NCBI GenBank assembly: GCA_903850335.1
Contig: CAINLJ010000265.1
Coordinates: 1-41,448, forward strand
DNA: 41,448 nt
Reading direction: 5' to 3'
Source: an uncultured Bacteroidia bacterium
GTDB taxonomy: Bacteria > Bacteroidota > Bacteroidia > Bacteroidales > Prolixibacteraceae
The position numbers and the translations under genes are program-made. Within the stretch, counting starts at the first letter, position 1. Each line of letters opens with the position of its first letter. The notes under the pieces are model-generated. The model worked only from the letters and a program-made list of their open reading frames with translations, was not told where the DNA came from and searched no databases. Positions 1 to 41,448 of the stretch are shown piece by piece.

Positions 1-863
1 GTTTCCCCGAAAGTAATGGTCGCAGCCTCGTCCGGCTTCAGAGTCTCACGCTTAAGCGATCGGAAGGTTTTACCATCATCAGAGCACTGCACATCAATGT
101 CTTTTGGTCCACTTTCAGGAGAGGGCTTTAGGTAAAGGCCGGCCACCGACACAGGCTCAGCCAGATCGAATTGAAGAAACTCAGGCTTCTCCGGGGTAGG
201 TCCCATGCCGGGTTTGTTACCGTTGGAAATCCAGCGCGACTCGTCATTGCCATCCTCCGCCAGGGCAGGACTAAAATCCTGTAACTGGGAACTTGCGCTC
301 AGCTTACCGGACAAGCCATTGTCCTCAACGGGACAGGCCAGAACGGCAATGTCACGATAGAACGCCTGCTCCGCCTTTGGCTTCGGCAATGACACGGTAA
401 TACGCTCCGGCCCTTTTACTACCGTCTGCGAGCTGACGAGTTTTTTAGCCGCATTTTCGTGAGTTACCCAAGGCCCACCGGCATTCCAGCCGCTGCAGAG
501 GTTTACAGTCAGCACGATCCCGCACCGGTCCGCCTCGCGTAAGGCATACCTGTAAAGCTCCCGCCACGCGTCACTCATGAATTTCGGTCCCCGTGGCGCT
601 TCCGGACCCGCTTCCCCGGCATCAAACAACAACGCCCCGCCGATGCCTTGCTTCCGCATTTCCTCAAAGTCACGGGTAATACCCTCATTGCTCGCTGCGC
701 CATTCAGCCACCACCAGTAGCACCAGGCCCGCGACCCGACAGGCGGCGTCTTAAAATCCTTCGCCAGCTTATCCGCGGCCAGCACCGATCCGCTCAATAA
801 CAGCAGCAAATTCAGCAGCAGGGCGGTCAGATAAATAGACATTGGGGTAAAGAAAGTCTTCAT
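1..863 (-). CDS. GH106-family alpha-L-rhamnosidase-like protein, N-terminal part (cut by window edge)
   Basis: The frame is open from an ATG at 863 to the left edge, about 287 codons, so the C-terminal catalytic part lies outside. It begins with a leucine-rich signal peptide ending in Leu-Ala-Ala. Next comes the family's opening signature: a Tyr-Trp-Trp-Trp-Leu-Asn-Gly stretch, then GITRDFEEMRKQGIGGALLF, and later NLCSGWNAGGPWV. These closely parallel YWWWFNG, DLEEFKAKGLGGVMMIW and NLCGGWDMGGPWI in the complete neighbour upstream. From about residue 190, a segment with ALAEDGNDESRWIS and LQFDLAEPVSVAGLYLK resembles an F5/8 type C (discoidin, CBM32-like) fold inserted after the first barrel strands. 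It is the last PUL gene in the direction of transcription, 147 bp after the other GH106. It is GC-rich like that gene (35 of 60 bases at 541-600). Family is fairly sure, substrate is not. Confidence 0.85.
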   Translation of the reverse strand, partial: MKTFFTPMSIYLTALLLNLLLLLSGSVLAADKLAKDFKTPPVGSRAWCYWWWLNGAASNEGITRDFEEMRKQGIGGALLFDAGEAGPEAPRGPKFMSDAWRELYRYALREADRCGIVLTVNLCSGWNAGGPWVTHENAAKKLVSSQTVVKGPERITVSLPKPKAEQAFYRDIAVLACPVEDNGLSGKLSASSQLQDFSPALAEDGNDESRWISNGNKPGMGPTPEKPEFLQFDLAEPVSVAGLYLKPSPESGPKDIDVQCSDDGKTFRSLKRETLKPDEAATITFGE

Positions 864-1010
864 AAGGGAATCTCCGGAAACTAATTTTCGGAGTTGGATT
901 GATGGTGAGACATCACTTTTTGGTGTGGTGGTTTTCATGGTGTCTATTTTTATTGGTTATTTTTTTACTTTAATCGTTCGTGTTTGATTGGCGTTTGATC
1001 CCGATCGAGA

Positions 1011-4000
1011 TCATTCTTCTTCGAGCAAGTGGACTGGCCCGATCAGTCCAGAAGGTTTTAACGGGCTGTCTTTCTTGAAAGTTTGGATGTTCGTTCGAGT
1101 CCGTTGCTCTTCCGCCGGCAATCCGGCATCACCAATGAGCCGATTGGGCCAAAGATTGACCACTTCTATTTCCAATTGATTCTTTCCCGACTTGAGCGCA
1201 CCCGTGATTTCCGCCCGCCATGGAGCACACCAGACCGTGCCGCAGTCCTGGCCGTTGAGTCTGACACGTGCTGCTTCCTTGACCGTTCCCAAATACAGGT
1301 ACTTGCGCGAATGCGGCGAAAATTGCAACGGCTCAAAAGTTTTCCGGTATGTCGCCGTACCACTAAAATGGCGAATGGCCGGCTCTGGTCGCTTCGACCA
1401 ATCTTCCAAATGGTCGAACATCTCCACACCCAGTGCCGTGTTTCCATCGAGGCCTTTGGTGGGATAGAACCACTGCTGATCAAAGTTCACCTGCCACGCG
1501 CCGGTAATTTCCATAACGGGCTTGATGGCCGGAAAATTTTTCTTCTCGCTTACCTCTTTGGCAAAGGTATTTTTTCGGAAGACCACAAACATTGAGCCAT
1601 ACGGTTCAAACTCCAGGGGCACCGATGTGCGTCCATTTTCCACCGTGTATTGTGGCAAGTCACAGCGTTCACCGGTAACAGGATACCACAGCTCCGGCTG
1701 TTTGCCGGTGACGCGGAACGAACCATCCACGGACTCGGGCCGCTCATTGCGATTCGCCAGAAAATAAATTTCAGTATTGCTGTCGCGCCGGTGAATGAAA
1801 TCAATAAAGCTGTTTGTGCCAGAATATTCGAAATCGGGAACGATGCCTTCGCTTTGCAGGACATCGCGCAACGATTTTCCCCAAATCACCCGGCCCTTGC
1901 GGAAAGTTTTTTGTGTGACCGTCACTCCGTCGCAATTTCCCCAGACTTCATCCGCGATCTTTTTAATTTCCGCATCGCACTTGGGATAATTTTTCAAGCC
2001 CGGATCGGATTGCGGTTTCGGGCCGACCAACGTTGCCCCGGCAGCCACGAGATTACGGAGCTTGCGTGCCACCTCCACTGGCATCCGTTTGGAGTCCGGC
2101 AAAACAAGGAGGCGGTAGCTCATGCCGTCAGGCAGCACGATCTTTCCATCCTTCACGGACAAACGGGTGAGCAGGACTTCGGCATTGCAGACATCGTAGT
2201 CGTAGCCTTTGCCAAGCGACGGATCAGTGTGTTTTGGCTCGACCAGGTTTGGCGCCCAGTCGCCATTATAGTAGAGCACATCGGCGACAAACTTTCCGCT
2301 CTGCAATATCGCCTGGCAGCGATTCACATAAGTCAGCCATGGCTGCGCAGCCAACGGCCACCACGTCACGTTGGGATTGAAGTGCGTGCCGGCGAAATAT
2401 TCGTATCCCGGCAGACCGTCTTCCGGTTGAGTCCCGGTGAGTGTGTGGAACATGAAGCGGTTGATGCCCTCGCAGAAAGCGCGGTCGCCAATAGGTTTCA
2501 GCGTTGCGGGGGATTCGTCCCAATGCGGCCCGATGGAGGTGAACGCTTCGGCCGAAGCGGTGTGCCGACCGTATATGTGTGCCGACGAAGCAGTCTGCTT
2601 TGCAACCTGATTTTGATCGTTGACCACACATGTACCGTCGAGCCAGAATTCGCCTTGCGGCCGGTCGCAACGCCCGAGATTTTTCAATACGTCCATGCAC
2701 ATTGTACCAGACCAGCTTGGCCCGCCCGCTTCGCAATTAATCTCCATGCCTTCTTTGTGCGCGAGTTCGGCAAAATGGCCATAATTATTGTCCGCCATGC
2801 AGTCGGCGATGGTCTTGCGGTAGTCGTGCAGGAAACGGTCAGAAATTTCGGCACTGCCGACCAGGCGTCCGCGTAAGACCGGCAGATAAGGCACTGGATC
2901 ATAGCCACGATATTTTTTAAATTCTTCAATGATGCCGGATGTCCAGTTGGGATAGCCGTCCTCAAAACTGTCGGTGGCAAAGTAACGGAGCGTATTCCCA
3001 ATATGGGGTCCGGCTTCCTTGAGACAAATCTTTCCAAGATTATTCCAGTGTTGATCCACTGCCTCCCTGCTGAACCAATCCACCTCCAATCCATCACTGG
3101 CAGGCATAGCCAGATTGACCCTCGCACCCGTAATCCGATGTCCGGTTCGAATGATTGTCCATGTGCCGTCCGGGACATCCCAATCCAGATGGCCATCGGT
3201 TTGGAGTTTTGAGGTCAGATCAATCACCCCCACCGGGTCAATCGGGGCATCGCCCGGCAGGTTTGTCCACTGCGTCAAAGTCTGTTTCATCGCCTGTCGC
3301 GCCGGGATAAAACAATCCGCATCGAGCCGGTTGCTTTTTGCCTGCAGCTCTTTCTTGCGCTGTCCATCCAGCCGGCTGCCGGTCGCCGGTTCGCGGAAGG
3401 CGACGACGGCGGCATCCCGATAATCCACCTTATCTATCGGTAGATTGATATATTTACTCCAATTGCCTTTAGGGGGCGAATCATATCCATCCTTTGGCTC
3501 AGGCAGCGGCAGCGCGCCGGAAAATTTTTGCGGGCCAGTGAGTGTCAACTCCGACTGTATAAACCATCGGCCTGCATTATTCGGTGTAATCCACGGACCG
3601 CCCATGTCCCAGCCGCCGCACAAATTGACGCCCACTTCCAAGCCCAGACGATGCGCTTCATCCAGCGCGAAGCGAAAGAGTTCGCGCCACTCGGGCGAAA
3701 GAAACGTAGCCTTTCCTTGCGGCACGGGAGTGCTGCGAGCCCCACCGGAAGATGACCAGATCATCATCACGCCGCCCAGCCCCTTGGCTTTAAATTCTTC
3801 GAGGTCGCGTATTATGCCGGCTTTGTCCATCCGACCGTTAAACCACCACCAGTAACCTGTTGCCTTGGCCGAATCCGGAGGGAGCTCAAAGGCTGCCGAT
3901 AAGTCAATTGTGCCAGTGGTGACGCCCGGCCGCCTCAACGTACTGATATCGTTGGCAGATCCGAATCCTTTGGAAATAACTTCGACCCGCCAATTATTGA

Positions 4001-4100
4001 TTGCCGGCCTGATGCTCCTAGTGATGGTCGCAGCCGTGGCACTCCAGTAAACCAGGCTGAACAGAACCATGGTTGCCATTTTATGATTAAGGGTTTTCAT
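1011..4100 (-). CDS. GH106-family alpha-L-rhamnosidase, secreted
   Basis: About 1,029 residues, the usual size for GH106 (PF17132). The signatures are YWWWFNG near residue 80, DLEEFKAKGLGGVMMIW, NLCGGWDMGGPWI and ATDSFEDGYPNWT. A C-terminal beta-sandwich carries YLYLGTVKEAARVRLNGQDCG and the NPLEIEV-like strand NQLEIEVVNLWPNRLIGDAG. The family removes alpha-L-rhamnose from the non-reducing ends of pectic and other plant glycans. I chose the ATG at 4100 because a clean signal peptide (MKTLNHKMATMVLFSLVYWS) begins there and an AGAAG lies 6-10 bases upstream. An ATG at 4148 in the same frame overlaps the previous stop as ATGA and would add 16 residues that hide the signal. The gene is GC-rich (37 of 60 bases at 2341-2400 and at 3601-3660) beside AT-rich neighbours, which suggests transfer. 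I could not assign catalytic glutamates by eye. Confidence 0.9.
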   Translation of the reverse strand: MKTLNHKMATMVLFSLVYWSATAATITRSIRPAINNWRVEVISKGFGSANDISTLRRPGVTTGTIDLSAAFELPPDSAKATGYWWWFNGRMDKAGIIRDLEEFKAKGLGGVMMIWSSSGGARSTPVPQGKATFLSPEWRELFRFALDEAHRLGLEVGVNLCGGWDMGGPWITPNNAGRWFIQSELTLTGPQKFSGALPLPEPKDGYDSPPKGNWSKYINLPIDKVDYRDAAVVAFREPATGSRLDGQRKKELQAKSNRLDADCFIPARQAMKQTLTQWTNLPGDAPIDPVGVIDLTSKLQTDGHLDWDVPDGTWTIIRTGHRITGARVNLAMPASDGLEVDWFSREAVDQHWNNLGKICLKEAGPHIGNTLRYFATDSFEDGYPNWTSGIIEEFKKYRGYDPVPYLPVLRGRLVGSAEISDRFLHDYRKTIADCMADNNYGHFAELAHKEGMEINCEAGGPSWSGTMCMDVLKNLGRCDRPQGEFWLDGTCVVNDQNQVAKQTASSAHIYGRHTASAEAFTSIGPHWDESPATLKPIGDRAFCEGINRFMFHTLTGTQPEDGLPGYEYFAGTHFNPNVTWWPLAAQPWLTYVNRCQAILQSGKFVADVLYYNGDWAPNLVEPKHTDPSLGKGYDYDVCNAEVLLTRLSVKDGKIVLPDGMSYRLLVLPDSKRMPVEVARKLRNLVAAGATLVGPKPQSDPGLKNYPKCDAEIKKIADEVWGNCDGVTVTQKTFRKGRVIWGKSLRDVLQSEGIVPDFEYSGTNSFIDFIHRRDSNTEIYFLANRNERPESVDGSFRVTGKQPELWYPVTGERCDLPQYTVENGRTSVPLEFEPYGSMFVVFRKNTFAKEVSEKKNFPAIKPVMEITGAWQVNFDQQWFYPTKGLDGNTALGVEMFDHLEDWSKRPEPAIRHFSGTATYRKTFEPLQFSPHSRKYLYLGTVKEAARVRLNGQDCGTVWCAPWRAEITGALKSGKNQLEIEVVNLWPNRLIGDAGLPAEEQRTRTNIQTFKKDSPLKPSGLIGPVHLLEEE

Positions 4101-4144
4101 GATGACTTCTTTTGTTGGTGCATTTAAGTATTTATTTATCATTT

Positions 4145-6280
4145 TCATTCAATATTTAAATCCCTGTAACTTTTTACAGATTCACCTTTATAATTAATTT
4201 CAGCTTCCATTTGGTAATTTCCTTTGATCAAAGGCATTTTCATTTTAAATCTGATCACTTTGACCTCGTATTTTTTAAGTACTATCTGCGCGTTTTGAAC
4301 CGGGAGACTCTTCCCTTCCCTGAACACTGACAATTTTACTGATCCTTTCCATTCTTCTTCCAGGTCGTTAAACACATGGACAGGGACTGAAATTTCGCTG
4401 GAGGGGACATACGATTTTTCCCATAGTTCGATCATCAATCCAACCGGGTTGAATGCAGGTTTTACGTACTTCACAAAATGAGGTTCATAGATAAGCAACT
4501 TTATATCTGTGAAATTGTCACTGGTTTGGCCGCGTGGCTTTCCGGAACGTGAATACCCCAGACCGCAAAAGTGCATGATTCCGGCGCATTTGCGGTAAGC
4601 CCTCCAGTACTCGGTCAGGATAGCGGTATTTTTGGCACACGCCTCAAATTTTTGATCCGGTGTGATTGCTTCCGGGAAAACGATTCGATAGACACGATCG
4701 GTCAGGGTAGTGGTAGTTCCATTCCGGTTGAGCCAAAGCCATGAATATTCATTGATGATAACCGGATTTTTATATCGCCCGCCGTTTGGCCTGGGATTAA
4801 ATTCATTTGGGCTAAAATGTGGAATTCGAACCGTTGAAAACAGGTCTTTTAAATAACCCTCGTTTGATGGATTTTTCCCATCAAAATATTGTGAAAATAA
4901 ATAGGGGTGTGCTTCAATGGCATCACTTTCACCTACAGGAGGAGCCCACCCATTATCCCAGGGACGGTTTGATAAATCATGTGTACGAACCACTTTGATT
5001 GCTTTACCCGTAGTATCATTCACCGATTCGTTTTGCCCATCCCACACAGCAACACACGGATGATTCCATCGCTCACGCATCCAACCCAGGTATTCAGCCG
5101 AAAGCTGTTTTGATGAAATTTTTTTCTGAAATTTTTCAAAACCTCCTTTCCCACCACCTGTCCAGACAGGAAATTCGTCCTGAATCAGCAAACCCAGGCT
5201 ATCCGCGGTTTCATACCACTTTTCAGGCGGAAATCCAATACAATAGCGAATGCTGTTCCAGTTCATCTCTTTGAACCGACTATGTAACTTGTTGACCCAT
5301 TTTGAGTTCCATGGCAGATTTTCCCTTTCCGGATCTTCAAAAAACCGAAAGATACAGACATTTGTTCCCCGCAGGAAATAGGGTTTGTTGTTTAGTAAAA
5401 AGACTGCACTATCCCGGCTTACGGCAAAAGTGTGCATCCCAAAACGTGTTTTGGAGTTATCTCCTGAAGTGTTTAGTTCGAGATCATAAAGGAAAGGATT
5501 TTCGGGTGTCCATAATTTGCAATCTGCCATTTTTACCGTAAAATCTACATTTTGGAGCGTTGTACCGGATTTAATATCCTGTTTTACAGATCCATGAGCT
5601 ATCTCCTTTTTTGAAACGGCTTCGCGCAGAACATATGAAACCTCCATCCAGGTAGTGCCCGGATTGGATTTAATTTCGGCTACTATGCGGAGGTTCTCAT
5701 TTACAATATCGGGAACCGTCTGAATGTTCGAAATAAACGGATAACCTGAAAGGATGAGTTTCACATCGTCATAGATACCGGGAGTGTATTTTATTTTCTC
5801 GAAATCATGGCCATTAACTACCGTGTCGGGAAGGTTATTCCGGCAACCCACTGCGATAATAATCTCATTTTCAGTACTTCCTGTATTTAGAAAAGGCTTC
5901 AACTCAAAAAGTGAAGGGGTGAAGTTATACACATTCTCACCAACGAGTTTTTTGTTGACAAAAACCCAGGTATGATAGGCTGATTTATTGATCTTTAATT
6001 GGACGATGGGAAAAGTCAAATCCTCCATCGAAAAAGATCGTTTGTACCAGTAAACCGAATTGTTATATGCTGAATCCTGACTGTCAATTTTTGGTCCGGA
6101 CATGTCCACCAACCCCGGAACTTCAATTTTGGATTTAAATTCCGTGGGAATGAAAGTCATCGAATCGGTTTTAGCAATTTCCCAGCTACCGTTCAGATTG
6201 ATGATCTGCCTGCGAATTATTTTTGCGCTGCAACTGCCTGCTAGGAGAGCAAATGAGAAAAATAAAATAGCGTTTTTCAT
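4145..6280 (-). CDS. Glycoside hydrolase family 2 protein, putative lipoprotein
   Basis: 711 residues. The N-terminus MKNAILFFSFALLAGSCSAK has a lipobox (Ala-Gly-Ser-Cys17), so the product is probably anchored to the outer membrane or periplasmic face. The order follows GH2: a jelly-roll sugar-binding domain (NLNGSWEIAKTD, YWYKRSFSME, VFVNKKLVGE), an immunoglobulin-like sandwich (LWTPENPFLYDLEL), then a TIM barrel beginning at LNNKPYFLRGTNV. The candidate acid/base is the Glu of VWDGQNES (about residue 415). The candidate nucleophile is the Glu of VIINEYSW (about residue 510). The family contains beta-galactosidases, beta-glucuronidases, alpha-L-arabinopyranosidases and others, so the substrate stays open. 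The stop overlaps the alternative start of the downstream GH106 by 4 bp, and the gene is 114 bp after GH78 in the same run. Local composition is ordinary for the window, unlike the GH106 pair. Confidence 0.88.
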   Translation of the reverse strand: MKNAILFFSFALLAGSCSAKIIRRQIINLNGSWEIAKTDSMTFIPTEFKSKIEVPGLVDMSGPKIDSQDSAYNNSVYWYKRSFSMEDLTFPIVQLKINKSAYHTWVFVNKKLVGENVYNFTPSLFELKPFLNTGSTENEIIIAVGCRNNLPDTVVNGHDFEKIKYTPGIYDDVKLILSGYPFISNIQTVPDIVNENLRIVAEIKSNPGTTWMEVSYVLREAVSKKEIAHGSVKQDIKSGTTLQNVDFTVKMADCKLWTPENPFLYDLELNTSGDNSKTRFGMHTFAVSRDSAVFLLNNKPYFLRGTNVCIFRFFEDPERENLPWNSKWVNKLHSRFKEMNWNSIRYCIGFPPEKWYETADSLGLLIQDEFPVWTGGGKGGFEKFQKKISSKQLSAEYLGWMRERWNHPCVAVWDGQNESVNDTTGKAIKVVRTHDLSNRPWDNGWAPPVGESDAIEAHPYLFSQYFDGKNPSNEGYLKDLFSTVRIPHFSPNEFNPRPNGGRYKNPVIINEYSWLWLNRNGTTTTLTDRVYRIVFPEAITPDQKFEACAKNTAILTEYWRAYRKCAGIMHFCGLGYSRSGKPRGQTSDNFTDIKLLIYEPHFVKYVKPAFNPVGLMIELWEKSYVPSSEISVPVHVFNDLEEEWKGSVKLSVFREGKSLPVQNAQIVLKKYEVKVIRFKMKMPLIKGNYQMEAEINYKGESVKSYRDLNIE

Positions 6281-6394
6281 AATGAATGATGCTTAATGCC
6301 GGATACTAAATAATTTTCATTTTTTTAAATTTTCTGTCATTTCCATCAGGATAACAGGCCCTAACAGACTTGCCCTTTGAATCTTAAAGGTTCA

Positions 6395-9373
6395 TCACCT
6401 ATTTGTGAACGATCTTTTGTTTCGTAGTTGAATCTTATGATCAGTCTTAGGCAGAACTTTAGGCATTTTGACTCCTTTTCTATTTTGTTGAATTGTTTTT
6501 CCAGATACAAAAAATGAATAGGATCCCGATCCTACATCGAATACCGCTTCATCCTCATTAGATACCATGAACCTGATCCCTTTGGCTTCTGACAGCGGTT
6601 TTCCGCTCTCTGTAATTACATCGCCGGGTTTCAGCGGGAGATGGATTGTGGCTGAGGTATTTGCCGGTATCTTGACCTCAAGGTCCAATCCTCCGTGCTT
6701 TTTTACCCATGAAGAGGTTATGGATCCATGTAGGGTATGAACAGTGGCATTCACCCACTCAAGGTCTTTATCCGGGATATATGGTTTGACAATGAATTTC
6801 CTGAATCCCGGGAAGTTTTCATCCGGTCTGATACCTGCCAGCACATTGTAAAACCAGGGATCGATTGCAGCACCCAGAACGATGTGATTTTGAGAACCGC
6901 CGTCTGTCCATTTTTCGGTAATTGTCGAACGCCCGTTCCTGAGTGAATATCCCCAGCTCGGAAAATCTGTTTTCAGGGCCATATTCCAGACAAGGTCTTC
7001 CCGGCCTTTCTCTGTCAGCAGATCCAGAAGGTACTTGGTACCCATATAACCCGTCGTCGGGTGCCCATCATGGATCTTCACAATGTCATTTACCAGTGTA
7101 TTCATCACAGATTTTTCCAGATCTCGGGGTACCATGCCGAAAAAGAGAGGCCATGTTTGGGCTGACTGAGACCGATCATCATAATATCCTTCCTTTCTGT
7201 TCAGGAACCTATTATTGAACGAATTTAACACCTCACTTGCAAGAAATTGGAATTTATCGGTATGTTCTTTTTTACCAAGTACACGTGCCATTTTTTCCAT
7301 CACCTGCAGATCATGGTAATAAAATGCTGTACTTAATGAAAGGGGCAGGCCAGACCTGCTTTTATAACCTTCCGCAAGCGAGAGGTGATCTCCCCATTGC
7401 GATTGCTGAAGGTACCCAATCAGAACAGGTTCTGAAATTGCCAGGCCCAACTCAGGGTTACTACCCTCCTTCATTGGTTGAATGGAAGCACGGCCCTGAC
7501 TTGCCAGATAATTCATGTAGCGTAAAATTGAATTGTAATTATCAGCCAGCACGGCTGTATCTCCATAATAAATGTACTGAGACCATGGCATCATCACAAA
7601 GGAGGAACTCCATACCAGGTCCTCGGTTATGCCTGCACGCGGAACGATATAACCTATTCTTCCAAATTGATCCTGTTGATCCCTGAAATCCTTGAACCAT
7701 TTGGTATAAATCCTTTGAATACTCATATTTAACATGGCTTCCTGTGAAGTCATTAAGGCATCTGCACCCCAGCCCTGACGTTCAGGGCGCTGTGTGTCAT
7801 CAGTAGGTACTCCCATTTGTACATTGCTTCGTTGTGACTGAACTGTGCACAAGTGGATACGGTTAATAAGGTCGTTGCTGCAGGTGAAACTGCCGGCGGG
7901 ATCAAGTGCATTTTGCACAAAACAACCTTCTAACAAGTCCAGTGAGGGTGTACCCGAATATCCGGTTACCTGAATGTATTGAAAACCATGGTACGTGAAG
8001 TGCGGTTCAAATAGTTCCGATCCACCCCCTTTGAGAATATAACGATCTTCCTGAAGGGCTGCTCTTGAACTTGAAGGATCGATCATTCCGTCCTTGTGGA
8101 TCTGCTCAGCAAATTTCAGCTTCACTTCTGAGCCCGCAGGTCCATTCAACTTCAGACGAATCCAACCGGCTATATTCTGACCAAGATCGAATACCAGGGT
8201 ATCCGGCCTCGGTTCTTTTACAGAAACAGGCCTAATTATTTGGGTTACAAGTCCCGGTTCGTGCATTGAAGAAGTCAATTTTCCTCCAGGTGATTTAACC
8301 ACATTGACAAGATTCCATTCATGGTCATCAAAACCAGGTTTATCCCACCCTTCCTGTTCCAGACGGGCATTATAATGTTCACCATCGAACAAACAATTAA
8401 AGGTGATGGGGCCCCAGGAAGATTTCCAGCTGCCATCTGTAACCACCCTGTCCTTGCTGCCATCTTCATATTCTATTTCCAACTGGAGCAGAGCACGCGG
8501 AGAGCCGTACCACTGCATCTGCCAGCCCCAGTACTTTTTCTGGCCGTTGAACCAACCATTGCCAAGCATAATCCCAAGGGCATTAATACCTTTTTTTAGT
8601 TCATTTGTAACATCGTATGTGTCATAAAGGATGCGCTTTCGAAAATCAGTTCGGGAAGGCGTGAGAACATGATGGCCAACTTTGGAGCCATTTAACCGTA
8701 ATTCATATAATCCAAGGCCCGAAATAAACACCCTTGCTCTGCGGACATCTTTTTTTACCTTAAATTCATGCCGGAACATGGGAGATTTCGTCTCCGGAAT
8801 AATCTTTTTCATTTCTTTAGTAACCCTATTTTCCACGAAGGCATCCACATCTGAAACCATTTCATCCGGAGAACCCCGTCCTATCCAATTTGCTGTCCAG
8901 TCTTCCTCATTAAAAAGCCCGGTGCTAAATTTCCCGGATTTACTGTACGGATGTATTTTGCCTGATTCGTCTTTGATTCGCACCTTCCAGAAGTATTCCC
9001 TGTTGCTTTTAAGCGGAAGTCCTTCATAAGTTACCTGGGATGACTGGTCAGATTTTAGCAAACCCGGGTTCCACATGTCCCCTTCATCCGCTTCCAGTAT
9101 TTCTCTGTTTGATGCCACCAGGATCTGGTATGCTGTCTGGCTGCGATCCCGGCCTTCCAGATCAAGGATCCAAGTGAAACTCAGCTTATCAATGTCAAGA
9201 GCAACAGGTGATGCATCATATTCAACCAGAAGTTGTGTTTCGGGTCTTTTCGACAACCATTCCCTGTAATTACTTTTCATCCTTTGTATCTGGTTATCAG
9301 CACCAGATCCGGTCCGGGCGAATATCCAAAGAGGAGATAAGAGGAACAGGATGAATATTGTACTATTTTTCAT
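6395..9373 (-). CDS. GH78 alpha-L-rhamnosidase
   Basis: 992 residues with a signal peptide (MKNSTIFILFLLSPLWIFA). Beta-sandwich domains come first: an Ig-like one with TSSQ/TAYQILVAS-type strands and YFWKVRIKDESGK, then the Bac_rhamnosid_N type with WTANWIGR, FRHEFKVKKDV and GLYELRLNGSKVGHHVLTP. An (alpha/alpha)6 barrel follows. Its active-site strip is GVPTDDTQRPERQGWGADA at about residues 519-537, matching the family's Asp/Arg/Glu-rich motif. A second conserved glutamate lies in STITEKWTDGGSQNH near residue 818. A C-terminal beta domain (AGIRPDENFPGFRKFIVKP) closes the protein. GH78 enzymes invert and release terminal alpha-L-rhamnose. The gene follows GH127 by only 13 bp, so the two are surely co-transcribed. 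The C-terminal 35 residues are basic and look like a short tail beyond the usual end. Confidence 0.93.
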   Translation of the reverse strand: MKNSTIFILFLLSPLWIFARTGSGADNQIQRMKSNYREWLSKRPETQLLVEYDASPVALDIDKLSFTWILDLEGRDRSQTAYQILVASNREILEADEGDMWNPGLLKSDQSSQVTYEGLPLKSNREYFWKVRIKDESGKIHPYSKSGKFSTGLFNEEDWTANWIGRGSPDEMVSDVDAFVENRVTKEMKKIIPETKSPMFRHEFKVKKDVRRARVFISGLGLYELRLNGSKVGHHVLTPSRTDFRKRILYDTYDVTNELKKGINALGIMLGNGWFNGQKKYWGWQMQWYGSPRALLQLEIEYEDGSKDRVVTDGSWKSSWGPITFNCLFDGEHYNARLEQEGWDKPGFDDHEWNLVNVVKSPGGKLTSSMHEPGLVTQIIRPVSVKEPRPDTLVFDLGQNIAGWIRLKLNGPAGSEVKLKFAEQIHKDGMIDPSSSRAALQEDRYILKGGGSELFEPHFTYHGFQYIQVTGYSGTPSLDLLEGCFVQNALDPAGSFTCSNDLINRIHLCTVQSQRSNVQMGVPTDDTQRPERQGWGADALMTSQEAMLNMSIQRIYTKWFKDFRDQQDQFGRIGYIVPRAGITEDLVWSSSFVMMPWSQYIYYGDTAVLADNYNSILRYMNYLASQGRASIQPMKEGSNPELGLAISEPVLIGYLQQSQWGDHLSLAEGYKSRSGLPLSLSTAFYYHDLQVMEKMARVLGKKEHTDKFQFLASEVLNSFNNRFLNRKEGYYDDRSQSAQTWPLFFGMVPRDLEKSVMNTLVNDIVKIHDGHPTTGYMGTKYLLDLLTEKGREDLVWNMALKTDFPSWGYSLRNGRSTITEKWTDGGSQNHIVLGAAIDPWFYNVLAGIRPDENFPGFRKFIVKPYIPDKDLEWVNATVHTLHGSITSSWVKKHGGLDLEVKIPANTSATIHLPLKPGDVITESGKPLSEAKGIRFMVSNEDEAVFDVGSGSYSFFVSGKTIQQNRKGVKMPKVLPKTDHKIQLRNKRSFTNR

Positions 9374-9386
9374 TTCCGGACTTTTA

Positions 9387-11405
9387 TTAATGGTTCTCCA
9401 AAAACGGCAACCAGACTTTCATCTGACCTTGCTCCCTGTTGCACCAAGCGTAATAAGGAATGGCAGTAATATCAATTCCTGCTTTTTTTTCGGGTAATGA
9501 AGCCTCTCCTTTAATGCTCACAACTCCGCCCAAGAAATCACCCCGGTATTCCGCTTTAAATCCGGAATGGAGCAGATATCCCTTGCTGTAATCACTAAAA
9601 TAACTCTTATTATCAGTTTCTTCCAAACAATAGACCATTGGACCGCGCATGATGACCACCTTCCCAATTGCGTCAGCAATCCTTGGATTTCCTTCAACCA
9701 GCCTGACATTCATGGGCAATTCCAATTCCAACCGATCACCGTTCTTCCACCTCCTGTCAATAACTGCATAACCCCTTTCCATATGAATTTTATGGATTCT
9801 TTCTCCGTTTATCTTTAGGTTTATCCCTTCACGGAGGTTTTCATCTTTAAGATATTCATAGAGGCCGCCAGGTAGCAATTCACCCTGCGCCCAGCCTGGT
9901 ATCCGTATACGTAAAGCAAGATACACAGGGTTTTCGGGATCAACCTTCAGATTGATCTTTCCGTCCCATGGATAATCCGTTTCCAGCTTAAGGGAGATTT
10001 CCTGGCCTCCTACGGTGATTTTTCCTGTATTTCCGATAAACTGATTGATATAAATCCCTCTATCACTTTTCCCATATATTGTTGATCCAATTTCAGGTAA
10101 AAACCTGACCATATTAGTGGGACAACAGGGTGGGTCATCCCAAGCCTGGCGTTTATTCTTTCCGGTTGACTCAAGAGGATTGGTATAAAAGAATCTGTCT
10201 CCGCTTAAGGAAACGCCAGCTAATGCAGCATTATACATGGTAAGCTCAAGCAAGTCAGCATACTTTGCATCTCCTGTCAACAAGTTCATCCTTCTGTTCC
10301 AGAAAGTAAACCCGATACCGGAGCAGGTTTCACAATAAGCCCGGTCATTGGGAAGCAGGTAGTCCGAGCCAAATCCCTCATCGTGAAACTGTCGGGTTCC
10401 GATTCCTCCCGTGATATAGAGTTTTTTCAGGACAATATTATTCCAGATGGAATCCAGTGCAGGCAAATATTTGGATTCCCCTTTCTCCAGTGAAACATCG
10501 GTCACTGCCGAATACAAATATGCAGCACAAACGGCATGGCCTACCGCATAGTACTGCTGCGTGACAGGAAGATGATCCTGCATGTAGGAAGGTGGTCGCC
10601 AGCGTTGTGGAGTATTCGCGTATGGATCCTGATCAAGCGGGGTAATTTTTTCTACTGTCATCCGCTTCGGATTCCCCCTTTCGTCAATAAAAAAAACTGT
10701 TAAATCCAGGTATCTTTTCTCTCCTGTTATTCTGTACAATTTGTAAAGTGCTAGTTCAATTTCTTCATGTCCTGTAGCATCCTGACGTTTCCCCGGACCA
10801 AATTCAGCATCAATACAATCAGCAAAGCGGATGGCAGCATCCAGGAATTTTCTTTTCCCGGTAACTTCGAAATAGGCGGCTGCTGCTTCAATCAGATGCC
10901 CGGCGCAATACAATTCGTGGCTTTTTCTAAGGTCAATCCATCTTTTTGAGCTATCTGTTTTTGGTATATAGGTAATCAGGTATCCATCGGGTTGTTGTGC
11001 AGCAACTATCCGGTCAATTACAGAATCAATTGTTGCTTCCAGCTCTTTATCCGGAGTATGGTGCAATGCATAAGCAGCTCCCTGGATTATTTTATAGACA
11101 TCCGAATCACTGGCAAGTCTGCCATGATGCTTAACTTGTTTTTTACCTGCTGCAATATCAAAGTCCTCTATAGATTCGGAAGCCTCTTTCAGAGCATGCC
11201 TGATTCCGGTTAACCGGTTTATCTCAATCCTGGGACGCCAGAAATTATCAGTAATTGTTACATTTAGGAACGAGAAACTTTCGACCATCGGGCCCGGCGA
11301 TTCGCCCTTTGCGCTGGCTGTTTTTCCCTCCGACCCGAATTCAGGATCAGCAAAGGATACCGACATTAAACATCCCAATATTACCATCAGCGGTTGTATT
11401 CTCAT
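9387..11405 (-). CDS. GH127 beta-L-arabinofuranosidase (DUF1680 / HypBA1 family)
   Basis: 672 residues from the ATG at 11405; a longer reading would need a TTG start at 11417. A signal peptide (MRIQPLMVILGCLMSVSFA) fits the chosen start. An (alpha/alpha)6 barrel follows, with SHELYCAGHLIEAAAAYFEVTGK, then C-terminal beta-sandwiches. The characterised enzyme HypBA1 of Bifidobacterium longum uses a zinc held by Glu338, Cys340, Cys417 and Cys418, with Cys417 as nucleophile and Glu322 as acid/base. Here Glu359 and Cys361 (YCETCSG), Cys427 and Cys428 (PPCCPTN) and Glu343 (HDEGFGSD) match. The 16-residue spacing between the two glutamates is identical. An active retaining cysteine glycosidase is therefore likely. 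Known members cleave Araf-beta-1,2-Araf and Araf-beta-Hyp, but other DUF1680 branches take other sugars. It sits between sulfatase and GH78 with short gaps. Confidence 0.92.
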   Translation of the reverse strand: MRIQPLMVILGCLMSVSFADPEFGSEGKTASAKGESPGPMVESFSFLNVTITDNFWRPRIEINRLTGIRHALKEASESIEDFDIAAGKKQVKHHGRLASDSDVYKIIQGAAYALHHTPDKELEATIDSVIDRIVAAQQPDGYLITYIPKTDSSKRWIDLRKSHELYCAGHLIEAAAAYFEVTGKRKFLDAAIRFADCIDAEFGPGKRQDATGHEEIELALYKLYRITGEKRYLDLTVFFIDERGNPKRMTVEKITPLDQDPYANTPQRWRPPSYMQDHLPVTQQYYAVGHAVCAAYLYSAVTDVSLEKGESKYLPALDSIWNNIVLKKLYITGGIGTRQFHDEGFGSDYLLPNDRAYCETCSGIGFTFWNRRMNLLTGDAKYADLLELTMYNAALAGVSLSGDRFFYTNPLESTGKNKRQAWDDPPCCPTNMVRFLPEIGSTIYGKSDRGIYINQFIGNTGKITVGGQEISLKLETDYPWDGKINLKVDPENPVYLALRIRIPGWAQGELLPGGLYEYLKDENLREGINLKINGERIHKIHMERGYAVIDRRWKNGDRLELELPMNVRLVEGNPRIADAIGKVVIMRGPMVYCLEETDNKSYFSDYSKGYLLHSGFKAEYRGDFLGGVVSIKGEASLPEKKAGIDITAIPYYAWCNREQGQMKVWLPFLENH

Positions 11406-11445
11406 GACTAATTCCAATCTGGTGAGTGTTCTAAATAAATAGAAT

Positions 11446-12852
11446 TTATTCTGGCTGAATCAGTTGATAGTCTGCATCATAAAATCCCAGATGACGTATT
11501 CTCCAATCAGCAGGTTCAAGAAAAACAGAATGAGGAAGATGAACTTCCCAAGTGCCCAGCTTTTTTAACATTGCTTTGGTTCGCACAAGGTTCTGAAGTG
11601 CCACATCATTTTGCTCGGCTATATCATCGGAAAGATGATATAGCAAAGGAAGCCTGTCAGGCAATCGTATTAGTTTCCAATCACCCTCCCTGATTGCAGT
11701 ACCTACCGTATAGCGCCATTCCAACGTTTGATGGGGAATTTTGTCGGTCTGGTCAGTCAGAAAGGGAATAATATTGACACCCGTATAATTGTCTTTTTCT
11801 GAAGCAGATCCACCGGCAGCCAAGATGAAGGTAGGACAGATATCAAGTGATGAAACAGGTTCATTAATTTTTTTCCCGGCAGTCAGTTTTGCAGGCCATT
11901 TCATAATAAAGGGGACTCGTATTCCACCTTCCAGCACAGTTGTTTTTTGTCCTCTCAGTGGAGCATTTACAGATCCATTCGAGATAGAGTTAGCTGGTCC
12001 TCCATTATCACTGATAAAGACCACAAGTGTATTGCTCTCAAGGCCTTCCTCATTCACCGTCTTTATAATTTTGCCGACATTTTGATCAAGCCGGTACACC
12101 ATGGCACAATAAGTACGCCTCAATTTATCTTTAATGTTGGTGAATAAACTTAAGTCTTCTTCCGTTGCCTGCATTGGAGAGTGAGGAGCATTAAAAGAAG
12201 CCATTAAAAAGAAGGGATCGCTTTTGTGTCTTCTGATAAAACTGACACATTCATTGCCAATATTATCTGTTATATAATTAAGAGGCCCAGGAGTTTTATA
12301 GGTACAGTCAATTGGACCTTCCATACCTTCCCCGTCAGGTTTTGCAGTAAAATAATCATGTGCACCGCCCAAAAATCCCCAAAACTCATCGAATCCTCTT
12401 TTTAAGGGATGAAAATGAGGTTTCTCGCCCAGGTGCCATTTGCCTATCAGGCCATTCACATAACCCAGACTCCTAAGTTTATCAGCAATAGTTGTTTCAG
12501 TCAGAGGAAGTCCAACATAATTCGGATCAAATCCGGCCTGTGCAGGAGATAAGTTGTCGTTAAAACCAAAACTTGCCTGATGTTTCCCGGTAATGAGACC
12601 GGCACGCGATGGACTGCAAACTGACGAAGAAACATAACCATTTGAAAAAATAATTCCCTCCGTCGCCAACCTATCAATATTAGGAGTCGGAATTTGTTTG
12701 CTGCCATGGACACCTAAATCCGCGTATCCGAGATCATCTGCAACAATCAATATCAGATTTGGTTTTTCAGAGCCACTTTCCCCAAATACCTGTGTTGTGC
12801 AAATGATCAATGATATATACAATATTGAACAAATATTTGCAGATGATTTCAC
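11446..12852 (-). CDS. S1-family sulfatase, secreted
   Basis: 468 residues. It opens NLILIVADDLGYADLGVHG (metal-binding Asp-Asp) and carries CSPSR in SSVCSPSRAGLITGKH. This is the C-x-P-S-R sequence in which Cys79 is turned into formylglycine. Further family marks are GKWHLGEKPHFHPLKRGFDEFWGF and FISDNGGP. The only convenient start is GTG at 12852, followed directly by a signal peptide (ICSILYISLIICTTQVFG), so I accept it. The enzyme should remove sulfate esters from a sugar in the periplasm or outside. The substrate subfamily cannot be read by eye. No formylglycine-generating maturase is in the window, so it must come from elsewhere in the genome. It lies 41 bp before GH127 and about 190 bp after the propeller gene. 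A short hairpin (CTCATGG/CCATGAG, 12894-12919) stands in that gap. Confidence 0.93.
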   Translation of the reverse strand: MKSSANICSILYISLIICTTQVFGESGSEKPNLILIVADDLGYADLGVHGSKQIPTPNIDRLATEGIIFSNGYVSSSVCSPSRAGLITGKHQASFGFNDNLSPAQAGFDPNYVGLPLTETTIADKLRSLGYVNGLIGKWHLGEKPHFHPLKRGFDEFWGFLGGAHDYFTAKPDGEGMEGPIDCTYKTPGPLNYITDNIGNECVSFIRRHKSDPFFLMASFNAPHSPMQATEEDLSLFTNIKDKLRRTYCAMVYRLDQNVGKIIKTVNEEGLESNTLVVFISDNGGPANSISNGSVNAPLRGQKTTVLEGGIRVPFIMKWPAKLTAGKKINEPVSSLDICPTFILAAGGSASEKDNYTGVNIIPFLTDQTDKIPHQTLEWRYTVGTAIREGDWKLIRLPDRLPLLYHLSDDIAEQNDVALQNLVRTKAMLKKLGTWEVHLPHSVFLEPADWRIRHLGFYDADYQLIQPE

Positions 12853-13042
12853 TTGTGAATGTATTTTTTTAATTAATTGTAGATCAGCGAGTACTCATGG
12901 AACTCACATCCGCCATGAGCTGGTGGATACATCACCTTATGCGGGATTAACCAATGCTCGTTTCATAGGCACATTGTTTAAAACAAAAACTTGATTCATT
13001 AAGCCAGGAAATAATGCCAACCTTAAAACTGAAGTCCAAAGG

Positions 13043-14338
13043 CTATTTCTCCCCGTCTTTCAAAAGTTGTATTTTCTGAAAACATATCCCATAGTGGCTT
13101 CCGGGAGGATTCTTCGACCACCCTTTACCAACGGGATCCAAAGAAAAATTTGCAGAGTAAAGCAACCACATCTGCTTTCCATCATTGCTGATAAACTTTG
13201 TGGGGATATTGACAAAATATGCCTGTACTCCAAAGTCCTTCATATAACTGACGATTTTCCAATCACCATCAATTTGATCAGACTCAAGGATATAGGTATT
13301 CATTTTTGAAACTGTATTTCCCCCATCGGTAACACACATTAAATATTTTTTCAGAGGGGCATTGTAGGTAATGTTTACACAACCCATATTGTTATTCCAT
13401 TCCAACAATGGCTTTATTTTTTTAAAATCATTGATCCACAATGGTTTGCCATTACCATCTTTTCCAGCGTAAAATTCATATTTGGAGGCATTGTTGATAT
13501 TTTCCTCCGACGGGGTAACTCTTAAAAGATAAATCTGATCACCTGTAACCCAGCTATCGTTCCAGAATCTCCATTTCGTATCGGTTACATCTGCACCGTG
13601 AGCCACCAGGTAGGCCTTGCCATCAGGTGAATGCTCCATGTTTTTGCCGAAATCAACGAAATGGGGAGAACCTATCTTAACCGGACTCCCATACAGGCCA
13701 TTTTCACCAAATAGTGGTTTCTCAGGTGTATGAGGGCAAACTTGCCAGGTGTGTCCGTAGTTTTTTGAAGTCCTGAAACCAACAAAAGGTCCGATCCATG
13801 GCCAGTTAACCTTAATATCCCCGTATTTAGCATTGTTGTCAGGACCAAGACAATAGGTGCCATAATACCAGACGCCGTTATATACAAGAGATCCACAGGG
13901 ATAGCGCCCATTATACGGAAACGCCGGTGAGCTTTTATCGAGCCCGATGCTGTATGCTTTTATGTCGAGCGGATCATTCCCAACAATAACTCCCTGTCCG
14001 GTTGTGATATGGACAGGATCAACCCATGATTGTGACCAATCGGTGTAACCATCCAGTCTTTTTGTTTTGCCGTCGGTCCAGGGAGAGTACAACGTATCAT
14101 TTGATGCCCAGGTCGGATACCATGTATCTCCATAGTGATAGCCACTTTTTATGCCCAGGAATTTTATGCCATTTAATTCTTTTGATTGTTCAAACGGACA
14201 ATCACCCGGCAGTTCTGATGGCCATACAAAGGGCTCGAATCTGATAATTTCAGGTTGTAAATCAGGCAATTGTGATTTCGCAGTTACTTCTGAAAAAATT
14301 ATAACGGCTAAAACGATTAAGTAACGATAAATTTTCAT
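13043..14338 (-). CDS. Secreted probable beta-propeller protein (DUF4185-like), function unknown
   Basis: 431 residues with a signal peptide (MKIYRYLIVLAVIIFSEVTA). The body is rich in Trp, Tyr and Gly and repeats propeller-like strands: YHYGDTWYPTWASNDTLYSPW, PCGSLVYNGVWYYGTYCLG, GFRTSKNYGHTWQVCP, HSPDGKAYLVAHG, and WNNNMGCVNITYNAPLKKYLM. This resembles five-bladed propellers of DUF4185 or GH43/GH-like uncharacterised families. I recognise the pattern of such proteins in PULs but cannot name a reaction. It is the first gene after the SusC/SusD pair and starts the run of secreted enzymes. A glycoside hydrolase or a lyase role is possible but unproven. The gene is intact with an ATG start. Confidence 0.75.
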   Translation of the reverse strand: MKIYRYLIVLAVIIFSEVTAKSQLPDLQPEIIRFEPFVWPSELPGDCPFEQSKELNGIKFLGIKSGYHYGDTWYPTWASNDTLYSPWTDGKTKRLDGYTDWSQSWVDPVHITTGQGVIVGNDPLDIKAYSIGLDKSSPAFPYNGRYPCGSLVYNGVWYYGTYCLGPDNNAKYGDIKVNWPWIGPFVGFRTSKNYGHTWQVCPHTPEKPLFGENGLYGSPVKIGSPHFVDFGKNMEHSPDGKAYLVAHGADVTDTKWRFWNDSWVTGDQIYLLRVTPSEENINNASKYEFYAGKDGNGKPLWINDFKKIKPLLEWNNNMGCVNITYNAPLKKYLMCVTDGGNTVSKMNTYILESDQIDGDWKIVSYMKDFGVQAYFVNIPTKFISNDGKQMWLLYSANFSLDPVGKGWSKNPPGSHYGICFQKIQLLKDGEK

Positions 14339-14722
14339 CTTATCTCTTTCTTTATTGTTTTAGTTCATCTTATTTTGAAAATGAGGAACATCATGATTCT
14401 AAAAACCACTGTTTGTCCATTTCCCGGTAATAGTTGTATGTCCATTTCTGGTCTATATCCCGAAAGCCTTTTTAGGAGAGATTAAATTAGTCTATAACAG
14501 CAGTATGCAGGTCTGCTTTGAACTCACAGGACCCAGGCTTATATCAGACATAAAGTCATTTCCGCCTGTGTGCAGACAAGTAAGTGGCTAATGTATTAAG
14601 TTTAGGTCAAAAAAATTAGAAGTTTACTGAGCAGAGTCAAATTAATTGCATTGCAATCTTTGACTCCGCCCAGACAAACAATCGATAATTTAAATATCCA
14701 GGGTAAGAAGAAGTAATAATTC
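14339..14722. other. Intergenic stretch between susD and the enzyme genes
   Basis: This 384-bp gap holds no convincing gene on either strand. It contains the hairpin at 14627-14673, reported separately. It also has an imperfect tandem repetition of a TGTCCATTTC-centred segment near 14414-14450. It may hold a separate promoter for the enzyme genes, but no clear TTTG/TAnnTTTG pair was found. Confidence 0.5.
14627..14673 (-). terminator. Hairpin 50 bp after susD, possible terminator or attenuator
   Basis: The arms CTGAGCAGAGTCAAA (14627-14641) and TTTGACTCCGCCCAG (14659-14673) pair over 8 perfect inner base pairs. Two mismatched steps and five further pairs extend the stem. On the minus strand a run of seven T follows about ten bases beyond the stem. 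The position, just after susD and before the enzyme genes, fits partial termination that keeps susCD mRNA above enzyme mRNA, as is common in PULs. The delayed T run makes this tentative. Confidence 0.45.
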
Positions 14723-16459
14723 TTACCAGCCCGGATTCTGCGTCAGATTTTTATTTAGTGTTAATTCATTAGATGGAACTGCTAATAGATAATCTCTTCC
14801 CGGTTTAAATCCCCATCCTCCATTAGGTCCCGTTAAAACTCCCTTATATAGATCAATATATCCATTTGCGTCAGTATTCAAAGAAGGACTTTGCAATTTT
14901 ATCTCGTTTGTGTAAAAGGTGCCAAGTGGCCTTTTGCCCACAAAAAGCTTGTGCGCAGCCCAACGCATCAGGTCATCAAGACGGAATCCTTCAGAAAACA
15001 GTTCCACATTACGCTCTCTTCTGATCTCATAAAGATAGTCAGGGAGTGAGTATCCATAATCAGGCCAATCAGGATCGGAAGTAATTGAACTCAAAACCAT
15101 CGACGGCATTCCAACCCTTTGCCTGAGTTTATTGATAGTTAAATCCGCATCTGCCTGTGTTAACTGTCCGGATTCAGCTTTAGCCTCAGCATATATTAAT
15201 AAAGCTTCGGCATAACGAAAAATAATAAACCCAACACTTTGACTATAAGTACCTGTGACAGGGTCAAATTGTGGACGGCGAAATTTTTGAAATTCATAAC
15301 CGGTTGGTTCACCAAAAACCGAGATTTGGGGCAATGTGAAGAAAGTTGTATCATTCTTCAAATCAACTGTTACAACATCACGAGGGGTCATTATACTCTG
15401 GACACACCTCGGATCACGATTAACAGTTACCTGCCTGAGATCAAGATCTCCCTGATAAAGCGGACTGGCCGAAATGGGTAAACCGTCAGAACAAAGGTAA
15501 GAACGAATCATCTCGCGGGTAATACCACTATTGTTTGGCCAATTATACAATTGATTTCCGAAAATACCTCCATAATTTTGTCCATAAGTATTGAAATCAA
15601 ATTGTTTCCATAACAATACTTCTGAATTTTTACTATAATCGATCTGGTTAAAAAGATTATAATAAACATTACTTTTATTTCCTTGTACAAGTGAATAATC
15701 TCCGGCATCCATTACAACTTTAGCAGCAGTAGCAGCTTTTTGCAAAAAAACAGTTCCATCGGTCTCTCCTGCAAATGGATCTCCCTTATGATACTTTTCC
15801 CAGGTGCCTTCATACAAACATACCCTTGCTTTAAACTGCGAGGCAACGTCCGTATTCAACCGGGACGCCGGAACTGCAGAAGGCTTTCCCATTTTTGTAA
15901 TTGCTGAATCAAGGTCACTGATTATGAAATTAACAACCTGAGTTCTGGTACTGCGACTACCATATAAAATATCGACGTCACTAACATTTACTGGTTTGGT
16001 AATTATAGGCAGGTTTCCAAATTTGGTGAGCAATTGATAATAAAACCATGCCCTGAAAAAATAACCTTCCCCGATATACTGACCAACCAGGTTGCCTGGT
16101 GCAACATTTTTTGCATTTGCTAGAAAATAGTTGACATTGCGAACATTTGTCCAATCCCATCCTCCTCCGCTGGAAGGAACAGTTAAAACTCCATTCAAAC
16201 GATCTTTTGTAGATAACCAAAGATTGCCAGGTATCGAAACATCAGTTCCGTTATCTTTCATATTAGCGCCGCCAGACCCTAAAGCTTCCCAACCGGGAAA
16301 CGTACTGTAAAAAGTATTGAGGTATAATTGAAGGTCATTCGCTGTTTTCCAAAATGCGGGTTCAGAGATCTGATCCAACGGTTTTTTGTCGAGCAGATCC
16401 TTGCATGAACTAGAAATTATCACAATGGATAAGAAAATTATGTAATATATCTTTTTCAT
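14723..16459 (-). CDS. SusD/RagB-family outer-membrane glycan-binding lipoprotein
   Basis: 578 residues. The lipobox Ser-Ser-Ser-Cys19 (MKKIYYIIFLSIVIISSSCK) is followed by DLLDKKPLDQISEPAFWKTANDL, the usual SusD opening. Family marks later are YIGEGYFFRAWFYYQLLTKFGNLPIITKP, the TPR-type helix AEALLIYAEAKAESG, NKLRQRVGMP, IRRERNVELFSEGFRLDDLMRWA and the terminal NPGW. SusD proteins sit as a lid on their SusC channel and catch oligosaccharides at the cell surface. The gene begins 12 bp after susC ends, so the two are translated from one mRNA. The oligosaccharide bound cannot be read directly. The downstream enzymes point to a rhamnose- and arabinofuranose-containing glycan. Confidence 0.97.
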   Translation of the reverse strand: MKKIYYIIFLSIVIISSSCKDLLDKKPLDQISEPAFWKTANDLQLYLNTFYSTFPGWEALGSGGANMKDNGTDVSIPGNLWLSTKDRLNGVLTVPSSGGGWDWTNVRNVNYFLANAKNVAPGNLVGQYIGEGYFFRAWFYYQLLTKFGNLPIITKPVNVSDVDILYGSRSTRTQVVNFIISDLDSAITKMGKPSAVPASRLNTDVASQFKARVCLYEGTWEKYHKGDPFAGETDGTVFLQKAATAAKVVMDAGDYSLVQGNKSNVYYNLFNQIDYSKNSEVLLWKQFDFNTYGQNYGGIFGNQLYNWPNNSGITREMIRSYLCSDGLPISASPLYQGDLDLRQVTVNRDPRCVQSIMTPRDVVTVDLKNDTTFFTLPQISVFGEPTGYEFQKFRRPQFDPVTGTYSQSVGFIIFRYAEALLIYAEAKAESGQLTQADADLTINKLRQRVGMPSMVLSSITSDPDWPDYGYSLPDYLYEIRRERNVELFSEGFRLDDLMRWAAHKLFVGKRPLGTFYTNEIKLQSPSLNTDANGYIDLYKGVLTGPNGGWGFKPGRDYLLAVPSNELTLNKNLTQNPGW

Positions 16460-16471
16460 TTCGTGTAATTT

Positions 16472-19400
16472 TTAGAAGTTAATATTTAATCCAAGGGAAT
16501 AGGTCTGGGAAAGGGGATATTCCTTTCCATTTCCTTGTCTTCCCCCGCTTGATTCAGGATCAAAGATCCGCATCTTTGTAAAAGTTAAGAGATTTTCCCC
16601 TGACACATAGATTTTAGCATTCGAAATTTTAACTTTTTTGATAAGCCTCTTTGGGATGGTATATCCCAGCTGGACATTTTTCAGACGAAGGTAGGCACCA
16701 TTCTGAAGGTAACGGTCGGTCGGATACCCGTAAGCCTTATTGTTAGGCCCTGTAAAAACTGAATAGGGTTTTGGGTAAAAGGCATTTGGATTTGCTCCTA
16801 ACGGGCTGCTTGAATCGCGCCAATAATCGAGCTGACCCCTCCAGACCTCTGCATGAAAAGGTCCCTGGGCAGGTCCCCTGAAGGGATTTCCATTATTCAT
16901 TGCGGTAACATACAATTCTCTTTGGCCAATCCCCTGAAAAAAGACCGAAAGATCAAATCCTTTCCAGGCACCCCGTGCATTAAAGCTATACAGGTATCTT
17001 GGAGTTGAGTTTCCTATTACTTTCTTGTCGCCGTGATCGGTAGCAGTATTTTTGCCGATGGTGATTTTTTTATCCCCGTCAAGGTCCACGTACTTGGGAT
17101 CACCCGGATTCCATGCGCCATAGATATATGACTGATCAACCCCCCATGCTGTGATATCCGCGGCGGACTGGTAAAGACCAGCCAGCTTAAAGCCCCATAT
17201 TTCACCCAGCGTCTGCCCTTTGTAATAGGTAGTCAGGATCTTGGTTGGGTTGTTGTAGGCCGTTACTTTACTGGTGTTATCCGATAATGACCCTCCAAAT
17301 TCATAATAAAATTCGCCTGCCTTACTTCTCCAGTTAAGCTCCAGTTCATAACCATGAGTAGACACTTCTCCCCCGTTTTGCAAGGGGACACTGGTTCCCA
17401 AAACAGCCGGGAGTGCAATTCCCGGTCCAACCAGGTTGGTTGTAAGTGCATTATACAAATCGAACGTTCCAGACAAGCGATTTTGCAGTAACTTGATATC
17501 AACACCGAAATCCATTGTGCTCACTTTTTCCCATGTCAGATTGACACTGGTCAGGTTGGGTGCCCCAACCGACCATAGCTGTTGTCCTGCAAATAATGAA
17601 TTGCTCAGTGAAGTTGACATCGTCGGAATATATAAATAATTCGCGACATTCTGGTTTCCCAGGGAACCGTAGGAGGCCCTGATCTTGAAAAAATCGATCT
17701 GTTTTTTCAATGGGAAGAAATTCTCTTTTGAAACTACCCAACCTGCAGATGCTGAAGGAAAATACCCCCATCTTTTGCCCTGTTGAAATCGTGAAGAACC
17801 ATCACTCCTTATGTTTACTTCAAGTAAATATTTATCATCGAAATTATAAGCCAGTCTTCCGAAAGCGCTCTGAGTAGCCCAGTGTCCGAGAGTATCCGCA
17901 ACTGTTTTTGATCCAACCGCAGTACTTACAGAAGGAACGGCATTGGTCAGCAGATAGGAAGCAGTACTCGAAAGATCGAAATAGTTGAATGTTTCCTGTT
18001 GATAACCTGCTAACGCCGTTATATTATGCTTTCCAAAGCTGCGGGTATAATTGGAATAAATAGTGGGAGACAAGTATTCATTTGCATCCATTGTGGGACT
18101 ATACAGGGTTCCCGACTGCGCCGGCGTAACCAGAATACTACCATTCGGCAGCGACTGGGGATACTGTCCTACAGTATAAGTACTTCTGTTGTCGTTTTGC
18201 TGGAGATTCAATTCAATATTCGTTACCCATCCTTTAACAGGCTCGAGTACGATCCTGGGTGAAATGACCACCTGCCTGTTAACAACATGTTGTCTCTGTG
18301 CCTTATTCACGTTGATCGTGGACTCCACTGTCCAAATATCTGTGCCCGGGTATTTTGCAGGCATTGTAGGCTTCAGTTTTTGCATCATATCATAAATACG
18401 TCCACGTCCAAGACCACTGTCCCATGGAAAATCCTGCGTATTATAATTGTATTTGAACAATGCGGTTATCTTCGCCCAGGAGGTAACCTGAGCATTTATT
18501 TTTACATCGAAATTGTACCGGTCAAATGATTCATTGCCATATCTCAGCAACCCTTGCTCATCATAATATCCGGCCGACAAATAATAATCGACCTTACCAT
18601 TTGCACCTGAAACATTCAGATTGTGCTTCTGACGGAATGAAAAGTCCTTGAAAAGTATGGATCTCCAGTCAGTATTGGCAGCAGCGCCGAGCCCTTCGGA
18701 CCCTATGTTCCAGCCAAGTCCGTTTGAAGTGCCTGTCATCTCGACTGCACTTCCGGGTTTAGCGATATTCTGCGCCAGCCGGCTAAGGGCATCCGCGGAG
18801 TACCAGGGATTCGAACCTGCATTCTTTGCTGCATCATTCATGGCCAGTGCAAAATCCATGGTACCTACAGGACGAGGCATATTCAATGGATTTGAGAGTG
18901 CCATGTTTGTTGTATAGGACACATGCACACCGGTTAAGTTATCCTTCCCGGATTTGGTTGTAATTAGAATTACCCCGTAGGCTGCACGAGCTCCATAAAT
19001 GGCAGCTGATGAAGCATCCTTAAGAATTGAAATGGATTGAATATCATTGGGATCGATATCGTTCATCTGCATAGGGATATTATCCACCAGGATATAAGGG
19101 GCATTGCTCCCACCAAACGATTGTAATCCCCTAATACTCATCGACATACTCTCGCCTGGCTCGCCACCGGCATTGGAAGGTGCGATGATCAGGTTCGGGA
19201 CAAGACCCTGTAATGCCTGCTGAACATTGGCCACCGGGCGATCCTGAATATCTTCTTTTCTCGCAATGGACACAGCACCTGTCAGGTTGATTTTCTTTTG
19301 CGTTCCATACCCAATTGCAACGACCTCATCAATTTTGTAGACATCCTCCTCCATTGTAACATTAATTGAGGTTTTCCCTGAAACGTTTATTTCCCGTGTT

Positions 19401-19981
19401 TTCATCCCAAGAAAGGAAAATACCAATGTACTGTTTGGAGGAACATTGGTTAACGAGAAGTTGCCATCTGTGCTTGTAAGCGTTCCGATCGTAGTTCCTT
19501 TAACCGATACAGTAGCTCCCGGTAACGGTTCTCCTGAAGAGTTAGTTAATTTTCCGGAAACTGATATTCCGGAGACGGAATTTTGCTGCATGAGGCTGGA
19601 TATAGTCTCATTGGCATTTGCCTTGGCTACGATCGCAATATATTTGTCGAAAATCCGGTAAGTTAAATCAGAATTTAAAAGCATAGTATTCAGAATCTCA
19701 TCAACAGTTTGATCATTAGCATCAATGCTATGCCTGACCTCCTGGCTGATTTCGTTGCTTTTGTAGAAAAAATGGAATTCCGAAATTTTTTCTATTTGGT
19801 TTAGGATGTTCTCTAAGGAGGAATCCTCCATTTTTAAGGATAGTTTAGTGTTCTGGGAATAGGTGCTTTTTGCAAAGGTTTGCATCATTCCGACAAACAG
19901 AAGTAATGTAATAACTCTCATAACTTTCCATAGTTTAGATAATCTCCACCATACAAGTGAAGTAGGATAAAAAGATTTCAT
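16472..19981 (-). CDS. SusC/RagA-family TonB-dependent transporter with STN signalling domain
   Basis: 1,169 residues. After a long signal (to about residue 43) comes an STN domain (LSLKMEDSSLENILNQIEKI to about residue 120), found in transporters that signal to FecR. A carboxypeptidase-regulatory-like beta-sandwich follows (VSGKLTNSSGEPLPGATVSV). Then come the plug (IDEVVAIGYGTQKKINLTGAVS, then VANVQQALQGLVPNLII) and the 22-strand barrel, ending TYSLGLNINF with the C-terminal Phe. It imports oligosaccharides over the outer membrane with TonB energy and SusD as partner. The STN domain, together with fecR and the ECF gene just upstream, means substrate binding can switch on the locus through regulated release of the sigma factor. 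An independent promoter may lie in the 123-bp gap after fecR, but no clear boxes were found. Confidence 0.97.
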   Translation of the reverse strand: MKSFYPTSLVWWRLSKLWKVMRVITLLLFVGMMQTFAKSTYSQNTKLSLKMEDSSLENILNQIEKISEFHFFYKSNEISQEVRHSIDANDQTVDEILNTMLLNSDLTYRIFDKYIAIVAKANANETISSLMQQNSVSGISVSGKLTNSSGEPLPGATVSVKGTTIGTLTSTDGNFSLTNVPPNSTLVFSFLGMKTREINVSGKTSINVTMEEDVYKIDEVVAIGYGTQKKINLTGAVSIARKEDIQDRPVANVQQALQGLVPNLIIAPSNAGGEPGESMSMSIRGLQSFGGSNAPYILVDNIPMQMNDIDPNDIQSISILKDASSAAIYGARAAYGVILITTKSGKDNLTGVHVSYTTNMALSNPLNMPRPVGTMDFALAMNDAAKNAGSNPWYSADALSRLAQNIAKPGSAVEMTGTSNGLGWNIGSEGLGAAANTDWRSILFKDFSFRQKHNLNVSGANGKVDYYLSAGYYDEQGLLRYGNESFDRYNFDVKINAQVTSWAKITALFKYNYNTQDFPWDSGLGRGRIYDMMQKLKPTMPAKYPGTDIWTVESTINVNKAQRQHVVNRQVVISPRIVLEPVKGWVTNIELNLQQNDNRSTYTVGQYPQSLPNGSILVTPAQSGTLYSPTMDANEYLSPTIYSNYTRSFGKHNITALAGYQQETFNYFDLSSTASYLLTNAVPSVSTAVGSKTVADTLGHWATQSAFGRLAYNFDDKYLLEVNIRSDGSSRFQQGKRWGYFPSASAGWVVSKENFFPLKKQIDFFKIRASYGSLGNQNVANYLYIPTMSTSLSNSLFAGQQLWSVGAPNLTSVNLTWEKVSTMDFGVDIKLLQNRLSGTFDLYNALTTNLVGPGIALPAVLGTSVPLQNGGEVSTHGYELELNWRSKAGEFYYEFGGSLSDNTSKVTAYNNPTKILTTYYKGQTLGEIWGFKLAGLYQSAADITAWGVDQSYIYGAWNPGDPKYVDLDGDKKITIGKNTATDHGDKKVIGNSTPRYLYSFNARGAWKGFDLSVFFQGIGQRELYVTAMNNGNPFRGPAQGPFHAEVWRGQLDYWRDSSSPLGANPNAFYPKPYSVFTGPNNKAYGYPTDRYLQNGAYLRLKNVQLGYTIPKRLIKKVKISNAKIYVSGENLLTFTKMRIFDPESSGGRQGNGKEYPLSQTYSLGLNINF

Positions 19982-20064
19982 ATCTTTGTCGTATTAAGTT
20001 TTGGATAATTTTTTCGCTTTTCAAAATTTAAACAAAGTGCCTGATTGTTAAATTTCAGGTCTTG

Positions 20065-20097
20065 AGGGTTAGAAATAGTACCAATATTTCTGACCCT
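20065..20097. terminator. Hairpin in the fecR-susC gap
   Basis: AGGGTTAGAAATA and TATTTCTGACCCT form a stem of about 12 pairs with one imperfect step (a G-U pair on the plus-strand RNA, a mismatch on the minus). It begins 7 bp after the fecR stop. On the plus strand it is followed by TTTTTGTTT; on the minus strand no T run follows. It could separate fecR transcription from susC, or be a structure in a shared mRNA. Confidence 0.4.
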
Positions 20098-20103
20098 TTT
20101 TGT

Positions 20104-21108
20104 TTACAGCTCTTTATTCATAGGCAAATGTTTTAGGTGAATTAAATTTGGTTGATTGCTTCTGGTTTGCATTTGATATCCGATCCTGGAAATATAGGTT
20201 AGGATTTCCAGAATCTGGTCTATTGGCTTATTCTTTAAGATTGAACCTGAAAAGGCAATGTCTTTGATATCTTCGTGATCGAACACGATTTCAACATTGT
20301 ACCATTTGTTAAGTTTCTTTGCAATTTCTCCCAACGATTCCTGCCGGAAAACTATCGTACCTGTTGTCCAGCTGGTATAAAAATCAACGTTCACCTTCTT
20401 CAGATTTAATTTATCAGAAGAATTAATGAATTCGGCATTCATATTCGGGAAAAGCTCGGCAATTGTATTGCCGTTTTTATTTTGTAAGTCTACTTTCCCG
20501 GCTACAAGAGTAATATCTGTTTTATCATTGTCGTTGTAGGCGGCAACATTAAAACGTGTGCCTGTCACATTTACATCCAGATAAGTGGTTTTAACAATAA
20601 AAGGATGTTTTTTATCGGACGTAACGTTAAAGAAAGCTTCACCATTTAGTTCAACAACTCTCGTTTTAGTGCTGAAACTTGAAGGGTATCGGAATTTTGT
20701 TCCGGAATTAAGCCATACTTTTGTGGAATCGCTCAAGGCCAACTCAACGCTTTGTCCTGGCGGGACAGTTACTTCGCACCAGGAAACATTCTTTTTAAGA
20801 CTATTTTTTGATATCAAATATTGTGTTAAAGCCCCAAATGATAGAAGAACAAGAATAACTGCAGCATTTTTAAGATACTCAGTAATCTGCTTAAGCCTAA
20901 AATTCTTTCGTTTGAACCGTCGGAACTGCTGGTCAACATCTACCTGGGAATTTTCGTCAAGCATACCCGAAAGCGCCCAGCAATTTAAAATATCGTTGTA
21001 GATTTTGTGATTTTCGGAACTCATTTCGATCCAACTCAAAATCACCTTCATTTCCGACTCATCGGTAATCTTTCCCCGGATAAAATCAATAAGCTGCTCT
21101 TCCTTCAT
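20104..21108 (-). CDS. FecR-family anti-sigma factor / transmembrane sensor
   Basis: 334 residues. The cytoplasmic N-terminus (about 1-85) would hold the sigma factor and contains the short acidic helix region MKEEQLIDFIRGKITDES. One membrane segment follows (AAVILVLLSFGALTQYLI, about 89-106). The periplasmic FecR domain begins at TVPPGQSVELALSDSTKVWL and contains LNSGTKFRYPSSF, ELNGEAFFNV and PFIVKTTYLDVNVTGTRFNV. A C-terminal DUF4974 domain (FRQESLGEIAKKLNKWYNVEI) contacts the STN domain of the transporter. The protein relays occupancy of SusC to the ECF sigma factor. It lies 66 bp after the ECF gene, in the same operon, and 123 bp before susC. Confidence 0.96.
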   Translation of the reverse strand: MKEEQLIDFIRGKITDESEMKVILSWIEMSSENHKIYNDILNCWALSGMLDENSQVDVDQQFRRFKRKNFRLKQITEYLKNAAVILVLLSFGALTQYLISKNSLKKNVSWCEVTVPPGQSVELALSDSTKVWLNSGTKFRYPSSFSTKTRVVELNGEAFFNVTSDKKHPFIVKTTYLDVNVTGTRFNVAAYNDNDKTDITLVAGKVDLQNKNGNTIAELFPNMNAEFINSSDKLNLKKVNVDFYTSWTTGTIVFRQESLGEIAKKLNKWYNVEIVFDHEDIKDIAFSGSILKNKPIDQILEILTYISRIGYQMQTRSNQPNLIHLKHLPMNKEL

Positions 21109-21174
21109 TTTATGCTATTTGTAATTTATAACCCCTTTGCCTGGTTTTACCCTGAGTTGCAATTGCAAATATTA

Positions 21175-21756
21175 TTAATTGAACAGGAAAATCATCAAAG
21201 GCAGATAATCTTTAAGTGCAATGCGGAATATTTTAAGGGCGCTGGATACGTAGGTTTCCACTGTTTTCTGTGAAATTTGCATTTCAACCGCTATTTCTGA
21301 ATATTTTTTATCCTCGAAACGACTCATTTCGAAAGCTATCCGACATCGCTGAGGTAAATTAGAGAGAGTATTCCGGATAATCTTCTCGATCTCATCAAAT
21401 GTAATGGACGAAGTGTCAAGACTATTCAAGGCTTCAAAATTCAGGATCATCCGTTGTTCCCGCAAATTCTCAAGATGTCTCTTTTCAGTTTTTAAATTCC
21501 TGATATGCTTTAAACACTTATTTTTGGTAACAGTATAAAGCCATGCGTTAAGATTTGTATCATCGGCCAGTTTGGTTCTGTTGTCCCAGAGCGAAGAAAA
21601 CACATCCTGGATAATATTAAAACAAGCCTCTTCATCCTGAAGGTATTGAAGAGAAAAATGGAAAATACGCCGGTAGTGTGATTTATAGATAGCCTCAAAT
21701 GAAGAAATATCCCCATTTTTCAGCTTGACCAATAATAAACCAGAGTAAATATCCAT
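21175..21756 (-). CDS. ECF sigma factor of the SusC/FecR signalling pathway
   Basis: 193 residues from the ATG at 21756; a reading seven codons longer needs a TTG and is less likely. Region 2 is seen in RIFHFSLQYLQDEEACFNIIQDVFSSLWDNRTKL. Region 4 is seen in LPQRCRIAFEMSRFEDKKYSEIAVEMQISQKTVETYVSSALK, with a helix-turn-helix. The spacing fits the Bacteroidetes sigma-24-like family paired with FecR. It should direct transcription of the PUL when its anti-sigma partner is relieved. The gene heads the minus-strand locus and is divergent from the M1 peptidase gene. Confidence 0.96.
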   Translation of the reverse strand: MDIYSGLLLVKLKNGDISSFEAIYKSHYRRIFHFSLQYLQDEEACFNIIQDVFSSLWDNRTKLADDTNLNAWLYTVTKNKCLKHIRNLKTEKRHLENLREQRMILNFEALNSLDTSSITFDEIEKIIRNTLSNLPQRCRIAFEMSRFEDKKYSEIAVEMQISQKTVETYVSSALKIFRIALKDYLPLMIFLFN

Positions 21757-21774
21757 ATCGGCACTTTTTCTAAA

Positions 21775-21782
21775 CAAATTTA
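21775..21782 (-). promoter_or_regulatory. Bacteroidetes -7 box before the ECF sigma gene
   Basis: On the minus strand the bases read TAAATTTG, a full match to the Bacteroidetes TAnnTTTG box, 18 bp before the ATG at 21756. The expected TTTG about 19 bases upstream is only partly present (ATTT at 21802-21805), so the call is moderate. The leader would be very short. Confidence 0.4.
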
Positions 21783-22188
21783 AACATTTTTTAACAAGAA
21801 AAATTCATGAAACTCAGAATAGCTAATTTAGATTTTATTTAGCTTTCCGAAAGAGATCTTAAACAATAGAATACAGTATTGGAATGAACCCCACCTGCCA
21901 CATTTTCAGAATACCTTGGGCAATCATATACTTTCGTATAACTATTCCAACGAGGCTTTAATCCTTTTCATAAAACTTTTCTCACAATCAAGACCTGCCA
22001 TTACAATGAAATATCTCGGCATTTGAGAGAAAAATTCTGGATTTAAATGATTCATTAAGATTAGAAAATATTCGTATCATTTCTTTACAGAAAATGGGAC
22101 ACTCCAAAATAACCATCACCCTCCAAAAAAAGATATTGTTTTTGAATTTTAAAAACATAATAATAAACATGTTTTTATGGCTGTACTT

Positions 22189-22220
22189 TTTGCAAGCTTT
22201 GCACAAATGACCTAAATTTG
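22189..22220 (+). promoter_or_regulatory. Bacteroidetes-type promoter of the M1 peptidase gene
   Basis: TTTG at 22189-22192 and TAAATTTG at 22213-22220 are separated by 20 bases, close to the TTTG-N19-TAnnTTTG consensus of the primary sigma factor. Transcription would begin near 22227, leaving a leader of about 25 bases before the ATG at 22251. This is the clearest promoter in the window. Confidence 0.55.
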
Positions 22221-22250
22221 TTCCATACATTATACGGTAATGAACGACCT

Positions 22251-23978
22251 ATGGTAACAATGATAAGAAAATCCACTTGCCTCCTATTTCTGGCTGTTTC
22301 CGGAATCACACTTGGGCTATTTGCTCAGGAGCCTTCCCACTATAATTGGGGACCTTTCACTCGGGCAGATTCACTTCGTGGTTATTTATCTTCAGTTCGA
22401 ACCTGCTACGACGTGACCTACTACCACCTGGACGTGACGGTAAACCCTGATTCAGGTTATATCCAGGGTTCCAATACCATCGCATTCAATGTCGATTCAA
22501 GTTTTGGCAAAATGCAAGTAGACTTGTTTGCCAATATGAATATCGACTCGATAAAATTCGAAGACGGGACCTTCCTGAAATATTCACGCGAGTTCGCGGC
22601 GGTAGTTATCTATATGCCGAAAATCTTAGAGAAGGGATCCAATCACCAAATAGTCTTTTATTACTCAGGTAAACCGCTAGTTGCGGTAAAACCGCCATGG
22701 GACGGCGGTTTTATCTGGAAGAAAGACAAGCAAGGCAACCCGTGGGTGATGGTAACATGCCAGGGGACCGGAGCGAGTGTATGGTGGCCGAATAAAGACC
22801 ACCAGTCCGACGAACCCGACAGCATGCTGCTGAGTATTACTGTTCCGAAAGGTCTGGAGGATATTTCGAACGGAAGACTCCGAAGCAAAGTTGATCTTCC
22901 CGATGGAAAGACACAATACAATTGGTTCATAGGTTGTCCGATTAACAATTACAATGTAACCGTTAATGTCGGGAAGTATGCACATTTCAGCGATACATAC
23001 AAGAACAGCGATGGAAGCAAGTTAACGCTCGATTACTATGTCATGCCCGAAAACCTCCGGAAAGCCAGGAAGCAATTCGCAGAGGTCAAGACGATGCTCG
23101 CATGCTATGAAAAATATTTCGGGAAGTATCCTTTCTACCAGGACGGCTACAAACTCATAGAGTCTTCACATAACGGCATGGAAAACCAGTCTGCAGTAGC
23201 TTACGGAAACCACTACCAGCTCGGTTATGAAGGAAGGGCGAGTTCTGCAGCGGGCTTGAAATTCGATTTCATCATTCTCCACGAAAGTGCTCACGAATGG
23301 TGGGGCAACAACGTAACCTCAAAGGATATCGCAGATATGTGGATACACGAAAGTTTCGGCGCGTACTCCGAGGCACTCTATGTCGAATACAATTGGGGGC
23401 ACAAAGCGGCGCTGAAGTATATCAACGCGAAGAAACAAAATGTACGGAACAATGAGCCGATAATCGGTCCTTACAACGTCAACCATGAAGGCGCCAAAGA
23501 CATGTACGACAAAGGGCAACTTGTTCTGAATACACTTCGTGATGTTATAGGCAACGACGAATTATGGTTCTCAATTTTGAAAGGGTTACAAGAGAAGTAC
23601 GTTTACAAAACGGTCGATGCCGACGTCATTATCAATTATATAAATCAGAGGACCAAAACCGATCTCAATTACTTCTTCGAGCAATATCTAAGAAACCCAA
23701 CGATTCCCCAGCTGACTGTCGAGATCACCAAAAAAGCTGACAGCACTGCCTTACGTTACATGTGGAAAGCAGATGTAAAAGATTTCAGGATGCCAATCAA
23801 GGTCACGACTTCGAAAGACCATTTTACTTTTATCTATCCGACAATGGAGTGGCAAACGATGAAGTTGAAGAACTTCGACCCCAAAGATTTTCGTGTCGAT
23901 GAGGATGAATTTTACTGCACGGTTAAGATTAACAGGTATTACTTCGATCCGAAGAGTAGCTTGAAGCTGTATGACTAA
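22251..23978 (+). CDS. M1-family zinc metallopeptidase, secreted
   Basis: 575 residues from the ATG at 22251; another ATG at 22260 is equally usable. A signal peptide (MIRKSTCLLFLAVSGITLGLFAQ) starts it. An aminopeptidase-N-like beta-saddle follows (YYHLDVTVNPDSGYIQGSN). Then come the exopeptidase loop as GMENQ near residue 308 and the zinc site HESAH at 344-348, with the third ligand Glu367 in HESFGAYSEAL, giving HExxH-18-E. It lacks the large C-terminal ARM domain of full aminopeptidase N and ends soon after the thermolysin-like domain and a short beta region, as in many secreted Bacteroidetes members. It should remove N-terminal residues from peptides outside the inner membrane. It is one of only three plus-strand genes and has its own promoter, so its link to the PUL or the hydroxyproline genes is by position only. 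Confidence 0.94.
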   Translation: MVTMIRKSTCLLFLAVSGITLGLFAQEPSHYNWGPFTRADSLRGYLSSVRTCYDVTYYHLDVTVNPDSGYIQGSNTIAFNVDSSFGKMQVDLFANMNIDSIKFEDGTFLKYSREFAAVVIYMPKILEKGSNHQIVFYYSGKPLVAVKPPWDGGFIWKKDKQGNPWVMVTCQGTGASVWWPNKDHQSDEPDSMLLSITVPKGLEDISNGRLRSKVDLPDGKTQYNWFIGCPINNYNVTVNVGKYAHFSDTYKNSDGSKLTLDYYVMPENLRKARKQFAEVKTMLACYEKYFGKYPFYQDGYKLIESSHNGMENQSAVAYGNHYQLGYEGRASSAAGLKFDFIILHESAHEWWGNNVTSKDIADMWIHESFGAYSEALYVEYNWGHKAALKYINAKKQNVRNNEPIIGPYNVNHEGAKDMYDKGQLVLNTLRDVIGNDELWFSILKGLQEKYVYKTVDADVIINYINQRTKTDLNYFFEQYLRNPTIPQLTVEITKKADSTALRYMWKADVKDFRMPIKVTTSKDHFTFIYPTMEWQTMKLKNFDPKDFRVDEDEFYCTVKINRYYFDPKSSLKLYD

Positions 23979-24023
23979 TTCTATTGATCAGCACGGTTTC
24001 AACTTACAACTGTTTCTTCGTTT

Positions 24024-24056
24024 CCAACCCACCACTTAGCTTTGAGTGGGAATTGG
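24024..24056 (+). terminator. Imperfect hairpin after the M1 peptidase gene
   Basis: CCAACCCACCACT and AGTGGGAATTGG pair in three blocks (CCACT/AGTGG inside, CCAA/TTGG outside) with small interior loops, 46 bp after the stop codon. There is no T run behind it, so it is only a weak candidate terminator. The rest of the 23979-24212 gap is AT-rich and shows no gene. Confidence 0.25.
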
Positions 24057-24212
24057 CAACCAAAAATACTTTGCGATTCACGAGAAAGAAGTTTTGGATG
24101 TTTATGACACTCAGCAGCTTTGATATTAAAAGATGAAAGTAGTATTTGGAAAAATAGTTTCTATAGCTTATACTTTTAATTAAAATAATATTCAAAGGTA
24201 TGGAAAACAAAA

Positions 24213-24362
24213 ATGTCGTTCGTGATTAGTGAAGAGGCAAAGGCCAACATCAACAAAGCCCTGGAGACCATTATTCAAAACCTGCCAGGACTGGTTAACC
24301 TCAAGGTGATTGAAAATGAAGAACTTTTTAAAGCAAAATGGGATGAGTATTTTAACCTTTAG
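24213..24362 (+). CDS. Small 49-residue protein overlapping a DUF2442 gene, function unknown
   Basis: ATG at 24213 to TAG at 24362. The protein opens MSFVISEEAKANINKALETI and ends ENEELFKAKWDEYFNL. It is charged and probably helical, with no signal or membrane segment. Its last 20 bp overlap the start of the DUF2442 gene in another frame, which argues for translational coupling and against chance. A weak TTTG (24145) and TACTTTTA (24171) pair stands upstream. I do not recognise the family. Its size and overlap recall small two-gene modules in which DUF2442 follows a short partner. Confidence 0.6.
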   Translation: MSFVISEEAKANINKALETIIQNLPGLVNLKVIENEELFKAKWDEYFNL

Positions 24363-24576
24363 TAAATCAGCCAATGCCGTTAATATTTGGTTTGATGATA
24401 TACAAATGCATGTTTTTTTGGAAGATGGACGTGAACTAAGTATCCCGATTGACTGGTTTCCTTCTCTTAGGAATGCTACCCGTGAACAAAGGGACAATTG
24501 GAGGTTAATTGGAGATGGAGAAGGTTTACACTGGGAAGAGCTTGATGAAGATATTCTGATCGAAGGCTTGTTATAG
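24343..24576 (+). CDS. DUF2442 domain protein
   Basis: 77 residues from the ATG at 24343; the longer reading would start at a TTG at 24310 well inside the previous gene. The sequence shows the DUF2442 pattern: VNIWFDDIQMHVFLEDGREL, then IPIDWFPSLRNATREQRDNW, then the acidic LHWEELDEDILIEGLL. The family is small, cytoplasmic and often sits beside another small gene; a role in a toxin-antitoxin-like or regulatory pair has been suggested but is not established here. It overlaps the 49-residue gene by 20 bp and converges on the GH28 gene, whose stop is 56 bp further. Confidence 0.88.
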   Translation: MSILTFSKSANAVNIWFDDIQMHVFLEDGRELSIPIDWFPSLRNATREQRDNWRLIGDGEGLHWEELDEDILIEGLL

Positions 24577-24631
24577 ATCATAAACCCGGAAGAAATCTTA
24601 AATAGAAGATTATTTCTTTCCGATAACTTAA

Positions 24632-25974
24632 TTATTTTCTTTCCAGATTTTGAACATCATCAAATATGGTGGGTTTTCGGGCATCCGAGCCAATTGTTTT
24701 CACAAAGAAATTGTCAACGGTCAATCTATTTATGTGACGGGCATAAATCCCATAAGCCGGCAAAGTACCAACTAAAAAGAATTCCGGCCACCAGTCGCCC
24801 AAAACTTCAGGAGTATATTCTTTTACCGTCTTTGCTGCGTCTTCCTTTGTTCCTCCACCCGAAACGATAAACGGAACATTGCTGATCAGAATATCTTCGA
24901 TCTTGTGGTCAGGAATCCTGTCACAAAAAAAGTGGCGTTTTTATTGAGTTTGCTGTTGTCGATAATCATATTCTGAAAAATAAAATTATGCATTGCTTTC
25001 ATCGGGGCCAGCTCCATCGGGGAATCCACACAGGCCCGCTGCTGGCAGAAGGTCATAAAGACGGGCCGGGGAACATTTTCCATTACTAGGTTGGAGAAAA
25101 TCATGTTTTTCATCTCACCCCCTTCGTTCATCTGGATTTTCAGGCCCGAATCGTCGATATTGCGAAAGGTGCAGTTGGTAACAGTGACCGAACTGAAATC
25201 ACCCCGTGAAAGTAAACCAATCCTGATACCTCCCCATTTGGTAGAAAAGAGACAATTACTAATTACAATGTCGCGGCAAGGTTTATCGGGCCGGGATGTT
25301 TGTAAACAAATGCAATCGTCACTGTTATCGAAGCTACAATTGGATACCCGAACGTTGGTGCAGCCATCAAAATCGAGCCCGTCGCCGTTCCAGTTAACGC
25401 GACTTTGTATTTTGATTCCTGTTACAGTAATATCATCCCAATAAAGCCAGGCCGAAGTCCAGGCTGCCGGGTTGACAATGTTGATATCGGCTAAATGAAT
25501 GTTGCTGCAATTCATGAACCGCATCAGCATTGGGCGTTCATCAACAAAAATTGAATCAGCACGATTCCCGTTTCCGTCAATGGTCCCATTCCCCTCAATG
25601 GCAATTGATTTGGCATCTTTTGCAAAAATGAAACAGCGGTTCAGGTGAGGTTCATTTTTGTACATGTTTTTATGTGTATCGGTCGAATAATCGCTGTAAC
25701 GGTTACTCCCAGGCAATGCTGTACCGTTGTCAATGTGTAGCGTAACATTGTCTTTCAGATAGACAGTGCCAGACATGTATTTTCCGCCTCCGGTAAGCAG
25801 CACGGTGCCTCCACCTTCTTTAGTGCATAGATCAATTGCTTTTGGGATAGCGATGGTACTTATTGTTTTACCATCGTTAATTGCGCCAAAATCGACAACG
25901 CTGTAAACTTTTGCCGAAAGGTTTATTGTCAGAATGAATAGAATTCCAACAAGAAAAAAACGTTTAAAATCCAT
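24632..25974 (-). pseudogene. GH28 (polygalacturonase-like) gene, frameshifted in a homopolymer
   Basis: The first 362 codons read as a secreted GH28 right-handed beta-helix protein (MDFKRFFLVGILFILTINLSA, then VDFGAINDGKT). The frame ends early at 24886. One base away in frame, the reading continues PDHKIEDILISNVPFIVSGG, then WWPEFFLVGTLPAYGIYARH, to a natural stop at 24632. Joined, this gives about 447 residues, the family's normal size. The break falls at or within about 25 bases after a run of seven A (24925-24931, T on the coding strand); adding one base restores the frame. The site retains NGDGLDFDG and SDDCIC, but the usual Gly-His-Gly is replaced by WGGIRIG and Arg-Ile-Lys by Gly-Leu-Lys-Ile, as in a divergent GH28 branch. 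It follows the hydroxyproline oxidase gene by 44 bp, so it may be the end of that operon. It could be a true decay, phase variation or a sequencing error. Confidence 0.85.
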
Positions 25975-26018
25975 ACTTAAAATATTTATTATTTATTGAC
26001 TAACATGCTTAATCCCTT

Positions 26019-27260
26019 TCAGCGATCAATTCGGAAGGGTGTAAGATCCAAACCCGGCTTTTCTCCGGATATCAATTCACTAAGCAATTTCCCTGTGGCC
26101 GGAGCCAATGTTACACCCATCATGGAATGACCTGTACCTACCAATACATTATGAAAGAACGGAATATGGCCTATATAAGGCAATCCGTCGAAAGAGCATG
26201 GCCTGTGACCCTGCCAGATCTGTCCCTGAGCTATTTGCAGACCAGTTTCTGACGGATAAAACTTGCCAATGGACTGAATGATTTGACTAACGCGTGCCTG
26301 TATGATTTTCATTCCTTTGCTTCCAAGTTCCATTCCGCCTCCGAATTGAGTAATTTCACATCCCAGGGGAGTTACTGCAACACTGGCATCTGCCAACAAT
26401 GCCGGATAATGAATCGGTTGAGCCGTTTTAACCTTAAAACTATATCCTTTCCCGGGTTGAACATAAAGATTTATTTTCAGTTGATTAAGTATCTCTTTAC
26501 TCCAGAAACCGGCAGTAATAACCAATTGATCAAAGTCAAAAATCCCTTTCTCTGTTTCCAGGTTAATCGCCTTTTGTCTTGAAGTATTTATTTTTTTGAC
26601 TGCACAATTTCGTATTAGAGTCACCCCAGATCGTTCAAGTGTATCAATCAGTGATTTCATTAGCATCGAAGGATCCAGGTGATCATCTGATTTGTAATGC
26701 ACCCCTCCTGAAACATCAGGCTTTGCATCAAATTCCAATTGATGAACCTCAGCAGCTGATAATGTTGATACTTCCAATCCCGAATGACGTGCTATTTCCG
26801 CTTCTTCCATCAATTCGTCTCCGATCTTCGGGGATTGGTATAGCATCAGTAAACCCTTGTGCCAAAGCGGGAAGTCCAGTTGACCAGATTCTTTCACCTC
26901 TGCAAACAAATTTTTACTGAAAAGACTCAGCTCTTTTAATACAGGAATTGATTTTTTCACGTGCCTGGCCGATGCAGCTCTGGCGAACCGAAGATACCAT
27001 CGTATCAAGTCAAGATCCGGCGATAAGTGAACAGAAACCGGCGAAACCGGATTAAAAAGGGTTTGTAGACCCTTGCGTAACATTCCAGGTGAAGCAAGGG
27101 GTATGATGTGGCTGGGGACAATCAGTCCTGCATTCCCAAATGAGCAGCTGTCAGTAAGATCGCCACGATCAATTACTGTTATATCGGCTCCTTTTTTTCG
27201 GATGTACCAGGCGGTAAACAATCCAACTACGCCTCCGCCTACAATCACAATTTTGCTCAT
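26019..27260 (-). CDS. FAD-dependent D-amino-acid dehydrogenase (DadA-like), probable cis-4-hydroxy-D-proline oxidase
   Basis: 413 residues. The N-terminal dinucleotide fold is IVIVGGGVVGLFTAWYIRKK with the acidic end VIDRGD. The DAO domain shows FGNAGLIVPSHIIPLASPGM and, near the C-terminus, GHRPCSFDGLPYIGH and VLVGTGHSMMGVTLAPATGK. DadA relatives oxidise D-amino acids to imino acids and pass electrons to the chain. In hydroxyproline clusters the same family converts cis-4-hydroxy-D-proline to pyrroline-4-hydroxy-2-carboxylate. The neighbours (epimerase, deaminase, semialdehyde dehydrogenase) make that role far more likely than D-alanine use. It lies 56 bp after the epimerase. Confidence 0.9.
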   Translation of the reverse strand: MSKIVIVGGGVVGLFTAWYIRKKGADITVIDRGDLTDSCSFGNAGLIVPSHIIPLASPGMLRKGLQTLFNPVSPVSVHLSPDLDLIRWYLRFARAASARHVKKSIPVLKELSLFSKNLFAEVKESGQLDFPLWHKGLLMLYQSPKIGDELMEEAEIARHSGLEVSTLSAAEVHQLEFDAKPDVSGGVHYKSDDHLDPSMLMKSLIDTLERSGVTLIRNCAVKKINTSRQKAINLETEKGIFDFDQLVITAGFWSKEILNQLKINLYVQPGKGYSFKVKTAQPIHYPALLADASVAVTPLGCEITQFGGGMELGSKGMKIIQARVSQIIQSIGKFYPSETGLQIAQGQIWQGHRPCSFDGLPYIGHIPFFHNVLVGTGHSMMGVTLAPATGKLLSELISGEKPGLDLTPFRIDR

Positions 27261-27316
27261 CTTTCTTGAAATAGGTCTGATTTACAAATGTATGGAAACT
27301 CTAACTTTCACAAAAA

Positions 27317-28321
27317 TTAGATAACCTGAAATCCATAGGCATAGGGATCATCCTCGTCATCAATAATGATGTTGTTGAACCCTGTAATCTTTGCCCAGCC
27401 TTCAATGCCCGGGATGATAGCTTCAAAATCACCAACTATCGTAAGGTCTTCAACTGTTCCTATAAACTGACTTCCGATTATACTCTCATGCAGAAAACGA
27501 TCTCCTTTGTTAAGTTTTCCCCTGGCTGCCAGCTGCGCCATTCTGGCAGAAGTCCCGGTTCCGCAGGGTGAGCGGTCGATGGCTTTATCTCCGTAAAAAA
27601 CTGCGTTTCGGCCGTCTGCTTGCGGAGACAGGGTTGCTCCGGTCCATTCAATATGAGTTACACCATTGATTTCCGGATTCCGGGGATGAATAAAAGTATA
27701 TTTCTCATTGATCAATTTACGTATTGGTCGGCTCATTGTGATCAGTTCTTCACCTGAAAAATTCTCCAATCCTTTGAAATTTTCCTGAGGATCAATGATA
27801 GCATAGAAATTTCCGCCATAGGCTACATCAAAAAATATTCTGCCCAAATGAGGAGACATAATTTCAAGATCTTTCCCGGCAAGAAACGATGGAACATTGA
27901 TTAGTTTAACTGAACTCACTTTTCCCCCGATCATAAGATAGTTCACTTTAATTAATCCTGCAGGAGTTTCAATCAGCAGCTCGCCCGGATTCTTAGGTGT
28001 AATCAGCCCTTTTTCGACGGCAACGGTTACGGTGCCAATTGTACCGTGGCCGCACATCGGGAGACATCCGCTGGTTTCAATGAACAAAATTCCCATATCG
28101 TTGGCAGGATCAATCGGAGGAAAGATGATGCTGCCCGACATCAGGTCGTGCCCGCGGGGTTCAAACATTAATCCTCTTCTTATCCAGTCATATTTTTTCA
28201 TAAAGTGGAGACGGCGCTCAAACATATTCTTTCCTTCGAGCACCGGGCCTCCATCAGTGATTACACGTACTGGGTTTCCACAGGTGTGAGCATCAATGCA
28301 ACAAAATGTCGTTGAAGCCAT
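27317..28321 (-). CDS. 4-hydroxyproline 2-epimerase (proline racemase family)
   Basis: 334 residues, the family's usual length. The two catalytic cysteines are both present: Cys90 in LPMCGHGTIG and Cys253 in DRSPCGTGTSA. Trans-3-hydroxy-L-proline dehydratases have Thr at the second place, so this should be an epimerase, turning trans-4-hydroxy-L-proline into cis-4-hydroxy-D-proline. The N-terminus IDAHTCGNPVRVI and the segment GSIIFPPIDPANDMGILFIE are typical. Proline racemase is the other reading; the gene context decides. It sits 4 bp after the aldehyde dehydrogenase and 56 bp before the DadA-like gene. Confidence 0.93.
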   Translation of the reverse strand: MASTTFCCIDAHTCGNPVRVITDGGPVLEGKNMFERRLHFMKKYDWIRRGLMFEPRGHDLMSGSIIFPPIDPANDMGILFIETSGCLPMCGHGTIGTVTVAVEKGLITPKNPGELLIETPAGLIKVNYLMIGGKVSSVKLINVPSFLAGKDLEIMSPHLGRIFFDVAYGGNFYAIIDPQENFKGLENFSGEELITMSRPIRKLINEKYTFIHPRNPEINGVTHIEWTGATLSPQADGRNAVFYGDKAIDRSPCGTGTSARMAQLAARGKLNKGDRFLHESIIGSQFIGTVEDLTIVGDFEAIIPGIEGWAKITGFNNIIIDDEDDPYAYGFQVI

Positions 28322-28325
28322 GATC

Positions 28326-29915
28326 CTATTCTTTAATCTGATCTTTTGTTAACCCACCATCAATCCGTCGCCAAATGCATAATGGATTGGCATTTTTTAA
28401 CTCATCGGGTAAATAATCTTCCGGGGCATTCTGAAAAGCAACAGGTCTTAAAAAACGTTTGATGGCATCCGCGCCGACGGAGGTAAAGCGCCCATCGGTT
28501 GAAGCAGGGAATGGTCCCCCATGCTGCATTGAATAACACACCTCAACTCCGGTAGGCATCCCATTAAAAATCAAACGGCCAACTATTTCCTGCATAGATT
28601 CTATTTGCATTCTGAATGCCGTAAAATCAGCAGAAGTTCCCATAACGGAAGCTGTTAATTGTCCACCGAAAGATTTTATTACCTTTTGCATTTCAGACTT
28701 GTCGATGCATTCAATCAGCAATGAAAAGGGGCCAAAGATCTCCTCTGCCAAACCCGGATTGGCAATGAAGTCTTCCCCGGGCACCAATGCGACAACAGGT
28801 CTCCCGCGCAATCCCTCAGGCTCCTTTACCGATTCAGCTAATTTATCAACCCTGGAATCATCAAAAAAGGCTTTAGTTTTCCGTTCGAAATTGTTGCTGA
28901 TGTTGGTATGCAGCATGGGTTCCGGCAGAAGTTTCCGGATCTGAACTGCAAGTTCTTCTTTAAATACATCTGTTTCAGGAGTTTTCAACGCTATCAGCAC
29001 ACCGGGGTTGGTGCAAAATTGTCCGGCTCCGAGATTAATGGATCCAGCGATGGTGCTTGCGAGAGTTGCAGGGTTTTCGGCAATTTTCTCTGGAAGCAGC
29101 AAAACCGGGTTTACACTTCCCATTTCAGCAAACACAGGAATCGGTATCTGTCGTTTTTGAGCCAGGTTGTACAGATTTTTTCCTCCTGCAAATGAGCCTG
29201 TGAAGGCCACCGATTTTACTTCCGGATGCAGAACCAGCCCTTGTCCTATAGAAAAATCGGAAGCATTGAGTGACGAAAATATACCGTCCGGCATACCGGT
29301 TTTTCGGGCTGCCTGATTGATAGCTCCGGAAACCAACTCGTTGGTTCCTGCATGATAGGGATGTACTTTTACTATAACCGGATTGCCTGCAGCCATGGCA
29401 GAGGCGGTATCGCCTCCCGCTGTTGAAAAGGCCAAAGGAAAATTACTTGCAGTAAAAACTACAACAGGTCCAACAGGTTGCAGCATTTTTCGGATGTCGG
29501 GACGAGCCAATGGTTTGCGGTCAGGCTGAGCCGGTTCAATTGATGCATCTACCCATGATCCGTCTTCGAGAACAGATGCAAACAAGCGTAACTGATTTAT
29601 AGTACGAGCTTTCTCTCCCAGAATACGTGCTTCCGGTAATCCCGACTCAGCACAGGCTCTTTCAATCAAACTGCTTCCCAGTAGCTCAATTTCGTCAGCA
29701 ATAGCTCTGATAAATGCAGCACGTTCTTTTCCGCTCTTTGTTTTATAGTGTTCATACGCAGAAACGGCCTTTGATATAGCCATTTCCATCTCTTCCAATG
29801 TCGCCTGTACAAAAATTCCGGGCAGTTCCTGAAGGTTTACAGGGCTGAAGGTCTGGAAGGTGATGGAACTTTCAGCTGACAGGTCAAATCCGATATAATT
29901 CTTTCCGTGTATCAT
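28326..29915 (-). CDS. 2-oxoglutarate semialdehyde (2,5-dioxovalerate) dehydrogenase
   Basis: 529 residues, longer than ordinary aldehyde dehydrogenases and fitting the type III semialdehyde dehydrogenases. The nucleophile is Cys301 in GAGQFCTNPG. Other marks are GPVVVFTASNFPLAFSTAGG, the phosphate-site AGNPVIVKVHPYHAGTN, SVAFTGSFAGG and the catalytic-base segment PVFAEMGSVNPVLLLP. The product would be 2-oxoglutarate, linking hydroxyproline to the citric acid cycle; the same enzyme also ends some pentose and glucarate routes. It is 10 bp after the DHDPS-family gene and 4 bp before the epimerase, so the four catabolic genes form one transcription unit. Confidence 0.93.
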   Translation of the reverse strand: MIHGKNYIGFDLSAESSITFQTFSPVNLQELPGIFVQATLEEMEMAISKAVSAYEHYKTKSGKERAAFIRAIADEIELLGSSLIERACAESGLPEARILGEKARTINQLRLFASVLEDGSWVDASIEPAQPDRKPLARPDIRKMLQPVGPVVVFTASNFPLAFSTAGGDTASAMAAGNPVIVKVHPYHAGTNELVSGAINQAARKTGMPDGIFSSLNASDFSIGQGLVLHPEVKSVAFTGSFAGGKNLYNLAQKRQIPIPVFAEMGSVNPVLLLPEKIAENPATLASTIAGSINLGAGQFCTNPGVLIALKTPETDVFKEELAVQIRKLLPEPMLHTNISNNFERKTKAFFDDSRVDKLAESVKEPEGLRGRPVVALVPGEDFIANPGLAEEIFGPFSLLIECIDKSEMQKVIKSFGGQLTASVMGTSADFTAFRMQIESMQEIVGRLIFNGMPTGVEVCYSMQHGGPFPASTDGRFTSVGADAIKRFLRPVAFQNAPEDYLPDELKNANPLCIWRRIDGGLTKDQIKE

Positions 29916-29925
29916 AACCCTTTCG

Positions 29926-30840
29926 TTACAGATTCAAATAATCGGGTAGTTCAGGACGGGTTGCCAAAGCCGTATTGAGAATATCCAGCACAAGTTCACG
30001 CTCAGGCCCTACCAGAGGAAGACGGGGAGCACGCACCCGTTCATTGCCCAGACCAGTTAGCGTTTCGGCAAGTTTAATATTCTGTACAAGTTTAGTTGAT
30101 ACATCCAATTCGAGTACCGGAAGAAACCAGCGATAAATTTCAAGGGCTTCATTATATTTTCCGGCTTTAATTAAACGATAAATTGCGACCGTTTCACGAG
30201 GGAATGCGCAAACCAATCCTGCGACCCATCCATCCGCACCCATCACCAAACTTTCCATTCCCAAAGTATCAACGCCGGTAAGCACAGCAAACCGGTTGCC
30301 AAAGGCATTTTTCATGCGGGTTATGTTAGAAATGTCGCGCGTGGATTCTTTCACTGCCTGAATAGTGGGAAGATCCTCCAGTTGCCTGAACATATCGGGA
30401 GAAATCCAGATTTTGTAATCGACAGGATTATTGTACAAAATGATTGGCAATATAGTCGCCTGGGCAACTGTACGCAAAAAAGTTACTGTCTCACGACTAT
30501 CTGAAGCATAACGCATTGGCGGTAAAAGCATAAGCCCGTCGGCGCCGCCATCACGGGCACGCAGAGCAGAGTCAACCGCTGCTTTTGTCGATTGCTCCGC
30601 GACATTCATGAGAACCGGGACCTTTGAGCTAAAGGTTTCTACTGTGTGGTATAGCAATTCATCCTTTTCGGCCTGAAGGAGGGTACCGGCTTCGCCAAGG
30701 GTTCCACATAAAATAATCCCATTAACTCCGGCATTAATCTGAGCATTAATGTTTAGATCAAAAGTATTAAAGTCCAGCTGATCGTCGGCGGCAAATTTGG
30801 TAGTAACTGCAGGAAAAACTCCTTTCCATTCAAATTTCAT
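29926..30840 (-). CDS. DHDPS-family pyrroline-4-hydroxy-2-carboxylate deaminase
   Basis: 304 residues in the DapA/NanA fold. The Schiff-base lysine is Lys164 in IQAVKESTRD and the tyrosine is Tyr136 in IILYNNP. GTLGEAGTLLQAEKDELL is the family's first signature. In hydroxyproline clusters this family removes ammonia from pyrroline-4-hydroxy-2-carboxylate to give 2-oxoglutarate semialdehyde. Lysine biosynthesis, sialic acid and keto-deoxy sugar acids are other family roles, but the two genes behind it match the hydroxyproline product exactly. It is the first gene of the run. A 167-bp gap without a clear promoter box precedes it. Confidence 0.9.
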   Translation of the reverse strand: MKFEWKGVFPAVTTKFAADDQLDFNTFDLNINAQINAGVNGIILCGTLGEAGTLLQAEKDELLYHTVETFSSKVPVLMNVAEQSTKAAVDSALRARDGGADGLMLLPPMRYASDSRETVTFLRTVAQATILPIILYNNPVDYKIWISPDMFRQLEDLPTIQAVKESTRDISNITRMKNAFGNRFAVLTGVDTLGMESLVMGADGWVAGLVCAFPRETVAIYRLIKAGKYNEALEIYRWFLPVLELDVSTKLVQNIKLAETLTGLGNERVRAPRLPLVGPERELVLDILNTALATRPELPDYLNL

Positions 30841-31007
30841 TGTTTTATGATTTTAAAAGTATACACTATTTAATTTTCGATATATGTTAATTTCCTGGCT
30901 CTAAAATCTTGTAAATATCAATTTAGTCCAAGGCAATGCAATCAATATAACCAACGAAAAGGAAAGGTAATTGTTTAATTTATCTGGCAATTGCTTTTTT
31001 TGATTCG

Positions 31008-31807
31008 CTAATAAATTCCATATTCCTGAAGAGTTTCCCACCATACCATAATATTTTCGGGAGGGACTCCCTGTTGAATCACATGGATTGGGGCAAAAAT
31101 AAACCCGCCGCCCGGAGCCAGGTCATCAATTCTTCTTTTTGTTTCATCCTTTACCTGCCGGGGTGTTCCGTATGGCATAACGATTTGATTATCGCAGCTA
31201 CTGCCCCAAATGGTTAAGTCATTGCCAAATTCCTTCTTGAATTTTTTGGTATCCATTCCTACGCAATTGACCTGAAAAGGATTCACTATATCTACGCCAG
31301 CTTCAATCAGTAGCGGAAATGTCTCCATAACTGCACCATCATTGTGAAAAAAGATATAGATCTCATTGGATCCAATGCATCGGGCCACGGGTATTTTTCT
31401 ACATCAGCTATTGTTTCAGCAGATGCCAGCGGACTGAGGAAGAGATCGTAATAATGGCCTCCGGTTATTGGCATGCGCCAACCCATACCCCATTCGTCAA
31501 TTAGATGATCGTACCCGCTTTCAATACCTGGCTCTTCACAAAGACCTTTTTGTATCGGGGATGAAGGTGGAACACCTTTTATGTCAATTTTCAGTCTGTC
31601 TATCAGATCATCCCCGATATGGGCAATCTGGGTGATTTTATCGCGAATAGTGACAGTTTCAGTTAGTCCAAGATATTTTCGAAGAGAGAGCAAAGCATTT
31701 TTGTTTATCCCCGTAACCGCAGCACTTCCCAGATCAAAGGGGATTCTGTCTTCTTCCCGGTGTTCAAGTGCGGCTTTGACCCTCTCATAACTTGTAAATG
31801 CTTTCAT
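31008..31807 (-). pseudogene. URO-D-family (methyltransferase-like) gene with internal deletion
   Basis: Two frames on the minus strand carry two ends of one protein. The first reads MKAFTSYERVKAALEHREED to VEKYPWPDALDP (start 31807). The second reads IYIFFHNDGAVMETFPLLIE to PGGGFIFAPIHVIQQGVPPE and ends at 31008. Together they give about 266 codons against 340-380 for the family. The missing part is the middle, roughly 110 residues between the PDALDP and FHNDGAV regions. The joint lies near 31366-31376, and the deletion is not a multiple of three. So the gene cannot make a normal product. The family includes uroporphyrinogen decarboxylase and corrinoid methyltransferases; this branch is usually found in catabolic clusters, not heme synthesis. 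It may once have served a methylated substrate of this operon. Confidence 0.85.
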
Positions 31808-31896
31808 AAACCTTGGTATAAGCTAAGTCAAACTGTCTTCACCCGAGAATTTATCTAATCTTATCGGAGTCAACCCTATTTATTGAAAAAGATCTG

Positions 31897-33072
31897 TCAG
31901 ATGTGCTGATAAGCCTGCCTGACAAGTTCAATCATCTCTTCCGGAGTTGCTACCCTCGGATTTCCCTTGTAATCAGGCAATACCATGCATTGTGTTGCCA
32001 ATGCCCCAATTTCAGATTCAGGCATATTTACGTCTTTAAGTGTTTTATATAATTCTATTTCTTTCAAAAATTGAATTATTTCACTTGTACTCTTCGAAGC
32101 TGCTTCTATATCAGAGGCAGAATCTAATTCCGGATTTAAGGCTCTGGCCAGTTTTGAAAATTGAGGGATGGCAGCTTCCCATGTAAATTCAACACAGGCA
32201 GGGTAAACGATTGCCAGTGATTCGCCGTGTGCCACATGAGGATACATTCCACCGATGGCCATCCCCATTCCGTGAGGAAGGGTAACACCAGCATTTGCAA
32301 TGCATAAGCCAGCCAATAAATCAGCATAGGCCATCCTTTCCCTGGCTTCCAGATTGGTTAAATCGTTAAGTAATCCGGGAAGATATTCGACTACAATAGA
32401 AATTGCTTCCCATGCGAGCAAATCGACATATGCGCCAGTTCCGGGATTTATCGTGCTTTCAAAAGCATGACAAAGTACATCAAACCCGGTGGTTGCAGTT
32501 ACAAATTTTGGAACTGAGATCATTAGATCAGGGTCCACAATGCAAACCTGAGGGTATAAAATATTATTGTACAGAGCTGACTTATCGCGAACTGCCGGAT
32601 TGGTGATAACAGCCACCTGAGTCACCTGGGAGCCTGTTCCGGATGTTGTTGATACGGCAATCACAGGAATTAATTTTGACCTATCAGGTTGCGGTGTTTT
32701 ATAGAATAAATAATCCCAGCTGGTTCCATCGTGGGTAGCTTCGACCGAAATTGCTTTTGCAGCATCCATGCTTGAACCGCCTCCAAGACCAATAATCACT
32801 TCAGCTCCAAAATCGCGTGCCATTTTTGCCCCATTGGAGATTGTCCCTACAGTTGGATTAGGAATTACACCATCGAAATGTGCAACTTCAATTCCTTTAT
32901 CTGTAAGTATTTTGATTACCTTGTCATATTGAAGCTGGAGGGCTGGAATAGCCGCAGGGGTAGTTACAAGCAATACTTTATTTCCGTAATCTGAGACGAC
33001 TTCAGCTAATTCATTGATACGGCCTTTGCCAAAGCGGATCTTTGTTGACTGATGATAATTGAATGTTCTCAT
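31897..33072 (-). CDS. Iron-containing alcohol dehydrogenase (PF00465)
   Basis: 391 residues. The nucleotide-binding stretch is VIIGLGGGSSMDAAKAI. Metal ligands are expected in TTGFDVLCHAFES (Asp and His), LPHGMGMAIGG (His) and YPHVAHGESLA (His). VIPNPTVGTI is the family's other signature. Members reduce or oxidise small alcohols and aldehydes such as lactaldehyde/propanediol or butanol; the sequence does not fix the substrate. A lactaldehyde role would fit rhamnose or fucose catabolism, which the PUL suggests, but no rhamnose isomerase or kinase is in the window. It stands 96 bp after the zinc dehydrogenase gene. Confidence 0.93.
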   Translation of the reverse strand: MRTFNYHQSTKIRFGKGRINELAEVVSDYGNKVLLVTTPAAIPALQLQYDKVIKILTDKGIEVAHFDGVIPNPTVGTISNGAKMARDFGAEVIIGLGGGSSMDAAKAISVEATHDGTSWDYLFYKTPQPDRSKLIPVIAVSTTSGTGSQVTQVAVITNPAVRDKSALYNNILYPQVCIVDPDLMISVPKFVTATTGFDVLCHAFESTINPGTGAYVDLLAWEAISIVVEYLPGLLNDLTNLEARERMAYADLLAGLCIANAGVTLPHGMGMAIGGMYPHVAHGESLAIVYPACVEFTWEAAIPQFSKLARALNPELDSASDIEAASKSTSEIIQFLKEIELYKTLKDVNMPESEIGALATQCMVLPDYKGNPRVATPEEMIELVRQAYQHI

Positions 33073-33168
33073 AAGATTAATTTTTTTGAAATATTATAGT
33101 TAATTTTTGGCGTTACAAATAATTCCCCAATCACAGCAGTGGCAGGTATTATTTTTATTTCCGGATAT

Positions 33169-34191
33169 TTACAGATCAATCATTACTTTCATACTCTGGT
33201 CTCCTTGATTATCAATATATTGGTAAGCGTCGAGGTATTGGCTAAACGGAAAACTGCCGGTGAGAAGGGGTTCTGTTATAATTTTACCAGATGCAATCAT
33301 TTCAACTGCCGCCTCATAATCCTCTTGACGGTACATCATAGAACCAAAAACATTCAGTTCGTGTTCCCCTAAATAGAACATATTAACCACAGGGTTTTGC
33401 GAATAAACTCCAAGAATGATCACTTGTCCTCCTTTTTCAACAAACTGCATGAGCACATCGAGTGATGACTGGACACCAGCAGCTTCAAAACCTACCTGAA
33501 AACCTTCATCGCCGAAGAAAGATTGGATTCCTTCTTCAAAAGAGAGGTTTTTAACATTCAAAGTTCCTTTAATACCACATTCGTTGGCAATGTTTAATCG
33601 GTAATCACTGATGTCGGTAATGAGAACTTTTGCTGCTCCTCTGGCTAAAGCAAACTGCGCAACCAGGTTTCCGATGGTTCCTGCACCTGAAACGACGACA
33701 TTTTTACCTTTCAGACCAGTGGCCCGGTTTGTGGAATGAGCTCCCACAGCCGCTGGTTCAATCATCGCACCTTGTTCAAGAGACATGCTTTCCGGAAATG
33801 GAACAATCCTGTCTTCAGGTACAACAAACAGATCCTGGGCAACCCCCGGTGCCTGAAAACCCTGCACTTTCAATTTTTGGCAGGCATTATACTGACCTCT
33901 TTTACAGGGTCCACATTCACCACAAACCAATTGTGGTCTGGCAGTCGCTTTCATACCAGGCTTGACTTTCGTAACGTTTTTGCCAATAGCCTCCACGATT
34001 GCAGAATATTCGTGTCCTTGTATAACAGGATAGGGGGTTGCCGGATGCTTGCCATGAAACACATGGATATCAGATCCGCAAACACCAATTTTTCTAATTC
34101 TCAATAAGATCTCATTATCTTTTAACTGTTCCGGTTCCGGTATATCATGGTGCTCAATTACACCGGGAGAAATCATAATTGCCTGCCTCAT
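33169..34191 (-). CDS. Zinc-dependent medium-chain alcohol dehydrogenase
   Basis: 340 residues. The catalytic zinc site is seen in GVCGSDIHVFHG and GHEYSAIVEAIG. The structural zinc loop is VCGECGPCKRGQYNACQ (four cysteines). The NAD fold is VVSGAGTIGNLVAQFALARG with the acidic end ITDISD. It resembles sorbitol, threonine, or L-gulonate/galactonate-type sugar-acid dehydrogenases. The exact substrate cannot be read. A sugar alcohol or sugar acid is likely in view of the sugar-type symporter before it. It follows the symporter by 69 bp and is probably co-transcribed. Confidence 0.93.
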   Translation of the reverse strand: MRQAIMISPGVIEHHDIPEPEQLKDNEILLRIRKIGVCGSDIHVFHGKHPATPYPVIQGHEYSAIVEAIGKNVTKVKPGMKATARPQLVCGECGPCKRGQYNACQKLKVQGFQAPGVAQDLFVVPEDRIVPFPESMSLEQGAMIEPAAVGAHSTNRATGLKGKNVVVSGAGTIGNLVAQFALARGAAKVLITDISDYRLNIANECGIKGTLNVKNLSFEEGIQSFFGDEGFQVGFEAAGVQSSLDVLMQFVEKGGQVIILGVYSQNPVVNMFYLGEHELNVFGSMMYRQEDYEAAVEMIASGKIITEPLLTGSFPFSQYLDAYQYIDNQGDQSMKVMIDL

Positions 34192-34260
34192 AACGATATA
34201 TATAAAATAATGATATTAAAAAATTCTTGGCTAAAATTGAATCACCTGAATGAATGTTAT

Positions 34261-35910
34261 CTAAGCAAACAATGCATACAGAATTATCATCGTTACCAAA
34301 AGCAATCCGGCAAGTAATCTTGCATCGCCCAACCCTTTAAATTTACCCTCGGTAATTACAGCAAGGGGGCTTTCCCAGGTACATTCGGCAATTGCTGTCG
34401 GATCGGGCTTTGGAGTAAGATAGCTAACTGAATAATAAATGACGCAACAGATACAGAATAGCCACCATGCCTGCATCATAAAGGGAATTCCAAGACCTTC
34501 GGTGATGTACATATAGCCGCTGACCGGAACAAAGTCGAGGCAAAACGAAATTACTCCAAGTAAAAACCCAACACTAAGCGTTATAATTGAGGCTTCTTTT
34601 GTCCCCCGCTTACTGAATACCCCCAATAAAAATACGGTGGTGATAGGCGGGGCCATGGCAGCCGCTATTTTATTGATTGCTTCAAAAATACTGGTAAATT
34701 TTCCCCCCTGGGTTGACCATAACATGGCAATAATCATAATGACTACAGCAGCGATACGACCGATCATCACCTGTCCTTTATCGGTTGTGGAGGGCCTTAA
34801 TCTTTTTACAATATCAACTGATACCAGGGTGGCTGAACTATTCAGTGCTGCTGCAAGCACACTCATTAATGCTGCAAGCAATGCAGCGGCAACGATACCT
34901 TTTAAACCTACGGGCAACAATTCTTTGATCAAAACAGGAAAAGTCTGGTTAGCATCTGTTCCGATAATGTCTTTAAATAATACATAAGCAATGACGCCGG
35001 GAAGAACTAAAACAAATACAGGAAGTATTTTCAATACACCGGCAAATAAGGAGCCTTTCTGGGCATCATCCACCGAACGGGCACTTAATACGCGCTGAAC
35101 ATGAGTCTGGTCAGTACACCAATACCAGATACCCATCACCGGATAACCTAAAAGGACCGCATACCAGGTTAATCCTGTACTTGAGGCGGTCTGGCTCAGC
35201 GTTTTTAACGAACTTGTCGTATGAAGCATACTCAGTTGGCCCTCTTTGGCAGCAGCTTTAAATGCCGCATAGGTCGTAATTCCATGTTCCGGGAGGGCAA
35301 GGATGCCAAAAACAGTAACCAGAATGGCTCCGGCAATCAGGATGATCGTTTGTACCGACTCGGTGACCATGACCGCCTTTAGTCCGCCAATAACTGTGTA
35401 AACGGTTGTTACAATGGATATGAATATGATTGAATGAATAACACTAATACCAAAGAATGATTCAAATACCACTGCTCCGGCGTAAAGACTCATCCCCATA
35501 TGAATGAACAAAGCAGCGAGAATTCCCATAAAAGCAAGGAATGTACGGGAATCTGGCCCATATCGTTTCTCAAGGAATTCAGGCAACGTGGCAATTTTGG
35601 TTTTAAGATAAAACGGCGCAAAAATCAATCCAAGAAGTATCAGGGTAAAAACGGCCATCCATTCAAAATTACCCCACACCAGACCATCGTTATATCCCGA
35701 TGCAGCCAGGCCAACCATGTGAATCGTGGAGATATTCGATGCAAAGAGTGCGGCTCCCACGATCAGCCATTTCAAGCCACGTCCTGCCAAAAAATAATTG
35801 TCGCTTGTCATTTTACTTTTCCTGACCGACCACAATCCGATAAAAAGAATGCCGATAATGTATACAATAATAATGACCAGATCGATGTTGTCAATTTTGA
35901 TGTTTGTCAT
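34261..35910 (-). CDS. Sodium/solute symporter family (SSS/SGLT-like) transporter
   Basis: 549 residues with about fourteen hydrophobic segments. The N-terminus IDLVIIIVYIIGILFIGLW is followed by the family signature NYFLAGRGLKWLIVGAALFASNIST. Later come YTVIGGLKAVMVTESVQTIILI, GYPVMGIWYWCTDQTHVQRVLSA and AALMSVLAAALNSSATLVSVDI, a stretch containing the paired serines of the second sodium half-site. The WYWCTDQTHVQRVLSA stretch is typical of the sugar-type branch (vSGLT-like), so a sugar import role is likely; proline-type symporters differ there. It would move its substrate across the inner membrane. It lies 18 bp past the left inverted end of the small mobile element. Confidence 0.92.
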   Translation of the reverse strand: MTNIKIDNIDLVIIIVYIIGILFIGLWSVRKSKMTSDNYFLAGRGLKWLIVGAALFASNISTIHMVGLAASGYNDGLVWGNFEWMAVFTLILLGLIFAPFYLKTKIATLPEFLEKRYGPDSRTFLAFMGILAALFIHMGMSLYAGAVVFESFFGISVIHSIIFISIVTTVYTVIGGLKAVMVTESVQTIILIAGAILVTVFGILALPEHGITTYAAFKAAAKEGQLSMLHTTSSLKTLSQTASSTGLTWYAVLLGYPVMGIWYWCTDQTHVQRVLSARSVDDAQKGSLFAGVLKILPVFVLVLPGVIAYVLFKDIIGTDANQTFPVLIKELLPVGLKGIVAAALLAALMSVLAAALNSSATLVSVDIVKRLRPSTTDKGQVMIGRIAAVVIMIIAMLWSTQGGKFTSIFEAINKIAAAMAPPITTVFLLGVFSKRGTKEASIITLSVGFLLGVISFCLDFVPVSGYMYITEGLGIPFMMQAWWLFCICCVIYYSVSYLTPKPDPTAIAECTWESPLAVITEGKFKGLGDARLLAGLLLVTMIILYALFA

Positions 35911-35927
35911 AATTCGCTTCTTGTTGC

Positions 35928-35946
35928 TAGTTACTTGTTACTGGTT
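35928..35946 (+). repeat. Left inverted end of the S23 element
   Basis: TAGTTACTTGTTACTGGTT reads inward. It itself is nearly two tandem copies of a GTTACTGGTT-like unit. A short TTGTTGCT direct repeat flanks it at 35921 and 35946. Confidence 0.7.
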
Positions 35947-35967
35947 TGTTGCTATTGAATATTGTGT

Positions 35968-36129
35968 TCAATGGTCAATTGTTTCATCGTTTGAAGTACT
36001 GGAAGACCTCCGAATTTGGCTTCCTTCCTGATACATTTGGACTTTTGGAAGTTCTGCCAATTTCATTTTATGATTGGCAATATTGACTTCCCTTGCCCTT
36101 TCACATATTTCAAGCTTTTTGTAACTCAT
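35968..36129 (-). pseudogene. Relic of a four-helix-bundle (S23/IVP, PF05635) gene
   Basis: A 53-codon frame begins at 36129. It opens MSYKKLEICERAREVNIANH and continues ELPKVQMYQEGSQIRRSS, the family's conserved start. It then jumps directly to STSNDETIDH and stops. In the full family about thirty residues lie between IRRSS and DETIDH, and further helices follow. So the middle has been lost in frame and the C-terminus is missing. The normal protein is a small helical bundle of unknown function, first seen in 23S rRNA intervening sequences and related to the Avd proteins of diversity-generating retroelements. No reverse transcriptase or variable repeat is near, so nothing suggests such a retroelement. 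Confidence 0.8.
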
Positions 36130-36147
36130 TTTTTTCTTTTTATTTTT

Positions 36148-36166
36148 AACCAGTAACCAGTAACTA
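36148..36166 (-). repeat. Right inverted end of the S23 element
   Basis: The complement reads TAGTTACTGGTTACTGGTT, differing from the left end only at position 9 (G for T). Its first three bases are the stop codon of the rbsD-like gene on the minus strand. Confidence 0.75.
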
Positions 36167-36580
36167 TTTTTCGCTATACCATCGGTTACCTGCCCCTGAA
36201 ACGAGGATCACATTGCCATAAGCTGTGAAATCACCTGTACGAATGATTGCTTTGACGTTTTTACTCATCTCTTTCATAATTGAATGGTCAACAGTCTCGA
36301 CCAGAACACCATTTCCAAATGACCGGGAAATATTTTCAAACAAAGAGGGACTCGTTTTCAGGGTTTGATTGGCCAACACCATTTTTTCAACTGAGAAATT
36401 CTTTCTCAGCATAGCAAGCACTTCAAGTACCATTGGTTTATTTTCTTCCAGAGAGAGGTCAATAACCTCTACTCCAAGGGGAATTGCAAATCCGGCATCA
36501 GTTACCATCAAAAGGTCTCCATGACCTTGTTTCGAAATGGCAGTAGCTATTTCTCTGTTTATTACTCCGGTTTCTGTCAT
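36164..36580 (-). CDS. RbsD/FucU-family sugar mutarotase
   Basis: 138 residues, the family's normal length. The conserved His lies in SKQGHGDLLMVTDAGFAIP, and the C-terminal site reads KAIIRTGDFTAYGNVILVSG. RbsD interconverts pyranose and furanose forms of ribose, and FucU the anomers of fucose; which sugar is used here cannot be told. It stands between an amino-acid-type reductase and a sugar-type symporter. The stop codon TAG (36164-36166) belongs to the inverted end of the small mobile element, so the last codons may have been changed by the insertion, although the reading frame still ends close to the expected place. Confidence 0.9.
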   Translation of the reverse strand: MTETGVINREIATAISKQGHGDLLMVTDAGFAIPLGVEVIDLSLEENKPMVLEVLAMLRKNFSVEKMVLANQTLKTSPSLFENISRSFGNGVLVETVDHSIMKEMSKNVKAIIRTGDFTAYGNVILVSGAGNRWYSEK

Positions 36581-36616
36581 TTAGATAATATTAAAAGTTA
36601 CATTACAATGTTTTAA

Positions 36617-37546
36617 CTAGTATGCCTCATAAACCAGTTTTGCGGCAAACAAATCGAAAATAGCACTTCCAACTGTTTTAAATAATCTTGTTGGATTTTC
36701 AGAGGGAACAATATCTCCAAGTAGTAAAGTGCCTATATGATAAATTTTGTCTTCAGATATCCAGTTATTTTTTACTGGTGTGATTAAATCTCCACTCTCT
36801 TTTTTCCCATCGAGTGCATCAACGAATATCTGATCAAGCTGTCTGAAGAACTGTTCAGGGAATTCCCTGCAATCGGGTTTATAAGATCCTATTGCAAAGA
36901 ATGATTTGCCTGTAAAAAGCTCTTTTGAATCGGAGAAAACCGGATAATGAGAGTTAGTGGCCGAAATTATGATTTCCGAATTGATAACGACTTCATTCGA
37001 TTCACGAGCCTGATATATTTTAATTTTTGGATATTTACAATTAAAAAGCTTTGCGAAAAGGCTAAGATTATCTTTATTCAGATCGTAAGCCCAGATCTCA
37101 TGGATTTCGCGTACTTCGCATGCAAATAAAGCCTGGTATATCCCCTGTGTACCTGTTCCAATTATCCCAAGGGAATGACTACTTACCGGTGCAAGATTTT
37201 TAATTCCTGCTGCGGTGATTGCCGCGGTACGCATTGCAGTTATAGCACTACCGTCCATTAGAGCCAGTGGTTCGCCGGTTTTGGTATCATTTAAAACTAC
37301 GGTCCCATAGATAGACGGACGGCCCAATTTCTGATTTCCAGGACAAAATGACACAAGTTTTGTCACCCAGTATTCATCAGTTATGCAGGGCATTAACAGA
37401 AAAGTATCCTCACCATAATCTAAATGCATTCTCTTTGGCATAACGCACTTGCCTGATGCACTAGTTTTCATCGCAATTTCCATCGCCTCCACCCACCGCG
37501 ACATCGTTGCAATTTCTTCTACTTCTTTGTTGTCAAAAAATTTCAT
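36617..37546 (-). CDS. Ornithine cyclodeaminase / mu-crystallin family protein
   Basis: 309 residues. The dimer and substrate segment reads LALMDGSAITAMRTAAITAAG. The NAD(P) fold reads SLGIIGTGTQGIYQALFA with EIWAYDLNKDNL. The family includes ornithine cyclodeaminase, pyrroline-2-carboxylate reductase, ketimine reductase and others. In hydroxyproline gene clusters, members reduce pyrroline-2-carboxylate to proline, and that would suit this neighbourhood, but I see no residue that decides it. It follows the serine dehydratase gene by 34 bp and precedes rbsD by 36 bp, so it belongs to the same transcription unit. Confidence 0.9.
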   Translation of the reverse strand: MKFFDNKEVEEIATMSRWVEAMEIAMKTSASGKCVMPKRMHLDYGEDTFLLMPCITDEYWVTKLVSFCPGNQKLGRPSIYGTVVLNDTKTGEPLALMDGSAITAMRTAAITAAGIKNLAPVSSHSLGIIGTGTQGIYQALFACEVREIHEIWAYDLNKDNLSLFAKLFNCKYPKIKIYQARESNEVVINSEIIISATNSHYPVFSDSKELFTGKSFFAIGSYKPDCREFPEQFFRQLDQIFVDALDGKKESGDLITPVKNNWISEDKIYHIGTLLLGDIVPSENPTRLFKTVGSAIFDLFAAKLVYEAY

Positions 37547-37580
37547 ATTGAAATTTTAATTCGTCTTATTTCCATTAATC

Positions 37581-39152
37581 CTAATGACACATTTTTAATT
37601 TCTCATGTAGTTTTAAGGCTGTAGGGGTCCTGGCTAATCCGCCACATCCTGTACAGCATAACGAAGAAGGCAATGAATCTCCGACAGATTTCATGGCATC
37701 TATCACCTCATCGAGGGGAATAAGCGGATCAAAGCCTGAAAGTCTCATATTAGATGAACTCAGTGCATTCATAGCTCCGAGAATATTTTTCCCGAGACAC
37801 GGAGCCTCAACGCGGTCGGCTACCGGATCACAAACTAATCCAAGGAGATTCTGAAGGGCCATTGATGCGGCATCAACTGCCTCTCTGGCAGTTCCTCCCA
37901 TAAATTGGACCAATCCGGCGGCCGCCATAGCGGAGCCTGCACCGCACTCGACCTGGCATCCACCCTCCTCGGCGGCAAAAGTGTATTTGTCGGCAATAAA
38001 TACACCTATCAAACCCGCAGCCAGAAATGCTCTTGTTATGAGTTCAATATCATCGGTAAATCCTTCAGCAATTCCAAAAATTGCACCTCCAAGCAGACCC
38101 GCCGAACCGGCTGTCGGGGCTGCGACAATAATCCCCATCGAACTTTTGGTTTCCATAAGTGCTGACACATATGCAATGATTGTATTGACCGGATTTTTAA
38201 ATATTCTTTCCTTCCTTTCCGCTTCCAATATCAGGTGAGATTGATGCCCAAGAATCCTGTCGCTGTAAATTGTACCAGCCAACCCTTCATGAATGGCATT
38301 TTTAGTGAGTAGGACGATATCACGCATCAGTGAAATCACTTTCTGAGAATTAATTCCGGCTCTTGTGCTTTCATACATGATAGCCAATTCAGCCAAATCA
38401 CAACCATTCTGATCGGCCAACATTATCATCTCACTGATCGAGGAAAAAGGAAGTTCTTCTTTAACACCTGAAAGAATAGGCAATACCGGATTAGTCTGCC
38501 GGATCCAGGTTAAATTTTGGGGATCACCTGTTAAATGATTAACCTGCTCCAATAAAGATTCTCTTGATTTGATATTTATCAGAAAGTTTGACTCTCCCTG
38601 CGTGCAGAGTTCGATTTCGGAATGGCTGATTTCACTCTTTAACTGCAACAGATGCTTTTGAATTTCCTCCAATGATATGGAATTATAACAGATCAGGGTT
38701 TCAAAATAATCCCCCCTGAGTGAAACTTCAAATTCGTTAATCCTGTTCAATTCGAACATTCCACCCCCGGTTGATATGGCGATGAACCGGAATTGTTCCT
38801 GTTTAGCATTCTCAACCTGGATTTTATAGGTATTTGGATGGGAAGCCTTAAAGTCGGTGATCACAAATTGTATATTCAGTCCGCTTTCTTTTGCCAGTTC
38901 CCTATATCTGACAACAGCAGGATCGAGAATGCTCACTCCGAGCAAACCACAAATCAAACCCATTGCAGAACCCTGTCCTTCATAGGTTGTTGCCAGCGAT
39001 CCTTTCCTGTCAAATTCAACCAATACCTTGCCATTTTCGGGCGGGCAGATATCCCTGATAAGCGCTCCGATACGATGTGATGCAGCAGTATGAGAGCTTG
39101 ATGGCCCTCTCATCACCGGACCGATCACATCATTAAATATACTTGGTTTCAT
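37581..39152 (-). CDS. Iron-sulfur L-serine dehydratase, fused beta-alpha form
   Basis: 523 residues. The beta part starts IGPVMRGPSSSHTAASHRIG, the typical SdaB-like opening with the serine-binding SSSHT. The alpha part shows MGIIVAAPTAGSAGLLGGAI. The cysteines expected to hold the [4Fe-4S] cluster lie in GGCQVECGAGSAMAAAG, LGLVCDPVADRVEAPCLGKN and the C-terminal CCTGCGG. The enzyme turns L-serine into pyruvate and ammonia in the cytoplasm and is sensitive to oxygen, which suits an anaerobic or low-oxygen host. It follows the DPP-IV gene by 32 bp. Confidence 0.93.
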   Translation of the reverse strand: MKPSIFNDVIGPVMRGPSSSHTAASHRIGALIRDICPPENGKVLVEFDRKGSLATTYEGQGSAMGLICGLLGVSILDPAVVRYRELAKESGLNIQFVITDFKASHPNTYKIQVENAKQEQFRFIAISTGGGMFELNRINEFEVSLRGDYFETLICYNSISLEEIQKHLLQLKSEISHSEIELCTQGESNFLINIKSRESLLEQVNHLTGDPQNLTWIRQTNPVLPILSGVKEELPFSSISEMIMLADQNGCDLAELAIMYESTRAGINSQKVISLMRDIVLLTKNAIHEGLAGTIYSDRILGHQSHLILEAERKERIFKNPVNTIIAYVSALMETKSSMGIIVAAPTAGSAGLLGGAIFGIAEGFTDDIELITRAFLAAGLIGVFIADKYTFAAEEGGCQVECGAGSAMAAAGLVQFMGGTAREAVDAASMALQNLLGLVCDPVADRVEAPCLGKNILGAMNALSSSNMRLSGFDPLIPLDEVIDAMKSVGDSLPSSLCCTGCGGLARTPTALKLHEKLKMCH

Positions 39153-39184
39153 ATCTTGTTACATTAAATTTTTTCCGGTACTAT

Positions 39185-41434
39185 TTATCTGCCACCTGGT
39201 GGTAAGTTTGATTTCCAGAATTTTTCCATGGTTTCCCTGAGGTGAAGGGAGGTATTTGCCCGCTCATTGATGCTATGCGAACGCATCGGATAGGACATCA
39301 TACTGAACATTTTATTGTTTTTAATCAGTTCGTTGGTAAGCATTTCAAAACTCTGATAGTGGACATTGTCATCGCCGGTTCCATGGATGATCATCAGATT
39401 ACCCCTGAGGTTTTTTGCGAAATTAATCGGTGAACCGTCGCGGTAACCATCCCTATTTTCGTCTAATAAACCCATATATCGCTCCTGATATATATTATCA
39501 TATAGTCGCTGGTCTGAAACGAATGAAACAGCCAGACCAGTATTGTAAATATCAGGATAACGGAAAAGACAGTTCAAAGTCATCTGGCCGCCACCACTCC
39601 ATCCCCAGATTCCGACTCTTGCCGGATCAATGAAGCTGAACATTGAGGCGATTTTACGAGCGGCATTAGACTGATCGGCTGAGGCAAGTATTCCGATCTG
39701 CCGGTAAATACACTTTCGAAATTCAGCTCCCCTGGGCACTTTTGTTCCCCTGTTATCCACACTTATCACAATATAACCCTGCTGGGCCATATACTGATGC
39801 CAGAGATCACCACCACCCCAGGAATCCTGAACCGTTGAACTGGCAGGTTCACCGTAAACATAATATATAACAGGGTATTTCTTCGATGCGTCAAACCCGG
39901 CAGGTTTTATCATCCAGGCATCAAGTATTACCCCGCCAATATCCACTTTGAAAAACTCTTTGGGGTTTAATCCGAGCTGATCGTATTTTTGTTTAACTAC
40001 TGCATTATCTTCAAAAAGCCTTAACTCCTTATGGGCAGGGAGACTTACAAGGGAAATTCTTGAGGGGGTCACGGCATTATTGAAAGTATGAATCGCCCAC
40101 CTGGCATCACCGGAGATCTGATAAGAATTGTGCCCAGTCAAAGAGGCAGGGGTCACACGCTCAGCAGCTCCTTTTCCATCGATGCGGCTTCTGTAGAGGT
40201 AGCGCTGGGTGAAATTATCGGGTGAGGCAATATAATAAACATATCCTCCTTTACCATCAATACAATTTATACTTTCGATATCAAAGTTTTCTTTTGTTAT
40301 TGCATTAACTTTTTTACCATCTCTGGAAACCAGGTATAAACGGAGCCAGCCATCTTTTTCGCTGGTCCATGTAAAATACTTCTCCTGATCGAGCCATTGA
40401 GTATTATCATGAATATCAAGAAATGTTTTATCTGTATCGGTCAGGATATTGGTAAGAGACATATCAGCTGTGTTGCCAATCCATACCATGTTTGTATTTT
40501 GACGGCGGTTGAGTTGCTGTATCATAACGTCTTCCGAATTTGGAATAAAATTCATCCGTGCCAGATAGTGATTACCCGGATCACCAGGGATATCGAACCA
40601 TTTGGTTTCACCACCTTCTGCCGGGATAACCCCAATTTTAACTGCAGAGTTGGTCGTTCCCACTTTAGGGTACGGGAACGGAATGATCCTGGGATAAACA
40701 GAATCAACATTATTGATCATATAGAAAGTTCCAATCCCTTTAGTATCAGATTGCCAGTAAGCAATTTTTTTGCCGTCAGGGCTCCATCTGAATCCGTCCC
40801 TGCAATCGAGCTCCTCCTCATAAACCCAGTCAAACGTACCATTAACAATGTTCCCTCCTCCATCTGAGGTGATCTGAGTAACCTTAGCTGTGGTTAAATC
40901 CTCGACAAAAATATTAAGTTGGCTCACAAAGGCAACGCGCGTTCCATCGGGAGAGAATTTGGCAAACATCATCGTGGCTGGTGATACCGATTTACCAAGT
41001 TGTCTCAGTTTACTTGATTGAAGATCAAGCAACCAATAGTCACCCCTGGTTTTATATCTCCATACTTTTCGCGTATTTGTAAAAATCAGCAGTTTACTAT
41101 TATCAGGTGACCATACATAAGCAGATACATCAAGAGGTTGAGTTTGTCCCTCTGGCACAAACGATTTCGCCGGGCAAACGACTGTTCGGTTTCCAGTTGC
41201 TGCATCATACTTTACAATATCTTTTCCATTTAACTCATGGTTGGGTTCAAATGTGAGGTAGCCTTTATAATCCTTGCTCCATTGAATCGGTCCAAAGTCA
41301 TTTTCATGGTATTTACTATTCTTGAAAATATCCTCCAATGTCAGTAAATTAAGGTTCTTTTGTGCAGAGGCAGTAAAACCTATTCCTAAAGTAAGAAACA
41401 AAAGGGTATAAATTATTGACAATTCGGATCTCAT
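39185..41434 (-). CDS. Dipeptidyl peptidase IV (S9B family), secreted
   Basis: 749 residues with a signal peptide (MRSELSIIYTLLFLTLGIGF ending ASAQ). The eight-bladed propeller covers roughly residues 40-500, with YEEELDCRDGFRWSPDGKKI including the Glu-Glu that binds the free N-terminus in DPP-IV. The hydrolase domain has the serine at 613 (GWSGGGQM), the acid in GTGDDNVHYQ (688-689) and His720 in MRSHSIN. It releases X-Pro and X-Ala dipeptides from peptide N-termini, in the periplasm or at the surface. It is the first gene of the long minus-strand run in view; only 14 bases lie upstream, so its promoter is outside. Confidence 0.95.
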   Translation of the reverse strand: MRSELSIIYTLLFLTLGIGFTASAQKNLNLLTLEDIFKNSKYHENDFGPIQWSKDYKGYLTFEPNHELNGKDIVKYDAATGNRTVVCPAKSFVPEGQTQPLDVSAYVWSPDNSKLLIFTNTRKVWRYKTRGDYWLLDLQSSKLRQLGKSVSPATMMFAKFSPDGTRVAFVSQLNIFVEDLTTAKVTQITSDGGGNIVNGTFDWVYEEELDCRDGFRWSPDGKKIAYWQSDTKGIGTFYMINNVDSVYPRIIPFPYPKVGTTNSAVKIGVIPAEGGETKWFDIPGDPGNHYLARMNFIPNSEDVMIQQLNRRQNTNMVWIGNTADMSLTNILTDTDKTFLDIHDNTQWLDQEKYFTWTSEKDGWLRLYLVSRDGKKVNAITKENFDIESINCIDGKGGYVYYIASPDNFTQRYLYRSRIDGKGAAERVTPASLTGHNSYQISGDARWAIHTFNNAVTPSRISLVSLPAHKELRLFEDNAVVKQKYDQLGLNPKEFFKVDIGGVILDAWMIKPAGFDASKKYPVIYYVYGEPASSTVQDSWGGGDLWHQYMAQQGYIVISVDNRGTKVPRGAEFRKCIYRQIGILASADQSNAARKIASMFSFIDPARVGIWGWSGGGQMTLNCLFRYPDIYNTGLAVSFVSDQRLYDNIYQERYMGLLDENRDGYRDGSPINFAKNLRGNLMIIHGTGDDNVHYQSFEMLTNELIKNNKMFSMMSYPMRSHSINERANTSLHLRETMEKFWKSNLPPGGR

Positions 41435-41448
41435 TGAATTTGATATTA

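Follow-up and report, generated by a model that had tools for sequence, protein, structure and literature searches.

A hydroxyproline catabolic cassette linked to GH127/GH146-type genes in Bacteroidota, and a Prolixibacteraceae locus that appears to be a row of modules

Introduction

Does a locus that combines a SusCD pair, rhamnosidases and hydroxyproline catabolism serve to use plant glycoproteins, sugars and backbone together? The question is raised by the window, the 41,448 nt of DNA analyzed here (contig CAINLJ010000265.1, positions 1-41,448, forward strand), which belongs to the 5.55 Mb genome of an uncultured Bacteroidia (Prolixibacteraceae, GCA_903850335.1). A first-pass annotation had listed a GH127, two kinds of rhamnosidase, a hydroxyproline cassette, an M1 peptidase, a DPP-IV and a serine dehydratase, and this gene content is borne out by profile matches and motifs.

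Genes of the window

The glycan half is a polysaccharide utilisation locus, with a SusCD pair, glycosidases and a regulator:

3..938, minus: second GH106, truncated by the contig end (PF17132)
1011..4148, minus: GH106 alpha-L-rhamnosidase (PF17132, 651 bits; PDB 6q2f)
4145..6280, minus: GH2 beta-glycosidase (PF02836)
6395..9373, minus: GH78 alpha-L-rhamnosidase (PF17389)
9387..11417, minus: divergent GH127 with an intact Zn/Cys3-Glu site and Cys in place of Arg273 (PF07944, PF20736, PF20737; residue census)
11446..12852, minus: S1_19-like sulfatase with CxPxR formylglycine motif (PF00884; PDB 6prm, 375 bits; CSPSR at 79)
13043..14338, minus: protein without Pfam match (33% relative one gene from another GH127 of the same genome)
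14723..16459, minus: SusD (PF07980)
16472..19981, minus: SusC (PF07715, PF13715, STN domain)
20104..21108, minus: FecR anti-sigma factor (PF04773)
21175..21777, minus: ECF sigma factor (TIGR02985, 155 bits, cut-off 126)

Both kinds of alpha-L-rhamnosidase are present as claimed, but the GH78 and the two GH106 genes all precede position 9387, where the annotation had begun the locus. The best PDB matches of the sulfatase are carrageenan sulfatases. This gene had escaped the first reading, as had the GH28, the symporter/dehydrogenase/mutarotase module, the broken URO-D gene and the ornithine-cyclodeaminase-family gene listed below, and the Arg to Cys change in the GH127.

Beyond an M1 peptidase on the opposite strand lies the cassette with its flanking genes:

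22218..23978, plus: M1 metallopeptidase, between the two halves (PF01433; HExxH...E at 355)
24886..25974, minus: GH28, possibly co-transcribed with the oxidase (PF00295; PDB exopolygalacturonases, about 100 bits)
26019..27260, minus: FAD oxidoreductase, probable cis-4-hydroxy-D-proline oxidase, DAO (PF01266; gene order)
27317..28321, minus: 4-hydroxyproline 2-epimerase, HypE (NCBIfam PRK13971, 558 bits, cut-off 376; Cys90 and Cys253)
28326..29915, minus: aldehyde dehydrogenase (ALDH), probable alpha-ketoglutarate semialdehyde dehydrogenase (PF00171; PDB 1eyy and 3v4c, at least 430 bits; GQFC at 298)
29926..30840, minus: DHDPS-family protein, probable pyrroline-4-hydroxy-2-carboxylate deaminase (PF00701; gene order)
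31008..31807, minus: URO-D family gene broken into two frames (PF01208 in the 3' fragment; the 5' fragment matches an intact homologue at 72%)

The trans-4-hydroxyproline catabolic set is complete, as had been proposed: the epimerase, with two Cys at the expected motifs, is adjacent to the oxidase, deaminase and semialdehyde dehydrogenase. Only HypE exceeds a curated NCBIfam cut-off; the roles of the other three are assigned by family and gene order. The GH28 gene follows the DAO gene at a distance of 45 bp.

The window ends with a third group:

31897..33072, minus: Fe-dependent alcohol dehydrogenase, lactaldehyde-reductase-like (PF00465; best equivalogs below cut-offs)
33169..34191, minus: Zn-dependent dehydrogenase (PF08240, PF00107)
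34261..35910, minus: sodium:solute symporter (SSS), probably for sugar (PF00474; TIGR00813 over cut-off; PRK10484, 310 bits, below cut-off 401)
36164..36580, minus: RbsD/FucU sugar mutarotase (PF05025)
36617..37546, minus: ornithine cyclodeaminase (OCD) family, possible imino-acid reductase (PF02423)
37581..39152, minus: L-serine dehydratase (PF03313, PF03315)
39185..41434, minus: dipeptidyl peptidase IV, DPP-IV (PF00930, PF00326; GWSGGG at 611)

The genome has two full DPP-IV genes, one of them in the window, and a weak third match. Same-genus genome G085, which has no HypE match, carries the OCD-SSS-Zn-ADH-Fe-ADH run at 69-89% identity, and relatives of the OCD gene (38-40%) stand beside HypE paralogs in two genomes (G099, G124). 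The OCD, serine dehydratase and DPP-IV would fit a single system just as well, as its amino-acid arm.

A divergent GH127

The GH127 has the PF07944 catalytic domain and the middle and C domains, and its Zn/Cys3-Glu site is all present (DEGF, CETC and CC motifs kept), in agreement with the first-pass annotation. Among the substrate-site residues His142, Tyr145, His194 and Arg273 (HypBA1 numbering; PMC10850190), it retains the first three and has Cys in place of Arg273, which is kept in 28/28 compared enzymes. This loss cautions against taking an intact Zn/Cys site alone as the mark of a hydroxyproline-arabinoside enzyme. The protein is 39-44% identical to most of the beta-Araf-type enzymes compared and 31-33% to two Flammeovirga GH127s, and 140 genomes of the family hold no match above 48% identity. 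It falls short of the aceric acid hydrolase profile (NF049879, 416.7 against a cut-off of 950) and does not match 3,6-anhydro-D-galactosidase (DagA) either: it has neither Asn194 nor Leu273, judged against two Flammeovirga carrageenan-locus GH127s that are themselves DagA by context only, and anhydrogalactose genes were not seen in the window. It lies 17.4 kb from HypE, centre to centre, beyond the 10 kb that we use for linkage below. The genome has 12 GH127-like places, counting fragments, so at most about 0.08 would be expected this near to HypE by chance.

The cassette in the same family

HypE has a match in 28 of 140 family genomes, 22 of them close (at least 65%) and six distant paralogs only; within the genus of the window it occurs in 2/18 genomes. 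In the 11 close loci that we read out of the 22, the four-gene cassette stays together, in the same order in ten, the other (G022) being cut in ALDH by a contig end. Its neighbours differ between genera, and none of the 11 combines the window's GH127, GH78/GH106, SusCD, sulfatase and M1. In two loci (G036, G040) the cassette has SusC, ECF/FecR and several sulfatase genes nearby, and in G036 also a 31% GH78, all at low identity. DPP-IV-type and M24 genes lie near the cassette in G105 and G113, and in G105 a GH146-type gene and two GH127 genes join them within 18 kb of HypE. An AraC-type regulator is divergent beside DHDPS in 9/11 loci; the window has the broken URO-D gene at this position, and same-genus G094 also has no regulator.

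Linkage across Bacteroidota

That the cassette is linked to GH127/GH146-type genes in Bacteroidota is well supported. Of 80 loci, 20 have such a gene within 10 kb of the cassette, where 0.92 would be expected (maximum of 200,000 simulations, 8). An evenly drawn replicate gave linkage in 9 of the 38 genomes having GH127/GH146-type genes, against 0.37 expected (maximum of 1,000,000 simulations, 5), and in 13/38 at 30 kb, a range that would take in the window, against 1.1 expected. Enrichment over genome density is 22-27x in the two samples. No account of this linkage turned up in our literature searches.

GH27, DPP-IV and other peptidases recur at linked loci, and two loci (L027, L148) are co-directional GH127-GH27-DHDPS-KGSADH-HypE-DAO runs with gaps of at most 112 bp. 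Extensin carries beta-Araf on Hyp and alpha-Gal on Ser, a make-up that the recurring GH27 and peptidases match. Neither AraC (near the cassette in 45/80 and 37/72 loci) nor GH27 (10 and 2) is universal, and both are absent from the window. Profiles from cassette neighbours elsewhere match exactly four window genes (GH127, DPP-IV, M1 and SusC), and peptidases of two recurring families lie near its cassette, M1 at about 5 kb and DPP-IV at about 12 kb. Relatives of its serine dehydratase, mutarotase, SSS and Fe-ADH were found in 0/80 cassette flanks elsewhere.

A probable row of modules

From the observed families, residues, gene orders and linkage counts we infer reactions, substrates and co-regulation as follows. 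We consider it probable that the window joins in a row modules that were assembled separately, and that elsewhere the cassette serves extensin-type glycoprotein use. Module one would be an ECF/FecR-controlled SusCD locus (two GH106, GH78, GH2, the divergent GH127 and the S1_19-like sulfatase), most likely targeting a sulfated, rhamnose-containing glycan. Module two would be the self-contained cassette (epimerase, oxidase, deaminase, semialdehyde dehydrogenase), converting trans-4-hydroxyproline to 2-oxoglutarate, and module three would deal with deoxy-sugars and peptides through its SSS symporter, two dehydrogenases, mutarotase, OCD, serine dehydratase and DPP-IV. In other Bacteroidota, arabinose and galactose would be removed and peptidases would cut the chain, after which the cassette would burn the hydroxyproline backbone of extensin-type glycoproteins.

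A bolder version, to which we give an even chance, is that recurrent, repeatedly assembled Bacteroidota loci consume plant hydroxyproline-rich glycoproteins (HRGPs) whole: SusCD would serve uptake, GH127/GH146 would act on Hyp-linked beta-arabinose and GH27 on serine-linked alpha-galactose, DPP-IV/M1/M24/DUF885 would cleave the chain and the cassette would degrade the backbone. In this scheme the window would count as a variant whose GH127 is re-specialised and which has a sulfatase, for sulfated/rhamnosylated wall glycoproteins. Its own membership in the Hyp-linked HRGP class is doubtful, and it is at best a loose member. If the linkage means what it seems, many Bacteroidota use extensin-type glycoproteins for sugar and nitrogen, and two subjects that are mostly pursued separately, glycan loci and amino-acid catabolism, would meet; the linkage would also give a simple genomic marker for extensin use, with GH127, GH146-type and GH27 enzymes that can be assayed directly.

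Other readings

The first-pass annotation had suggested one glycoprotein system, and as a general idea this is supported, the cassette lying near GH127/GH146-type genes elsewhere in Bacteroidota. For the window it is weakly supported and largely fails the check for conserved linkage that the annotation itself had set, as partners of the cassette differ within the family and the set is absent from the 11 loci read. A single extensin/arabinogalactan-protein system, in which rhamnosidases, GH2 and GH127 would remove the sugars, M1 and DPP-IV would cleave the polypeptide, and both hydroxyproline and serine would be catabolised, would fit the gene content, the general linkage, the four profile matches, the presence of one of two full DPP-IV copies and the arrangement in same-family G105. 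We nevertheless find it unlikely: the GH127 is without Arg273, GH27, GH146 and AraC are absent, the oppositely oriented M1 splits the halves, the glycan half comes with an ECF/FecR pair of its own, and it is hard to see what the sulfatase would do on land-plant extensin. GH106, GH78, GH2, GH28 and GH127, all in the window, are families of RG-I/RG-II degradation, and GH127s beside GH78/GH106 elsewhere resemble aceric acid hydrolases (1170-1186 bits in the three of seven that were scanned, cut-off 950). A rhamnogalacturonan-II-type glycan half with the GH127 as aceric acid hydrolase is nonetheless highly improbable, given the low score reported above, His142/Glu322 where seven GH78- or GH106-linked GH127s have Phe/Gln, and a position outside their clade.

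Alternatively, the glycan half may be directed at a sulfated galactan or rhamnan from red algae or another marine source, its GH127 being an exo-glycosidase functionally akin to 3,6-anhydro-D-galactosidase. The adjoining sulfatase, with its carrageenan-sulfatase matches, points this way; the available text on Zobellia describes GH127 and S1_19 in one carrageenan cluster and, for one Zobellia GH127, relatives in Bacteroides whose loci include GH78 (PMC5698469), and a Flammeovirga carrageenan-type locus has GH127, GH2 and an S1_19-like sulfatase, Arg273 being absent there too. We think it rather unlikely, as the GH127 is closer to most beta-Araf-type enzymes than to the two Flammeovirga proteins, and has His194 where these have Asn, and as genes for anhydrogalactose catabolism did not turn up in the window. 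The linkage itself might come from nothing more than shared ancestry or a general clustering of glycosidase loci: 10/21 linked loci of the first set come from Mucilaginibacter or Pedobacter, and related genomes are not independent. This is quite improbable, since at one genome per genus the replicate keeps about 4.1/22 linked against 0.21 expected, both GH127 and GH146 types are linked with differing insertion points, and the GH78 control is not enriched (0/80 and 1/75, about the density expectation of 0.66 for the 50 genomes where counted, 205 genes).

Comparison with known systems

The Zobellia carrageenan locus shares with the window a GH127 clustered with an S1_19 sulfatase (PMC5698469, available text); the window lacks the anhydrogalactose genes, and its GH127 lacks the residues of the Flammeovirga carrageenan-type GH127s. 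In an HRGP prediction for Latescibacteria, GH127 is proposed to remove extensin arabinose, and the available text makes no link to a hydroxyproline cassette (PMC4454575). The 4HypE pathway clusters in the genome neighbourhood network of the proline racemase superfamily (eLife 2014) also combine epimerase, D-amino-acid oxidase, DHDPS-type deaminase and semialdehyde dehydrogenase, as far as the available text goes (PMC4113996); its main text has no "arabinofuran", "glycosid", "DUF1680" or "dipeptidyl" and mentions peptidases once. The systems for HRGP arabinosides, HypBA1/HypBA2 of Bifidobacterium longum and XeHypBA1/BA2/AA of Xanthomonas, resemble the present loci in their beta-L-arabinofuranosidases on arabinosyl-hydroxyproline; in Xanthomonas, a putative prolyl oligopeptidase gene, described as a pseudogene, adjoins xehypAA (PMC6085000, available text). 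Hydroxyproline catabolism is not mentioned for either system in that text, whereas the Bacteroidota loci add it, some together with SusCD and GH27.

Gene content and layout

The window had been read in a first-pass annotation as possibly one system for the use of plant hydroxyproline-rich glycoproteins. Family and motif searches confirmed the families and motifs on which that reading was built, and the genes are arranged as follows.

21777 down to 3, minus strand: in this order, ECF sigma factor, FecR, SusC, SusD, a 431-aa protein without Pfam match, S1 sulfatase, GH127, GH78, GH2, GH106
last of the 21777-3 run, minus strand: second GH106, cut by the contig end
22218-23978, plus strand: M1 peptidase
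after the M1 gene, minus strand: 129-aa frame, GH28, then the trans-4-hydroxyproline cassette (oxidase DAO, epimerase HypE, semialdehyde dehydrogenase KGSADH, DHDPS-type deaminase) and a broken URO-D gene
after the broken URO-D gene, minus strand: Fe-ADH, Zn-ADH, SSS symporter, RbsD/FucU, OCD, serine dehydratase, DPP-IV

This 41.4-kb contig is one of 284 in a 5.55-Mb genome that is 95.6% complete. Within the window, no RNA family matched at gathering scores and no tRNA genes were found. The best PDB match of the 431-aa protein had an E-value of only 0.19; a relative of 33% identity lies one gene away from a second GH127 of the same genome (L132, G000:C156). The URO-D family gene (31008-31807), between the cassette and the Fe-ADH gene, consists of two frames with the middle missing. 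An intact homologue adjoins a related SSS symporter in L144 (G072).

Linkage of GH127/GH146 genes to the hydroxyproline cassette in Bacteroidota

The linkage of GH127 or GH146 genes to the cassette is well supported in other Bacteroidota, where such loci form a class. Our first sample (set 1) was the best 80 of at least 590 HypE matches to the window epimerase, in named genomes and with up to 10 kb on each side; because of this choice it is biased towards similar cassettes. Clustering placed GH127/GH146-type genes in 20 of the 80 loci against 0.92 expected from per-genome counts (all expected values assume uniform placement and rounded genome sizes), and profile and phmmer searches gave 21, the additional locus being a contig-end fragment (L030). 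In the first 40 genomes of set 1, matches as weak as E 0.001 were counted as genes too, so that the expected value is on the high side. The GH146 label derives from domains (DUF6805, DUF4986), length and tree position rather than from a CAZy search. GH78 has a similar density per genome: the 50 of the 80 genomes in which it was counted carry 205 genes, and 46 of them have at least one. It occurred in none of the 80 flanks, with 0.66 expected for those 50 genomes; it is neither enriched nor measurably depleted. GH106, GH2 and GH28 were also absent from all 80 flanks by phmmer, one 23% blastp match to GH2 being seen.

Set 2 was drawn evenly from the phylum (395 genomes) and searched with profiles made from set 1. 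HypE was present in 76 genomes including that of the window, 75 loci were fetched, and 72 remained once three duplicates of set 1 were dropped. PF07944 genes (87 matches) occurred in 38 of these 72 genomes and in none of the other 34. Within 10 kb of HypE there were 10 such genes in 9 of the 38 genomes, against 0.37 expected, and widening the distance to 30 kb gave 15 genes in 13 genomes, against 1.11; 25 of the 38 were unlinked even at 30 kb. Reduced to a single genome for each genus, the sample has about 4.1 linked genera of 22 at 10 kb, where 0.21 would be expected. The control families were rare in the 75 loci (GH78 and GH28 once each, GH2 and GH106 never). On the tree, leaving 14 unlabelled rows uncounted, the hydroxyproline-linked label changes two or more times, with four changes as the simplest account; each may be a gain or a loss.

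Other families also recur near the cassette, named from a Pfam scan of one representative each or from window matches. Raw counts in the 80 loci of set 1 and the 72 of set 2 were, respectively, 45 and 37 for AraC profile matches, 24 and 12 for DUF885, 24 and 4 for amino-acid permease, 14 and 13 for DPP-IV type, 12 and 9 for M24, 10 and 2 for GH27, and 8 and 2 for M1. GH127/146 or GH27 together with a peptidase-type gene was found in 14 and 4 loci. Two loci (L027, L148) carry GH127-GH27-DHDPS-KGSADH-HypE-DAO in one direction with gaps of at most 112 bp, and L028 (Mucilaginibacter frigoritolerans) reads SusC-SusD-DHDPS-KGSADH-HypE-DAO-AraC-DUF885-permease with a divergent GH146-type gene. HypE and DAO flank GH127 or GH146 in L049 and L063, and L202 has a row of DPP-IV, GH146, DUF885 and GH127. 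DUF5695 proteins lie near the cassette in 7 of the 80 loci of set 1 (e.g., L060 2-2755, L028 16788-19565).

The cassette in the family of the window organism

Of the 140 family genomes, 28 gave a HypE match; 22 of these are close (at least 65% identity), and six have distant paralogs only; within the genus of the window organism, 2 of 18 genomes have HypE. We read 11 of the 22 close loci, those of G094, G022, G010 and G130 being shortened by contig ends. The cassette is complete in ten, and the contig of G022 ends inside it. Its neighbours are common only within genera (G001 with G015, G036 with G040), and the window's partner set is absent from all 11. Conserved linkage of the window halves was rejected in the family (140 genomes, 11 cassette loci read; for the window GH127, among the matches listed, with up to eight candidates scored).

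Some loci nevertheless contain related families. G036 and G040 have SusC, ECF/FecR and several sulfatases within 20 kb of the cassette, and G036 also a GH78 of 31% identity; all of these matches are of low identity. In G105, the opposite flank of the cassette carries M24, GH146-type, DPP-IV-type and two GH127 genes; M24, DPP-IV-type and GH27 genes occur in G113, and M24 with a distant GH127-like gene in G094, of the window's genus. In 9 of the 11 loci the deaminase gene has a divergent AraC-type regulator next to it, G094 being one of those without; the regulator is also absent from the window, where the broken URO-D gene occupies that place.

In G001 (L099 10830-14423), a pyruvate-formate-lyase-like glycyl radical enzyme and a radical SAM activase lie near the cassette, the pattern expected of an anaerobic hydroxyproline dehydratase, which the enzyme possibly is. 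G015 has genes at the same position that resemble these in size and place. HypE paralogs of 36-37% identity adjoin OCD-family genes at G099:C1:200252-202250 and G124:C2:623484-625491, the pattern of a trans-3-hydroxyproline dehydratase with its reductase.

A probable third module

The window's OCD, SSS, Zn-ADH and Fe-ADH genes recur at 69-89% identity in the same-genus genome G085, which has no HypE, accompanied by a rhaM-type mutarotase, GH29 and GH27. SSS, Zn-ADH and Fe-ADH also recur next to SusC/SusD genes in G036, G040 and G130. Near these genes G130 has a DPP-IV 55% identical to that of the window, beside an OCD gene and on a different contig from its cassette; the window DPP-IV may for this reason belong to the third module. 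Relatives of the window serine dehydratase, mutarotase, SSS and Fe-ADH were found in none of the 80 set 1 cassette flanks, and those of OCD and Zn-ADH in two each.

Putative substrate of the class and reading of the window

In extensin, hydroxyproline bears beta-L-arabinofuranose and serine bears alpha-galactose (PMC7933510), and passages on XeHypBA1 assign it to GH146 (PMC10850190) and give Ara-Hyp as its preferred substrate (PMC6085000). On this ground GH127/146, GH27, peptidases and the cassette would together match extensin well, and this is the function that we infer for the hydroxyproline-linked class. GH27 also includes beta-L-arabinopyranosidases (title of PMC4598101). Arabinogalactan proteins or arabinosylated signalling peptides are alternative substrates for the class, and collagen would leave GH127/146 unexplained. 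The titles, abstracts and passages covered, with subscription journals mostly outside the search, contained no link of GH127/146 to hydroxyproline catabolism, and the main text of a 2014 epimerase-family neighbourhood network had no matches for arabinofuranosidase or glycosidase terms (PMC4113996).

The idea behind the first-pass reading holds for loci elsewhere in the phylum, with a putative function, and fares less well for the window itself. As the window scores with the neighbour profiles of GH127, SusC, M1 and DPP-IV, we consider its membership in the class doubtful rather than remote. That it is one system for hydroxyproline-rich glycoproteins is unlikely in our judgement; it is probably a SusCD glycan half, a hydroxyproline cassette and a third deoxy-sugar/peptide module placed end to end.

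The window GH127

By similarity, this enzyme is closest to the beta-L-arabinofuranosidase type (6ex6 512 bits, GsAraN 468, HypBA1 348, 5mqo 270). What 6ex6 and 5mqo are, and how Glu322, Glu338, Cys340, Cys417 and Cys418 are numbered and act in catalysis, is assumed here. One study assigns His142, Tyr145, His194 and Arg273 to the substrate site of HypBA1 (passage in PMC10850190). The window GH127 keeps the first three and has Cys at 273, a position that is Arg in all 28 compared enzymes (10 hydroxyproline-linked, 2 of G105, 13 from the family, 3 references), a set that leaves out the distant L132_4 (Ile273) and L101_7516 (Gly273), the GH146-type rows and the seven rows of aceric type, all with Arg. 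The window GH127 differs at 11 of 108 near-invariant positions; the other rows have 0-12 such differences and HypBA1 has 23, so the overall divergence of the window enzyme is high and not unique, while the loss of Arg273 is unique in the compared set. In a 50-row tree, from which L030 was dropped as too short, it has a long branch and no supported relatives. Among the matches listed for 395 phylum genomes (up to three candidates scored per genome), a near ortholog at E 1e-175 or better was found only in its own genome.

Seven GH127s adjoining GH78 or GH106 in named Bacteroidota genomes (L119-L125) share Phe142 and Gln322 and form one clade. The three scanned pass the cut-off of the aceric acid hydrolase profile (1170-1186; cut-off 950), which suggests that these loci may serve RG-II use. 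An aceric acid hydrolase was ruled out for the window GH127, which scores 417.

A carrageenan-type locus on a plasmid of Flammeovirga kamogawensis (L227 10017-26812) encodes two GH127s in which His194 is replaced by Asn and Arg273 by Leu. It also encodes GH2, sulfatases and anhydrogalactose-type catabolic genes; no carrageenan GH127 was found by profile on the Pseudoalteromonas plasmid (L221, L225, L226). The window GH127 matches none of the three signatures, beta-arabinofuranosidase, aceric or carrageenan-type.

We take 6prm to be of the S1_19 subfamily. In Zobellia, according to a passage of PMC5698469, GH127 and S1_19 share one cluster, and the window has its GH127 beside a sulfatase whose best matches are carrageenan sulfatases.
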